A model generated the notes under the pieces. It ran no database searches. It had not been told where the DNA came from and was given only the letters and a program-made list of their open reading frames with translations. The position numbers and the translations under genes were made by a program. 64,000 nt of DNA from Macrocystis pyrifera. Lineage: Eukaryota > Sar > Phaeophyceae > Laminariales > Laminariaceae. How positions within the stretch are numbered: position 1 is the first letter of the stretch; each line of letters opens with the position of its first letter. The stretch is taken from contig JASSKH010000037.1 in the NCBI GenBank assembly GCA_031763025.1, positions 3,286,001 to 3,350,000 of the forward strand, read 5' to 3'. Shown in pieces: positions 1-64,000 of the stretch.

Positions 1-1080
1 TCTCGACCATCCTCGCGGAACCGTCTGCTCGGCACGATTTTTTTTTGCCGTACCAAACCTGAGACCACCTCGACGCGGTTTGGGGAAAACGAATTGCCCT
101 CTGCGTCCACGGTGTTGTCATACGACTCCTGTGACTGTTAGCGGTGGCAATGGACGTAAAACAAAACAGAAGTGTCGCCTGGTCGAGATCTGGGATTTGG
201 GAAGAAAAACTTTGCCACCAATAAATCCGTGCGATGATGCTATCTCAAAAATAAATAAAAAGCAGTGCGGGCGTCGACGTTGCGGCGCTGGGCTACGAGC
301 TGACAAAAAGCCAGCGTTGCTTTTTGCACGAAACGTGCTGCTGGACAGCGCACAACCAAGCCCAGAACGTAGAGCAGCAGCGTAGACACGGACGCGCGAG
401 CGTGAACGAGTCGCACGATTCTCTGGTGGCTCCTTGGTAGGCCCTACCTGGTAGCGTTTTAGGCATGCCTGAAAGAATGCTTGAACTATTGTTTCTGAAA
501 CAGGCGTGTCTGAACTACTATTTTCGTGCCCATCTTGCCTATCTTTTGCCAGGCACGCGTCAGACACGTCAGGCACGCTCACAGCCTTTTAAGGCATAAC
601 AAAATAACGCCGTTAGCGTGGAACTCCCAAAATCAGGGGAAAGGGGGATGCGTTTTTTTGTAGGGTCCCCGCAGCCCGTAGCAGCCACACAGCGCTCGTT
701 CGTGCTGACAGCCCCGTCCTTGAGCAACGTAGATTTCTTCATGGCGTCAGCCGTATGCTGCAACTTGTGTCTTCATAAAATACGTAGTGTAACTACGTAA
801 CGACGCTTTTTGCGACCTGCGTTATGACAACCCAGCCACGTACCCTCGCACTATCCTACTTGATGTTTTTTATTCTAGGAACTGCTGTATCTGCAGTTGT
901 TGTTTGCTGCAGATTATAAATACGTCTGGCGTACCAGTATGGCCTGTGTATGTCGGCCAGCACCGTGTGGCGCAGCAGACGCGGGTACTACAGGAAGGCC
1001 ACTTGATACCATACGATAATGTCACATTATGCAACACATGCACACCGAACCCTTCGAAATGCTGGCCATTTGGCTGGTTT
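1..1080. other. no recognisable gene
   Basis: Open frames exist on both strands here but none shows a recognisable motif or convincing coding character. The stretch contains scattered copies of a short AGGCACG-like word (around 455-580) that recurs near 1,540, and one TACCTGGTA palindrome at 445-453. Confidence 0.4.
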
Positions 1081-1251
1081 CGACGAGCAACCGCCGGGAA
1101 ATGTTCGATTTCGGTTTCGTTTTTTTTTTTTTTTCAGTTTTAAGAAAAAAACGCCCGAAACCGACCGACTTTTTCGGGAAAAACCGGAAAACCGACGGAG
1201 CCACTTTTCATTTTCGGTTCACAACCCTGTACGTACGTTTGTATGCATTAT

Positions 1252-1512
1252 TTCAGGCGTTTACCTCTTGAAACCGAACTACTTGATTTTAGTATAGGAT
1301 TTTTCCTTGCGTCGCTGAACAGGTTTCAGGCTTTTTTTCAGGCATTTTGCCACTTGAAACCAAACTGCTTGAAATTAGTCTAGGATTTGCGTTGGGACGC
1401 TGAGCAAGTTTCAGGCCTTTTTCAGGCATTTTGCCCACTCGCACAAGACTTCTTGAAAGTAGTATAGGGTTTGTCTTGGGGCGCCGAAAAGGTTTCAGGC
1501 ACGTCTCAAGGC
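1252..1512. repeat. tandem repeat, about 84-bp unit x3
   Basis: Three degenerate units each start with TTTCAGGC, carry a CTTGAAA-type block and a GTATAGGATTT-type block, and end near a GCGCTGA/GCGCCGA word. A homopolymer T run and a GAAACCG-rich stretch lie just upstream (1,100-1,215). This is noncoding satellite-like DNA; unit boundaries are approximate. Confidence 0.6.
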
Positions 1513-1559
1513 ATTTTTTACGGCAAATGCCTTAAATAGACAGGCACGTTTAAGGCAAA

Positions 1560-2170
1560 TTAAGGCACGTCAGGCATACGCCTATTTTTTTCCTGTTTCA
1601 AGTTTTTTTCGTGTGCGGCGTGCCTATGGCCGCATGCCTGAAAGCCAAGGCTAGGGCCTACTCCTTGGGACTGGCGGCCGGCAGCACGAGAATGCTGCCC
1701 CTCCTGTGAAACACGTCTTGTACAGATCAAGTCGCAGGCTATGTGGTCCTGGTTTACTGCTGTCAGAGGCACGTAAACAACGAGAACGTACCCACACACA
1801 ACATCGACAATCGGCTGTGTGTTGCTATATACTGCACTTCGCCGAGACCGGGATTTCGACGGCGCTGCCTGCACCTCCGTAGAAGCGCGCCCTATCTCTA
1901 GCCCACGCACGAGCAAGTTGTTGCTGCGCGTGTAGCAGGCTCGAGCCTTGCGGCCAAGGCTGCGTTCACCACGCGCCTGAAGTTCTGCATGGTGTTGCTG
2001 TATGTGCTCGTAAGTACACTACCACTCTGTCCGGAAAAGTAAGGAACCGTTTATTTTCATACTTATACTAGAACCGTCCCTAAATTTTCGGACAGAGCTG
2101 TACGGTAGAGTACTTTTAGTCGATCGTTTTCTCACGTGAGACAAACAGCAGTGATGCGTTCTCATCTGAA
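1560..2170. other. no recognisable feature
   Basis: Unique-looking sequence with no supported gene. A 118-codon minus-strand frame at 1,560-1,916 is open but has no recognisable domain and no splice context that I can support. Confidence 0.35.
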
Positions 2171-2175
2171 CGCTA

Positions 2176-2280
2176 TTACGGGGGTCCATAGTTAATAGGA
2201 CCTATGGTATACATAAAAACCTATATATTTACCTATTTTTACTGACAAAATTTGGTCCCGTTAACTATGGACCCCCGTAA
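2176..2280 (+). mobile_element. 105-bp MITE, copy 1
   Basis: Near-perfect inverted termini TTACGGGGGTCCATAG and CTATGGACCCCCGTAA enclose an AT-rich core (ATAAAAACC, TTTACCTATTTTTACT). The element is flanked by TA on both sides, as expected for TA-targeting (Tc1/mariner-like) nonautonomous elements. It has no coding capacity. The same element recurs ten more times in the window at the same length. Confidence 0.9.
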
Positions 2281-2289
2281 TAGGGGTAA

Positions 2290-3540
2290 CTCGCTTTCTG
2301 CTGCATCATGACCCGATCACAGATGGTCTTCGCTGCTGCGGTGATGGCGATCGCTCGGCGTTCGGCCGCTTTGATGTCTAGCTTCAGTAGCACCCTTTGC
2401 CCGATACGATGAGGACTGGGCGTCCTTTTTTTCATCTCGGGACATTTTTTTGTCGAGTTTCCCATCAACAGCAGTTGACTCATCAGAAGAGCTTCAACTT
2501 CTGGAGCATATTTCTTGTCGGCTACTTGTCGGATTCAAGCGCGGGTTGCATTGCTGTGTGCGCAAAGTCCTGGCGGAGGGGCTGACCGTATAGACTTTTT
2601 GAGCACCGTCCAGTAGTTCTTCCCTAGAGAGGTTTTCAAGAATGTTGGTGTTTTCTGATCAACTAGTACTGTACGTATACTGGTATGCATGATGTGGCAA
2701 TATCCGTAGCTTTGTGCTGCTGTAGCATGAAAATCCCAATGCACCCGCCAAATAATCCTGATTCTACATTATTGGTCATTAATTACGTAGGTACGTTCAC
2801 GCAAGGATCTACAAACTCCCCCAATCGAGATCCGGGCCATATCGACAAAAAGGACCGGACTTCGTTGAGAGTCGATTTAATATCACGACAGGAGGCTGTG
2901 AGCGTGGCGCTCGCGTTCAGTTGTAGCTTTTGTTTCTATCTTCTTGGCGGCGTGTGCAGGGCGAGCTTTGGGATCCAGCTCTAGTGATCGTATTGCCTGG
3001 TAGAACGCCTGAGATGGGACAAAGAGCTGTAGGATCAAAATGCGCCACTCGCTAGTCTGCCTACAGAAAACACGAACGTCACGTCCTGCGCTATTGGATC
3101 ACCCTCTGCAATTTTACCGGTGTGTGCATGCTGTGTTTTTCATGCATGAAGAGCAGAAGAGGCCAAGAACATATACGATAGTGAGACTCACCAACAAACA
3201 CGTACGTGCTCATGTACTTGGTACGTCAAGACGTATCTATCTGCTGCAACATTTGCCGGGAGTATTTCAAACATTTTTCATTGTCTTGTGTGCCTGTCAC
3301 TTTTGAACTGCTATAGACCAACTTTCGATTGTCCTGTGTACCCCGACCCTCATGTGTCGATCTGCTGTTTCAGTGCACGAAAAGAAGCATGGGCGCTAAT
3401 ATAAATAGCTCATACCATCTCAAGCGTTTACATAGATAGGCGTGGCTTTCGATCATGGACAACAATGGCCGCTGCAACAAATTCTGGGATGTAGAGTATG
3501 GTGGCGCAAGCATAGGAGAAGGTAGACATAGAAGGCAAAC
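2290..3540. other. no recognisable gene
   Basis: Small frames occur on both strands (for example 2,685-2,984 and 3,040-3,306) but I recognise no domain and no coherent exon structure. Nothing else is supported. Confidence 0.35.
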
Positions 3541-3554
3541 CTTGTGCATAGGTT

Positions 3555-3555
3555 C

Positions 3556-3586
<31 letters not shown>

Positions 3587-3655
3587 ATAATAATTATTAT
3601 TATTATTAAATTTATTAGAGTGTCTGCGCATAATATTTTTGTTTATCAAGGTTTT
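3555..3655. repeat. ATT microsatellite joined to a truncated fold-back arm
   Basis: An (ATT)n run passes into (ATA)n and back, then continues directly into AGAGTGTCTGCGCA and an AATATTTTTGTTTATC-type stretch. That block matches the inner end of the fold-back arms at 4,660-5,003, so this looks like a one-armed copy of that element whose AT-rich loop has become a microsatellite. Confidence 0.55.
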
Positions 3656-3825
3656 CCGTCGGGAAGGTAATCATAATGGAAAGCCTTTCGGCATGCGCAT
3701 AATCGTAGACGAAAAACAGCTAAATATTGGATTCTTATGTTTGAAAAAAAATACTTGAGGCAGCGGCAGCACTTTTTTTTGTACCAAACGAGCCGAACAC
3801 AAGAAGTCGTGCAAGCAGCAGCAGT

Positions 3826-3833
3826 ACCCACCT

Positions 3834-3877
<44 letters not shown>

Positions 3878-4450
3878 TGCGGGAGCAGTAAGCAGCAGCA
3901 AGCACTAACAGGCAGAAGTGCGATCTATCTTGCGCTCCTCGACACTCGCTGTGCAAGCAACGCCGCCACAACGAGAAGATCGCCCTCCTTCTTCGTCGTC
4001 CTCTCTGGCCGAAAAGGGGTCGAAGATCAGGGGCGTGGCGGCAAGGGTGCACGTGCTTGCAGCACCAGCAGCGCCTGCGACAGCTCTTGCAGCAGCGCTT
4101 TTGCTTGAGGCAGATCTCTCGCTTCCAGCAGCGCCTGCTCGCAGCAGCGCTTGCTTGAGGCAGCTCTCTCGCTTCCAGCAGCGCTTGCTCGCAGCAGCGC
4201 TTGCTTGCAGCAGACCTTGCTTGTGTGCAGCAGCGCTCGCTTGCAGCAGCGCTTTTGTTTGCAGCAGCGCCTGCTCACCGCAGTGCTTGCTTATTGCCGC
4301 AGTGTTTCCAGCAACAACAGCACTTACTTGCAGCAGCAGCAGCAGCACACTATATGCAGTAGTAGCAGCAGTAGTCGGTGACGTACAGCAGCAGCAGCAG
4401 CAGCACCTACCTAATAGTATCTGCTGCTGCAGCAGCAGCAGGCAGCAAAG
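3826..4450. repeat. CAG/CTG microsatellites and a CAGCGCTTGCTTG minisatellite
   Basis: A (CAG)n run lies at about 3,832-3,878. About 4,080-4,290 holds an imperfect tandem array built on GCAGCGCTTGCTTGCAGCA-type units, and short CAG runs follow at 4,330-4,445. Long poly-Ser, poly-Cys, poly-Gln and poly-Ala frames on both strands are by-products of the triplet repeat rather than evidence of a gene. Confidence 0.75.
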
Positions 4451-4659
4451 GCATGCAGCATCAGCGGCAGCAATTCTTCTCGCAAAACTCCGCCGGTAGC
4501 AGACACATGGTCCGAGGGTCCGAGGCCACTCTCGGGGCAAGCTTGGCCAATCCAAAGCGTCCGGAGAGTTTTCGGCCAACAGAATGCAGCGGTCGAATCT
4601 CATACCATACAAATATGGCTCTAGTATAATATGCTATCCAAAAATGCATAACTTCGTCA

Positions 4660-5003
4660 TTTTTATGCAAATTTGATTAGGATATTTGATTAGTCGTCGG
4701 TAACGGGGGAATAGATAAGCAAAATTCGTAATATTCTTTCTTTTGCGCAGACACTCTATTATTACTATTATTATTATATATACTATTAATATTATCATTA
4801 TTATTATGTTATTGTTGTTATTATTATTACCCTCGTATATTACCTCTTGACGTTATGAAGAGGCTTTTTTTCCTTGGAAAACCAAGAAAAAAGGGATTAT
4901 TATTAGAGTGTCTGCGCAAAAGAAAAATATTACGATGTTTGCTTATCTATTCCCCCGTTGCCGACGACTAATCAAATATCCTAATCAAATTTGCGTAAAC
5001 CTG
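4660..5003. mobile_element. fold-back element with AT-rich loop
   Basis: Two arms of about 100 bp are inverted copies of each other. The left arm (4,660-4,757) runs from GCAAATTTGATTAGGAT to GCGCAGACACTCTA. The right arm (4,905-5,003) runs from TAGAGTGTCTGCGC to ATCCTAATCAAATTTGC. The loop between them is mainly an ATT/ATA repeat. There is no coding capacity, and a truncated relative lies at 3,555-3,655. Confidence 0.75.
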
Positions 5004-5224
5004 CTTCCCCGCTTCTTTTATATGACAATCACAGCACTCTTTTGCATGCTGTTGTTGGATTCGCTTTGCGAAACGGTTTTTGCATGTATTGACCCGCATG
5101 AGACCCTGCGTTCCAAATTGTGAAATGCAAAGGTGTCAACATGTTGCAACATCATATCAATATCCCTTGTTCGGGTTATATAGTATCAGTGCGCAGCATG
5201 ATTATTTAAAATTGTCCTGTTGAC

Positions 5225-5465
5225 CCGGGCAGCATCCAGGGGAGCCGCTGGCCTATATCTTTGACAAGGAATCACATATAGAATACGCGCGCTCGGTTTG
5301 TCACAATACTTGTAAAATTAGGTAAAAATGGAATATAGACGAGGCGTATTACGCAGCTTGCAAAGTTGAGTATCAACTATTTAATCAGTCGAACTCACAG
5401 CTGACGTATTTCAAAATTTATAAAAATATATATATATAGGTTGACCTCACAGCTGACTTGCTTTC
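5225..5465. repeat. direct repeat, copy A
   Basis: This copy shares GCATCCAGGGGAG, AATCAC, GCTTGCAAAGTTGAGTATC and CTCACAGCTGACGT, in the same order, with 5,703-5,860. The spacing of about 475 bp and AT-rich filler (TATATATA runs at about 5,425-5,500) suggest an old tandem or segmental duplication. Confidence 0.6.
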
Positions 5466-5702
5466 TTAGTTTCTTATAAATATATATATATATATAAAAT
5501 CTTCGAGGAACCTTTCGGTAATTATTTATTTTTCGATTCGGAAATGCTATCTGACCAAAACAATTGAATAAATTGACCCCAATTTCAATTTAATTATTTC
5601 GTACTGGAAATAGAGAGAATTATTTTTTTTTCCGTCTTCGGGCACACGAAATGGTACTGGCCGACATCAATTGGAAGTCGAACCTGCTGTAAGTATTTTC
5701 GT

Positions 5703-5875
5703 CTCGTCGACCCTGGTAGCATCCAGGGGAGTCATCGGCCAGTACTCAATCACGGGGGAAATAATGGAAAACGCGCGGACGGTTCACGTAGCTTGCAAAG
5801 TTGAGTATCGACCGATCTGCCGACCGGTTGACCTCACAGCTGACGTGTTTGTTTGTTTGTTTGTTTGTTTGTTTT
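5703..5875. repeat. direct repeat, copy B, with TTTG microsatellite
   Basis: This is the second copy of the block at 5,225-5,465. It ends in a (GTTT)n run at about 5,845-5,875. No coding sequence is supported. Confidence 0.6.
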
Positions 5876-6620
5876 TTAGTGTTTAATAAAATAAGAAAAA
5901 TACGAATACAACCTGAAAAATCCAGTTTTCCCGCATAATTCCACTAAAAAATAGACGGAAAAAAACAAAACAGGTCCGAGTCACAACCAATCACAGCCTC
6001 TTTCTATACTGACGGGATGTGCTGGTTGAACGCAATCATCCAATTTGTTTCATGTGTCGAGTAATCGGGTATTTGGTGCAACCGTGAATGAATGTAGTCT
6101 ATATCAAAGTAATACAGAGTACAGTGGTGGCAGACTACCTCCCTAATTATGTTCTCTCGATTTTTTTGAACGGTTTCTCGAATAGACTGGACCTGATTTT
6201 GGCTATAAAACCCTGTATTTTTTCGTCATGATACTTCTTTCGCCGCCAAACGCTTCGCATGGGCTACGGGTCACATTTTAAGACTGCTGTGCAACACGTA
6301 CGTACGTATGGTAGAAAAGAAACAGCAGCAGTAGTAGCCGTGTGTATGACACGTTTTTCACGTATCGTAGTCGTGTGTAGTATATACGAGTACCAGGTAC
6401 AATACATGTGGTATGCGGGTATATATACACATTATGTGTAGCGTAGTCGTGATTTATCAAAATTAGAACAACTGCGGTGAGATCGAGAATCTCGTCGTAA
6501 GTCATATTTGTAAGCTGTGTGTGCTGCTGCGGTCCCCGTGACTACGCAGCTGTGGGTTATGGCCGATAAGTTGCGGCCCAGTACTATTGAAGTAGTATTG
6601 AAGGCTTGGTATCAAAGAGG
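5876..6620. other. no recognisable gene
   Basis: AT-rich sequence with one TACCAGGTA palindrome (6,391-6,399) and no supported gene. Confidence 0.35.
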
Positions 6621-6624
6621 GGGG

Positions 6625-7133
6625 GGGGAGGAGGTGTACTCGATGTCATGCATGGCCGCAGTCGTATAACCATAGACCCTCGCACCCCTACAAGGGACGG
6701 AGCACGTTGGCCTTTCACCGATCTGGCAGAAATTGCCTGCGCCAAGCGCGAAGCGCCGTGAGGTGTTCGGCGAGTCGCATGAAGGGTGAGCTACGTCGCA
6801 CTAAGAACCGCTTGTGAGGCGGACTTGCATCTGGATGACAATTTTCAAGGAGTCAGTGGGGTTACTATGTCACTGCCTCGCGGGTGCTATACCATAAACG
6901 CTACCTGGTACGTGATGTGATCATTCGCCTCTTGCACGGGGTAAAGGTTCTCCACCTCGCACAAGTGGTCTGCTGTAACTCGATCGTCAGCTGTGACCGA
7001 CCGCCAAAAAAACAAAATATACCAAAAATGGTACCCGTGTTGTCTAGCTCACGTAGTGAGCGGCATGTCATACAGTGTCGTTGCCAACCGACGCCAACCC
7101 AACCCATATATCAAACAGGGGGGGGGGGGGGGT
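6625..7133 (+). repeat. G-run-bounded dispersed repeat, copy 1
   Basis: This block of about 510 bp begins next to a G run and ends in GCCAACCCAACCCATAT followed by another G run. Landmarks shared with other copies are GTGTACTCGAT, CATAGACCCTCGCA, CCAAGCGCGAAGCGCC, GAGTCGCATGAAGGGTGAGC and GTCGTTGCCAACCGACG. Full relatives are at 40,330-40,890 (same strand) and 38,704-39,246 (opposite strand); partial ones are at 21,020-21,190 and 39,840-39,985. No protein is recognisable. Confidence 0.75.
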
Positions 7134-7314
7134 GCTACCGTCCCCTGTGCTCAGTTTTATACTGTGATTGTTCAGGCGTAGAGGGAGGGGACAGGGTCAG
7201 GTACCCCCCCCCCCCCGGGCGGGAGGGTCGAAGCTGAATAATTCGACGTGAGGTGTCGAAAACAACAACTCGGCCGCCCTCGGTTAATCCGTTGTTTTTT
7301 CGCCCCCTTGAGGC

Positions 7315-7865
7315 GTCAATTTACCCGGGTATTACCCATACCCGGAACTTCTGTGAGTTCTAGTTCTGTACAACATCCACACCCGTACCAGGAACTTCTG
7401 TGAGTTATGTGAGACATTCGTACCCATACCCGAAACTTCTGTAAGCTCTGTACGCCCGTGCCACGATACCCAGGGTACGGGTACAACATGTTTATACCTG
7501 CCCAATGCTTCCATGAGTTACGTACGCCCATACCGCAATACCCGGAACTTCTGTGTGTCCTGTAAGCCCTTCATACTCGTGCCCGGAACTTCTGTGAGTT
7601 CCGTATGACAATTCATACCGCAATACCCGGAACCTCTGTGAGGTCTGCACGCCCGTGGTATCCGCACAGAGTACCCGGGCTACGGGTACAATATTACAAC
7701 ATTGTATACCTGCCTGGAACTTCTGCGTGTTCTGTACGCGCGTGCCACAATACCCTGAACTTCTGTGAGCTCTGTGAGACCTCAGTACCGGTACCCGGAA
7801 CTTTTGTAGGTTCTGTAATACCTCCATACCCGTACCCGGAACCCACAAACCCCACAGAATATAAC
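7315..7865. repeat. minisatellite built on CCCGGAACTTCTGTGAG
   Basis: At least ten degenerate copies of CCCGGAACTTCTGTGAG followed by TTCTGTACGCCCGT-like spacers form an irregular tandem array with variable unit length. Frames on both strands stay open because the repeat lacks stops, so the predicted peptides are artefacts. Confidence 0.75.
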
Positions 7866-8089
7866 CTTGGAAATTTTTGCCCCACGTGGTACGAGTCATT
7901 TTTGCACGCGCACCAGTATGAATGCTCATGTATTTACGTTCGAGTCGAACACGTGTTGATTGTCGACGTCGTGTTCCTGCTGTACGACATGAGCGATATT
8001 AAACGTACAATGTTTCATAAAACAAAAAAAAACTCCAGGAACAAAGGACACGCGTATTGGATGACATGATACAACCGTACCAGGTATCA

Positions 8090-8985
8090 GATAGCTGCTG
8101 CTTTCCGCTGTGTGACCCTGAACAAAATCCACAAAAATGGTGGAGGAACGAAGCCGCGGCACAGAGCACCGAGACTGACGGGCAGCCGCTGCTCTCTGAC
8201 TTCCTTCGGGATAGCCACACCGCCTACTCCCTGGCTAGCTCTTCTTCCGCCGGGAGTAGGGTGCTTGCTTGCCGCTGTAGGCTGTCGACAGCATCCAATC
8301 AAAGCAGAGTTTCGTGCGATGCATCCGATGGACACACATATACGGCAACTTTGCAGAACGCAATATCATCGACCAAGCTCGGTCGACGTTGGGCTGCCGT
8401 TGATGATTCCTCTCTCAGGTTTCGCCTCGGGCAGTAACCCTAACCCAACTGAGCACCCCGACGCTGGGATTTCTGGGCGGTGTGAGTGGGCTCCGTATGC
8501 TGGATGGTCTCAATGGCACCTCGGAATGCTTTGTACCAAGAAGCTCGCACGAGATCGGGCAGGACCGAAGCATCGAAGAAGCAGATATCTCCACACACGA
8601 CAGACGACGCCGTGTCTTTGAGGGTGCGGCCTACTCATGTGCATTCAAGGCGATTGGTGCCGGATGAGCAGAGCCAGCCCACGTCCGAGGGCTTGGCCCC
8701 GAAAAGCTTGAATGAGATCGGATAGGCTCGCTCAGGGCTGCTGCCTCGAGGGCTGACTCGGGCTGCGATTTCGGCTCAATTTTGGCCACCTGAGGTTTTT
8801 TGCGCTCCACGTGATACGGGCGGCCCTCAAACTACCAGGATCAATCTGAACCGTCATCGTAATGGTTCGCGCGCCTTTTTTTTCTCTTCGTGGTGGCCTG
8901 TAGCTCCCGATCGCCCACCTAAGCATCCTCCAACCCCTCGTGTGCACTGGCTGAGGACCGGAGTTTTTTGCTATTTCGAGACCGA
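8090..8985 (+). repeat. large inverted repeat, left arm
   Basis: This arm of about 0.9 kb matches the reverse complement of 9,640-10,470. Shared landmarks in order include CACCGAGACTGAC, CTTCCT, GGTGTGAGTGGG, GAGGCTGCAGCC/GAGGGTGCGGCC and GTGGTGGCCTGTAGCTC. It could be two opposite insertions of one element or the arms of a large fold-back element. Frames are short and broken and I recognise no protein. Confidence 0.65.
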
Positions 8986-9118
8986 GTAGACGTCATTTTG
9001 ATCCTTTCTATTGGCCCTCAAATTACCCCGCAAAAATAGAATTATCGAGGAATCCAGAAAAAAATGAAACGGGGTGGAAGAGGAGCTGGAGGAGGACGGA
9101 GCGGAAGGGGAGCGTACG

Positions 9119-9134
9119 GGGGGGGGGGGGGGGC
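9119..9134 (+). repeat. poly-G run inside the inverted repeat spacer
   Basis: A G run of about 16 bases lies in the spacer (8,985-9,640) between the two inverted arms. The rest of the spacer has no supported gene. Confidence 0.7.
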
Positions 9135-9639
9135 ACCGTCAGGAGGTTCTTTTACATGTACTCTGTGCAGGACTTCGGGGTTGCTCCCCGTTATTTGGAC
9201 AAATAACCTAAATTGTGATTTGGTTCGTCCCCGAAACGGGAATGTAGTGTGTGCTGAAAGGGTCGAGTGGTGGACGGTATAAAAATCCCCCAATCCCGAC
9301 GAGTATAGCTGCTTTGACTCAAGTCTCCCGCTTATATCACTGATCAGCCGGGGGAGGCAGCTGGTGGTTTTGGATTCGACACAGGCAGGCAAACAGCAGC
9401 ACACCCGGGGAGCGGAACGACGCAATGCAAGGTCCCGCCTGGAGTTTCGGTGGCTTCCCTAACCTTGTCGGACGTTTCGACACTTTTGACGTGCGACTTG
9501 AGGGAGCAGTCCCGAAGTGGCGCTCAAGAGTGCGTCATTTTTTCCTGGATGCTTCCTGAAGTTTGTTTCTCGGCGTAATTCTAGGCCAATTGAAATGATC
9601 GTAAGTTCTTGTATTCGCCACTAATTGGCGTAAATTATC

Positions 9640-10470
9640 ACATCTCTCCACTGCCTACCTATCCGAGGATGGAGGATTATCGGGTTGCCGACCAAGAGCT
9701 ACAGGCCACCACGGAGATAAATGAATATACCCAACCCACAGCCATGATGATTCAGGTTGATCTTGGTAGGATGCGGGCTGCCCGTAGCGTGTAGGGCGAA
9801 GAACCCAAGTTCCTTGAAATGAGTCAAATGCGCACCCAGAGTTAGGCCTCGGGCCGATCCAAGCTTTGCTGAGCCAAGCTCTCGGACTCGGGCTGGCGTT
9901 GATCATCCGGCGCCCATCGTCCTGCGCCCGTATCAGTAGGCTGCAGCCTCAAGGAAACTGTGGAGTCTGTTGTTGCGTGTGTGTCGAGATCTCTGCCCCA
10001 TCGACGTTTTGGGTCTTTGTGTGAAGTTATCCCATAGTTTTTATTTAAAAAAAAAGGCGAGCTACCCTTGCGGCTATTCGGCGTACGGAACCCACTCACA
10101 CCGACCAGGACTCTCAGCCTAGGGGTGCATACTTGGGTTAGAGTCGGTGCCCTAGGCGAAGCCCGCGACAAGAATCGTGAGCGGTAGGTCTTGCTTGGTC
10201 GCCGATGCTGTTTTCCCTGTGGCGAGCTTTCTTATTCGGGTACCCACAGGATGCCTCGTACAATGCTCCGGTTAGAGTAGAGGGCATCGGAGGCCGAAAA
10301 CGGCCATCGATCACCCCACTCCCAGCAGAAAAAAGCTGGCCAACGAGTAGGTGGTGCTTATCGTGGAGGAAGTACGGGCGTACCGCCTGCCGGTCAGTCT
10401 CGGTGCCTGACGCCGCTGCCCCACTTTTGACATTCCGACTTTTTTCTGGGCTGCACAGCAGCAAGCAGGT
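9640..10470 (-). repeat. large inverted repeat, right arm
   Basis: This is the reverse-complement partner of 8,090-8,985, considerably diverged with scattered indels. Neither arm has an intact frame. Confidence 0.65.
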
Positions 10471-10479
10471 ACAGGTCAT

Positions 10480-11570
10480 AAACATATGAGTACATTCTCG
10501 TATTCCTGTCTACGTGCGATTTCATTTTGTTTTCCAACAAAGGTGTTGTTTTCAGTGGTGTGTACAGCAGTACGGCGACCTGAAAGCGCGTGGTTAAAAA
10601 GTCGTACCGCACTCGTGGTCAAACTCGCACAACAAAGGAGTCTCGCGTACTGTACTGGTACGTGGGAGTAGAAGGTACGAGAGTACCGTATCCCTCCGTG
10701 TAGTCTCCCTATGTATTGTGCGTCGTGTGGTTCTGAGGGTGTGGCGTTGTTAGCGTGGCTGCAGTTGCCCCGGTATAGCTACACACGGGCACGGCAGCAT
10801 ATGTGCGTGCCTACCACCGCATGGTACCTGGTACCTTTCGAAATTCAGGCTGCGGGGACCGATATTCGCTGTCCTCGAGACGTATTGAGCCATTCAATTT
10901 AAGCCTCAGCTGAGTTGTCACGTAAATTTTACAAAGAGTAACCAAAGAAAAGAAGAGGAAAAGGTGTGCCCTGTTTCATACGTACCGGGATTGCTCTCTT
11001 AGAACCTTACCAGGTACAGCTTCACCCTCACACTCACTCACCCTCGTACCCCCGACGCTTGAACGCTTGAACGCTTTTACCGACTACTTACAGCCGTGCA
11101 ACCTACTCCTTCGATGAAGTAAAACAGCCACAGCAGTCAGCAGTCAGTCAGTACCCATCTAGCCAGCACAGCAGCGGTAGGACAAGTCTGGGCCGAAGGT
11201 CGTGTGTGTCGTCTTCAGATTTCCCGCGTTAATCCGTTATTTGTACCCAACGGTACCCAGCACACCTAGCACACTCCGTGGTATACGCGTACGATACTCG
11301 TACGAAATAATGATTGGTCCTGGAGATGTACCATAGGTACTAGCTGGTATGAAATACCATGGGTACGAAAAGTTATTGTTTCACGGGCGCAAAGTACGAT
11401 GGGACAGATAAATACCTGTACCAATGGCATCAAAATACAAAATGACAAAGTTACGCAGGGACAACGAACAAGGCAAGTCCCGCGTAGGTGCGTTTTTTCA
11501 GTACCGATTGCTGGCATTGGCTCACTCTTGTCGCGTATCACTTCTCTCTTCTCCAAGTTTCTGTTATCTT
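10480..11570. other. no recognisable gene
   Basis: No supported gene. Two TACC(A/T)GGTA palindromes lie here (10,825-10,833 and 11,008-11,016), along with short CAGTCAG-type repeats around 11,130-11,150. Confidence 0.35.
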
Positions 11571-11577
11571 GGTTCTC

Positions 11578-11682
11578 TTACGGGGTGCCATAGTAAATAA
11601 GACCTACGGTACACACAAAAAACAATATATTTACCTATTTTCACCTACAATAGTTGGTCCTATTTACTCAGGCCCCCCGTAA
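11578..11682 (+). mobile_element. 105-bp MITE, copy 2 (diverged)
   Basis: Termini are TTACGGGGTGCCATAG and CAGGCCCCCCGTAA. It belongs to the sub-type with TAGTAAATA next to the terminus. The right flank is TA but the left flank reads TC. Confidence 0.8.
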
Positions 11683-12206
11683 TAGTTTCCGACGAAGAAC
11701 GACCGTCCGAATTTTCGACCTTTTTAGCGAATTATCGAGGGGGTACTCGCAATGTGCACTCTCTGTGATACAACGGTTTTCCAAGCGCGCCTCAATTAGA
11801 GTGCACGACGCTGGGATGCAGTTGGGCACGAAGCAAGCATTGCCTGCGTCTTCGCCGCCTACGGCACCCTACAGATGTTACCGAATACTAGAACACCTAC
11901 CGTCAAGATACATGCTGCAAGGTTCCCCTTCGTGATGTGGGTAGCGTGAAATCCCGGGGGCGTCGCAAGGCGAAAAGGGAGTCACAGGTAACACCCGTAT
12001 AGCTGTTCTTGGCGGAAACGGGAGCCATGGGTTGGCGTATTGCTCGAAGGAAAGAGCAATAATTATTAATATTAGTAGTAGTCGGCAGGAACTAAGTGCT
12101 ACTCTTTCTGCGGTGGATACTACACTACTACATGCACGCGGTAGCATGGGTTGACTACTATAATGTCACTAAACTCCACTACCACTCCTACGCAGATGTA
12201 GTACTG

Positions 12207-12319
12207 TTACGGGGGGTCCATAGTTAATACCTGGTAGGACCTATGGTATACATAAAAACCTGTATATTTACCTATTTTTACTAACAAAATTTGGTCCCAT
12301 TAACTATGGACCCCCGTAA
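12207..12319 (+). mobile_element. 105-bp MITE, copy 3, carrying an 8-bp length excess
   Basis: Standard family termini and core. It is 113 bp rather than 105 because of one extra G in the terminal run and seven extra bases near the left end. There the usual TTAATAGGACC reads TTAATACCTGGTAGGACC, so a plain TA has become TACCTGGTA. The right flank is TA; the left flank is not. Confidence 0.9.
12228..12236. other. TACCTGGTA, candidate excision footprint inside a MITE
   Basis: In the sister copies at 2,176, 26,704 and 49,732 this position is a plain TA within TTAAYAGGACC or TTAATAGGACC. Here it is TA-CCTGG-TA. The shape (target TA duplicated around a short palindrome with an A/T centre) resembles footprints left by Tc1/mariner excision. 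Exact copies of TACC(A/T)GGTA also lie at 445, 6391, 6902, 8078, 10825, 11008, 12357, 15005, 24993, 29487, 29837, 34972, 47380 and 56674. Confidence 0.6.
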
Positions 12320-12660
12320 TAGTAGGAGCAGCATGCGTTCTATATAATACTATTAATACCTGGTACACTACTACTACGACTACTAGCTATACTACTAGGT
12401 ACAAACGATCATGCAATACACAGACAACCTCATGGTAAACAGAGAGGTCCAATAACTACGCGGTAAGGCATGACTACTATACTGTAGCTATACACCATCA
12501 GTAATACATAGATCCAGTGCAGGTAGAAGCAGCATGAATAAATACTACACTAGATACTACTGCTGCTCCTGTATTAAAAACTTCCATACAGCGGCAACGT
12601 AGCACGCAAACGGTTCGGGGCATGACTATTACTATGTTACTCTCAATGTACACCACCACT
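12320..12660. other. no recognisable gene
   Basis: Spacer rich in ACTACTA-type words, with a TACCTGGTA palindrome at 12,357-12,365. No gene is supported. Confidence 0.4.
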
Positions 12661-12661
12661 A

Positions 12662-12766
12662 TTACGGGGGTCCATAGTTAACAGGACCAAATATTGTTAG
12701 TAAAAATACCTAAATATATAGGTTTTTATGTATGCCATAGGTCCTGTTAACTATAGACCCCCGTAA
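12662..12766 (-). mobile_element. 105-bp MITE, copy 4 (reverse orientation)
   Basis: Same family in reverse orientation, flanked by TA on both sides. It lies about 340 bp from copy 3. Confidence 0.9.
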
Positions 12767-13065
12767 TAGTATGCAGATAGATGTACTGCAGTAAAGGTAG
12801 AAGCAGCTACAAAATACTACTGCATACTACTACGACTACTATTGATTTTGTAAATGTACAGGCTACGTAAAATATACGGTTGAGGGCATTTTCTGCTGTT
12901 GGCCAGGTAGAAGAACAGCATGCAGACGGCTACAACCGCAATAGCGGACACCACAACGACTATACGACTATCGCTTCTACTTTCCTGGTATAGTACAGGT
13001 AGTACTGTTGCTATTGCACAGGCATTTATAGAAGCAGCATGCACTCGGTACCATGGGCTACCGGC

Positions 13066-13392
13066 GTCCCCGGTGGCTTGGTAGGTGGTCCGCGTGCCTG
13101 TCAAGATCAATTTCGTGGGTTCAAGTCTCACCGAGTGCATGCTCATAGGGACTTTTTCTTGCATAAAAAATTGATAAGCGGAAAGCGCGAAAGCGTGAGT
13201 TGGCTACATTCGATGAAAATCGACGAGCAGTGGGAATGCTGAACCCTATGCGCGACAAAAAATAAAGGCACGTACCGGGGTGGAGAAGGGACGGCACCTG
13301 TGACCACGGCTTGTCCAGAAGATCGTCGAGGGTAAAACCTCCTACGAGTGGACTGGAAAGTAAAAGTGATGAAGAAAAAAAAAAAAAAAAAA
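13066..13392 (+). mobile_element. tRNA-derived SINE, copy 1
   Basis: The 5' part resembles a tRNA gene: an A-box-like GTGGCTTGGTAGGTGG and, about 50 bp on, a B-box-like GTGGGTTCAAGTCTCAC. A unique body follows (GGGACTTTTTCTTG, CACGTACCGG, CACCTGTGACCACGGCT, CTCCTACGAGT) and then a poly-A tail. Total length is about 325 bp. The internal pol III promoter and A-tail are the established SINE architecture; the parent tRNA cannot be named. Relatives are at 15,766 and 59,266. Confidence 0.85.
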
Positions 13393-13559
13393 TTAGTACC
13401 ACCACTACAAAACGATTATTTACTATACTACAGTAACTACTTCAGAATTTTATACCTGCGTGTCTGAAACAGCGTCAATAATACAGCAAGGCCAAATGAC
13501 CTAGGAAAGTATCACTACGTATACATATAATAGTAGGAAGGAGCTCTCTGTTTTTATTG

Positions 13560-13810
13560 ATGTACAGGTATATGTATGGTTGGGGCACGATGAAAAAATT
13601 ATCTGCATTTGTCATGAAAAGTTTCAAACTATCGAATAACTGTCAAATAAGTACTCATGGCAACAGCAGCTGAATCGCGGCGACAGCAGTAGAAGTATAA
13701 TATCACTATTGACATCAATAGGCAGCAACTCGGATGTAATCATTACTGTACGAGTCTACATACGATTGAGGGCATGATGAAAAAATATCTGTACTCTTCA
13801 TGAAATGTTT
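13560..13810. repeat. local duplication
   Basis: A block of about 50 bp (GATGAAAAAATTATCTGCA followed by TCATGAAAAGTTT) at about 13,588 recurs at about 13,780 with small changes. Nothing else is seen. Confidence 0.4.
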
Positions 13811-13811
13811 C

Positions 13812-14625
13812 TCTCTAAGACGTATGCCAATGGAAACGCAAAGTCCCCATAAAGAGTTTGAATTCCAAAGATACCCGTCAGAAGTTTTCAGGTACAGATT
13901 GCTATGAGCATGTTTCTTGGAGCGGAAAGTTCCAAACTTTTGGGAAAGGCCGAAGAAAGCTATTCTGGGGCCGGCCCATGTTGGGCCAAGATCGGCTTCA
14001 GAAAACCTCGGGCGGATGTTTGATCCGATGCGGCGAGATTCCGAGTCCTAGACAGACATCGATCGACGAAACCAACGACTGCGTCATTAGTTCTGAACGG
14101 GGTGCGCTCGTTAGGGGCTCCGACCCACCCTAGAGTCACCGTGTTCACACAATGGCCGGTGATGTGTGGCGGGTGCTGGCCAGGCGTAGGATAAACGCAC
14201 AATTGGCCGCTGGTGTGCACAGATCAGATGCCAAAATTTCTTGATCCGTCTCGAATGGCAAAACATATTTTTTTTGTCAGGTTTGAGAGGATGCTGTAGG
14301 ACGCCGCCGGCGAGCTCCCGCCTCCTAGACCATGGATCTATTTTTTTTATCTTCGAGGCCGTCATCTAGACTTGCTGGCCTTGCCCGTCACCTAGCGGGT
14401 TGGGCGTGGGCTGAGTCTATCTCGAGATCGAGTGTCTATCGCCGCACGAGCTGATTTTTATCATGGTGTTGACAATTTGCAACGAGAAACAACCAATTGC
14501 GCCGCCTGCAGCTGCTAGCAAAAGAAGAAAAAATCAAGCATTGTCCCTTTTTTCCCACAGCGGCGGTAGGAGGAAATTTTCGGCGGTTATTTGAAAGCAA
14601 TCTTTTTGAAAGAAACGTTTTTGAC
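13812..14625 (+). repeat. 0.8-kb dispersed repeat, copy A
   Basis: Collinear with 18,370-19,200. Shared landmarks are CCAAAGATACCCG, GATCGGCTTCAGAAAA, GACAGACATCGATCGAC, GGGGCTCCGACCCACCCTA, TTCGAGGCCGTCATCTA, GTTGACAATTTGCAACGAGA and AAAAAATCAAGCATT. A minus-strand peptide (including GWVGAP and VVGFVDRC) is conserved between the copies but interrupted, so coding status is unresolved. This is probably a decayed transposable element. Confidence 0.7.
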
Positions 14626-14635
14626 TTCGTGTTTA

Positions 14636-14697
14636 CTGCTGCTGCTGTATCTGCTGCTGCCGCTGTTGCTGCTGTGGCTGCTGCTGCTGCTGAGGTT
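14636..14697. repeat. CTG microsatellite
   Basis: An imperfect (CTG)n/(TGC)n run adjacent to the end of the 0.8-kb repeat. A second short CTG run lies at about 15,150-15,195. Confidence 0.7.
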
Positions 14698-14699
14698 GA

Positions 14700-15760
14700 T
14701 TGAAAACCAAAACTGGACAGCTACAGTAAAAGCGGGCAATTTCAAAATTGTTGAGATTTTCAATGCAGGAAAGATCAGCGGAGACAGTTCTTCGTTGTTG
14801 AAAGCGCACACAGCTCGTCGTATCACACGTGTCCTGGATCCTAGAATATCAGCCGGGCAGTCGGTCAGTGTGGGCTGTGCCCGGTGCCCCACGGGGCAGT
14901 ACAGTGAGACGGGAGGCAGCGTGGGCCTGGCTCTGGCTTTTGCCCTTGGCGATTACCTGCTGCTGAGAGCGTGCGACTGAACAACTAGCTAGGTATAACA
15001 CCAATACCTGGTACCAATATTTCTCCTAGGTAGACGGACCGTTGTGGTCACGAACGTGCTCAGTGTTATGTGTACACCACCCGTCAAAGGGCTTGGTGCA
15101 ACGGATACGACGGCCGACAGATGTGCATTTGCTGTTGCTGCGGTATATGTCTGCTGCTGCTGCTGCTGCCGCCGCTACCGCTGCTTCTTCTGCTGGGGTT
15201 GAAGAACATGTGTACAGCAGAGGGAGCTTCAAAACGTCTTCGAGGGTGGCGGGCTATTTACTTATGAAAACAAGCACACAAAATGTGGGGTTTCCCATGT
15301 TACCTGCTCGTCTCGGCGAGGCGGAAAGCAATCCCTTGTCTTTTAGAGCCAGCTCAGCGACGTTCACTGCCCCTAGCACCGCAACGGTGCTTGGCCGGGA
15401 TCCAGACATGGGTCGTAATGCACCCACGATCCCCTTGCTTGCCCCGCAGCTGAAAGTGCTAGAAAGAACCCTCGGCCGCAGGCGAGCAGCATGTCAAGAA
15501 AAAAAAGTGCATCGTATAGTAGGGGTGCAGCTACTGTAATATTTCTAGAGGCTCCTCACTCTATACTACTGTTAGTATTAGTACTATTAATGTTAGTAAG
15601 TCACCCAAAATAGCGCTTGACCTGACGAGCAATCCCACGACCTGCGATGGTTACAACGCAAAACATAGTAAAAACAAACGATATTGGGCACCTAACTCTT
15701 CAGTTCAGAAGCCCCATCAGTCACTGATGTTTCGGCCAAAATGTGGGACAGTTAGTGGGC
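14700..15760. other. no recognisable gene
   Basis: A moderately GC-rich stretch at 14,760-15,530 has open frames in several phases (for example 15,042-15,539) but no recognisable protein. A TACCTGGTA palindrome is at 15,005-15,013. Confidence 0.35.
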
Positions 15761-15765
15761 AATGC

Positions 15766-16120
15766 ATTCCCGGTGGCTTGGTAGGTGGTCCGCGTGCCTA
15801 TCAAGATAAATTTTGTGGGTCCGAGTCTCGCCGAGTGCATACTCGTAGGGACTTTTTCTTGTATAAAAATTGATAAGCGGAGAGCGCGAGAGCGTACGTC
15901 AGCAACACATTGGATGAAAATCAACGAGGAGTGTTGGGCAACGAGGAGTGGGAATGCTGAACCCTATGTATGCGCTATAAAAAATGCAGGCACGTACCGG
16001 GGGGGGGGGAGAAGGGACGACACCTGTGACCACGGCTGGTCCAGAAGATCGCTGAGGTTAAGACCTCCTACGAGTTGAGCTGGACATTAAAAGTGACGAT
16101 GAAAAATAAAATAAAATAAG
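15766..16120 (+). mobile_element. tRNA-derived SINE, copy 2
   Basis: Same architecture as 13,066-13,392 with more substitutions, a small internal duplication near 15,915-15,945 (AACGAGGAGTG repeated), a G run near 16,000, and an AAATAAAATAAAATAA tail instead of pure poly-A. It is an older copy than the other two. Confidence 0.8.
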
Positions 16121-17140
16121 GTACAGCTGTAGTATCCATATGGTAGATACGTTTTGATATTTTTGTTAGCACTAAGAACCACCGATCCTGGTCCCGGCTG
16201 GATATTTCCCCTGGGAGAGTGCTTTCTACGCTGAGTTCGAGATAACGGCTACCGACTTTCGTTGGTCGTTATCATAGTACAAAGTGTGTTTCGTACGCGT
16301 ACTGATTATTTGCGGTTGGAAACAGTTACTGCTGTAAATACTGTGCGCGTATATCCCTCGTGTAACCCTTTTGATATAGTACAGTGTAGGAAGGTAGGCC
16401 GGTTATATAGCATCGACCACAGCAAGAAGCACGGGCTGCTCAGTTTTTTGGTAACTGTTATAGCAGGTATGTATGCATGTGTCCTCTCTTTCGCTATGAG
16501 GCGTGCGACACGCGCGCAGCGACGTGCTCCCCGTACACCAGCGCATTCACATGGTCACGGAGGCTCATACCCTGGAAGTATACAGGCCCCCAAATCAGCC
16601 CAAAGCACCCCATCGTGGTGCGAAAGAGCACTGCTTGAATCGTTTTTTTTTTTTTTTCGTCTGTTTCGAATGCGCGGTTGATAATTGGCTGTCTTTTCAT
16701 CGATGCTACGTTTGTATTCTCCAGGAATACATTGGGAATAAGCCTCTTTCCCCCCGTTATGGGCCTATATGTTAGGCGCCACCGTGATAGCAGTACAGGC
16801 TGCTCCAAGCAAATCGCCCCAAGTTCAAGTTTTGTCCGCCACGATTGCCGATCGCAATATCTGTTCCAGTGCCACATACAGTAGGTGGCAGAGTACTGAC
16901 CGCAATGAAGAGCGGAAGAGGGTGACACAGCCAGGTTTTTTAGGGCCTAAGGCTGGCGCCGGGGGCGAAATATTTTCCCGGCCAAGCACAGGCCTTTCAA
17001 AAGGTCAAAAATAGGCAGGCGTTTTCGTCGCAAGAAACCGTTAGTATTTTCATTTTTTTTTCTGGACGCACTGGGTCTAAGTTCTCCAAAGCATATTTAC
17101 GAAACGTTTCGCGCAAAAATTCGAAGACGTGAAAGGGTAG
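16121..17140. other. no recognisable gene
   Basis: Frames up to about 140 codons occur on both strands (16,262-16,681 plus, 16,494-16,928 minus) but overlap each other and show no recognisable domain. Confidence 0.35.
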
Positions 17141-17148
17141 GACCACTA

Positions 17149-17254
17149 TTACGGGGGTCCATAGTAAATGGGACCCAATATTGTTAGTAAAAATAGGTAA
17201 GTATATAGGTTTTTGTGTGTGCCGTAGGTCCTATAAACTATGGTCCCCCGTATT
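17149..17254 (-). mobile_element. 105-bp MITE, copy 5 (reverse orientation)
   Basis: Family termini TTACGGGGGTCCATAG and CTATGGTCCCCCGTAT, reverse-oriented core, left TA flank. The last bases of the right terminus have mutated. Confidence 0.85.
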
Positions 17255-17740
17255 ATCAAGTCATGGTTGACGCCAAAAGTCAATCCTATACTGAATCTAA
17301 GTAATTACAAGGCTACGCCTTTTTTGTTGCACTTTCACGGCACAAACGTCAAAATGTCCACGCCGTTTTTTTTTGGAAATTGACCCTTTTTTTTTTTTTT
17401 TTTTTGGCCCCTGCCGCGGAGTGTTATGTTTTTTTTTCTTGTTTTGTTTTTTCGCCAGATGCTTTTATCTTCAAGACCAACTACCAATAGTATGGGAAAC
17501 TTTTGAGCCGTGATTTCTGGCGATTATTCTTCTAGTGTTTAGGCTCAAGAAATAATGTGCATGATACTTCAGGACCATCCTTGGTGGCTTCCGATTTTGG
17601 GAACTGTTTTTACATGGCATTGGTTGGTCGTGTTTGTGTCAAAAGACGAAAAGATACGGCCGCCGCGCCGCCGCGAGCGTGGTCTCGGTACACAAGTCCC
17701 GGTTGATTTTCGCCGGCGACGTCGAATTGCCGTTGATTGC
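17255..17740. other. T-rich spacer
   Basis: Contains several poly-T runs (17,366-17,405 and 17,430-17,450). No gene is supported. Confidence 0.4.
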
Positions 17741-17741
17741 T

Positions 17742-17761
17742 GCTGCTGTTGCTGCTGCTTC

Positions 17762-17821
<60 letters not shown>

Positions 17822-17880
17822 GACGTCGAATCGCCATCGCTGCTGCCGTTGCCGTTGATGCTGCTGCTGCTGCTGCTATA
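17742..17880. repeat. CTG microsatellite
   Basis: A nearly pure (CTG)n run at about 17,769-17,818 is flanked by degenerate triplets and by two copies of a GCGACGTCGAAT(T/C)GCC word. Poly-Cys, poly-Ser and poly-Ala frames here are repeat artefacts. Confidence 0.8.
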
Positions 17881-18369
17881 GCTTCCATGTGAAGGAGAAG
17901 CCTTATCTTACCCGAGCGCCGTATCAGCTCGCCGTAGTGACGGATATACTCGACAGATGGGCAGCAGCACTGCTGCTGTAGTGGTAGTACCCAAAATTCT
18001 GGTTGCTCTCAGTTCCTGGAGGCACGAGAGACCGCAGACAACTGGGCTCAGTTCTGAGAGGATTCGCTGGTGTTTGCCCCATCCAGGAACTGAGATAAAA
18101 AAAAAATGCTCTGATTTCTTATCCCCATGATAGTTGGTTCTGATTGTTGGGCTTCGAATATCGCTGAAAACTCCGGAAATAAGTGTTAAAACAAATCCCA
18201 AGGGACGTTATTATCGGAGAGCTTCTTTTCCATTTTTTTTTGGGCGCTCAGTCACTATTTGTGAAATTTAACTTTCCAAGTATCTTGCCCGCTGAAGAAT
18301 TTCACAAGCATGGAAATGAGTTCACAGATATGGAAATTCTGGGGGAAAAAAATGCTCCCCGATAGTAAC

Positions 18370-19200
18370 GGCTCTAAGATCTAAGCCAATGAAAACACGA
18401 AGTTTCCACTATGCAAATGAAAACGCGAAGTTTCCATAAAAAAATTGATTTCCAAAGATACCCGCCAATTTTTTTCGGGTACTGCTTGCGATGAGCACGA
18501 TTCCTCATACGAAAACTTCCAAACTGTTGGAAAACCCGGAAAGAAGCAGTTTTGAGGCTGATGCTGGGCCTAGATCGGCTTCAGAAAAACTCAGGCGGAT
18601 GTTTAGTTCGAAGCGGCGAGATTTCGAGTCCTCGACAGACATCGATCGACAAAACCAACGACCCCGTCATGAATCTTGAACGGAGTGCGCTCGCTAGGGG
18701 CTCCGACCCACCCTAGGATCACCGTGTTCACAATATGGCCGGTGACATGTGGTGGGCGCTGGCCAGGGGTATGATAAGAAAACAATTGGCCGGTGGTGTG
18801 GCCTAAACAGAGGACAAATTTCTCGATGCGCCTCGAATGGCAAAAAACAGTTTTCTTTTCACGTTTGGAAGAAGACCGTAGGTCACCGCCGACAAGCTCT
18901 CGCCCATTGACCATGGACCCACCTGATATCTTCGAGGCCGTCATCTATACTGGTTGGCCTTGTCCAACACCAAGCAAGTTGGCCGTGGGCTGAGTCTATA
19001 TGTCGAGATCGAACATCTATCGTCGCGCGAGCTGTTTTTTGTCAGCGTGTTGACAATTTGCAACGAGAAAAAACAAACTTACACCGCCTGGAACCGTTTG
19101 AAAAGAAGGAAGAAAAAATCAAGCATTTTTTCCTTCTTTTTTCACAGCGGCGATACGAGGATATCTTCCACTGCTCTTTGAAATCAATGTTTTTGAAAGA
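18370..19200 (+). repeat. 0.8-kb dispersed repeat, copy B
   Basis: Second, same-orientation copy of 13,812-14,625, about 4.5 kb away. It carries an additional short duplication at its start (the GAAAACGCGAAGTTTCCA word occurs twice). Confidence 0.7.
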
Positions 19201-19650
19201 TTTTTTTTTTTTTCTTTCGCATTCCTATTGTCATAGGTCTAAGGCACACATACCCCAAAACAATGCAACGCATGTGTTTTCTGGCGAAAAAACAACCCAA
19301 AAGTGTAACGGACCGACAGGGGTTCATGGGACACGTGCGCCAAATTTCAGGGTCTTATCTGAAAGGACGGCGTGGGCATTGGATGTTGGATACGTTTGGA
19401 GCGTGTTGAGCATTTGTGGCGGTATGCTCGAACCAGCTCGAAGGCAGTTGGCAGGGCTGCATTGAAACGTCGAGTGTTGACAGCAAAAAATGACGAGTGC
19501 AGTCTTCTGAAACCGTCTATATCAGGAGTTACATGCCCGGTACATTGTACTGCAACGTAAGCGCGGAGCACTACGAGTGGTGTCATGGTGCGCGTGTCGT
19601 ACGTCTCCCCCCAATGCCGTGCGGCCACACCCCCTCAGAGCCAGCAGCCG
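19201..19650. other. no recognisable gene
   Basis: No supported gene or repeat. Confidence 0.35.
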
Positions 19651-19654
19651 GTGC

Positions 19655-20150
19655 TGAAATGTTGGTCAGGCCGATCCTGTAGTCGTCACTCAACTAACTT
19701 CGTCACTTCGTGACTTGGTCACAATCAAGACACATATTATGGGTTACGTGATGTAAGTACCACTAAAGTGCAAGTGGGAGACCACACCCCGAGGCGGCGG
19801 CAGCGAGGTTAGCGGACCCGGCGCCTTCTGATTTTGCCGTGGCTACGCGGATGGTGGCGTCCCACGATATTCAAGAAACTGATAGGAGCGGGGCAGCACC
19901 CCCTGTATTCCAGCAGCCCAGGAATGTGCGTGTGGCCGATGCTGTAGTCGTCCTCGGCTTTCGTCGGGGTTTTCCTTGTTCCCGAAGGGTTACGTAGTAG
20001 GAACAAAAGGCACCTTAAGTGTGAGAACGAAGCGCGTGGCGGTGGGAACGGAGGCAGAGCACCCGGCCCCTCGAGATTTTCCGTGGCTGCTCGTATGACA
20101 GCGTCACGCGATATCCAGAAAGATACAGAAGACGCAGGGGAGCACGATCG
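19655..20150. repeat. tandem duplication, about 245-bp unit x2
   Basis: Two adjacent units share AGCAGCC, GGCCGAT(C/G)CTGTAGTCGTC, GGTTACGT, a GGCGG-rich block, GATTTT(G)CCGTGGCT and a CACGATATYCA(A)GAAA block. A possible third partial unit starts at about 20,218. A TATATATA run lies at 20,160-20,180. Confidence 0.5.
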
Positions 20151-20481
20151 ATTATTATTATATATATATATATATATATGTATTATAGTGTATATCAGTG
20201 ATTGTTTCAAATGATGCCCGGGAATGAGCGCAGTAGGAAGGAGGGGGCGTGGGAGGGGCACGCTGGCGACCCGGAAATTGCTTGGGCGAAGGATTGCGGC
20301 GACCATGCTACGGTTGTTGACGATTGAGTCAAGGCTGTACTACGGCGGGGGGGTTCATCGTCCAGTTCAGCTTGGACGAACTATGAATACCTCCGTAAAC
20401 TTATCGATGTATTGGTTGCCGCTAAATTGCTTGGGGAGTTGGTTCTCCCCCTACTCTGCCTCGCGTTGAGGCTGCCCGCAG

Positions 20482-20658
20482 CGGCTATACAGTAAGACGC
20501 CAGCGTTCCTAGTGACGGCATCACAGGCCTCTGGCACGGCCCTCTTGCTCGTGGCTGTTGCTCTTGCCATTCCGGGAGTCGCCGCGGTAGCTGCCCCGGA
20601 TGTGACCATCACACGCCTTTCGAAGACGTTACCTCCTCTGCCCACCCAAACGCCATAA
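20482..20658 (+). CDS. candidate exon with hydrophobic, lumen-targeting-like segment
   Basis: A frame starting directly after a CAG acceptor-like site (20,479-20,481) encodes a hydrophobic stretch, TALLLVAVALAIPGVAAVAA, followed by PDVTITRLSK and a Pro-rich end. This resembles the second half of a bipartite plastid or thylakoid transit region, with an Ala-rich cleavage-like site. Codon usage is GC-rich at third positions. It lies upstream of and on the same strand as the TPR-like exons at 21,575-24,940 and could be an N-terminal exon of that gene, but the connecting exon is not seen. The GT at about 20,628 is one possible donor. Gene assignment is inference. Confidence 0.35.
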   Translation, partial: RLYSKTPAFLVTASQASGTALLLVAVALAIPGVAAVAAPDVTITRLSKTLPPLPTQTP

Positions 20659-21019
20659 GGCCTGGAGGCCTAGCCTCTACTCTTCACAGGCTCAGTACTA
20701 AAGCTGGCCAAGCGCTAAGATGGCGTCAGTGATAAGTGTATCTACCGCCCCTACCACTTGTACTTGACAGGTATCCGGCACGTGGCCCATGCCTGCCCCA
20801 GTCCCTCCGCACCACTGCATCCTTGCGCGCGCGCCCATCCTCGAGCCGTTGAGGTGGCTTCCTGCGTGCTTCGTCTGAGCGCGAGCTGTCCGAGAAGGCA
20901 TCGATGTAGACGATGCTGCTCACGGTTCAAGATAGACCCTTGTTTCCCTATTTAGTGCCATAGGGCCCGTACTGCGCCCTCGTTTCTATCCCAACCCTAC
21001 CTCTGTCTTTGCGTCCCCG

Positions 21020-21190
21020 CCCCCGTACGACTCGCCCAGCACTTCACAGTGCTTCGCGCTTGGTGCAAGCGATGTCTGCCTGGTCAGTAAAGGCACGACG
21101 TGCTCCGTCTCGGTATTGTAGGGATGCGAGGGCCTATAGTCATACAGCGACGACCATGCATGATATGGGTACACCCCGCCCCCATGACAG
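21020..21190 (-). repeat. G-run-bounded dispersed repeat, partial copy
   Basis: Matches only the GTGTACTCGAT-to-CGCGAAGCGCC end of the family at 6,625-7,133, in reverse orientation. C-rich pyrimidine tracts follow to about 21,570. Confidence 0.65.
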
Positions 21191-21574
21191 TGATCCAATC
21201 CAGAAGTTACCTCCGCGGCCCCTCCTACCCGCCTCCCTTCTTCTTCCCCACCCTCGTGCCGCCGACCCCCGCCCCACCCCCATCGCTCAATCCCAACCAT
21301 ACCTTTACGTACCCCTCTCTCGCCTCTCTCCCCCCCTTGCTCTCGCCGTCCGCCAGGCCGCCTCATTTGTTTTAACGTGAGCCTTACTTCTGCGTACCCA
21401 CCCTGCCCCCTTCTCCCACCCTCTCCAGTGTTTTAATACCAACCCTGCCTCTGCGTACTCCCCCCTCCCCCGTGTCCGCTGGTTCCTCACCGCCCGCCTC
21501 CGCTGTTCCAATCATCATCCTACCTCTGCGTACCCCCTCCTCCCCGCCCCCACCCTGCCCGCCTCCATTGTCAG

Positions 21575-21837
21575 TGAAAAGGCCTCGCGCGCGTGGCCGC
21601 TGGGTTTGGTTCTTTTCTACCTGGACCGTTACGATGAAGCGGCCAGTAGTCTCGACACGGACATCAGTCTTTTCGAGGGGCAGTTCGAGGAGAGCGCCAC
21701 GGATGAGCGCATCTGGCAGGCGGGCCGCGTCTATCCGAGAGGCTCGTCAGGCGGGAGGGGATGTTGCGAAGGCCGTGGCGGAGCTACGGCCGCTGGAGAT
21801 CGCTGAGCCGGATGCGCTCCGCAGCACTGTGTACGAT
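21575..21837 (+). CDS. TPR-like protein, exon A (frameshifted)
   Basis: The exon follows a pyrimidine tract and CAG acceptor and ends at GAT before a GTACGT donor. It encodes WPLGLVLFYLDRYDEAASSL, a TPR-like helix pair, then EESATDERIW, and after a frame change AASIREARQAGGD and LRPLEIAEPDALRSTVYD. This ordering matches a plant, algal and cyanobacterial family of small TPR-like proteins in which a Y(L/A)xRY(D/E)EAA repeat is followed by an E(E)xIW motif and a DLFRG motif. TGG at 21,714 and CGG at 21,721 are separated by CAGG; removing those four bases restores one continuous frame. Either the copy is a pseudogene or there is an assembly error. Confidence 0.75.
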
Positions 21838-21900
21838 GTACGTCAAAAACATGTTTATGTTTATGCATGTTTTGTTGTTGCTACCAAGATGTGCCCCCCG

Positions 21901-21968
<68 letters not shown>
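21901..21968 (+). repeat. 68-bp poly-C tract
   Basis: An uninterrupted C run in intron 1 of the TPR-like gene, preceded by six more C and one G. Translated poly-Pro or poly-Gly frames are artefacts. Confidence 0.85.
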
Positions 21969-22251
21969 TGCCTTGCATCCCGTTTGTGCCGCTTCATTTT
22001 GTTTTTACGCGCGTACTTTTATCAATAGTAGGGTTTACACGCTGGGGTTTCGTACCCGGGTGCCTACCAGACTCTGGGGGTATCCGGGCATCTACCTGAG
22101 TACGGCCGAAACGACTCTTAAAAAAACCCTTTGAGAACTGCACTCCTGTTTTGGAGATAAATTGAGAGTAGTCCACACCCCGAAACGGGACTGAAGTTCT
22201 AAATTGGTAAAGAACATTTTTTTTTTTTTTCACGGGTCAGGAGGTATACTA

Positions 22252-22356
22252 TTGCGGGGGACCATAGTAAATAGGACCTACGGTACACACAGAAACCTAT
22301 ATATGTTCCTATTTTTGTTAGCAATATTTGGTCCTACTTACTGTGACCCCCCGTAA
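22252..22356 (+). mobile_element. 105-bp MITE, copy 6 (intronic)
   Basis: Termini TTGCGGGGGACCATAG and CTGTGACCCCCCGTAA, TAGTAAATA sub-type, TA flanks on both sides. It lies within intron 1 of the TPR-like gene. Confidence 0.9.
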
Positions 22357-23313
22357 TAATAGGGTTGCAGACACGCCGTTGAATTGTTTTTATGTATTAG
22401 GTCCACATAATGTGAGGTGTCATGACCGTCGCTTGCGGCAGAAGTGCTGCTGTCTTCGCTGGCTGCTCCTGCTCAGGCGCGTGTTGAGTGTTGAAGTGCT
22501 TTGGGGGGGTTGGACTGGACGAAGTCCAGTAATTCGGAACTATCAACGAGCAATCTAAGCCAACGTGTGATATTGTCACTGCGAGTCTGAACAACTCAGA
22601 AATTTTGCAGAGGGAAGTAGTGATTGAACTTTTTCGTACGGGCTGCAAAATGTGCCTGGTATATTGTATACAGTATACATCGAAGAACGTACATTGTAGG
22701 CCCAACGAGCGTTTTTTTTTTGTGGGGTGAGGGAGTCATAGTCGAGCTTTGATTTATTGTGCAGTCCCCTCTCCTACATTAGGTTTTGCGTGGCAGTATG
22801 TTTTATCTGGGAGTTTGAACTGCAAAACTGCACGATTTATCTAATATGCCCTTCACCGAAAATCACGAAGAGAGTCGGCGACAACCATTCTACGGTGTAG
22901 GTGATGGACTCATTTTTCATTCGGTATGATGCCTCAAGTGGCTTGGGAGTCGGGCTATGCGAGTCCGGCGGCAATTGGACGTGCTGGCCTTTTCAAATGT
23001 ATACCACGTGTGCAAAGTTGAAGATCCATTCGAAAACACGTTACGTGGTAGTGTTGAAGCGTTTTTGGACGGACCCGTGTCGACGGGCATCGTGATCAAC
23101 GCGGACACCCAGAGAAGGAGACTTAGTCTTGGACGATCCGCCAACGTATAGTTGTATATCGCAACTACGGAGTTCCCCGTATAGTAGCCTTATTGAACGA
23201 CTCCTTTGAACTGCCCCCACGTTTGCCTCGCGCGGCAATAAGCGCAAATTTGCACCGCTTTTCATTCATCGCCCGGTTTCACTTTGAGCTCGCACGGGTT
23301 TCGCCTTGTGCAG

Positions 23314-23448
23314 CTGTTTCGAGGGGCCGCTTCTCCAGAAGATGTTGAGAAGGTCTCCACCATAGAGGCGGGGTGTGTGGACTACCTTGGGGTAGAGTTT
23401 TTCTCCAAGGTGTTCTTGGGCCTGTGGCACGACGTCCACGGGAACGAG
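23314..23448 (+). CDS. TPR-like protein, exon B
   Basis: 45 codons between a CTTGTGCAG acceptor and a GTGCGG donor, both phase 0. It encodes LFRGAASPEDVEKV, a short spacer, then GVEFFSKVFLGLWHDVHGNE. Joined to exon A it gives the VYD-LFRG motif, and the FFxxxxLGLxxD helix followed by GNEAEAK is the next helical repeat of the family. Perfect phase agreement with exons A and C is the strongest evidence that this is a real spliced gene. Confidence 0.8.
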
Positions 23449-24829
23449 GTGCGGACGACCGCCCAACCCTCGTAGTATCGTATACGGTATCACATATCAT
23501 GCCATACCATATCCGTGGTACTCTGAGTACTATAACATCACACGTTTTGTATGATATTTCGTCACGTGATGGACATTTACCTGGTGTATTGTTTGCCATG
23601 AAACTCGTATTATGGTATGTGGTAAAATGTGATATATCAGGAGTATCGTATCACTTATCACATGTTGTGGTGAGATTTATCTCGAAAGTCATAATATGTT
23701 GAGTGCTATAACGCAAGATAATTTACATCACGTACCAGGTGTAATCGTACTGATTTTTTTTTTTTTCAAATGGCTTGGCGGGGAGTGTTGCGTTGCGGAT
23801 GGTTTTCTGCTTGTGGTTCGATTGTTCGATTACACCCGGCCGGTGGCGTTTTTTGTTGACCATTGTTCCCGCTGGCGTACCGACAACCTTCCCTTCTGGA
23901 CCGACACGCCGTGGACGAGACAAGACCTTGATCAGGATTGTCTCCCGCTACACCTTTTAGTATTGTCGAGATTTTAGCAAGCAACCATGCGCGTTTTTTG
24001 TGAGAGTAATCCGACTGAAGGTATCGCTGGCAGAAGTAGGCGAATCAAAGCAGGAATATCAGCCGTTCTTATCGCCAGCTGCGTATCATGGCTTGACTTT
24101 GAAAAGGTGTGTACATAATATGAATCGAGCTTGCCTCCTGTGGTATTTGCCTGGCTGGGAGTGCCCGGCACGAGTTTGTGCTATCAGCACGGTCGGTGAG
24201 TTCTTTTCTCCCGACCAGCTACATACCATAGTTCTGTTTTTTTGAGTCTGTGCGAAAGTTGGATTGGACGGGGCGTTGTTTCTCGCCCCCCAAAGCCTTC
24301 CTTCGATTTTCAGAATACAATCTCGGAAGGGCTACTGAGGGTGAGGGCGTCGCCTTTCTGCAGGGCACATAGCGCCTTTGGTTCATGCGGGACAGTTTTT
24401 TTTGTCTACCGTACACCAGGTATTGTTTAGGTCGGCAAAAGTTTCGCCCCTCCTTTTGTTCTCACCTGGCCGTCAAGCTTCAAGCTTACGTCCTCGCCCC
24501 CTCCTGATTCCTTCACCCATCGAATCACCTCGTGGAAAAATTAAGTCATTGCTTTTGTCAACATCGGTCTCGTCCGCCATGCCGCTTAAAAAGATATCCT
24601 GCGCTAAATCCAAGTCGTTTATCTGGAAATTAGTCCATCCCATTTTTTAACCGTACCCTCGGTTTGGGGGACAAACTTACTTGCTGGTTGTGTTGAATAC
24701 TTTGTGCAACCACTGGCAACCACGTTCTGGGGTAACTTGAGCTGTAGATAAAATATGTCAGGATCTGCTGCGATTGTCCTAACCCTGACCCGCCCCCCCC
24801 CCCCCCTTGTGTCATTCCCAACACCGCAG
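23449..24829 (+). other. intron 2 of the TPR-like gene
   Basis: 1,381 bp from GTGCGG to ACCGCAG, phase 0. It contains a low-complexity TATCA/CCATA-rich segment (23,480-23,740), poly-T runs, and a C run just before the acceptor (about 24,792-24,806). No other gene is supported. Confidence 0.65.
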
Positions 24830-24940
24830 GCCGAGGCGAAACGATTCATCCTGGCGGCCTGCCTCAACACGTACCCCAAGCCGGACGACCTCTGGTACTT
24901 CACGCCGAGGATACACGCCAAGGCTCGGCAGTGGGCGTAG
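24830..24940 (+). CDS. TPR-like protein, terminal exon C
   Basis: 36 codons plus TAG after a CCAACACCGCAG acceptor. It encodes AEAKRFILAACLNTYPKPDD followed by LWYFTPRIHAKARQW. The acidic-hydrophobic helix and basic C-terminal tail are what the family shows at its C terminus. It joins exon B in phase, giving GNE-AEAKRF. From exon A to here the protein fragment is about 167 residues; the N-terminal part is not located with confidence. Confidence 0.8.
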   Translation, partial: AEAKRFILAACLNTYPKPDDLWYFTPRIHAKARQWA

Positions 24941-26050
24941 TAGGCGGGGGCTGTATAGAACCATTTGCGTTCAACAATTAAAACACACCCGGTACCTGGT
25001 ATCTAACTGTTCTTGTTTCCCTTGTTTCGTTTTCTTGGGGGTTTTCCAAGACATGGAAACCGATTTATAAGGTGTTAGCCGGAGGCTGCGCAGCTCGGTG
25101 TGTTTCAAGGTTAAATGCGGGGCGACTTCCACTTGGGCAGGGTGACAACAGTAGTCATATATGGCACCAGGTCTACCGTCGGCCTTTCGCTGTTCGGCGG
25201 AATCAGTGGCGACGCCCGGAGTGTCTAGTCGTAGCTCGGCGGGAGCTGTAGTCCGGGAGCAGGTCACGGCCGCGGGTGGTGTTGGTATTGATTGGTGTTA
25301 GTGGCGCATCTCTTTCCGCTACCTCGCCTCAACACACCGGTATAGATACTTCAAGGAGATGAGAACGAGAAGAGCCTTCTGCTTTTTTTTTCCCCTCACA
25401 TATTCCAAGCATGAATAGTTTGTCACCATAAACGTGGATGCAGTTCTAACGGGATCAACGCCTTTGAGCTGTATCGCCGTTTTGCGGGATGCCGGTATAC
25501 TGTACCAGCTATGGGCTTGGAATAATACTTATATCGCGTTTTCCGGGTGGTAATTGGGGTATGGCCACTTTAGATTTGTACCACAGTGTTTTTTTTGCCG
25601 CAATCTACGTGCGCTTTGGCTTACAGTAGATCGCCTTTACGTTGATAAAAAGGTCTGTTTTGCTTCTTTTCTATGAGCTCGGTTTCCTTGCCGACGGTAG
25701 AGGGTATGCGTGCGTGTGCACTTCACATCACGTCCGTTCTACTCGGCTTCCCTGCCTGCCGGTGAAGCGCCTTCCGTCTTCCCGTCTTCCTTTTCTTTCT
25801 TGCCTTCCTTTCGTAAATGCAGCAGCAGCTGAATCTTATCTGCCTTCTTCTGGTTCACGCGCGAGGCACATGCTCGGTGTACGCCCATTCTAACCCCCCC
25901 CCAACCTATTGTATAACTCATCACGATGGCAATAAATTTTTGTCTACTGTTCATAGGGGTCACATTTAACAAGCTTCAACGTCGGTTACTCATGAAACTT
26001 CAACAATTCCCCAGGTGTACCTAGGGCATCTAGGAGCATAATTGAAAACC
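24941..26050. other. downstream region, no recognisable gene
   Basis: The first few hundred bases are presumably 3' UTR of the TPR-like gene. A TACCTGGTA palindrome is at 24,993-25,001. No other gene is supported. Confidence 0.4.
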
Positions 26051-26059
26051 TGTCCGAAT

Positions 26060-26395
26060 GAAAAAAAAATGTAAAAAAACGGTACACCAGTGGATTTTTG
26101 CCAGTTTTTGGGTACAAAGAATCAAAACTACACTGTAGGTAATCAGGGCACACCAAACCCAAGTTAGATGACGTTCTCTGTCATGTCATGGTAATACTTT
26201 TTTCTCGTGAAATCCCGATGTCCGTCCGTCCGTCCGTCCGTCTTCATGAAAAAATGCCCGAAAACGATACACTTGCGGATTTTACGCCGGTTCACGGTAT
26301 AATGAATTCGGCTCTTGATGACACTCACAACCCAAGTCAGACACCATTTCCTGTCTAGGTATACCTTTTTCTGGGAGCAACCCGAATGTAGACGG
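26060..26395. repeat. tandem duplication with GTCC microsatellite
   Basis: Two diverged units (about 26,060-26,240 and 26,243-26,395) each hold ATGAAAAAA, a CGGTACACxAGTGGATTTT-like block and an ACCCAAGT(T/C)AGA block. They are separated by a (GTCC)n run at 26,217-26,240. A C run lies at 26,466-26,479. Confidence 0.5.
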
Positions 26396-26703
26396 ACTGT
26401 TCGTGAACATAGGGATCGTTTGGTGTTGATACGAAAGTTAAAACGTACCTTGTCACGGGTGTACCCCCCCCCCCCCCCCGGTTCTTCCCTTCACTCATAT
26501 CGCGCGTACAGGGTCCAGTTTTCCCACTGCTCGTCGGCCTTGTACGTGGACAATGCCTTCCATGGGTGGTACAATATTTTCTGAATCTACTCGCATGGGG
26601 AGCTCGATACTGCACCCAAAACATGACTTCGAATAAGTTTGTTCGGGCAACCCGACCAACATTTCCAAGCTCTAGTCACGAAACAAATACACTACATACG
26701 CTA

Positions 26704-26808
26704 TTACGGGGGTCCATAGTTAACAGGACCTATGGCATACATAAAAACCAATATATTTAGGTATTTTTACTAACAAAATTTGGTCCCGTTAACTATGGAC
26801 CCCCGTAA
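26704..26808 (+). mobile_element. 105-bp MITE, copy 7
   Basis: Nearly perfect inverted termini (TTACGGGGGTCCATAG / CTATGGACCCCCGTAA) and TA flanks on both sides. It appears to be one of the youngest copies. Confidence 0.92.
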
Positions 26809-26814
26809 TAGTAA

Positions 26815-27540
26815 TTTTTTCATACTCTACACGCAAAGTTGTAGTTGCTTACGTGATCAGCTTGAGTCAGAAGATATTGAGCCAAATAACGGTATATCCC
26901 TATCGCAGGATGAGTCATTTGTACCTTACTCTTCCTTTCCCTATTCACGCAGCGCTAGTCGGCGCGGACGGTGGTCCAACGGCTCAGCGTGTCCGACAGC
27001 GGATACCTATTTTCGTGGGTACTTCTGGCGTTGCTGTCCCTCATGATGCGTGCTAAAAAAGGGCTACCACCAGTTCGCCAAACGCTTCTGACGGTCGGGC
27101 TCTTCAACCGACTACTCTACACTGCGCCACCCTGGATTGGTGCGCAGTACTGCGCAAATGCGCACTTCGACTGTACACTACTCTGTACACTACTATACAC
27201 TGCTGTGCGCAATATCGCCGTCGTACCGTTTGTTGTCCGTGGTCTACCTACTTGAAGGCCATGGGACATTTTCCCGAGTGCACCCCTACTGTAGCGCGCG
27301 TCTCCTGTAGTATTCTCCTTCGCCTGCGCCGATCATTCAAAGCATCGGATTTGATGAGACCTCCCGCCCCAGTGGATTGATCTACCAATACTTCGTGTTT
27401 GTCTTTTACTCCGAATTGCCTGCTAGACTGGGGTCGGTGGTCTCACCCAAACTTTGTGTACACCTAGTATACCGTGGCCTGCACGCAGCGAAGGCCCCGT
27501 GAACGTGGTAAATCGATGGCTGTTGCGTATTCATCTATTT
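26815..27540. other. unresolved, weak coding character
   Basis: Two overlapping plus-strand frames between 26,850 and 27,056 look mildly coding but disagree. An inverted repeat-like GTACACTACT run lies at 27,170-27,200. No gene can be supported. Confidence 0.3.
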
Positions 27541-27816
27541 TCACGTCCGCTTAGAGGCATCGTCGCTCGATTGATCAGCGTCCCGTGCAACGGCACCATC
27601 GGTCGCCCTATAGTGTGTTTGGTAATACGATGCAGCTTGTGCCAAGTCCCAATCCCCGAAATTCATCATGTCGCTAGCCACCGCAATCGAACGCGATTGG
27701 TGCGCAAACTCCCTACCCGAAAGCATCGTGCATTCAACGTTATACGGGAGCTGCAGCCAATGCTCTGAAGACCCGTGAAAATTTCCCTCTGCGCGACGTT
27801 GGCCGAAACCGTGGTA
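27541..27816 (-). CDS. unrecognised protein fragment
   Basis: An open minus-strand stretch of 91 codons ending in TGA, with no obvious start (an in-frame TAG lies just upstream), so it may be an exon. Its composition is protein-like rather than repetitive: EHWLQLPYNVECTMLSGREF, then SIAVASDMMNFGDWDLAQAA, then SYYQTHYRATDGAVARDADQ. I recognise no family. Unequal use of codon positions and lack of low complexity argue for real coding ancestry. Confidence 0.4.
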   Translation of the reverse strand, partial: YHGFGQRRAEGNFHGSSEHWLQLPYNVECTMLSGREFAHQSRSIAVASDMMNFGDWDLAQAASYYQTHYRATDGAVARDADQSSDDASKRT

Positions 27817-27899
27817 CTAGTTATTCGCTGCAGCCACCGCGGCTATGACACGCATCTGGGCAACTCATAATGCAGCAGCTGGAAGCATTGCACAGCTGC

Positions 27900-28750
27900 G
27901 TCAGGCCACAGTAGTGGTATAACGACGGCAGCTATGACACACTGTTCCCGGCGCAATCAGTGTGGCAATTGTAGGTACGACATAACCACGCTAATAAGGG
28001 CCGTGAAGCATCCGCACCAGCAAAGCGATACAGATGGACTGTTGTGTTCAAGTGTGCCTACAGGTAAAAAATGCATAGCAAAAGCGGCGGAGGTATGTAT
28101 TCGTTGTAGCCACAACGAGGCCCACGTAGTAGATATAAGGTACAGCGGCGTACGGGGGTTATCGAGCGCACTTCTTAGAGTAGAACACGCATTCAGCTGG
28201 AACATCGATTCTATGGGTGACCGCATGGGCATTCGCCGTCCTACAACTTCGCGCAGTAACATGCGCTCTTACAGTATCAATGTTTTCGAAGTCGATTGCA
28301 ATTACGAATATTCCATGCGCTTAACCAGGCGCTCAGAACACCCCGCGCGTGCGGGGTGTGGTATCGTGCGCGCTCCATTCCTGCTGTTCCCCACCATGGA
28401 TCTCTATTTTGACTGTATCAGTTTCTGAAAATGCGGGGGGAGCATGCATCATGCCCGTGGCAATCGATTGCGCTTCGTAACTTCCCCCCCCGCCGGGGCC
28501 TAAAAATTCAATATTGTTTGGCGCCCCCCGGTCGACTACTACTGTCGACTGGTGATATACCACCTTTTATTTATGCCCCAACCCGTTTCGTGCCGCCCTC
28601 CCGAGATAGCAGCGTGCGCGTCTTCTGGTATCCTTTCCGATCGATGCTCCCACGCGAATGCCCTCGCGCTCAACATTACGCCCACTCGCGCGCAGACCTG
28701 AAGATCCGTATGTAGACAGGGGGGGGGGACTACGTTGTGACAAGCACCGT
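27900..28750. other. unresolved, no recognised gene
   Basis: A 164-codon plus-strand frame (27,934-28,428) and overlapping minus-strand frames are open, but none is recognisable. I do not call a gene. Confidence 0.3.
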
Positions 28751-28756
28751 GAACAG

Positions 28757-28897
28757 TCTAGACGGGCTGACTCTTTACACGACCACAACCATTCGAGATA
28801 TTTTGCCATGAACAAGAACGGGTCAACCAACACTGATCTGCCTATAAGGACGACAGCGACTTGTGCGAACGCTGCAGTTTCCCTCGATGGCTGGTCA
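28757..28897 (+). CDS. candidate exon of a REJ-like surface protein
   Basis: Coding-like exon between an AACAG acceptor (ends 28,756) and a GTAAGA donor (28,898). It ends in TTATCANAAVSLDGWS. REJ/polycystin extracellular repeats typically contain a Cys followed by a V-x-LDG-x-S motif that leads into a GSGGR-type linker, and the exon stops exactly where that linker would start. Family assignment is by motif resemblance only. Related fragments lie at 34.1-37.8 kb on the same strand. Confidence 0.4.
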
Positions 28898-28899
28898 GT

Positions 28900-29880
28900 A
28901 AGAAGGTGACGGACGCATTGCATGATAGGGGCAACACGTCTTGGGCAAAACTGTCACTGGGACTGATGGGGTTTCTCAACTCCTAACACTACCCAACAAT
29001 TGATAGCATTTGCTTTTGCAACATTTTTCGATATATACCTACAGTAGGCCATAGGGTTGCTCATCGCGGTAAGCGCACACACTGTTTCGTATGGCCGCTT
29101 GGGGGTGATACATATATGCAGTGAAGCTCTTCAAGCAATGAGGCGCCAGTCAGGAGAACTGCATGTACTTCCCACCGCAGCGTTTGCCAGTCAGGGGTGG
29201 TTCAGTACCTTTTTTTTCTAAGCTCTTAGCTTAAGGATCTCTTTTCCATCCACGATTGTGCCTCGCACAACAATCGACTACGAGAAGCATTCCAAGCTAC
29301 TGTAAGCCCAAAGCCCAATTCATGAGCTTCTATTACAGCAGTAGTAATCTACCGAATATCGTCGTAGCTTGCGCATCGGATCCAACAGTACAATGGTTGA
29401 GGAGACCCCCTGTCAGTCAGGAATGACTGGGCTCAAAAGTGCAGCCCAAATTCCGGCCGCAGTACAGCTCGTCCAATGCCAAGATATACCTGGTAGTCCG
29501 CAAGAGGGTAGTAATAAAAGTACAGATAGTAGACGTAAGTCAGAAACACTTTATCACGATCTAATGAGTTAAATTGATAGTAAATTGGGCGTATCGGTTT
29601 CATTTTTTTGGTCCACATGGTTTTCTTAATTCGTACCAGGCACCTGGTATCAAAATATCATGCATAGGGTTTTTCAAGAGTGATCGACGGTGAAGCTCAT
29701 GCTAAACATTGTCTGGTGGCAAACCTAAAACATGGTATATCGAAATGACGAGTTGGTGACCTGGTGAGAGTCGTGCTATATTCAACCGTTGAGATCATTG
29801 TATTTGTACGATACGCGCAATCGGAGGGCTAATTGCTACCAGGTATGGTACTGCTTTGAATGAGGCTGAAAGCCCGATAA
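28900..29880. other. no recognisable gene
   Basis: No supported gene. Contains TACCTGGTA at 29,487, the double palindrome at 29,634-29,649 and TACCAGGTA at 29,837. Confidence 0.4.
29634..29649. other. double palindrome TACCAGGCACCTGGTA
   Basis: Two halves of the TACC(A/T)GG word sit back to back, separated only by CA, with TA at both outer ends. This could be two overlapping footprints or a remnant of an element reduced to its termini. It could also be chance. Confidence 0.4.
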
Positions 29881-30118
29881 TTACCTGGGTTCAGGCCCTG
29901 GGATCGTATTTGTAGAACCTGGGAGGCGTATCTTAGATGATGAAAAACCAAGGGTTTCCCCAGCGAGGAACGAGCTTAGCTCCCAGTCTTCGCGTGCACG
30001 AGAGCAGTGGAGCTGCTCGTCTTCTATCACTAAACGACACACGTGGGTACCAACGAGTACCGGCTGAATAGGCCAAACTGTCCAGGGATACAAAGTGTCC
30101 CGACCTATGATCTTAACA
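29881..30118 (-). CDS. unrecognised coding-like fragment with GRDTLYPWT motif
   Basis: The minus-strand frame encodes GRDTLYPWTVWPIQPVLVG, THVCR, then VIEDEQLHCSRAREDWELSS and a short tail. The first part is repeated as GRDTLYPWTGLPIKPVLVG 1.35 kb upstream (about 31,398-31,470). Repetition of the peptide with mostly silent or conservative changes suggests a duplicated exon, but no family is recognised. Confidence 0.35.
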
Positions 30119-30457
30119 GGTGGCGTCGAAACTATGGGCGCTTGCACATCACCGACGTGGGCATCGTTCTACTCATCCGACAGTCGCCCCCCCCCTTGCG
30201 TCAGACATGCAACGCCCGGTGGGTCGTACGGTCTATTTGTTGAACGACGAGCCTGTTCGCATTAATGTGCCACTGCTCATGCGCCCGTGGGAAGCGCAGT
30301 GGAAAAAGCAACGTCAGTCAGCCAGGGGACCACTTGTCTCTAGCTGGCAGTGCCCGGGACCTCGAGGACGGGAGCTCTTCTGCTGCCGTCCATACAGGAG
30401 CTGGAGGAACTGGTTCTAGAGGCGTCTCCCCGTGGGTGGCATCTGCTGTTGCGCCCG

Positions 30458-31255
30458 TCACTCGAGCTCTCCTTCCCCTGGCCTCGGTTTTCTCCGACGT
30501 CCAGCCTCGTTTTGCGCACCACTGCCGTGATCTGTGCCTTGCCCACGGTCGGGCCTGCTGTCATGGCCGGCCGAGTCCCCTCCCACTCTCGGGCGACGGC
30601 GGTCCTGGTCGCCAGCGCGGCGGTGGGAACTGTCCCGGGCCACAGAGTTATCGCCAACGCCCGGGTGCCGGTAGATCCGGTTGTCCGAGGAGCTGCTATA
30701 GAGGGCGTGGTGCTGTCCAGCATCCTTCCCCATGTCGGGGAGGTGGGGTCCATGGTGGACGGAGTGTGCCCGGCACTTGCAGTGGGGGAAGTAAGCGGCA
30801 GGTTTAGGCCAGGAAACGGTGGTGGAAGAAGCATCGTGCGCCTTCTGGAGGCTCACCACCACAGCCATGGTGCACGCACGGCGTTGCTGTGCCTCCCAGG
30901 GGCCGTCAGGCATTTGGATCCAGGCGTCGTTGACGGACAAGTCACCCTCGGGCATCTCGGGTCGGAGTCGGCGAGCGGTGGAGACTACCATTGTCGTCGC
31001 CTCAGGGAGGAAACACGGGTTGGGCTTGGCCGTCATACAGGCAACACTCCCCTGCAGGAAGTCCGTGCCCCCGGGCCTCCGGGTCTGGGCGTCGACCACA
31101 ATCGCGCTGGAGAGGTGCTGGTCTGAGGTACCAGGCCCGGGGGCTGGAGTGGGGGCTGGAGCGGTCGGCGTCACGGTCGCGGCGAGGGGAAGACTCTCAG
31201 CTGAGACTCCTGCCTTGGCGACACGACTGGTCGTCGTGGCGCTGTTTGCCCGGGC
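30458..31255 (-). CDS. unrecognised Ala/Thr/Pro-rich protein, GC-rich island
   Basis: The longest coherent minus-strand frame in an island that is much more GC-rich than its surroundings. A non-repetitive centre includes AIVVDAQTRRPGGTDF, ARRLRPEMPEGDLSVNDAWI and PWEAQQRRACTMAVVVSLQK, with strong G/C preference at third positions. A single in-frame TGA (about 31,256) separates it from a further open stretch up to about 31,395. GC richness keeps other frames open, including a 258-codon plus-strand frame, so strand is likely but not certain. It is flanked by direct copies of an 80-bp block. Confidence 0.35.
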   Translation of the reverse strand, partial: ARANSATTTSRVAKAGVSAESLPLAATVTPTAPAPTPAPGPGTSDQHLSSAIVVDAQTRRPGGTDFLQGSVACMTAKPNPCFLPEATTMVVSTARRLRPEMPEGDLSVNDAWIQMPDGPWEAQQRRACTMAVVVSLQKAHDASSTTVSWPKPAAYFPHCKCRAHSVHHGPHLPDMGKDAGQHHALYSSSSDNRIYRHPGVGDNSVARDSSHRRAGDQDRRRPRVGGDSAGHDSRPDRGQGTDHGSGAQNEAGRRRKPRPGEGELE

Positions 31256-31397
31256 AGCTCACAGAGCTCGCCTGGCGCGAGAGGTGGATTTGTGGGAGCG
31301 GGAGGCGAAGCGCACGGCGTCCTCGGAGGCCGCGGTGGCAGCCTTGGAGGCGCTGCCGGCAGCCTCCGAGGTTCTGGCAGCGGCGGCGACACACGTG

Positions 31398-31470
31398 ACT
31401 ACCAACGAGTACCGGCTTAATAGGCAAACCTGTCCAGGGATACAAAGTGTCCCGACCTCTGGTGCTCAAC
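31398..31470 (-). repeat. 80-bp block repeated at 30,040-30,118
   Basis: Shares ACCAACGAGTACCGGCT, TGTCCAGGGATACAAAGTGT and CCCGACCT with 30,040-30,118, in the same orientation. It encodes the GRDTLYPWT peptide in both places. Confidence 0.7.
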
Positions 31471-31479
31471 ATAATCCAA

Positions 31480-32180
31480 CGGGCTAGGCATTAATAGTAG
31501 GCATACCGGGATAACAACTATTTTAATTTGTCGTACCAAGCGCCAGGTGCACTCGAACGATAACTCTGTCACACTGTATCGGGCAGTTCTTCAGCTTACA
31601 GTAGGAGCCCTGTCAAGTCATACACATCCTACACACCTTAGGGCCCAAATATCCCCCCTCCCCAACCATAGCATGATAGCACCATCGATCAGTCCACCAT
31701 CGGTTCACCATCATTAGGTCACCACCGGTAGACCATCAGTACATCAGTACACCACCACTAGACCATCCGTACCACAGCGAATAGAGTGAGTTACGCTGTT
31801 TGTTGTGTCGTGTATCGCGTGAAGCTGCACATAGAATATAGCCTCATTACGTGGCGATGTTGGTTCGGCGACACCCCCCCCCCAACTCTGACTTCGCCTA
31901 CAAAACGTGCACCCACCCCCTTTCGCTCATGTGGGGAGTTTCAAAGCACACGCGTGAAGGGTGAGTTCATCTGAATAATCTGAGAGCACCTGGATGCGCT
32001 CCCGGCCACTTACATCTTGCGAGACGGGTTTCGTCATTTTCTTTCTTCCAGTGGCTATGGATGTTTCGTTTCACAGCGGTTGTTGTAGCTGACGCTCTTA
32101 CCGCAGACTGTCGGATGGCGAACCGAACTTTTAATATGTTTGGTGTCACACACGGTACACTAGAAAGTTCAGGTTTTCTT
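31480..32180. other. no confident gene
   Basis: An ACCATCRGT-type microsatellite lies at about 31,680-31,765. A plus-strand frame at 32,061-32,399 is weakly coding-like. Nothing firmer is seen. Confidence 0.35.
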
Positions 32181-32182
32181 AC

Positions 32183-32428
32183 ATGCACAATAAAACAGGG
32201 ACGACATACACGGCGCCGTGTCGGTCAACTATTAACAACAGTCCCGGCAACCCTTGTCTCTTTTGTCAGGTTTACGCTGTTGGCCGCAACGCGTCCAAGA
32301 TATCCCTTGTTGAAAACTTTGAAAGTGAGGGGGAGCGTCATTTCAACACGTTCGTACGTAGCCAGCAAGGGTGGAAGCCCTTCTACCCACAATCTGTAAC
32401 CAATGTTTCTCGTCGGCGCGTGGGATGA
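32183..32428 (+). CDS. unrecognised coding-like fragment
   Basis: A plus-strand frame with protein-like composition: NNSPGNPCLFCQVYAVG, then ISLVENFESEGERHFNTFV and GWKPFYPQSVTNVS. No domain is recognised. It precedes another coding-like stretch on the same strand and may be part of the same decayed gene. Confidence 0.35.
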   Translation: MHNKTGTTYTAPCRSTINNSPGNPCLFCQVYAVGRNASKISLVENFESEGERHFNTFVRSQQGWKPFYPQSVTNVSRRRVG

Positions 32429-32482
32429 AGCGGTTTTCGCGGCTCGAACTGGCACTGCTATCAATATTTTTCTCATGTTCCC

Positions 32483-32998
32483 GTGCTCAAGATGGGGGGT
32501 GAACACCTGGTAAATTACATGAAACACACGTACCACCGCGATTCAGGACTGAGAAGAGTTCGTTTAGCACCTGCTATATTTTCCCAGGGTAATCAACCAT
32601 TTAATGTGTTCAGAGTGGCGGATGTCGCAGACGACGAAAGCCCTGTGAAGCTCCTAACCTTGGTAGTAGAGGTGCTAGACTCGTTGGACAAGTTCCGAAC
32701 CAGTGGCGAACGACTAATCCATTGCTCGATCACTCAAAGGCTTCGTGCCCCCCCCCCCCCCCCCCCCCCGGCCCCATCCTACCAGATTGCCGCGTTCGGA
32801 CGGAATACCACGACGGGTTACCTCACCTTCTTAGACGCAGTGAGCGTTTCAGAGCGCACAAGTGTAGGGTCGGGCAACAATGCCGGCTTGACCGTATCCG
32901 GCACCTCTGGGAGGCTGGTGGTCACCTTGACGGGAGGCGGCTTCAATCCAGGACGTATTGCCGTGTTTGACATCCAGGTGAACCTACTACGAACATAG
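32483..32998 (+). CDS. coding-like fragment interrupted by a poly-C tract
   Basis: A 171-codon plus-strand frame. The N-terminal half includes VADDESPVKLLTLVVEVLDS. A C run at about 32,749-32,769 then inserts poly-Pro. The C-terminal half, SGNNAGLTVSGTSGRLVVTL followed by TGGGFNPGRIAVFDIQVNLL, looks like a beta-rich extracellular domain. The C run is probably a later expansion within coding or intronic sequence. Same strand and general character as the REJ-like fragments nearby; function unknown. Confidence 0.4.
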   Translation: MLKMGGEHLVNYMKHTYHRDSGLRRVRLAPAIFSQGNQPFNVFRVADVADDESPVKLLTLVVEVLDSLDKFRTSGERLIHCSITQRLRAPPPPPPPAPSYQIAAFGRNTTTGYLTFLDAVSVSERTSVGSGNNAGLTVSGTSGRLVVTLTGGGFNPGRIAVFDIQVNLLRT

Positions 32999-33343
32999 CA
33001 GATGGCTACCACACGTGCCTGTACTTTTCTGCACCATGAAAGATAATCTAATCGAAATATCATGCAACGGCATGTAGCATCGACCGTCTCGGAGGCACTT
33101 AGTGAAACGACAGTGCAACGAGAACTGCCATCGGACGTCACTCCGGCCGACGTCGTCGATATAGCTCTTGCCACATGCCGGGGTGCAGGACCGACAGACT
33201 AAATATTACACCCTAAAAACGACGTGTCATACTTGCAGTGCGTATCGGCTGGCCATTTATCTATCCTTGAGCTCGGTTACTGCTCTAGGGTGTAACCTAT
33301 GTGGGTACACGCGCGATATCATTGTTGTCACACACTGCCTGCC

Positions 33344-33489
<146 letters not shown>

Positions 33490-33599
33490 TGCCCCCCCCC
33501 CCGCCCGCACCTGCTTTCGTACGTCAGTGCGTGCATGCATGCTGTCTCACACACAATAAAATCGCTTCACCTCTCCGCGGACATCACGCTGCCACAACA

Positions 33600-33953
33600 C
33601 GACATTGCGCCACATCGACATCTACTTTCCCAGGTCCATCAATAGTGCCCACACCGTCGCCGGGACTGCCGCCAACGCCTGGACCACTACTGCAACTCAC
33701 GTCTTCACCAACTCTTCTACCGAACGAACCGGCAACTCCGTCGCTGACCCCCGCTCCAACCATGGTCCTCTCGAGGATGGCGCTGCTGTTGGAGGTCAGG
33801 CTTGCCGCAGCTGTCGACCGGGTAGACCTCGTCAATCAACTAGAAGGTGAAACTTCAGGTATACTGAGAGACGTCGGCAGAGTATTATCTCCAGACCTCA
33901 AACATATCTATACCCACGTTCTAACTTCGCTGGGGAAAATCTGCGGCCGCTGA
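33600..33953 (+). CDS. Pro/Thr-rich linker with helical C-terminal part
   Basis: The plus-strand frame downstream of the poly-C tract encodes a Pro/Thr/Ser-rich linker (PGPSIVPTPSPGLPPTP) followed by LEVRLAAAVDRVDLVNQLEG and DVGRVLSPDLKHIYTHVLTS up to a TGA. PT-rich spacers are common between extracellular domains of algal surface proteins. No family is recognised, and upstream continuity through the C run is uncertain. Confidence 0.35.
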   Translation, partial: RHCATSTSTFPGPSIVPTPSPGLPPTPGPLLQLTSSPTLLPNEPATPSLTPAPTMVLSRMALLLEVRLAAAVDRVDLVNQLEGETSGILRDVGRVLSPDLKHIYTHVLTSLGKICGR

Positions 33954-34083
33954 AACGTGCACAGCTAGCAGCGCGGTATTAACAAAGGCTGTGTCGCTAC
34001 AATGAGCTGGGACATGCATACAGTAATCTCACAGCGGAAATTGGGGTCATGATGTAACGTGTTGGCCCACAAACTAGGCCAAC

Positions 34084-34488
34084 GTGCCTATATATACACG
34101 CGGCGCAAGTGAAATCTCATCCATCCGACCATACTGTAGTATTACATCAACATCTGGAGTGATCAAAATATGCAGAAACTACATTGGGGTAATATTTAGC
34201 AAGGATCACTCACCGTACGCTGGGCATTGCGACCGCCTTGTGCGCTATAAACATTCCGTTGAGCGGGAGCGTAAATCTTGCGCAGGCCTGTACTGCTATG
34301 AAGAGAAGTGCTTTGGAGGCGCCGTTTGCAACATTTGCGCACTGTTCGACGACGCCACTCAAACGACCGTGGGGGAAGGAGCCACATGCACCTGGAAACA
34401 CGACACCACGGCCACCATTACCTTCGGGCCTGGTTTGCGCAACCGACAGCGCGCAAAACCATGCTTGAGCGTGTGCGAAATTGCTTGA
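34084..34488 (+). CDS. candidate REJ-like exon
   Basis: The plus-strand frame includes CFGGAVCNICALFDDATQ and GEGATCTWKHDTTATITFG. A Cys-x-Trp followed by a beta-strand ATITFG is the core of REJ-type repeats in stramenopile surface proteins as I know them. Boundaries are not defined, and the frame ends after KPCLSVCEIA. An alternative plus frame in the same interval is also open, so the call is tentative. Confidence 0.35.
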   Translation: MPIYTRGASEISSIRPYCSITSTSGVIKICRNYIGVIFSKDHSPYAGHCDRLVRYKHSVERERKSCAGLYCYEEKCFGGAVCNICALFDDATQTTVGEGATCTWKHDTTATITFGPGLRNRQRAKPCLSVCEIA

Positions 34489-34879
34489 ATCGGTTTGTCT
34501 GCCGCGCCCCACTCCAACGGAACGCCGAGCAACATATACATGCCTGGTTTATTTTTAGCGACGTGTGAATATTGGTGACTCCCCCCCGCACACACAAGAA
34601 AGGGCCACGAGCTGGGTACATATGGTATGCTTGGTTCTGCGTCAGCTTCTCCCCTCTCCTAGCCTGGCATACGTTCAACCAGCGAGCGCTTGTGGAAAAG
34701 CTTCGACGGCATGTGCGGTCTTGTCACACCTCGGCCTTCAATCGTGCTGTGCGCGTGGCTCCAAACATGTAGGCTGTGGAGCTGCTGCTGTTTTCTGTAT
34801 AACCTTACTCTCACGGTCCCATTCAGTAGTCCTTGGTGTAAAAAATACATGGTAGTATACGCGATCAACTAACGAACTA

Positions 34880-35097
34880 ATGGTCGATGATGGTATGCCC
34901 CTTCCACAGCATCAATCCACCATACACCTCGGCAGCCTCGGTGACCTATGTACCAGGCGCATGCTGTCAAATACCAGGTATCGTCTAGCGTTTATTAGAT
35001 TTCAACGTCCCGCGCTGTTGGCATCTGCAGTAGAATATTCCTTGGAAGAAGGCAAGGTATTGACGCTCGACCCAACGTCTGGGCGTCTGTCTGGGTA
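34880..35097 (+). CDS. candidate exon, LTLD-type motif
   Basis: The plus-strand frame ends in ALLASAVEYSLEEGKVLTLD and PTSGRLSG, just before GTAAAG, a plausible donor. The xLTLDxTxSxxSG motif resembles the segment of REJ-like repeats that precedes a Gly-rich linker. It contains a TACCAGGTA palindrome at 34,972. Confidence 0.3.
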
Positions 35098-35205
35098 AAG
35101 TTGGCTGCGAGAAGTATACTACAGGCAATAAACCAGAGGACCTAACCATGCCATCGGTCGTTAGGCTGTTCTACCACTTGCACTGACATTCGACCGTACT
35201 GCGAC

Positions 35206-35420
35206 GCGTTCTACAATAGAGGTAGCACATTCCCGCCCGAACTCGTCGGAATGCCAATCTTGTCTCGAAGATTAACCTTCTTGCATACTTGGGCCATGAG
35301 ATTGTTCATCGGGATGCAATTTGTTTTTTGCTGAAGCCAGTTTTTGGGTGAGGTATGGAGCTCCTTAAGGTCAAGTGAGCAGCCTCGGAAAAATTAGGGT
35401 AAGCTTGTATCGTACAACGC
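35206..35420 (+). repeat. segmental duplication, copy 1 (no MITE)
   Basis: Collinear with 36,452-36,810. Shared words are AGAGGTAGCACATT, AACTCGTCGGA, CATACTTGGGCCATG, ATCGGGATGCAATTTGTTT and CCAGTTTTTGGGTGAGGTAT. This copy lacks the MITE found in copy 2. Confidence 0.8.
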
Positions 35421-35678
35421 CTCCTGAGCTCTGTTTCACATTCAAGATGTCAATAACATAATAAGCTGCTCGCAGGGGGGTTCTTCAATTTGGGACGCCC
35501 CGCTCAAGAAACTGCCGTCGTTTCCTCGTGCTTTCCTGACACCTCCCTGCACTTCTCTACGACTCCCCTGTAGTTGGTCGGCCGAAAGTTGCGATAAATT
35601 GAAATAACCCCCTGCTTGGCAATGCGGCATACATATCGTACTTCAGTAAAAAACATGTTCATATCTAGAGTGATACTC

Positions 35679-35783
35679 TTACGGGGGACCATAGTAAATA
35701 GGACTTACGGTATACCCAAAAAGCTCTTTATTTAAGTAGTTTTAGTAACAATTTTAGGTCCTATTTGCTATGGTCCCCCGTAA
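35679..35783 (+). mobile_element. 105-bp MITE, copy 8
   Basis: Termini TTACGGGGGACCATAG and CTATGGTCCCCCGTAA, TAGTAAATA sub-type. TA on the right flank; TC on the left. Confidence 0.88.
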
Positions 35784-36124
35784 TAATGTCCAGTGTCAAT
35801 AGTATAGTTGGTCGTTGGCCTAGGTTTTAGGGTGGTCTATAATTATTATTTTCTTCGAGGTCTCTTCACCATGTTATTGCGAGTCATCCTCTGGCTGCAT
35901 CTGGTTAGATGGCGAGCCACTGCAGGTGGTGGCAGCGTTCATAGTCATGCCAGGTGCTGTGCAAGACTTAACTGTGGTCTTTATAAACGTTACGTCATGA
36001 TGTGTAACTCCAGCCGATGGTTTTTTGACAGTTTCTAGAACGGAACCGACGGAAATCTCGTCGGCGTTCCTTACCAGCACTGGCGCTCAGGTGTTACTTT
36101 CTCGGTTGGTCATGGTTACGGTTG

Positions 36125-36245
36125 TGCCTCGTGTCCCCTTGGGCGCGGAAACGAAAAAGACATCGAACCCCTAATATGTGCCCCAGTGTTTGAAGCGCGG
36201 AAACGGAAGAGACGTTGGACCCTTAATATGTGCCCCAGTGTTTGA
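36125..36245. repeat. 57-bp tandem repeat x2
   Basis: Two adjacent units share GCGCGGAAACG and TAATATGTGCCCCAGTGTTT. Nothing else is recognised between 35,784 and 36,450. Confidence 0.75.
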
Positions 36246-36451
36246 AATTCGTTTGTCGTCAGCCACACCAACACACAGATGCACTAAACCCTGACATCCA
36301 ATGAAAGAGCAGTAAATAGTGGAGGTAGATAGTGATATGTTCGACGGCCTGATCCTAAGCACGAGACTTGTTGTGTGATGAGACGACCAATGACTAATCA
36401 AGCTATAGGTGGGGGATGAGTTGATGGCTAAGTGATCAAGGTTTCAGACCT

Positions 36452-36810
36452 GACGCGTTCTGCGGCGATAGAGGTAGCACATTTCCGCTATTATGGGGGT
36501 CCATGGTTAATAGGACCTATGGTTTACATAAAAACATATATATTTACCTATTTTCACTAACAATATTTGGTCCTATTAACTATGAACCCCCGTAACAATA
36601 TATTTCCTGAATGACTGGGTTCCTTGACCCAAACTCGTCGGAGTGCCAGTCTTGTTTCGAAGATTGGCGTTCTTGTATACTTGGGCCATGGGATTATTCA
36701 TCGGGATGCAATTTGTTTTTTTTCTGAAGCCAGTTTTTGGGTGAGGTATGGAGCTCCTCAACTAAGGAGCCTCGGAAAATTTAGGGTGAACTTCCATCGT
36801 AGAACGCCTC
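36452..36810 (+). repeat. segmental duplication, copy 2 (with MITE)
   Basis: Second copy of 35,206-35,420, interrupted by the MITE at 36,491-36,595 plus about 33 further bases not present in copy 1. Confidence 0.8.
36491..36595 (+). mobile_element. 105-bp MITE, copy 9
   Basis: Termini TTATGGGGGTCCATGG and CTATGAACCCCCGTAA, with TA on the left flank. It is inserted in one copy of a local segmental duplication, which gives an approximate empty site for comparison. Confidence 0.88.
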
Positions 36811-36968
36811 ACCACTCTAATAGTGTGGGGAGGCAGTTTGTGACGAAGTAAGCGGGGATTAAAAAAAAACCCTACCAACAATTTTTTCTCTTTGCTGCCG
36901 TTTCACGATACGAGCCGCAATATTAAGTGCATCTTCGGGACTGCACGGTTACGCTGCTGTAGTCACAG

Positions 36969-37292
36969 GCACATATATCATCGTACACAAGACATATCGC
37001 CAACGATTCGCAGATCATCGTCGAGGTCACCGGGAGCCCCAGCTCGCGGTATATCGGTGGCAGCTACAGCGCTGTCTCGTGCGAAGAATTACTTTCGGTT
37101 GGTGTGGACAGCACGTGCCAGTTCGAATCAGACTCCAGCTTGAATGCGAGAACAACCAGCGATTCGAAAAAATGCCTCTTCATAGGGGCCAACTATGATG
37201 GAAGAGTTAATACCTTACGGAATGATACACTTCTGAAACTTGCAGCACGCGCAATCAGGCATGGGCTAGAGACCTCCGCGAGTAACCAATGA
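36969..37292 (+). CDS. candidate REJ-like exon, best of the cluster
   Basis: After a CACAG acceptor-like site the plus-strand frame encodes SQIIVEVTGSPSSRYIGGSY, then SAVSCEELLSVGVDSTCQFE and, later, NTLRNDTLLKLAARAIR. The order (variable strand, SCxELL, a Cys-x-Phe/Trp, then a NDTLxL helix) matches my recollection of REJ-type repeats in algal polycystin-like surface proteins. Some of the sequence is clearly protein-like. The frame ends in a stop with no convincing donor, so the exon may be degenerate. Family name is an inference. Confidence 0.45.
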   Translation, partial: AHISSYTRHIANDSQIIVEVTGSPSSRYIGGSYSAVSCEELLSVGVDSTCQFESDSSLNARTTSDSKKCLFIGANYDGRVNTLRNDTLLKLAARAIRHGLETSASNQ

Positions 37293-37389
37293 AATTGCAA
37301 AGCTACAATGGATACCATAATCTTTCCAATGTATTAGGTAGCTCCTCGGTTGAGGAGCCCCGTCAATCAGAACGTTTTGCCCTCAATGC

Positions 37390-37407
37390 CCCCCCCCCCC
37401 CCCCCCA
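37390..37407 (+). repeat. poly-C run
   Basis: A C run of about 18 bases within otherwise unique sequence. Confidence 0.8.
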
Positions 37408-37603
37408 TACGACTACGGCCATACAGTATATGGAATACACCCCATCCCTTTCCCCCTCTCCATGGTGTCACAGCTAACGCCAAGAAACCCTGTGTCGTTC
37501 CGGGTAGCGTCTCGGACACTTCTGAGAACGCCCTCTCCACACCTAATATACACATGCTAATGTCTGCTCGTAGTACTCGTAGTACACTATTGGGTAGAGA
37601 TGG

Positions 37604-37880
37604 ATGACCATTCGTTTGTTGCGCACCCTCGAAGAATCTCAGGCGACTCTGGGAGGTCGGTCAAGCACATGGGCCTTGTCCGATCCTAACTGCAACAGAC
37701 GCCAATGGTGTCTCTTCAGCACTGAAGGCTGGCATCAGAGGAACCGAGGTGACTGTCAGGCTTCTTGCTTGTTTTGGCTCCGAAGGCGCTCGACTACCAG
37801 GTGCTGAGTATCACTGGCCGCATCGATTATGGGTACGACACTTCTCGCAGAGCCCTCCAGTGCTAATATATCGAGGCGTA
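37604..37880 (+). pseudogene. frameshifted REJ-like fragment
   Basis: One plus-strand frame gives LEESQATLGGRSSTWALSDP. A second, overlapping frame gives ILTATDANGVSSALKAGIRG and TEVTVRLLACFG. Read together they look like one beta-rich extracellular segment split by an indel near 37,690. This suggests that the locus is decayed. Confidence 0.35.
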
Positions 37881-37999
37881 CCGAGGAAGATATCACGTAC
37901 AAACTGAATACAAATCTACACCTACATCTGCTACCCCAAATCTCGGGGCCAATTCGCAATAATCCACGGAACGAACATTAAATGTGAGCATTGTACCGC

Positions 38000-38700
38000 C
38001 AGTTTCGGCATATCGGACGTCATCACACTTTCCATCGGTATGAGGAGGCGTGTTTCTATCTAGGGGTAGCACCTTTTGGCCAAATAATTTATGATCGCTG
38101 GGGATCCTCAACTCAGGAAACACCCAATAAGGCCTTAAGGCATGCCTTATCGTTGGCATCCCATATGTGGTTGTGCAGCAGGTTGAGGTTACCATGTTTC
38201 TCAAAGTCAGTTTCATTTTTTTGTTTTTTGGGAATGGGGCTCCTCAAACGAGCAGCCTCATGAATTGTTAGGAACAGGTGCACCTCTAGCGCACCATGGA
38301 TGAGTGAGAGAACCAACTTATTCCACGATTCAACTCGAGTCTCAGCTTCTCACAAGCTTTCGTAGGAGCCTCTCGGTCGGACACATGAGCGAGGTGCCGT
38401 GACGCCTTCCGAACCGTCCCGAGGTAGACCGTTTAGCTGATGAAGCTGCGACACTTTTTTTGAGAAGCGCTACGCTGTGCCCCGCAAGTTTTTAACATAA
38501 ACCCACACACAGCCTTCGTCGATATGAGCCCAAACATGAGCTTCCCGACCGAAGGGGTTCAGGAGAGACAAGCAACACGGTCTTCAAGTCTTCCCAGGAG
38601 CTTCCTTTGCTGAAGGCGGGTGGTCGGGACTATGTATCACAGAAGGTACCAGACGCCATAGGATACAATACCAATACCGTTGCTTGCTGTCAGTGGTTCA
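38000..38700. other. no recognisable gene
   Basis: Weak similarity to the segmental duplication (GGAATGGGGCTCCTCAA at about 38,230). No supported gene. Confidence 0.35.
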
Positions 38701-38703
38701 AAG

Positions 38704-39246
38704 TGCCCCCCCCTCGTATTTGTTTTAGGTTGGGTTGGCGTCGGTTGGCAACGACACTGTAAAGCATGCCGCTCACTGCTTGAGCTAGACAACCAGGTTA
38801 CCTTTTTTTTTCCTTTTTTTTTGGCCGTCGGTCACAGCTGGTTGTCGAGTTAGATAATTTGCGCGAGGTGAACATTCTTTACTCCGTACAAGATCGTATC
38901 ACGTAGTGTTTAAGGCAAGGCACCGAAGAGAAAGTTATATAGTACTCCCATTGCTGTATCTGGAAGTGGCTACACCGAAAAATAGATTAACTCATGGAAG
39001 CTGTCATCCATATGCAAGTCCGCCTCACAAGCACTTCTTAGTAGGATGCAGCTCACCCTTCATGCGACTTGCCGGACAGCTCACGGCGCTTCGCGCTTGG
39101 TGCAAGCAATGTCTGCCTGGTCGGTGAAAACCCGACATGCTCCGCCCCGGTATTGTAAGGATGCGAGGGTCTATGGTCATACAACTACGGCCGTGCATGA
39201 GATCGAGAGAATCGCTCCAACCGAGTACCCCCCCCCCCCCCCCCCG
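38704..39246 (-). repeat. G-run-bounded dispersed repeat, copy 2 (reverse)
   Basis: Full reverse-orientation copy of the 6,625-7,133 family. It begins after CCCCCCC and ends in a C run at about 39,230-39,246. Confidence 0.75.
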
Positions 39247-39386
39247 CTCTCTCTCTCTATTTGCGGAACATACCACGATCTCACCCCCGAATATTACCCC
39301 ACCCACCTCGATCGTCATCAAGCATTGTTGTTGGTGCGTTCTGTTTGCGTATATCGTCACCGCTGCTTGTGTTTTGTTTGAAGCAG

Positions 39387-39491
39387 GCCACAGCTGCTGA
39401 TTCGTCTGGCAGACTGGATGAGCGGGGTAACCTACAAGCCATATTTTACGGCGAGAGCCAGTTTGGCTTCGAAGAAAGAGCGGGGCAGTGA
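39387..39491 (+). CDS. candidate short exon
   Basis: A 34-codon plus-strand frame starting immediately after a TTTGAAGCAG acceptor: DSSGRLDERGNLQAIFYGES followed by QFGFEERAGQ and TGA. A GTGAGC donor two bases before the end is an alternative exon boundary. Protein-like composition, family not recognised. Confidence 0.35.
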   Translation, partial: ATAADSSGRLDERGNLQAIFYGESQFGFEERAGQ

Positions 39492-39664
39492 GCAGAGGGT
39501 AGTGGAACTGGCCGTTCCCGACTGTCACGTTGCGCGCAAATACTCCATTTACCACCGTTACAAACGCTGACTCTAATAAGTGTACACCTAGCACTCCCCC
39601 CTCCTTGCATACATGTACGCACATGGTCTATTGATTCGGCTATTACTTGTACTATTATTAACAG

Positions 39665-39760
39665 GTGCAACTGACGAGAGTGACGGCGCTGTTCATGATC
39701 CCGACGGTCACCATCTTCCCTGTTCTCCTCCGATCGGCAAAATGCCTCAATCCTGTCTAA
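39665..39760 (+). CDS. candidate transmembrane exon
   Basis: 31 codons after a TATTATTAACAG acceptor: VQLTRVTALFMIPTVTIFPV followed by LLRSAKCLNPV and TAA. It has the look of one transmembrane helix with a positive cytoplasmic end. It would fit a membrane-anchoring part of the surface-protein gene, but phase with 39,387-39,491 does not agree in the simplest splice. Confidence 0.35.
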   Translation: MQLTRVTALFMIPTVTIFPVLLRSAKCLNPV

Positions 39761-39839
39761 CGCTAGAACGGACACGAACACTGAAAACAAACGCGCAAAG
39801 CACGACGACGCGGATCGATTATACGGGGCGACAACAACA

Positions 39840-39985
39840 TGAATTTGGGGGGAGTGTACTCATTTTTATGCAAGGCCGTAGTCGTATGACCATAGACCCT
39901 CGCATCCCCACAATGCCGGGACGGAGCCCTCGGGTTTTCATTGACCAGGCAGATATTGCTTGCACCATGAATGAGGGGGGGGGGG
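39840..39985 (+). repeat. G-run-bounded dispersed repeat, partial copy
   Basis: Only the GTGTACTC-to-TTGCACCATG end is present, followed by a G run. Same strand as copy 1. Confidence 0.65.
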
Positions 39986-40329
39986 ATCTTCGGATGGACA
40001 GCCTGGACGGCCCGGAAGCCGAACGCTCGACGGCACGGATGCTAGCTGGTGCATAGGCTACATGCCGTGCTTGGAGCCATGGTTTACTACCTCTTGCAAT
40101 CTGTTCTTACTACTACTGCAAAAAGTCTAATCTTTGTGGTAGCAACTAGATAGTCCTGAAAACGTGCTGGGCGTGTCCTTGGTATGCGGGTAAAGAAGAG
40201 ACACACCCTTGTTCGATGTCAAATGTGCATGCTTCAATAGTGGCTTGGAAAACCACACTGGGGGCTTAGGGCGGTGAGGTGGGGTAGAGGGAGTGAGGAG
40301 GAGCGAAGAGGGGGGGGGTGGGTAGGGGG

Positions 40330-40890
40330 GGGGGGGGGGGGCGGGGGGGGGCGGTGTACTTGATAGGAGAGATGTACTCGATCTCATGCATGGCTGTAGT
40401 CGAATGGCCATAGACCCTCGCATCCTTGCAGTGCCGGGACGGAGCATGTCGGGTTTTCACCGACCAGGCAGACATTGTTTGCACCAAGCGCGAAGCGCCG
40501 TGAGATATCCGGCGAGTCGCATGAAGGGTGAGCTGCATCCTACTAAGAACCGTTTGTGAGGCGGATTTTCTTGCATATGAATGACAGCATCAATGAGTTA
40601 ATTTAATTTCGAGTGTAGCCACTTCCAGAGACAGCAAGGGTAGTACTATGTAACTTCCTCTTGGATTCCTTACCATAAACACTACGTGATACGATCATTC
40701 CCGCTTGTGCGGAGTAAAGGTTGTTCACCTCGCACAGATGATCTAACTCGACAACCAGCTGTGACCGACCGCCCAAAAACAAAGTAAAACAAACAGTACC
40801 CTGGTTGTCAAGCTCAAGTAGTGAGCGGCATATTTTACAGTGTCGTTGCCAACCGACGCCAACCCAACCTATATATATTAGGGGGGGCAG
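40330..40890 (+). repeat. G-run-bounded dispersed repeat, copy 3
   Basis: Full copy of the 6,625-7,133 family, preceded by long G runs (40,327-40,354) and ending in a G run after ATATATATTA. Confidence 0.75.
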
Positions 40891-40944
40891 GGAGAGGAGG
40901 CATGTTTAGCCTTGTCTCCTGTAAAATCCCCATCACTGCTAGAT

Positions 40945-41174
40945 GTGCTATTACGGGTGGTTGCACCGCACCCGAGGCGGCACCACCAGAGCTATATTCT
41001 CTCCTCCTCATTTCCTCTCCTCTTCAATCGGGGCGTGTTTTCCATCCACGGGCGCTCGGGTCAATTGAGTTCAGCTGCAAATTGACCGGAGATCTCTACA
41101 GCAAAGCACCGCCTTCTACGTATGGCCGGGAATCGTCAATGCTGCCGTCTGCACATTTTTCAAGAGACCATTAG
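40945..41174 (+). CDS. unrecognised coding-like fragment
   Basis: Plus-strand frame including SGRVFHPRALGSIEFSCKLT and GDLYSKAPPSTYGRE. Protein-like, no family recognised. It ends in a stop a few bases before the next frame begins. Confidence 0.3.
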
Positions 41175-41181
41175 GATTTAG

Positions 41182-41460
41182 GTGAAAGCACTAAAAAACA
41201 ATGCGTGTCGCTTGCCACGGGACAAAGAGTATTTAATATTTCAATCCTACATCACATCAGGTGAATATTCGTACACCCTTGTGATGCTCTTCGATGGATG
41301 CACTGGGGTGACCGGAACGTATAGCCCAACACTAGTTTATGTTTTGGGCATATTGCCGGCTGATGGAAGCCCTAAAGCATTTGTTGACAAGCATGTAACA
41401 CCGAGTACAACTATCTATAAAAAAGCGAGAAAGCGTGCTGTTGGTTGGCGGCATCGATAG
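41182..41460 (+). CDS. unrecognised coding-like fragment
   Basis: Plus-strand frame including FQSYITSGEYSYTLVMLFDG, then GTYSPTLVYVLGILPADG. Beta-rich extracellular character. It may belong with the neighbouring fragments as one decayed gene; no family recognised. Confidence 0.3.
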   Translation: MKALKNNACRLPRDKEYLIFQSYITSGEYSYTLVMLFDGCTGVTGTYSPTLVYVLGILPADGSPKAFVDKHVTPSTTIYKKARKRAVGWRHR

Positions 41461-41767
41461 TGAGTTCACGCCTATCTTCCCTGGACCCTGGACACGCAGC
41501 ACTAGTGCGATTACTTTCGTGGTGTTCGCTTACCCTGAATAAACCCTTAATTATCATGAAGAGCTACTCGCGGGCAGGTGATATATCAGAAGGGGGGTGT
41601 TGCTTGATGTTGGGCGCGTTCTACAAGCTGCCACACAAATTTGAAGTATTTTGTCCCCGAAGACACGGGTGCACTAACGTAAGTCGCTTCTAGGGCGAAC
41701 CGCTTAGTTGAAAACCACCCACCCGCCTACGATCGAAAAGCAAATTATTCCCCTCGTCTGAGGCTGA

Positions 41768-41989
41768 AGACCAGCAAGCTCAACACGGGGCAAGTCGGCG
41801 CATGCCTCCTGGAACGTGGTTGCGTCAGACGAAGCAGTTAACAACGCGGTGGCCGACAAGACGTCGGTGTACGCAGACATCGTCCAGCTCCAGGTTGTTG
41901 CGGACAAGCTTCGCTTCTTCCTGCTCTTCCTTTGGGTCCTGCTTGTGTCCCAGGCCTGTCACGTGCGATACCTACGCGTACAGTATTAA
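41768..41989 (+). CDS. candidate membrane-protein exon
   Basis: 73 open codons: HASWNVVASDEAVNNAVADK, then SVYADIVQLQVVADKL and RFFLLFLWVLLVSQ. A helical segment runs into a transmembrane helix. A minus-strand frame (41,704-41,907) is also open and moderately protein-like, so strand is not certain. Confidence 0.4.
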   Translation, partial: RPASSTRGKSAHASWNVVASDEAVNNAVADKTSVYADIVQLQVVADKLRFFLLFLWVLLVSQACHVRYLRVQY

Positions 41990-42598
41990 AGCTTTTCTAT
42001 GTGGATCACTGTATGTTCGATTCGCTCTCATCACGGTTCTGGCAATCGCGTTTGCTGTCGTGAGGCTTCGACTCTTCTCCGCAAGATCCGTTCGCCTTAC
42101 ACGTACTTTTAATAGGAAGATATATCGTATTCAGTTCGATTCTGTGGCTACGGCGTACTTCTCTTGCTGTTCGACCTACAGTAGGCGTGGTGCCGCATGT
42201 AATTTAAGGCTACACTCTATGAAGGAGGCGCGCGAGCACGGAGCGTGAGTTTTTTTTTATATTCGATATTCAAGCCGACAGCGTGAAGGATAGGCCTCTG
42301 TTTTTTTGTCGACTTCCAATGGAGAGTAAGTACTTTCTCTTGATAGTACAACCTACGCAGGACTTGTACTACGGTAGGGGGAGACATGATGCCGTTCGTT
42401 TCACTACCGCGGTTACACCACTCGGGCGAGTGGCTCTGCACCTCAGTCGTATTCGGACATGCACTTTTTCCGTGCCACAAAAGTGACAAACGATCCCATG
42501 GCGGTGCATATCGAGGAATAAAAAAAAAATGAAAGCTCAAGACCGCTGGGAAATGAGGTATTCACTGGGTCGAGTGGGTATGAGCGGTTAAACACCTA

Positions 42599-42703
42599 TT
42601 ACGGAGGTCCATAGTTTATAGGACCTATGGTGTACATAAAAAACTATATATTTACCTATTTTTACTAACAAAATTTGGTCCCGTTAACTATGGATCCCCG
42701 TAA
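42599..42703 (+). mobile_element. 105-bp MITE, copy 10
   Basis: Termini TTACGGAGGTCCATAG and CTATGGATCCCCGTAA, TA flanks on both sides. Confidence 0.9.
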
Positions 42704-42884
42704 TAGGACCTAAACGTGACCTCCCTACCTTAACTATCTACCCCTCACCGGGGCTGGACATTCCACTTTCGAGTCCCCTCCGAGATAACCGTATGCGTTT
42801 TTGTTTTCGGTATTACAGTAGATGACCAAACTTCCTCCACACCCCATACACGGGCAGGTTGCACGAGCACCTACCGGATGACAG

Positions 42885-43112
42885 GCCGAGGCAGCCGGAG
42901 AACACGACAATGTCCTCATGCACAACATGACGGGTACCCTGGATGTTATCAGCGCGTTCCTGTGCGTCGTTTCCGCCTTTGCCTTAGTGGCCCCCAACAC
43001 CAATCTCAAAGGCCCAGCGCATGGTGTTCCAGACCCTTGCCTGACCTGGCCTCATTCTGTGCGGCCTTTTTTCTGTACGCTTCGAACACCAGCCTTGCCA
43101 CAAGTGACTTAA
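42885..43112 (+). CDS. candidate membrane-protein exon
   Basis: Opens after a GATGACAG acceptor-like site: AEAAGEHDNVLMHNMTGTLD, then VISAFLCVVSAFALVAPNTN. One transmembrane helix is clear. The C-terminal part after about 43,010 looks less coding, so a donor in that area is likely. Unknown family. Confidence 0.4.
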   Translation, partial: AEAAGEHDNVLMHNMTGTLDVISAFLCVVSAFALVAPNTNLKGPAHGVPDPCLTWPHSVRPFFCTLRTPALPQVT

Positions 43113-44135
43113 ATGCGCACCAAGTCAACAACATACACTTTAGACGTCCTGGTTCAGTCGACCAATATCATACATCCTGGTCGAAAGGTACCGCTTCTAA
43201 CGAAACGTAGGTGAGGCATCCCTAGCGGCTCGTTTGATAACACGGTTTTCCGCTCAGAACTACTACACGTATCGATGCGTGCCACGGCAGGGCTACCATG
43301 ATATGCGCATAACGTTTCCGAGGCTGCTCGGCTGATCGTAACGAGCTCTGCACTTCACCCAACAAGTTGGTTCGAATTTTACGTGCAGTAGGAGCACATC
43401 AATCGGCTTCCGTAGCACGATGGCATACGTATACGTATACGCTCTCTGGATGTGCGTAGTGGCACTATGGGCTTAGCACGATGCTGTCGGTCTTCTCCTT
43501 GAAAGTTAATATAATATGTGGTGGTATTTCAACCGACTTGCTACCGTGACCCACGCCTCTTCTTGAATAACGTCGATCGAATGCACACTCCAGGGGTTGT
43601 GTTTAGGAGCGTTTGGACGCTGATGTGTGCGTATTGTGTGCGGCTCCGGCCACAGCACGAGCGAGGTTTCGAAGACCTGTGCCAGGATGAGCTCGCTGTG
43701 TCGTGCTCCCACCCTGCCACGCACATACACGACAGGGTCATACTGTCATTCGGTGCGTGTCGCATTACTTCCTTACAAAAGCCCTTGTGGAACCCAACAC
43801 TATGATCCAGGAGCGGTAAAACCATCCGTTCACCATTGGGAACGCCGCACTGCAGCACGTTGACGACTGTAGTATGATGCCCCTGGCGTGCGGGTGGGAA
43901 AGTTCGTGCATTGTAACCCCTCGACATGCGTCCCCTACCTCAGCACAGCCCTGGCTGCTGCACATGGGACCGGTGCTGTAGGGTCGATTTCGTTCGGCAT
44001 CCTTTCCCCTTGATTTCAAAAGGTTGAAGCGTTCACCTCCAACTGGGATTCGAAGTTCGGAGACAAGAAACATGGTATGTGCTTGTGGGGGTGACCGTGT
44101 TTCCATCGCTTGACTGCGGTGCGTGCGAACCATTT
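43113..44135. other. unresolved, one weak coding-like segment
   Basis: Plus-strand 43,570-43,760 (including MHTPGVVFRSVWTLM and GFEDLCQDELAVSC) is mildly protein-like. The rest shows nothing recognisable. Confidence 0.3.
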
Positions 44136-44140
44136 CGCCG

Positions 44141-44518
44141 ATGAAATGTAAATACCGCGGGACTCAACTTCTTATTTCCGTGGTGTTAGTTGTGCTGCCG
44201 AACCAGGACACACTCGGCAGCAACGAGGATGATTCGAGCTCGAGCAATCGACGCTTGGCTCAACAATGGACAGCCGATGCGCCAGCTTGCTCACGGCATC
44301 GTGGTGTCCTCGCTTCTCCTGACGACGCTATGTCTCACCTACACCAACTTGGTATTTCTCTGTTGCATTTGACGGGTAAGTTAGACTGGAAGTTGGGAGG
44401 GTTGGCGAGAGGAGGCCGTGGGTGGACTGCAACAGAAAGTCTCGACGGGTTTGGATCGTTTACTCACAAATATGTGCATCATCAGCGGTCGAAGGCTTAC
44501 GAAAAACGGCAGTCATAG
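44141..44518 (+). CDS. candidate secreted protein with signal peptide
   Basis: Opens at ATG with MKCKYRGTQLLISVVLVVLP, a short basic start and a hydrophobic core like a signal peptide, followed by a Ser/Asp/Asn-rich stretch. A consensus GTAAGT donor (44,376) and an AACAG acceptor (ends 44,435) define a possible 60-nt intron whose removal keeps the frame, so the protein is about 105 or 125 residues. No family recognised. An overlapping frame also contains a hydrophobic helix, so the frame choice is not certain. Confidence 0.35.
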   Translation: MKCKYRGTQLLISVVLVVLPNQDTLGSNEDDSSSSNRRLAQQWTADAPACSRHRGVLASPDDAMSHLHQLGISLLHLTGKLDWKLGGLARGGRGWTATESLDGFGSFTHKYVHHQRSKAYEKRQS

Positions 44519-44639
44519 CGACGGAACAACATATAATACGTCAAAACACGAAAAAAGCTACGCGTGTTTTGAATGCCGACCTTGATCCCTGTACAATTAC
44601 AGCAGTACATATCCACGTTTTTCGGGCAAGTACTTGTAT

Positions 44640-45308
44640 CTAGAATGGGAGATATTTTGCAAGCGAGAGAAGTGCAGGGCTGCCGAGCGCCCCACTCGAG
44701 TCGGGACGCACGACAGCCCCGCTCGAGGCCCAGGGCACGCCTTCTAGAGTTTTTTGGCAGCGGGGAAAGACGGCGATGGCGAGGTTGACGATGGTTTCGC
44801 CGCCGACAGCATCCACGGAGTGAATGCGGTTGGGTTTCTTGTGGGCTCTCACGTTTGCGAGGGCCAGTGATGGGCCGGTAGTGTGTGTGTTCTTCCAGAT
44901 ATTCAACCCAATAGTTATTATAGTTATAGTGTGGTTTCTGAAATATTAATTCGAAAGGAGACACCGCAGCCCTAAACGCGAGGGGAGCACTACTGCAATG
45001 TAGATCGAAGCCGCCCAAAACCACTAAACCACGAAAATAACCACTATTTTTGCCACTCTTGCCGCGAAATAACTCCAGCTTGACGACCACTGCAAAACGT
45101 ATGCCACACAAAGTCCAAGTAGGTTGTCCCCAAACATCGCGAATGCAGCTCTAAGGGGCTTAGCGCTTAGACGAACTGCAAACATGATCCCCCAAGAACT
45201 GCAGGTAGCTTGCCCCAAAAATGTGGATGCAGGATAACAAATACTAACGACATTGCGCTGAGACGCAGCGACACTGACACCACCTGTAGCAAACACCAAC
45301 AGCAACAC
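44640..45308 (-). other. coding-like minus-strand fragments
   Basis: Two minus-strand stretches look protein-like: 44,640-44,906 (including HSVDAVGGETIVNLAIAVFP) and 45,024-45,308 (including ATGGVSVAASQRNVVSICYP and PLRAAFAMFGDNLLGLCV, hydrophobic). They lie downstream of, and on the same strand as, the fragment at 45,315-45,831. No family recognised. Confidence 0.3.
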
Positions 45309-45314
45309 ATGAAA

Positions 45315-45831
45315 TCAGTCGAACATAAGCCTGGTAGAGGGCGTAGACATCCCTGCGTATGACTCTGTTGAAGAAGAAGCGAATCCGTCAATATCGCACT
45401 CAAAGTCGCCGGACACCATGGTTGACACGAGAGTGCGCGGCCATGCTGCTGCTTCTCCCGTCTCTTGGTTGAAACTGATCTTCAAAATGTGAGGTGCGTG
45501 TTGAAGGAAAGCCGGCCATTGAGCGCCGTTGATCTCCTGGTCGAAGTAGGCACCGGATTCCAGAGGTATCACCGAGTTCGGTCCCGCCACCTTGCCTGTC
45601 GTCAAACCTCTCGCCAAGCACTATTTCTTCGACGCCGCCGAGAGCGGCCACATGTCGAGTCAGAACCGCGGTTGACAACAGGTGCCACGACACGCTCATC
45701 ACTCGGATTGGTGGCACGCGTGGCACATAAACCAACCTGTTGTGTTCGGGGAGCGCTTGGTCTGCAACCACCATCGGCAGTAGGGAAGAGGGGGTGTCGT
45801 CGAAGACGAAGATTTTTCCCCGAGGCAATCT
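45315..45831 (-). pseudogene. unrecognised protein, one frameshift
   Basis: The minus-strand first frame gives PRGKIFVFDDTPSSLLPMVV, then EHNRLVYVPRVPPIRVMSVS and LTRHVAALGGVEEIVLGERF. About 45,600 the coding character jumps to another frame giving GPNSVIPLESGAYFDQEING, then QHAPHILKISFNQETGEAAA and a terminal STPSTRLMFD plus stop. Both halves are clearly protein-like and overlap over about 40 bp, so a single-base indel in the GGTGGCGGGA run is the simplest explanation. No start is visible, as an in-frame stop lies just upstream. Family not recognised; a capsid-like or other element protein is possible but unsupported. Confidence 0.5.
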
Positions 45832-46126
45832 TCACCCCGCTGCACAGACCTACAACGACGCTTCCTGAAATCGTTTGGTTAGGGTAATGTTTACCACTTC
45901 TCCCCAGCCATGTAATCGACTACGACAAGATGAGCGGCCTCCGCTGTTCCTCTCACACTGACGGGAGCTTACAGCGGTGCCGCGGCGGCGCTGACTCTCG
46001 AACCAAAATGGTATGCTTAATACAGATCATGCTGATGTATCCAACAATTTGGTTTTGCTTGGTTTTTGCTACGGTTGATATGAGAAAAAATATACAACAC
46101 TAACTTGCTTTGATTAATCTTTCCAG

Positions 46127-46395
46127 TAAGCAACCCTGAAGAGCAATACATCAACATGGTTGTTTCGTTGATTTACCAACACTATCAGAAAGACTGCAAG
46201 AAGAAAGGCATCTGGGTGCTAAAGAGGAACAGGGTTTTGTTGCACGGTCGAACACGAAGAGGAAGATACCGGCATACAAGGACGGCAGGGAAGGCGGTAG
46301 AAAAAAACAGAAAATCAAGGCAATATACAAGAAAAAAAGGAAAAAACGTACTCAAGGAGGTGATTCAAGGAGGAGACACACAAGTAGTAACATGA
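46127..46395 (+). CDS. basic protein, terminal exon
   Basis: Opens after a TTAATCTTTCCAG acceptor with SNPEEQYINMVVSLIYQHYQ, then KDCKKKGIWVLKRN and a very Lys/Arg-rich tail ending in GGDTQVVT and TGA. The first third is protein-like. The basic tail could be a nucleic-acid-binding or nuclear-localising region, or read-through into an A-rich intron. The upstream exon was not identified. Unknown family. Confidence 0.4.
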
Positions 46396-46679
46396 CTTTC
46401 CGTCTCTGCTACATAGGCGACCCGAAGACCATGCCGCACCATCTGCGATCTTCTTCCTTCTCTGGTCAATAGCGGTGTCAAGTGTCAGCACTAACGCCGT
46501 CGCGCCCCCTCCAGCGAACTACTCAACGAAAGACACAACTGGTAGAATTTAATTTCTGTACAATAGCTAGACACGCTCCAATAGTTAGTCGAACCGATAC
46601 CCTTGCCACGCGATCTACCACTTGCCGTATTTATTCAATTATTCGTTAACAACTGCACGAGGACGGTTGCCCCCCTCAC

Positions 46680-46899
46680 CCCCGCTCTCCTTGTCGCCGC
46701 TCTAGGCGTCCCCAACCCCGCGGCGTGGCCAGCTCCTCTTCACCTCGCCCCTGTGCCACCACGCCATGACACAGTCCGCCAATTCGACGACTACCCGGTA
46801 CCACTTCCCACTCTTCTTGACCGCCCTCGACCATCACACCGTCCTTACTCCGAACGGTAAAGGAGATATTTCCGTGGACTCCTCGGTGGCCTGAAATGC
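46680..46899 (-). pseudogene. LINE 3' fragment
   Basis: The minus-strand reading FQATEESTEISPLPFGVRTV, a stop, then KKSGKWYRVVVELADCVMAW matches the C-terminal end of the LINE at 60,070-63,005 (QASEGSTESCLRLFGVDTV, KKSAKWCRRVVEAADRFIAR). It has two or more in-frame stops. This is a 5'-truncated dead copy in the opposite orientation. Confidence 0.75.
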
Positions 46900-47439
46900 C
46901 CTGAAGCAGTGATGGATGCTGATACTGAACTGAACCAGATTTACCGAAAATCCAGATTGGGTACGGGAAACTGAAACAGGAAAAAAACGGGTTTGTTATC
47001 GGTATATTACCGATACCGGCATCCGGCATGTCGGTATTTGTCACCCCTCTGCAAGAGTGCCCCCATCGGGCAAATGAAAACACCTGAAGTATGGCCTAAA
47101 CGCGAAACACAACTCACGACGCGTCGGGAATGTTACTAATACCGAAATGTCGGCACCGCAAGAGGGTATTGTTTCGGTACTTGTCAGCCTGGTATACAGC
47201 AAGACGTAAACTCGGTGTCAGCCTCGTGGTGCGGGCAGCGCACCGCTGGCCGGAGACCGCGATGCGGCACCCGCACTACGAACTGCAGCGGAGGTGCGCC
47301 TACCCGCAGAGGTTGCCAGGGCCCCTGGAGGGCCGCCGGAACCCCCAGGAGGAATCCGTGTTTCGTTAACAAGTATTTGTACCAGGTATGCGTCAATACA
47401 CCAAAAATGTGCATATTACCACCCGCTCGTTTTATCCTC

Positions 47440-47760
47440 TTATATACGTGGTGCCGGCTAGCTTAGTCACAATGTTACACAAACCGCGGTCAAACAAAGA
47501 AAAAGCGACGATAAAAAACACAGAGTAACTAGGTAACGATCAGATACGTTCCGGCGAAAAACTCGGCAAACATTGTTTCTGTGGCGAAACAGATCACACT
47601 TGTTTTCGGCGGAACAGACCAAAAAATATTTCGTCGGTGAAAACAAAATACGCGAAAATATTTGGGCGACCCCACGCAAGGGGGCCCGGAAGGCCCCTGG
47701 AGACCCGCCGGAACCCCCCCTCGGAGATCGGCCGGAGTCCGACTTAATTTCAAGATATAT
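47440..47760 (+). repeat. local direct repeat, copy A
   Basis: Shares TGGTGCCGGCTAGCTT, a GCGACGA(T/A)-rich block, AGGTAACGAT/AGGTAATGAT and a CGGCGAAA...GAAACAG block with 48,170-48,470. It is followed by a GC-rich GGCCCCTGGAG(A/G)-CCGCCGGAACCCCC block that also occurs at about 47,320-47,350. Confidence 0.55.
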
Positions 47761-48169
47761 GTGGGTTCCAGGTTCTCGACCAGACCGCCACATGGGTATT
47801 ATCCCTCGGAGCTCCCACCATTCGCCGTGGCCGTAGATGTACGTATATTTTTGTAAGACGGTGATCGCCCGTACTCTTTGACTATTTGTTGTCGACGGCA
47901 GTGACATTGTGCCGTGACAAGTAATCGCTGAAGATTGGAACGGAGGGCCCGTGCTTCGTACACACACTCTTCCTCTCCATCATCGTTTATGATCGTGTCG
48001 TGGGGTCGTCCGTACCGATCCTATACCAAACCCTTCCGTGTCCTACACTACTCTCTAAGAAAGGGCACGTGCCATAGATGTCGGGTCGAACCGGACGTCC
48101 TCCCCACAAGTGGCGTCGACGGCAGGATTCATACCCGCACTTTTTTTTATTATATTTCTCCTCCATACA

Positions 48170-48470
48170 GGCGTGGTACCGGCTAGCTTGGAATTGTGCA
48201 ATTTGCAGCGAAACGATTACGAAAATGACGATCAAGAAGCAACGTAGTACGCGTAGGGATCACAAGTTAGGTAATGATGAGACGCATCTCGACGAAAAAT
48301 ACGACCAGAAATGTTTCGCCCGCGGCGAAGCAGAACCGATTTATTTTTCGCGCGAAACAGGCCTTTTCTCGACAACGGCAATAAAAAACGCACACTTGGT
48401 TTCCGCCTGAGGCGAAAAAAGGAGCGCCCCCCAAACCCGTGTCCGGCAAGCCGCACCACATCTACAGCTC
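48170..48470 (+). repeat. local direct repeat, copy B
   Basis: Second copy of 47,440-47,720, about 730 bp away and considerably diverged. No coding sequence supported. Confidence 0.55.
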
Positions 48471-49730
48471 GTGGTGAAACTACAGGAATTGAAGAAAAAA
48501 ATTAAGCCAGCATAACCTTACACCACCTAATATACGCCCTCGGGTATGATATCCAGTAGTATCTTTAAGGTTGCATAACAGGACTCCGTACTACAGTAGC
48601 TTCAGCGAACGGGAGGTGAAGCTTACACAACTCCCCGGCGTACCGAAAAAAAAGCGAGACTGTCCCGCACATACCGAGAAATACCGGAAGAACAAACACG
48701 AATTTCGTTTTTTCGAAATAGATTACCGGAAATCACCGGGAAAAAATGTTACTGAATCGGTGTTGGACATACCCCACTGCTTGTACTGCTGCCGTAGCAG
48801 TTTTGTGCTGCTTGTGTGATCTACTCTCTACAGGCGATCATGGTACCGATCAGCGACTCGGTATAGAGTACAGGCGATTCATAATAATTGCATTATTTTA
48901 TTGATCATCTTCGCCAGTGTGATACCAGTAACTACTGCTAATGTCTTGTAGGCTATCAGGTATGCTGCAAACAAACAGACGAAAACTCTAGATCCCAAAA
49001 GTCCGCGGAGGGCATGGCAAGACAGTGCAAGACAGCTGTAATACAAAAATGACGAAGTATATTTAAATAAATGAAACCGAACACCCAACACCTAGCACCC
49101 CGCACACAGTATCATGCAACAGATAATATATATATATAAAATAAACAGGGTGCCAGGCTATGCAAACAGCAGTACAAATATCAACTGCAAATCTAAAATG
49201 GTTAACCCCGGGTATAATTACTAGTACTAACCATTGAGGCATACAACACACCGAACCATACATCATACCGCCAGTATATTTGTTGATGTTGTCTTTTCCC
49301 GTTCCATTCCATCGCAACGATGTTATTAACATTTCTAAGCACACCCAGTATCCGTCCTGATCATTCACCGTGAGGGGTACAAACTAATATGTGGGCACAC
49401 ACTGTGAAACTAATAGACCAGTGCAATCCCGAATTAATAGGTTGAAAGTAAACGAATTGTCAGCGTACCGGGTCCGAACAACACCACCAAGACAAGCTCG
49501 AGGAGAAAACAAAAAAACAGCTGAAACAAGACACAAAGGCAGACAAACGAAAAAAAACGAAACTGAACAAAATAATCCCTCTTCCTCGTGTATGTCTAGC
49601 ACAGGCTTGCGATTAGTGTGTGTACCAGCTCGAAGCTGGTGTGTACGTCTAGACTCGATGCCGATGGCCGGTCAGTACACAGTCGATGTTTGCGGCAATG
49701 CGACGTTACGGTGAGGCGACTTGTACTAAT
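48471..49730. other. no recognisable gene
   Basis: AT-rich sequence with frames up to about 107 codons and no recognisable domain. A CCCCGGGTATAATTAC stretch and a TATATATA run occur without further context. Confidence 0.35.
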
Positions 49731-49731
49731 A

Positions 49732-49836
49732 TTACGGAGGTACATAGTTAATAGGACCTATGGTATACATAAAAACCAATATATTTACCTATTTTTATCA
49801 ACATTATTTGGTCCTATTTACTATGATCCCCCGTAC
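49732..49836 (+). mobile_element. 105-bp MITE, copy 11
   Basis: Termini TTACGGAGGTACATAG and CTATGATCCCCCGTAC, with TA on both flanks. It is located about 0.4 kb beyond the 3' truncation of the Copia element. Confidence 0.88.
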
Positions 49837-50179
49837 TAGAAGCTTGAACAGAAGAGGGCACAACGAGATCGTGGGGCGACTCCAAGCCACAATGCTGATT
49901 GATTAGTTTGCTCGGCAGATGAAAAATGGCAGTGAGCGAAAGTAGAGTGAGCTCGTAGGGTAGCGGTGCGGGTGTGCGCTCACAGCTCGAACCCCAACAG
50001 GAAGACTCTCACAATCCGTTCAAACCCAAAAAAGACAGGGAAGGACCCTCGTAATAAGGTAAACGAACTGCAGGGCAAGACCCTACGGCAGGTTTACTGT
50101 AACAACCGATATACTTTAGGGTACGGACTCTGTGTAGCCTACACTGTTACTTCAGCCAGAACTATTTACTATGACACTG

Positions 50180-52038
50180 GTCCCGTAGTTGTGGCGGGTG
50201 GCATCACCGCCGCCTTTCGTCCCCCCTGATCTGGTACGGCCGGCGATGCAGACGTCGGCCGTACCTCCCGTGCGACCCGGCCGAAGTTCGGTGATCGTCC
50301 TACGGGAACGAGGCGGCATCGCCGACGCAGGACGCGATAGCGGTGTCTCCTCCGGTGGCGGGCCACCCGAAGACGGCCCGGCGGCTCAAGGCAACGGCGC
50401 GAGCGGTTGCGGGGGCGCGGGCGACGGCGATGTGAGCGGCGGTGTCGCAAGCGGCAGCCCCGTCCCAGACAACCGAGACTGTGGGGACGGAAGAAGCGGC
50501 GGCGGCGCAGGGGTAGATGCCGGCTGTGGGGGCAGGAGAAGCGGCGGAGGCGCAGGGGTAGATGGCGTAGATGATGGAGGCAGGGGGTGCTGCGTGGCGG
50601 AGATCCGAACTCCTCTCCCCTTCCAGGCAGACGCAGCAGGCCCAGAAAACCAAAAATGATGGCGGAGCGCCCGTGACCGGGCTCGAGGCTGAACAGTCGG
50701 CGGCGGCGGAGCAGTGGCCAGCCGCGTTGGCGGCGAAGCGGCAGACCTCGAAATCCACACGATGCCCCTGGTGTGGCACACCTGGCCGGTGGAGGCCTTG
50801 AGCACCCGCACCGTGGAACGACCGTGTTGGTAGCCGTGGCCGAGGAAGTAGCACGTGGCGGACTGGTCGTCCAACTTGGTCTTTCGCATAACGCGCATCA
50901 ACCCCGGCTGGAAAAAACGCGAGGACGATGGCGTCGGACTTGATGCCCGTGAAGGCCTCGTACGGGGAGATGTTGCCGGGGTTGGCCTTGGTGCTGTAGC
51001 GGTCGAGACACCCCGCGATATACCGCACCGACTCCATCCACAAGCCGTCCTCGCGAAGGTCAACACCAGGGATAACGGAACAATCGGGGATGCCGAACTG
51101 TTCCGCCGCGCTGCGACGGCACACGGTACCCCCCTTCATCAAGCGCCAGATAGCGCTCTCGCGGGCGCGTTCTGCTGCGGCGTGTCGGGGGCGGTGAACT
51201 CGAGACGAATGCCAGCGTCGGTGTAGAAGGCACGAAACTCCGCGTTGGTCCACTCGGTGCCCATTTCGACGCGAAAGCACTCGATTTTGCCACGGCGGTA
51301 CTTAGAAAGGTCGGTGATGGCCACCTTCACTCCAGCAAGGGCATCGGACTTGTTCCGAAGCCCGTAGACCAGGACGAACCGTGAATAGCTGTCCACGACC
51401 ACCAGCGAGTACATGCTGCCACCGATAGACACAGTGACCTTACCGAAGAGGTCCAGGTGGAACGTGACCCCCGGCTCTCGCGCCCTTCCACCAGTCCGCG
51501 GTACACCAGCTTTTCGCCCCTTGATCAGCACGCACGGCTCGTACGTCTCCAGTGTGCCGGTGAGCTGGTGCCCCTGTTGCTTAGCGGTTTCTCTCAGCAA
51601 ACAATCGCCTAGGTGGCCGGTGCAGCGGTGGTAAAAGTTGATGTCAAACGTTTTGGCCGACGAACCAACCATAAAGGGGCGATTCTTGGGTGCAATCGCA
51701 GCAAGCGCACCGCACAAAACACCACACAAAACGGCACCGCCTTTCACACTGAAAAGACCATCATCAAACGCTTGCACCAAAAACGCAGCCTCCACATCGG
51801 CAATAAAAGGGGGGTCTACAGCACGGCGATCCTTTCCGTGAATACCGTCCATCTCTGATTCGTTCATACACACGGTCGCCGCATTTAACGCCAACTCCAA
51901 TCCGTCAAGGGTCCGGGGACCGTGGAAAATCAAACTTGAAGGCGAAGTCACGACGCTGAATCGGCGGGCGGGAAGCTCCCAGTCGAAAGTACCACGCCTG
52001 CAAGGGCGGATGGAAAGCAACCCTCGGACGCCCCGCAA
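50180..52038 (-). pseudogene. Ty1/copia integrase region, frameshifted
   Basis: The first part reads FYHRCTGHLGDCLLRETAKQ (pre-integrase His/Cys domain), then VTFHLDLFGKVTVSIGGSMY with SLVVVDSYSRFVLVYGL, then FRVEMGTEWTNAEF and PDTPQQNAPARA (integrase core). A frame change near 51,150 continues with ESAIWRLMKGG and MESVRYIAGCLDRYSTKANP. A second change near 50,950 continues with VMRKTKLDDQSATCYFLGHG. The usual second catalytic Asp (DNG) reads EMG here. No reverse transcriptase or RNase H follows, and no LTR was found, so the element is dead and 3'-truncated. Confidence 0.85.
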
Positions 52039-52218
52039 AACGGTTCATCGCGAGGGGTAGACCATGACACTACAGCGTCGTCATCGATGGGCGGGAAACA
52101 CATGTCGCCAGGTACTACACCGGCGTGGCCGGCGGTGGAAAGAGAAGTCCCAAGACCAAACGAACCAGGGAGGAAATCTGACCCAGCGAGAAGGCCGACA
52201 AAAGCCGGCACAGCAGTC

Positions 52219-52838
52219 TTAATCCCATACACACTCACACGCGTCGCAAACAAAGTTGACCCAGATTGTTTGCGAGGGAAAGTCAAAACCAAGGGGGGGC
52301 AGGTGCACACCTTTCACATCAATCATAATAGGCATGTGCGCGGAGAGTTCATGGAGCGAAAGATTGAAGTTCAATCCCTCAACCGCTGACACGTTCGGCA
52401 CAAGCACTCTAACATCTTCTCGCACACCGGCAGCATTCCATTGATGAAAGTAAAAATTAAACGTCCACGCGCGGCAACACGAAGCGTTTGGCCACTACCA
52501 ACCTGTACATATCTCTGATTAATAGGAATGTCGTTGCCGCGGAGAGTGTCAAACATATGCGCGTCACCATTGATGTCGTTACCGCTAGCACCGGAATCCG
52601 TAAGCACCTCCTCGCTTCCATGCGGTTGGCATAAGCCCAAGTTGTTGGCCTGTGCTAAAAACGCATTTCCAACTCCGTCATTTTCCACGTCACCCTCATT
52701 CCCGTCATTCAAACCATTATCAACACCAGGCACACCAAACTCGCCTACTGGCACAAAGTGCATGACGAGGGCGTGCATTCCAGACGGCGCGGGGTCCGAT
52801 TCAGGAGAAGAGTACGCTGCAGAAGGGGGCGTGGGGCT
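52219..52838 (-). pseudogene. Copia protease region
   Basis: Downstream of gag and in the same frame, separated by a single TGA (52,839-52,841). It reads MHFVPVGEFGVPGVDNG, then a retroviral-type aspartic protease signature, EEVLTDSGASGNDI, with RYVQVGSGQTLRVAARGRLI. Near 52,425 the frame shifts to REDVRVLVPNVSAVEGLNFN, the usual continuation toward the pre-integrase domain. Another shift occurs before 52,038. Confidence 0.8.
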
Positions 52839-53990
52839 TCAGGTGTAGTGGACCATTTCCTGCTGGTGGGGCTGTTGGGGCTGATGTTGAAGCTGGGGCG
52901 GGGGCAGCTGCTGCTGCTGTTGCTGCTGCGCTCCGACGGCGGTGGCGGCGATATTTGCATCGCTCACCATGGCTGGGTCGGGGGCGTAGGGCCCTGCGCC
53001 TCCGTTACCCCAGGACCCGCCGGTGCTGCCGTACTCGTACTGATGCTGCTGGTAGTAGGTGTTTTCGTGCTCGTCGCACAGGAGCGGCGGGGGGGAAACT
53101 TCTTGCGCGATGCATGCGCGGGCGTCCTGCGTGCGTGGCTGGTTTTGACTAGGGTTGTGACCATCATAAGCCAACCACCTCCCCCCAGCCCCGCCGGTCG
53201 CCCATCTTCCCCCGCCCCCGTCTCCACGGTTTCCGCGAAATGCACGTCCACCGGGGCCTCCACGGCCACCGGGACCACGACGGCCGCCGCCGCGACCTGA
53301 ATGGCCACGACCACGACCCTGCTGGGGTGCATGCGCGTAGCTCCAAGCAGCTGATCCTACAGCGTTTGACGGTCGCTGTCCTCCGCGCGACAGGCTGACG
53401 TCGAACCCAAGGTTGTGCTGACGTTGTCGGTAGGCCTCGTGGTGCTGGCGCTCGAACTCGCTGTTGGCCCACTCTCGCTGGCGCTGCTGCTCGTGACACT
53501 CGCTGTCGTCGTGGTTGCAATGTCCGTGTTGACGACAATATTTGCCTCCTGCACCAGCATCTGTGGGATGGCGCTGCCGCGATCTCGATCCTCCGCCGCC
53601 CCTGGCGCCGTGCCCTCGCCCAGGTCCGGCAGCCATGAATGCCAAGCCCCCGTACCCGATCTCCTTCTCCCTTCTCTTCATCTCCCGGCGGTCGTGAGCG
53701 GACTGCACCACCTCGCGCATTTGTGCAAACGATAAAGAAGGAGTGGCAGACAAAATGCTGGTCTCAACCTCACAGAGAGAGGAAAGACCAGCAGCAATAT
53801 GATGATTAGCTTCAACATCGTCCAGGGGGGTCTCGTACGATTCACGTTTGGTCCGTATTACAGACGCCCTTGCCAGGTACTCTCTGGGCATTTCTCCTTC
53901 TGCTTGCTTTACGTTACTCCAATGTCTTCGGAGTTTTACTTTTTCAAACCCTGCACGCGTTTCGTAGTACTTCCTAAAACAAGCCCACCC
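52839..53990 (-). CDS. Copia gag (N-terminally truncated)
   Basis: A continuous minus-strand frame from just after an in-frame TAA (53,991-53,993) through CFRKYYETRAGFEKVKLRRH, EGEMPREYLARASVIRTKR and VVQSAHDRREMKRREKE (the conserved gag core) to a zinc-knuckle-like KYCRQHGHCNHDDSEC (C-x2-H-x2-C-x-H-x4-C). A Gly/Arg-rich region and a Gln/His-rich tail follow, ending at TGA. The first part of gag is absent or out of frame. Gag forms the particle and binds RNA through the knuckle. It is the best-preserved part of this element. Confidence 0.8.
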   Translation of the reverse strand, partial: GWACFRKYYETRAGFEKVKLRRHWSNVKQAEGEMPREYLARASVIRTKRESYETPLDDVEANHHIAAGLSSLCEVETSILSATPSLSFAQMREVVQSAHDRREMKRREKEIGYGGLAFMAAGPGRGHGARGGGGSRSRQRHPTDAGAGGKYCRQHGHCNHDDSECHEQQRQREWANSEFERQHHEAYRQRQHNLGFDVSLSRGGQRPSNAVGSAAWSYAHAPQQGRGRGHSGRGGGRRGPGGRGGPGGRAFRGNRGDGGGGRWATGGAGGRWLAYDGHNPSQNQPRTQDARACIAQEVSPPPLLCDEHENTYYQQHQYEYGSTGGSWGNGGAGPYAPDPAMVSDANIAATAVGAQQQQQQQLPPPQLQHQPQQPHQQEMVHYT

Positions 53991-53999
53991 TTACTAAGG

Positions 54000-54570
54000 G
54001 CTGCCAGCAGACAAAATCATCCTCATTATAGGGACGTAGTGTAATAGGTAAACCATGAATGGTGCTGTCGGCCCGGTTGACGGGGCTCTCGGAATAAAGG
54101 CACGCGGCCAAGACCGGCCGGTTCGTTCGTGTATATTATTGTGCACCTTGAGGGGAAGATCAAGAGCAAGATAGAGAGGGCACGGCGCGTGCTCACACCA
54201 ACACGAAAAGGGGTATATCCAGAACTCAAAGCCAATTCCCACACGTATTCTCCAATGCAATGTCCCGCCATATCTCCGTACCAAACCCAGATCTCCGTAC
54301 CGAATCTCCGAATAACTATTTCTGCTGTCACAAGATATATATATCTGTAAAACTCAAGAATATCGCGATATTTGACATTTAGAGCCAAATTATGTGCCTC
54401 ACGAGTTTTATACGGACGTCGGGGGTATAGCGATATTTTCGCCATACGTGGTCCGCAACACACAAATATATGCTTGGGGTATTTTTACTCCACAAAAAGC
54501 ATATATTTGATTTCTCTTTTTTGTAGGTAGAGGAGAATTTGGGAGACAAAATTCGAAACAGCCTGTCCCC
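54000..54570. other. no recognisable feature, possible 5' flank of Copia
   Basis: The expected 5' LTR and leader position for the minus-strand Copia element. I found no direct-repeat partner on the far side and no clear primer-binding site. Confidence 0.35.
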
Positions 54571-54579
54571 TCTACTCGG

Positions 54580-54996
54580 TCATCCGATCATTACCCTGCC
54601 AGCAAGCACCACAACAGCAGCAGCAGCAGTGGTGGCCGCCACGACTTGGTTGAATGAGTACGGCAGACGAGTGCTACCTTGGTCGGGGAGAGGCGGATGC
54701 ACGGGATGCCCCGGTTCAGCGGCACCGGCACAGCACCCAGTGCTCTGGCTGGGCGTCTTTCTGCCGGAGTTGCCCCAAAACCATGTCCCTAACACCGCAC
54801 ACCCCACCTCATCCGGGAACAAGCGGGTAGCGCCAACCCAACCTTTAGTTTTTGGCGGACACGTCTCAGCACAAGCACGAGACGCGCCATCGTCTATGCC
54901 AAGAGCCAAATCCATGGTGTACGCGGGCGCTGTAGCCTGCCGAGCTACGTAGAGAAGCAGCTGCAGCAGCAGCAGCAGCGACGTCCGCCAGCCCAT
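54580..54996 (-). CDS. candidate secreted Cys-containing protein
   Basis: Starts at an ATG giving MGWRTSLLLLLQLLLYVARQ, a strong signal peptide, then TAPAYTMDLALGIDDGASRA, KGWVGATRLFPDEVGCAVLG and TPSQSTGCCAGAAEPGHPVH. It ends with a hydrophobic VVAATTAAAAVVVLAG tail that could be a membrane or GPI-anchor signal, or intron read-through after YSFNQ. The length is 138 residues. An ATG eight codons upstream is possible but would put charged residues ahead of the signal. A shorter plus-strand frame overlaps but is less protein-like. Unknown family. Confidence 0.45.
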   Translation of the reverse strand: MGWRTSLLLLLQLLLYVARQATAPAYTMDLALGIDDGASRACAETCPPKTKGWVGATRLFPDEVGCAVLGTWFWGNSGRKTPSQSTGCCAGAAEPGHPVHPPLPDQGSTRLPYSFNQVVAATTAAAAVVVLAGRVMIG

Positions 54997-55019
54997 GCGA
55001 TGTTCTACGTGTTTGTGCA

Positions 55020-56400
55020 CTTGCCGCCTATTTTTATTTCACCCATGTTTTATCTCACGTTGTTCTGGCGAGAAACCCGATATTGAGTTTTATATCAAGG
55101 GATTTGCGTGTACGAAAATCACGATATTGAATTCGGCGCAAAGAGTCGAAATATCACCCTCTGTTGAGTTCTATATGTATATGTATACGTATATTTGTCA
55201 ATTTTTCGTACTTTTGCCAATTTTTCTCTTCGCACGAGCACTTTTAGGCAAAACAGTAAGTACACGGACACGGGAAGCCCTGCCGGACACATTGGTCTAG
55301 GTCTCGGCGCGATCCGTGCACTCTGAAGCGCGTGGCAGGCGCTTAATTTTTTTTTTCCGGCGGGAGTGGATAAGACGATTTCCCTGGTTTCTGTAAAGAG
55401 GCCTTATTTTGTACGTACGTATCGGTACATTGTCATGCTCTCTGTTTCCTCCCCCCGGCTCTCATGAGCTGTGAGCACACAGCTCAGGCATATACCAGGA
55501 ACACAACAGACAACATGCACAGATCCCATCGTTCCAACGCTGCCGCCCACACGCCGTGCGTGTTCGACACGCCCGTATGCGCAGTGTTGCTGTGGTTGGT
55601 TGTGTCTGTCGGAGCCTGTCGTCCTCATTCCATGGTCTGCCATATACTTTTTTATCTGTGTGTAGCCAGGATGACGTATAAAAATATCCCATCGTACATA
55701 TTTTTTTTTTGGGTTGTTGCACGGAGCACGGACCACCGCCCAGAGGACAATACCCACAGCAGTGCACAGAGCGTTCTTACCTCCAGCTTCCTACAGCTCC
55801 ACAACCAACCCTGCTGCCCAGCAGCAGCAGTGAGCACACCTTGCGCGTATGATGGATGATCGTACTGCGGCTCATTCGTACAGCAGCGTTCGTAATATAC
55901 TTACAGCAGTACAGCAGTATAGTTCTGATTGCAGTGTGTCCTACATTGCTGACCGATAGATCCTAGAGCCGGCTGAAAGGGGATCAGTACACGTACGTTC
56001 CTCGCGTTGCATTTTACAGCAGTACTGCTGAATATGCAGTCGTACCTGTACAAGCTACTCTACTGCTGTAGGAGATCGTGCAAAATGTTTTCGATTTGCG
56101 TAAAAAACACGGCATGCCAGTTGTACGAGCACTGTTCTAGCGTATACGTTTAAACTGCGCTGGATAACATTTTCGTTTCCGAGGTTCGACTCGCACCATC
56201 CACGTTTTTTTTTCTTAATTTCCTTTCTACTATTTTTGTACCAGAACTACCACAGAGTACTACAGTAATAATAATACATTCGTCCACACCTTGCTTTTCT
56301 GAACGTATAATATAGTAGAGTACATGTTACTTGTGTGTTTTAGCCCAAATTAAAGAGTTCGGGTGCGCTTGCGTGTGGCGTGCGTTCATACCTCAACATT
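55020..56400. other. no recognisable gene
   Basis: Several overlapping frames at 55,404-55,859 on both strands, none recognisable. The rest is AT-rich spacer with short CAG runs. Confidence 0.35.
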
Positions 56401-56439
56401 TCACAGCTACTCCGAATACTTGGGAGTAAAGCAAAGTAT

Positions 56440-57190
56440 GTTCGAGAAAATACTGCTATTACCGTAGGTACTTCGTACACTCGCAGTATTTCGGGTTTTT
56501 TGTACTCGAGATACTGCGAGTACTCGCAGTATTTTGAGGTTCTGTAGATACTACTGCGTATACTTTCTTCGGGCTCGCACTAATGCGGGGTTCGCTACTG
56601 CTGCTGGCATGGATACCGCCTGTTGTGCTTCAAGTATCCCGGGGTTCTGTACCGCGGGTACTCCAGTAAGTACTACCAGGTAGTCTATAGCAGTATTTCG
56701 TCCATTGGTAGTGTTCGTATTGCTGCATCTTCTGCGAGACTCAGTACTCGCAGTAATGAAATACCCTCAATATGCCCAGTACACTTCGAGTATGAAGTAC
56801 ACTTCAACCGTTTGTGCACCGTGTTGACAAGTCTCAGGCCCAGCGTTCGGCACGAAACACACCCAGATAGTCCCACACGAGTGGGTTGGAGCAAACTACT
56901 TTCGCTGGAGACAACTTGAGCACTCAAAGCAGTCTGCCAGTATTTCGATATAACATTATGCATAACTGCGAATGCTCTCAGTATCTCGAGGTTCTGTACT
57001 GCGCATATATTGCCTTTTTACCCCAAGCATTTATGTCGTGTTTCGATACCACCACTGCGGGTACATACTTTAAGCAACCTGTATTCCCGGGGTTCGGTAC
57101 TGCTCACACTCTCATTACTCTCAGTATGTGGGCCTTCTCAGTACTCGCAGTAGTTTTGCCGCCAGTACTCCATTACTCTCAGTACTCGGA
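56440..57190. repeat. degenerate minisatellite built on CAGTACTCGCAGTA
   Basis: Repeated TACTCGCAGTATT, (C/G)GAGGTTCTGTACTGCG and CTCTCAGTA words occur irregularly over 750 bp, more ordered at the ends than in the middle. A TACCAGGTA is at 56,674. Open frames here are by-products. Confidence 0.55.
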
Positions 57191-57634
57191 CTACGATTTG
57201 TTCTCGAGCATTTACCTGTGAAACCTTGATATTATACCCTGAGCACCAAGAAATATTTATTTTGGGGGAACATATATATATTGTAGTACCAGTATGTACG
57301 TGTGTGCTGCACCTTATTACTCAGTCAGCCGGTCACCAAGTACTATGTCGCAACCTCGACCTCGCGCAACTTTTATGTACTTAAGAAATAATCGCCGCGA
57401 GTCAACTGGATCAATATATCTCAACTTATACCGATACCCTATTATATATTATTGTAGTAATGATCCCACACTAATTCCGCGAACAGCAGTATAATATAGT
57501 CTGTCCTCAAAAATATGCTGTGTGTGTTCTTCACGTTAAAATGATGGGTGGGTGCAGGCGCTACTTCTAAAAAAGTGTGCAAGGTTTCATACGACGAGTA
57601 TTATTATTTCGCTCTTGCGCCACTCCCATATTAA

Positions 57635-57880
57635 TACGGCACCTCCCGGAGGGGAACCTTGTATGTAGTATGTCTAAGGAGAGTGACGCCATGAGTACAC
57701 ATTTCAAGCGGTATATGGGCGGCACACTCTGGAGGCTAGAAAATCTGGCCGGGCCTGTGCAGGATACTAAAAATAGCAAGCTCCCTCCAGAGGACGGGAC
57801 CTCTAATCCTCCAGAAATCCAACGCCCTCCAGAGGGTGACCACGCCCTCCGGAGGGTCAGATGGGTCCTAGAGGGTTTTT
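57635..57880. repeat. cluster of CTCC(A/G)GAGG palindromes
   Basis: At least five short palindromic words of the type CCCTCC(A/G)GAGGG occur within about 230 bp (for example around 57,642, 57,730, 57,786, 57,829 and 57,850). Together they give several alternative hairpins. No gene supported. Confidence 0.5.
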
Positions 57881-58029
57881 GAGAGGTAGCCGATTGGCCA
57901 CGTGTGCAAGGTAGTGCGCTGTGCGTTCCGCGCCTTGCTGTGCTGCTATTATTCTGCTACGTATGCTGTGTGCTGTGACTGTGACTATGGCCTGTGCGTG
58001 GCCTATAGTCCGTGATGAGCTGGTGCACC

Positions 58030-58720
58030 TGTTTTGCACTGCCGAAACACAAAGCATAGTCCCCACAACAAAGACTATGGAAGCACGTCTTTTCCTGTTT
58101 TTTGACGAGGAATTTTCGTTTTTCTGCCCCCAGCTCCGAACGTTTCCATGAAGCCCATAAATTGGCAGATAAAATTTGAGCTCCTCTGCGCACTCCCGTG
58201 GGTGTGCCAAAGCGACTGCACTTTTAGTGTCCTCCTTCGGGGCGGACCTCATCGCTAATTTTTAAACTATGGTTCCAGGCGCTTGAAGTTTTGTTTTTTT
58301 TGTGCTGAAGGCGTGTATTTTATTTTTCTGGTGGTGCAGAACGAGAAGGAGAAACGTACTATTAATAAAACGCACTCGTACCTTCTTTCTGGGTATTCCT
58401 GGTCGTTCTACACCAGAAAAAAACACTTGGCTTATCTATACAGCAGTACAAGAAACCGAAAATGGTTCTGGAACCACATTTTAAAACTGAAGCGACGAGG
58501 TCTGCCTCGAATGAGGCCCATAAAGGTAAGTGCTGTCGCTTTGGCACACTCAGTGAGTGCACCAAAGAGCTCACACATGCCCTGCCATATTTTGGCTCGA
58601 TGGAAACGTTCGGAGCTGGAGCAGCAAAACGAAAAGTCCCGGTAAAAAAACGGCGGCAGACGGACGTGCTTCCATTGCCTACGTTGTCGGGACTTTTGGC
58701 AATCTCAGCTTTTTTAGTGA
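58030..58720. mobile_element. fold-back element with arms of about 230 bp
   Basis: The left arm (about 58,045-58,285) is the inverse of the right arm (about 58,450-58,715). Shared words read on the right arm are GTCGCTTTGGCACAC, GAGCTC, ATGGAAACGTTCGGAGCTGG, AAAACGAAAA and GACGTGCTTCCAT. The loop is about 160 bp. The inner ends pair as CTGGAACCA with TGGTTCCAG. No intact frame. Confidence 0.7.
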
Positions 58721-59265
58721 GGAGTGCAGCACAGGTGGGTGGGGGTGTGGGGGCCAGCCAGGGGCAGCAGCAGCTGTCTCTCCGCTTCCTCTTCGAAAAC
58801 ATGCGGCAAATTATTGGAAATCGGTATTCGGTAATCAGTAATCGGTAATCAGTAATCGAATGCTTAATATATCGGTACAATCGTGACACTTTTTCCCCGT
58901 GTATGATGACCACAATATGACATCGATTTATATAGTGTGTCAAAAAAACTTGAAATACCTATTATTAATAATAAATAAGTATAAAAACAAATACACTCCT
59001 TAAGATAAACTCTTGGAATTTTCACCGAGCCTCTTTGGTTTGTAGGTCCTACTTCCTGATGGTTTTTTCTACTTCGTCTAATTAAGAAGTTCCTGCCTTG
59101 TTCGATGCAAACGCAGAGCAGCCAGTTTTGGCCCGATTTAGCTGCGATTTGGGGTTAGGGTCAGGTATGTTCGCGTACGTACGTACGTACGTTGATCCCA
59201 ACAGGGAGCAACATAACTGAACAGCCTTAAAAAAAAACAAATCTGAAGCTATGTAGTCAAACGGA

Positions 59266-59595
59266 GTCCCCGGTGGCTTGGTAGGTGGTCCGCGTGCCTG
59301 TCAAGATCAATTTCGTGGGTTCAAGTCCCACCGAGTGCATGCTCATAGGGACTTTTTCTTGCATAAAAAAATTATAAGCGGAAAGCGCGCGAAAGCGTGA
59401 GTTGGCTACATTCGATGAAAATCGACGAGCAGTGGGAATGCTGAACACTATGCGCGACAACAAATAAAAGGCACGTACCGGGGGGGAGAAGGGAGGACAC
59501 CTGTGACCACGGCTTGTCCAGAAGACCGTCGAGGGTAAAACCTCCTACGAGTGGGCTGGGAAGTAAAAGTGACGGATAAAAAAAAAAAAGAAAAA
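59266..59595 (+). mobile_element. tRNA-derived SINE, copy 3
   Basis: Almost identical to copy 1 at 13,066. A-box-like GTGGCTTGGTAGGTGG, B-box-like GTGGGTTCAAGTCCCACC, the same body and a poly-A tail with single G interruptions. High similarity of copies 1 and 3 implies recent activity. Confidence 0.87.
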
Positions 59596-60742
59596 GTCAC
59601 AGACTGTAGGCGTACAAAAGAGGACCACCTCGGTACACTTTAAATTTCCTGGTGTTTTTCATTATTGTTTCATTGTTGGAGTCGACCCCCTGACACTGTT
59701 TTCCTCACGTGTTTCATCATTGGATCCGACTTCCTGACTATTCTTTCCGAATTTCCTTGGAGGTTCATTCTTCCCTTTTGCTACTCGTCGAATTCATATC
59801 GTAGGTATACTTTATTTAGCGGGCAAACTACTACCTCAACCCACCACGCCACCAATTAATTATTAATAACTAGTGAATGATATCAAAATACAAGCAGTGT
59901 CGCACAACAACTCGTCACAAAAGTGATATGCACTCGTAAAAAAGTAGTTGTGAAACAGCACGGTTGATTGCGTCTAGTCGGAGGCAATTGACGTAAGTAA
60001 TACAGCAGTAATAATACAGAGTAGTTCTCTCATTGTTTTTTCAACTAATTGTATTTATCATAATATTAATGGTTGGTGGTATCAACCGAGCCTTCACTTT
60101 TCAAGTCAACAAAATAAATACATTGACGTATACCATCTGGGACGAGGATGGCACGCTATTTATTAGAAGGGATAAAGTGCGTTTTCCTGAACAGTGGGCG
60201 AGGTTTCTCGGCTTCCTGCTGACGACGAAATCATCCAAGCTTGACCCAACCATCGGCGCACTATTTCCACCACGACGTATGTTGGCACCATCCCTTGGAG
60301 ATAAACCGACCATGGATGGCATGGCCGCGGTAATCCGGAGTATGCCAAACCAGAAACTAAAAAGCCGTGAGACCAAACTCCCTTCCGGCCGAGATACTAA
60401 AAATCGACCACCTCAAATTCGTCCGGTACTTTCACAACTTACTTGTCAACGTGTGGAGAACGGGTGACTTCCTCGAGCAACGGAAGGAGGCGACCATTTA
60501 GGCCCTTCATAAAGTGAAAGATCGCTTTGATTGCAACACCCAACGAGGGATTTCGCTTGTTGTTCGTTCCGGCAAAGTTTTGCTGAAAATGATCGCGTCC
60601 CGCATCAGCAACCTCTACGAGGCCGAAGGGATACCCCCCGAGGAACAGTGCGGATTTCGCCCAGCACGATCAACAGTCGACATGCTGTTCGTCGTGCGCG
60701 GATTGCGAGAATTGGGACGAGCTAAAACAATTCCCCCGTGCA

Positions 60743-60981
60743 CAGGGGCGTCCGTACAAAACCGAACACGACACAACAAGTCCTCCCAAAAATCCCCGGG
60801 ATGGAACACCGTTGCAACCGTTGTTTCTGTTGTGATCACATGATGAAATAAAATAAAACTTTTTTTTTTTCTTCTTTCTTGATTGTTTCACTTGGTTCTG
60901 GTATCCCCCACCCCCCCCTGTCTAGGGAAAACATGTCTGGCCTGTGACCGTTCCCTTTTTGTGTGTTTCCTGGCGCCCTTG
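60743..60981. mobile_element. hAT-like MITE nested in the LINE
   Basis: This 239-bp block interrupts the RT between the RSTVDM...IPP region and MCFIDLQKAYD. It starts CAGGGGCG and ends CGCCCTTG, imperfect inverted termini like those of hAT elements. The flanks CCCGTGCA and GCGGTGCA match at six of eight positions if the element ends one base earlier, a plausible decayed 8-bp target duplication. Confidence 0.6.
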
Positions 60982-61363
60982 CGGTGCATGCATGCATGTG
61001 TTTCATCGACCTGCAGAAAGCATACGACTCCGTCGACCATTTCGTGAAGGATGCTCGCACCCTATAGCATACCAGACAATATACCAACCGATACCCACCA
61101 GTTCCATAGAGGCATGGGAGCTCGCACGCGTACGGATGACGGCGAGCGCTAGGAATGGTTATTAGACGTAACTCAGGGACTGCGGCAAGGATGTATCTTG
61201 TCACCGTCAGTTCAATGTCTTCCTCGCTGCTGTGATACACGCCACGCTGGTACGTTTTAGTGAAGACCCAGATATTTTGAGTGATTTGTTTCATCTCGCC
61301 GAGGACCTCGGGGACAACCGGGTGAAGGTTGACCCACTAACTTTTGTACGGAGGGCAGTATGG

Positions 61364-61800
61364 AACAGGATATTCTCGGACTTAAGGATGAAAGATTACT
61401 AGTAACTTCAGGATGAAACGTAAAAATATAGAAATCGATGAAAAGATACCAAGGAAACATTTTTTTGTCTTCCCTTTTCTTGGGTGGGTAGAAGTCAGCA
61501 CGAAGCACCACCTCGCGATTTTTTGGTGTCATACGATCTCGCATCGCCTCTCACCACCGCAAAAAATCGGATTCTTACCCGCACCGAGAACGGCGGAAAT
61601 AGGTGACAACCCGTTTGCGACAGTGAGTGGTGACGCTGGGTCCTAGGACCCTCAAAACCGTGAGGTGATGCCTTTTGTGGCGATACCTACCCACCCCAGA
61701 AACGAAAAAAAAAAAGTTTTGGCTTCCTTGGTATTTTTTGAGAAATTTCGAAATTTCCATTTTTTTCGCATTTCATCCTGAAGTCCGAAAATATCCTGTT
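61364..61800. mobile_element. 437-bp MITE nested directly before YADD
   Basis: Starts AACAGGATATTCTCGGACTT and ends AAGTCCGAAAATATCCTGTT, inverted copies with few mismatches. Weaker inverted similarity continues for about 150 bp (ATACCAAGGAA, GGTGGGTAG). The flanks AGTATGG and ATTATGG agree at six of seven positions. It separates VRRAVW from LYADD. Confidence 0.85.
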
Positions 61801-61861
61801 ATTATGGGGTACGTACGTTGTACGCGGACGATGCAGGCATTGCGTGTTTGGCCCATTCTTA

Positions 61862-62076
61862 TCGGAGAGCATTTTCGCTTAATTTTCCATAGTTTGGAAA
61901 TAATTGGAAGTTTGTATGAAGATACGGAGGGAGGCGTTCTGTCATTATTGATGTAATTAACCAAAAGAAAAAAAAGGAAATATTAATGTCACATATTTGG
62001 AGAAAAAATCATGAAAATCTAGAAGAAAAAAAAATGCGCGATAAAAATGTGGAATTATAGGAAAAAAGCTCTTCGA
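61862..62076. mobile_element. 215-bp AT-rich inverted-repeat insertion
   Basis: Starts TCGGAGAGCATTTTCGCTTA and ends AGGAAAAAAGCTCTTCGA, imperfect inverted termini of about 25 bp around an AT-rich core. It separates the YADDAGIA motif from the LADIMIV...VTVFEAAG continuation. Target duplication not clear. Confidence 0.55.
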
Positions 62077-63005
62077 CAAGAACAACCCGGAATGCCTTGC
62101 GGACATAATGATCGTCTATTGTGACCGTTTTCGAAGCAGCAGGCCTTATTGTATCCGAAACGGAAACGGAGCCCATGCTGCCGCGGACACCGACCGAGGC
62201 CCCCCAAACCTCACCGCTCGTCGTCGGAGCAGCGGAACAGAGGTATAGACGGACGATGCTGTTTTTGAACCTGGGCGGTCTTCCGGTCGTGGCAAGCGCT
62301 GACAATAAATGCCAAGGATCACACGACGGATCTCACTTGCATAGCCATGCTACAATCGGTTCAAACGGGAGCTGTATGCCTTGGAGGATGCCCCGTTCAC
62401 TCTTAAAGTGGGCATGCTAAAGGCATGGGTGATGGAAACTCTTCGGTACGCGTGTGTGACGTGGACTATTTGCCAGGAGCACTTCGCTGAGCTCCGAAGG
62501 GCGCACCACAAACAAACTCGGATCATTGGCGTCCAGCGCCGACAACGAGTTGATCATCTCGTGCCGTACGCCAAGGCCCTGAAAAAGGCACAACGCGAGA
62601 GAGTTGAGACAACCATCCGAAAACGGAGCCTCCTTGTTGTGGGGGCCGTACAGCGGACGACCAATGAGCGGCTGACCCACCGGGTGAATGTTTGGGGCGA
62701 TGGCTGGCGGGTTGAACCCAAGACCAGGTCGACCAGAAAAGAACTGGGCCCAATGTCTAGCAGGCGACCTTATGGCTATTCAAGCCTCCGAGGGGTCCAC
62801 GGAAAGCTGCCTTAGGCTGTTCGGAGTAGATACGGTGATATGGCCGAGGGCGGCGAAGAAGAGCGCGAAGTGGTGCCGGAGGGTCGTCGAAGCCGCGGAC
62901 CGTTTCATAGCGAGGTGGCACAGGGACGAGGCGCAGAGAAGCCGGCTGCGCCATGCAGCTGAGGACGCAAAGGGCGACGACCAGGAGTGTGGGAGACGAA
63001 GGTGA

Positions 63006-64000
63006 GGAACAGTCGTACTGATATATCTGTCGACGAATGCAGAAACGAAAAGATAGATCGGGTGGCTAGGTATCGGTTCGACTAGATGTACTGGTTGGTT
63101 TTGGATCGTTTCAAGAGTTACGACGACATGCGTTTTTCTATCAGCAGGGGCCGTGCATTTATGGCCCCTCCCCAATTTATTTGTAGATTTCCCTCTTTTT
63201 CGGCGGTCCTACGTTTTCCTTGGGCATCGCCCTCGACCTGGGACACAACACAAAACAGTCAGTTTACCATCCAGACACCTGGTAGACCTTCTCACTAGCG
63301 TCAGAAGCTCGTTCTACCCCTCGAAGACACGTGCGAGCGCATGTCTCCACTTGGTCGGGTCGTGGCCAGACTTGAGATTGGTCTTGTTATTCATGGTTAT
63401 TTGCATATTGTAGGCATGCATGTGTTACAATCCTGTTCTATCTGATGCGGACTGTAAACGGTGATCCTTCGAATAGGCTCATGCCCGGGTTGCATGCCTC
63501 ATCCTGACCCTACACGTCATGACGTGTACACTCCTGATCTATAGCATAGGTCTTGAAGTTTAGCAAATTTAGGTTTGCTTGTTGTTGGGTCGGTAAATGG
63601 GGGGGGGGGAGGGGCAGCGGCAGTACCGACATTTGACACCGCGGCGAGAGTAGAACGGAGACGGCAAAGGGTGTGGCTACATTCCCGACTTAGTTTTCTA
63701 GGTCAGATGGGCACCCATGTTACTATCATCTCGCCTATAGCACGATGTTCTCTTTTTCCCCCTTCTCTCTTCCTTCCCGCATTTAGCCTCGTCTCTTCCT
63801 TTGTTAGCGTTCCCCTGCCCGCCGTCCTTATGCGCGTATCAATATTTCGTCCGAGTTATTTCGTCCGCACAGTAGCTATCTGTCCTTTTTGAGTGCGTAT
63901 GCTGTCCGTAATATAGTTTTATAAAAACAACCTTTCTGATCACTCCGCGTAATTTGCATCATGCTTCATTTCACATTTTTTTTTAGTTGATTGTTCTTTT
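63006..64000. other. no recognisable gene
   Basis: Possibly LINE 3' end for the first few hundred bases. A G run occurs at about 63,600-63,609. No gene supported. Confidence 0.4.

Follow-up and report, generated by a model that had tools for sequence, protein, structure and literature searches.

The nine-base palindrome TACC(A/T)GGTA is about 50-fold commoner than a control word across the genome of Macrocystis pyrifera, and the paralogous repeat copies that serve as relatives of sites filled with it tend to carry a bare TA in its place. Both observations support the reading put forward in a preliminary description of this DNA, namely that TACC(A/T)GGTA is very probably a scar left when a putative parent element, a TA-directed, Tc1/mariner-like cut-and-paste DNA transposon, was excised.

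Abundance and form of the word

Analysis of the window, that is the whole stretch of 64,000 nucleotides, reveals 15 exact copies of the word, all at the coordinates listed previously (Table 1). The excess over chance is real: in 100 shuffles that preserve dinucleotides the mean count is 0.42 and the highest 2, and 15 is never reached. Among the 512 classes of odd 9-bp palindromes the word ranks first in the window, where the W-centred classes (256) average 0.58 copies and the S-centred classes (256) 0.47, and it is first again with 42 copies in an enlarged region of 264 kb (class mean 2.2). A sample of 304 kb contains 54 copies vs. 1.73 expected. The genome-wide count suggested in the preliminary description is far from expectation, with 121,279 occurrences in the 537 Mb assembly to which the window belongs (a number that appears to include duplicated blocks on C1 and C3) vs. 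2,421 for the reversed control; exact copies above background amount to some 119,000, on average one per 4.5 kb. When the spacing between TACC and GGTA is varied, strong enrichment is seen only at spacing 1 (61 occurrences), the other spacings (0 and 2–12) giving 3 to 15 each, with about 4.8 expected. One-substitution neighbours of the word are also in excess (100 vs. 45.8 expected), the most frequent being transitions within the TAs. Candidate nested scars comprise one TACCTGGTACCTGGTA in the sample and, among the listed occurrences on C1, three pairs separated by 7 bp. A literature search for the literal words TACCTGGTA and TACCAGGTA returned no title on algae among the matches listed.

Both the A- and the T-centred forms are present, as originally reported, and had been taken to indicate an ambiguous centre. 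Since TACCAGGTA and TACCTGGTA are reverse complements, one word on two strands, their joint presence is mere strand symmetry and therefore provides no independent evidence of such a centre; the asymmetry of the centre base relative to the flank bases is not significant (p=0.12). The flanks beyond the outer TA, which had been considered unconserved, display a weak target preference: A is rare just outside the TA (3 of 108 half-flanks from the 54 sites, background 0.20), and, pooling both sides, T is enriched at +6 (48/108 vs. a background of 0.25) and A at +7 (49/108 vs. 0.27).

Table 1. Copies of the TACC(A/T)GGTA word in the window, and copies of the D3 MITE used for comparison
Feature	Position	Strand	Observation
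TACCTGGTA scar	445..453	.	exact match; no relative spans site in 304 kb compared
TACCAGGTA scar	6391..6399	.	exact match; no relative spans site in 304 kb
TACCTGGTA scar with bare-TA relatives	6902..6910	.	strict bare-TA test passed by two relatives; aligned
TACCAGGTA scar	8078..8086	.	exact match; no relative spans site in 304 kb
TACCTGGTA scar	10825..10833	.	exact match; no relative spans site in 304 kb
TACCAGGTA scar	11008..11016	.	exact match; no relative spans site in 304 kb
TACCTGGTA scar within D3 MITE copy	12228..12236	.	same place in 10 other window copies: TA 8/10, CA 2/10
TACCTGGTA scar with bare-TA relative	12357..12365	.	bare TA in relative near C127:3417908 (L021)
TACCTGGTA common to relative about 39 kb upstream	15005..15013	.	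present in both copies of 86%-identical repeat
TACCTGGTA scar	24993..25001	.	exact match; no relative spans site in 304 kb
TACCTGGTA scar	29487..29495	.	exact match; no relative spans site in 304 kb
TACCAGGTA scar	29837..29845	.	exact match; no relative spans site in 304 kb
TACCAGGTA scar	34972..34980	.	exact match; no relative spans site in 304 kb
TACCAGGTA scar	47380..47388	.	exact match; no relative spans site in 304 kb
TACCAGGTA in complex 14-bp gain	56674..56682	.	relative without 14 bp, not clean 7 bp
D3 MITE copy bearing scar (comparison family, 11 window copies)	12209..12322	+	
D3 MITE copy, bare TA at 2196	2170..2283	+	
D3 MITE copy, bare TA at 36511	36485..36598	+	

Comparison of filled sites with their relatives

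The preliminary description had advised aligning loci with and without the word between strains or sister species; the relatives aligned here are paralogous repeat copies within one genome. In a strict test, six of the 54 sites are decidable, four having a relative with a bare TA and two only filled relatives; among 982 control words of the form TA-N5-TA the corresponding numbers are 3 and 114 (3/117; Fisher p=5.6e-5). One of the three bare control cases, TACGAGGTA, differs from the scar by a single mismatch, and another, TAGGACCTA, is apparently the second half of site 12228. A looser test gives 6/9 bare vs. 54/283 for the control (p=0.003), so that the filled form is favoured at three of nine sites in this test and at the two mentioned in the strict one. 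On paralogous copies, then, the word has a TA target with a bare-TA empty allele, as a Tc1/mariner footprint would. What these alignments establish is a gain of 7 bp at TA, and the scar is seen only as such a gain.

A conserved regulatory or protein-binding palindrome would account for the symmetry of the word and its many exact copies, as well as for its depletion in long open reading frames (22 of 54 sites lie in frames of at least 100 residues vs. 60% of RTAY sites). A transcription-factor site should be conserved in relatives, however, and the word is instead gained in single repeat copies whose relatives have a bare TA; 10,688 of 10,756 copies of the MITE treated below are without it. This largely refutes the regulatory explanation, which is hardly credible when the roughly 120,000 copies and the excess of one-substitution neighbours, as in decaying sequence, are also considered.

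The word might also be carried internally by a high-copy repeat or MITE subfamily, its count then reflecting copying and not separate events. A second word of the same shape, TAGGWCCTA, is over-represented in just this way: eight of its ten occurrences in the window fall within 114-bp D3 MITE copies, seven of them at the identical place, and its abundance is thus due to carriage within these copies. For TACC(A/T)GGTA, the same spacing of word pairs recurs on C1 and C3, and related flanks accompany the shared word at 15005 and at a site at −24474; the copy at 15005..15013 was presumably gained before duplication of its repeat. This is, however, the single such pair among the 54 sample sites, which largely refutes repeat carriage in the sample, and both centre forms occur at one and the same MITE position. 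We consider this explanation very unlikely.

TACWGTA, TACGAGTA and TACAGCAGTA were at first read as further scars, a reading that the strict test does not carry. It yields one bare and one filled-only case among 93 sites for TACWGTA (control 8 and 89 of 929), none and one among 41 for TACGAGTA (control 59 and 162 of 1,784), and one and two among 32 for TACAGCAGTA (control 3 and 124 of 1,097). The looser test favours TACWGTA (10/18 vs. 26/246 in the control), whose count is 182,385 vs. 70,689 for its control, and TACAGCAGTA (4/5 vs. 69/331). For TACGAGTA, 6.6-fold over-represented, it gives a bare-TA relative at none of the three testable sites of 41 (control 78/491).

One TA of the D3 MITE as a replicated test site

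The strongest test is offered by the position of the scar at 12228, which can be followed in further copies of the high-copy D3 MITE. Genome-wide, 68 exact copies have TACCWGGTA at this TA and 10,688 a bare TA. The filled rate of 0.63% is close to the value of about 0.41% per TA for the whole genome, the latter being calculated from the genome-wide word counts and the frequency of TA in the 304 kb sample. TA-bounded gains of 1–14 nt at this position, a count blind to deletions, number 124, of which the 68 are TACCWGGTA. Half of the 14 non-exact gains printed are variants of the scar (CCCTGG, CCATGG, CC, CCAG, TGG, CCAGC and CCAAG), including TACCATGGTA; a 3-nt core is found in two of the 100 gains listed, the one printed being TGG. 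The A- and T-centred forms number 25 and 43, which departs from an even split (p=0.038). Those of the filled copies that lie close to the beginnings of C122 and C123 may have arisen by duplication. Because of the uneven split and these possible duplicates, some of the 68 filled copies may represent a copied subfamily.

Search for the parent element

The preliminary description predicted elements beginning with CCAGG and ending with CCTGG, and a search of 264 kb revealed none with such TA-CCWGG ends. A scan of this region for TACCWGG and CCWGGTA within 8 kb and with matching inner 16 nt gave one weak pair (12/16 inner match), judged to be due to chance. Inspection by eye of 90 one-sided TACCWGG matches revealed no common extension distinguishable from internal repeats. 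A scan of 304 kb for TA-flanked inverted repeats yielded 144 pairs; many among the first 60 come from the interior of the D3 MITE or of a single large palindrome. As to putative transposases, DDE_1 has 39 matches in the genome and HTH_Tnp_Tc5 is present on L030, both without link to the scar, and DDE_3 has no match in the genome. Most copies of the DDE_1 family (L030–L038), which has members on C162, C32 and C184, align right up to both limits of the retrieved 3.5 kb, which places the ends of this element outside it. The search of the genome with Pfam Transposase_1 gave no match and is uninformative, as its controls also matched nowhere.

That no parent is visible in 264 kb, together with the great uniformity of the main product, would suit a direct 7-bp micro-insertion at TA with no large element involved, for instance by abortive or end-only transposase insertion or through a templated repair habit. 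Against this, the graded minor products at the MITE TA resemble end-joining variants and the target preference around TA resembles that of a transposase. We know of no such insertion mechanism and regard it as unlikely.

Proposed mechanism

In the excision model, the element would insert at TA, with a preference for R-TA-Y judging from the flanks, and duplicate it. The transposase would then excise the element with a stagger, leaving a few end nucleotides on each flank, and the two 3' overhangs would pair and be completed by gap filling and sealing, converting TA into TA-CC-W-GG-TA. Ordinary substitution would subsequently decay the scars. The scar had been described as TA, a 5-bp core and TA; the gain at TA stands, and a 3-nt CCA/TGG stagger would explain the minor products TACCATGGTA and TATGGTA no less well than a 5-nt end. 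These two products suggest ends beginning with CCA and a 3-nt overhang, in which case the mispaired centre would be formed by the terminal A of each end; a 5-nt CCWGG overhang is possible. The 3-nt model would generate CCWGG, CCATGG and CCA/TGG products, and the 5-nt model CCAGGCCTGG as its fill-in product. The 304 kb sample speaks against the 3-nt variant, in that TATGGTA/TACCATA shows hardly any excess (48 vs. 37) and TACCATGGTA is absent.

Whereas studies of excision scars usually deal with a few examples, some 119,000 seem to be present in this one genome, in which high-copy repeats supply the empty alleles. This would allow the history of transposition to be counted without the transposon, its activity to be dated by scar decay, and end-joining outcomes to be read at one replicated site; it would also imply that the genome of a foundation species harbours numerous hidden 7-bp gains. 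Tentatively, we envisage a ghost transposon that may have made on the order of 100,000 jumps in one lineage and whose own copies are now rare or gone, its uniform CCWGG scar recurring about once per 4.5 kb. One MITE TA, present in more than 10,000 copies, would then act as a natural assay of excision repair, recording the spectrum of joining products in a brown alga. If found, the parent would show whether the scars of one element can make it far more conspicuous than its copies do.

Comparison with known systems

In the mariner element Mos1 one end starts with CCAGG and the stagger measures 3 nt; ends of this type would be compatible with the kelp minor products TATGGTA and TACCATGGTA. Minos, also of the Tc1/mariner group, leaves a TA-bounded scar of end nucleotides with a 4-nt core, CGAG. 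The kelp scar is likewise TA-bounded and TACGAGTA is over-represented in kelp, but this latter word has no bare-TA relative at its testable sites. Excision of the piggyBac type, with a TTAA target and no scar, was rejected on account of the rarity of A outside the TA and the 7 bp left behind.

In the brown alga Ectocarpus, PMC12477816 describes 17 Mariner-Tc1 families with nearly 12,000 copies, mostly non-autonomous, and its main text does not use the words footprint or excision. In rice, where DNA-transposon excisions have likewise been read genome-wide, PMC4423477 reports that 8 of 94 left just the two target copies, the rest showing deletions or fillers, whereas one product makes up more than half (68/124) of the gains of 1–14 nt at the single kelp TA, where deletions are invisible. 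A further likeness is to Sleeping Beauty and Frog Prince, for which Table 1 of PMC3878927 gives the footprint C(A/T)GTA: like the kelp word, they target TA, gain one TA and have a short palindrome centred on A/T as their core, which is CWG vs. CCWGG in kelp. The same source gives a 3' overhang of 2–3 nt for Tc1/mariner elements; the major kelp core has 5 nt, and an overhang of 3 nt would agree with CCATGG and TGG, each seen once among the printed minor products.

Abundance of the palindromic word

The preliminary description had listed 15 copies of TACCWGGTA in the window, and all of them (15/15) were found at their coordinates, against a mean of 0.42 in shuffles. Both A- and T-centred forms do occur as it had reported, but TACCAGGTA and TACCTGGTA are reverse complements of each other and thus represent a single double-stranded word. 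A comparison sample of 304 kb (the window, 200 kb around it and 40 kb from elsewhere on the same contig) contains 54 copies versus 1.73 expected; among the 512 classes of odd 9-bp palindromes this one is the commonest, both within the window and, with 42 copies, across the surrounding 264 kb. The search of the whole assembly (537,376,219 bp, 223 contigs, the window being C127:3286001-3350000) yielded 121,279 places for TACCWGGTA and 2,421 for the reversed pattern, extending the excess to the genome. The published account of the giant kelp assembly gives 537 Mb, 223 contigs and 50.37% GC (PMC10498591). On contig C1, word pairs repeat at equal spacing, in five cases at about 400 bp and in two at about 1,200 bp, while a set of four words on C3 comes again about 120.2 kb further along; these recurring spacings suggest that the genome-wide count probably includes some duplicates.

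One-substitution neighbours of the word are also in excess (100 vs. 45.8 expected), A>G changes being raised 5.0-fold, T>C 3.9-fold, and C>G, C>T and A>T 2.2- to 3.2-fold. This is the pattern expected of decaying scars, so the true scar number probably lies above the exact count. Only one pair among the 54 sample sites combines related flanks with a common word, and a few others have nearby MITE pieces in common. Word sites are rarer in long ORFs: with a minimum length of 100 aa the figures are 22/54 vs. 60.3% of RTAY (p=0.005), and with one of 150 aa they are 10/54 and 28% (p=0.13).

Other words are over-represented as well. TACWGTA, the Sleeping Beauty-type footprint word, occurs at 26 places in the window and 182,385 genome-wide, 2.6-fold over its reversed control; as a further scar it has mixed bare-TA evidence, and the MITE TA described below shows hardly any 3-nt gains. 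The 304-kb sample holds 32 copies of TACAGCAGTA (0.45 expected), 41 of TACGAGTA (6.25 expected) and 9 of TACTCGCAGTA (0.1 expected); relatives span 6/9 of the TACTCGCAGTA sites, so this word is perhaps repeat-internal. The inverted repeat tabulated below is either a real palindrome or an assembly fold-back.

Other features of the window and its contig
Feature	Location	Strand	Remarks
Poly-C tract	33345-33506, 162 bp	+	96-97% match
Poly-C tract	21894-21968, 75 bp	+	96-97% match
Repeats of ~41-bp unit, ...TACCCGGAACTTCTGTGAG...	7333-7858		
6.4-kb inverted repeat	C127 ~3387095-3393488 (fetched stretches L018-L019), centre near window coordinate 104290		many matching end pairs

Bare-TA relatives of individual sites

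A relative spanning the site, that is, a paralogous repeat copy within the same genome, was available for 10/54 sites of the sample. Under a strict rule (12 ungapped bases per side, at least 18/24 identical, bare TA exact), 4 of the 54 sites have a bare single TA in such copies and 2 are filled only, compared with 3 bare and 114 filled only among 982 control TA-N5-TA words (p=5.6e-5); under a looser rule a bare TA is seen at 6/9 sites vs. 54/283 controls. The empty allele with a single TA that had been proposed is thus found among paralogous copies. Clean cases are 12228, 6902, 12357, C127:1027549 and C127:3239935, the last being left out under the strict rule because the T-run beside it differs among relatives. 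Site 56674 is not a clean case, since the gain there spans 14 bp; the word is present both at site 15005 and in its relative some 39 kb upstream, each of which counts among the 10; the relatives of C127:3431815 and C127:1034321, also among the 10, align too poorly for reading.

One MITE TA as a replicated target

Site 12228 falls within D3, a 114-bp MITE with inverted ends TATTACGGGGGTCC and 11 copies in the window (e.g. 2170-2283, 26698-26811, 42593-42706). The word is present in 1/11 of these; the same place reads TA in 8/10 and CA in 2/10 of the others. With one junction word present more than 10,000 times genome-wide, D3 is a ready-made collection of replicated target sites. Counting exact bare TAs, exact words and TA-bounded gains of 1-14 nt only, we found the exact junction with a bare TA at 10,688 places (5,333 + 5,355) and with TACCWGGTA at 68 (37 + 31; reversed control 0), the centre relative to the MITE being A in 25 and T in 43. 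The filled share, 68/10,756 = 0.63%, agrees with a genome average of about 0.41% per TA, (121,279 - 2,421) over about 28.8 million TAs (from 16,300 TAs, or 32,600 half-flanks, per 304,000 bases), which argues for hits spread across TAs generally.

TA-bounded gains at the MITE TA number 124 (68 forward and 56 reverse strand, the equality with the 68 exact words being a coincidence). Core lengths derived from coordinates, among the 100 gains listed of these 124, are 1 nt (6), 2 nt (9), 3 nt (2), 4 nt (12), 5 nt (56), 6 nt (7) and 9-14 nt (8), and comparison with the exact-word places shows that 51/56 of the listed 5-nt cores are the exact word. Seven of the 14 non-exact cores read are scar-like variants (CCCTGG, CCATGG, CC, CCAG, TGG, CCAGC, CCAAG), the other seven being G (twice), A, AA, TACTG and two internal duplications.

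Mechanism and candidate transposases

The TA target, the gain of CCWGG + TA, the graded minor products and a target preference in the flanks to either side (3/108 with A at +1, 48/108 with T at +6, 49/108 with A at +7) fit cut-and-paste excision leaving end nucleotides. CCATGG, as CCA joined to TGG, is the product expected from a filled-in 3-nt overhang, and the major CCWGG would then be two CCA/TGG overhangs overlapping by their last base; a 5-nt CCWGG overhang would likewise yield the major product. In the 304 kb, TACC-GGTA is strongly enriched only at a one-base spacer, with 61 copies, each of the remaining spacers tested giving 3 to 15; TACCATGGTA has 0 occurrences and TATGGTA/TACCATA 48 vs. 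about 37, indicating that products favouring the 3-nt overhang are rare.

A parent element with TA-CCWGG ends was searched for in the 264 kb and not found. Pfam DDE_1 has 39 matches in the genome (best 1.6e-27), which are candidate transposases; 9/10 of the loci fetched form one family, about 97-99.7% identical across most of the fetched length in the pairwise alignments printed, and the one locus of it tested carries a Tc5-type DNA-binding domain, a combination which we take to be the mark of pogo/Tigger-type elements of Tc1/mariner. DDE_3 has no match in the genome (its controls matched in 3/14 genomes), nor has Transposase_1, whose controls matched nowhere either. Ectocarpus has 17 Mariner-Tc1 families (PMC12477816).

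The signal first noted in the window is thus real and genome-wide, a TA-bounded gain with bare-TA relatives among paralogous copies, and TACCWGGTA is very probably the excision scar of a Tc1/mariner-like element, as originally suggested. The missing parent, the core and the abundance are unusual, for a kind of scar that is already known.
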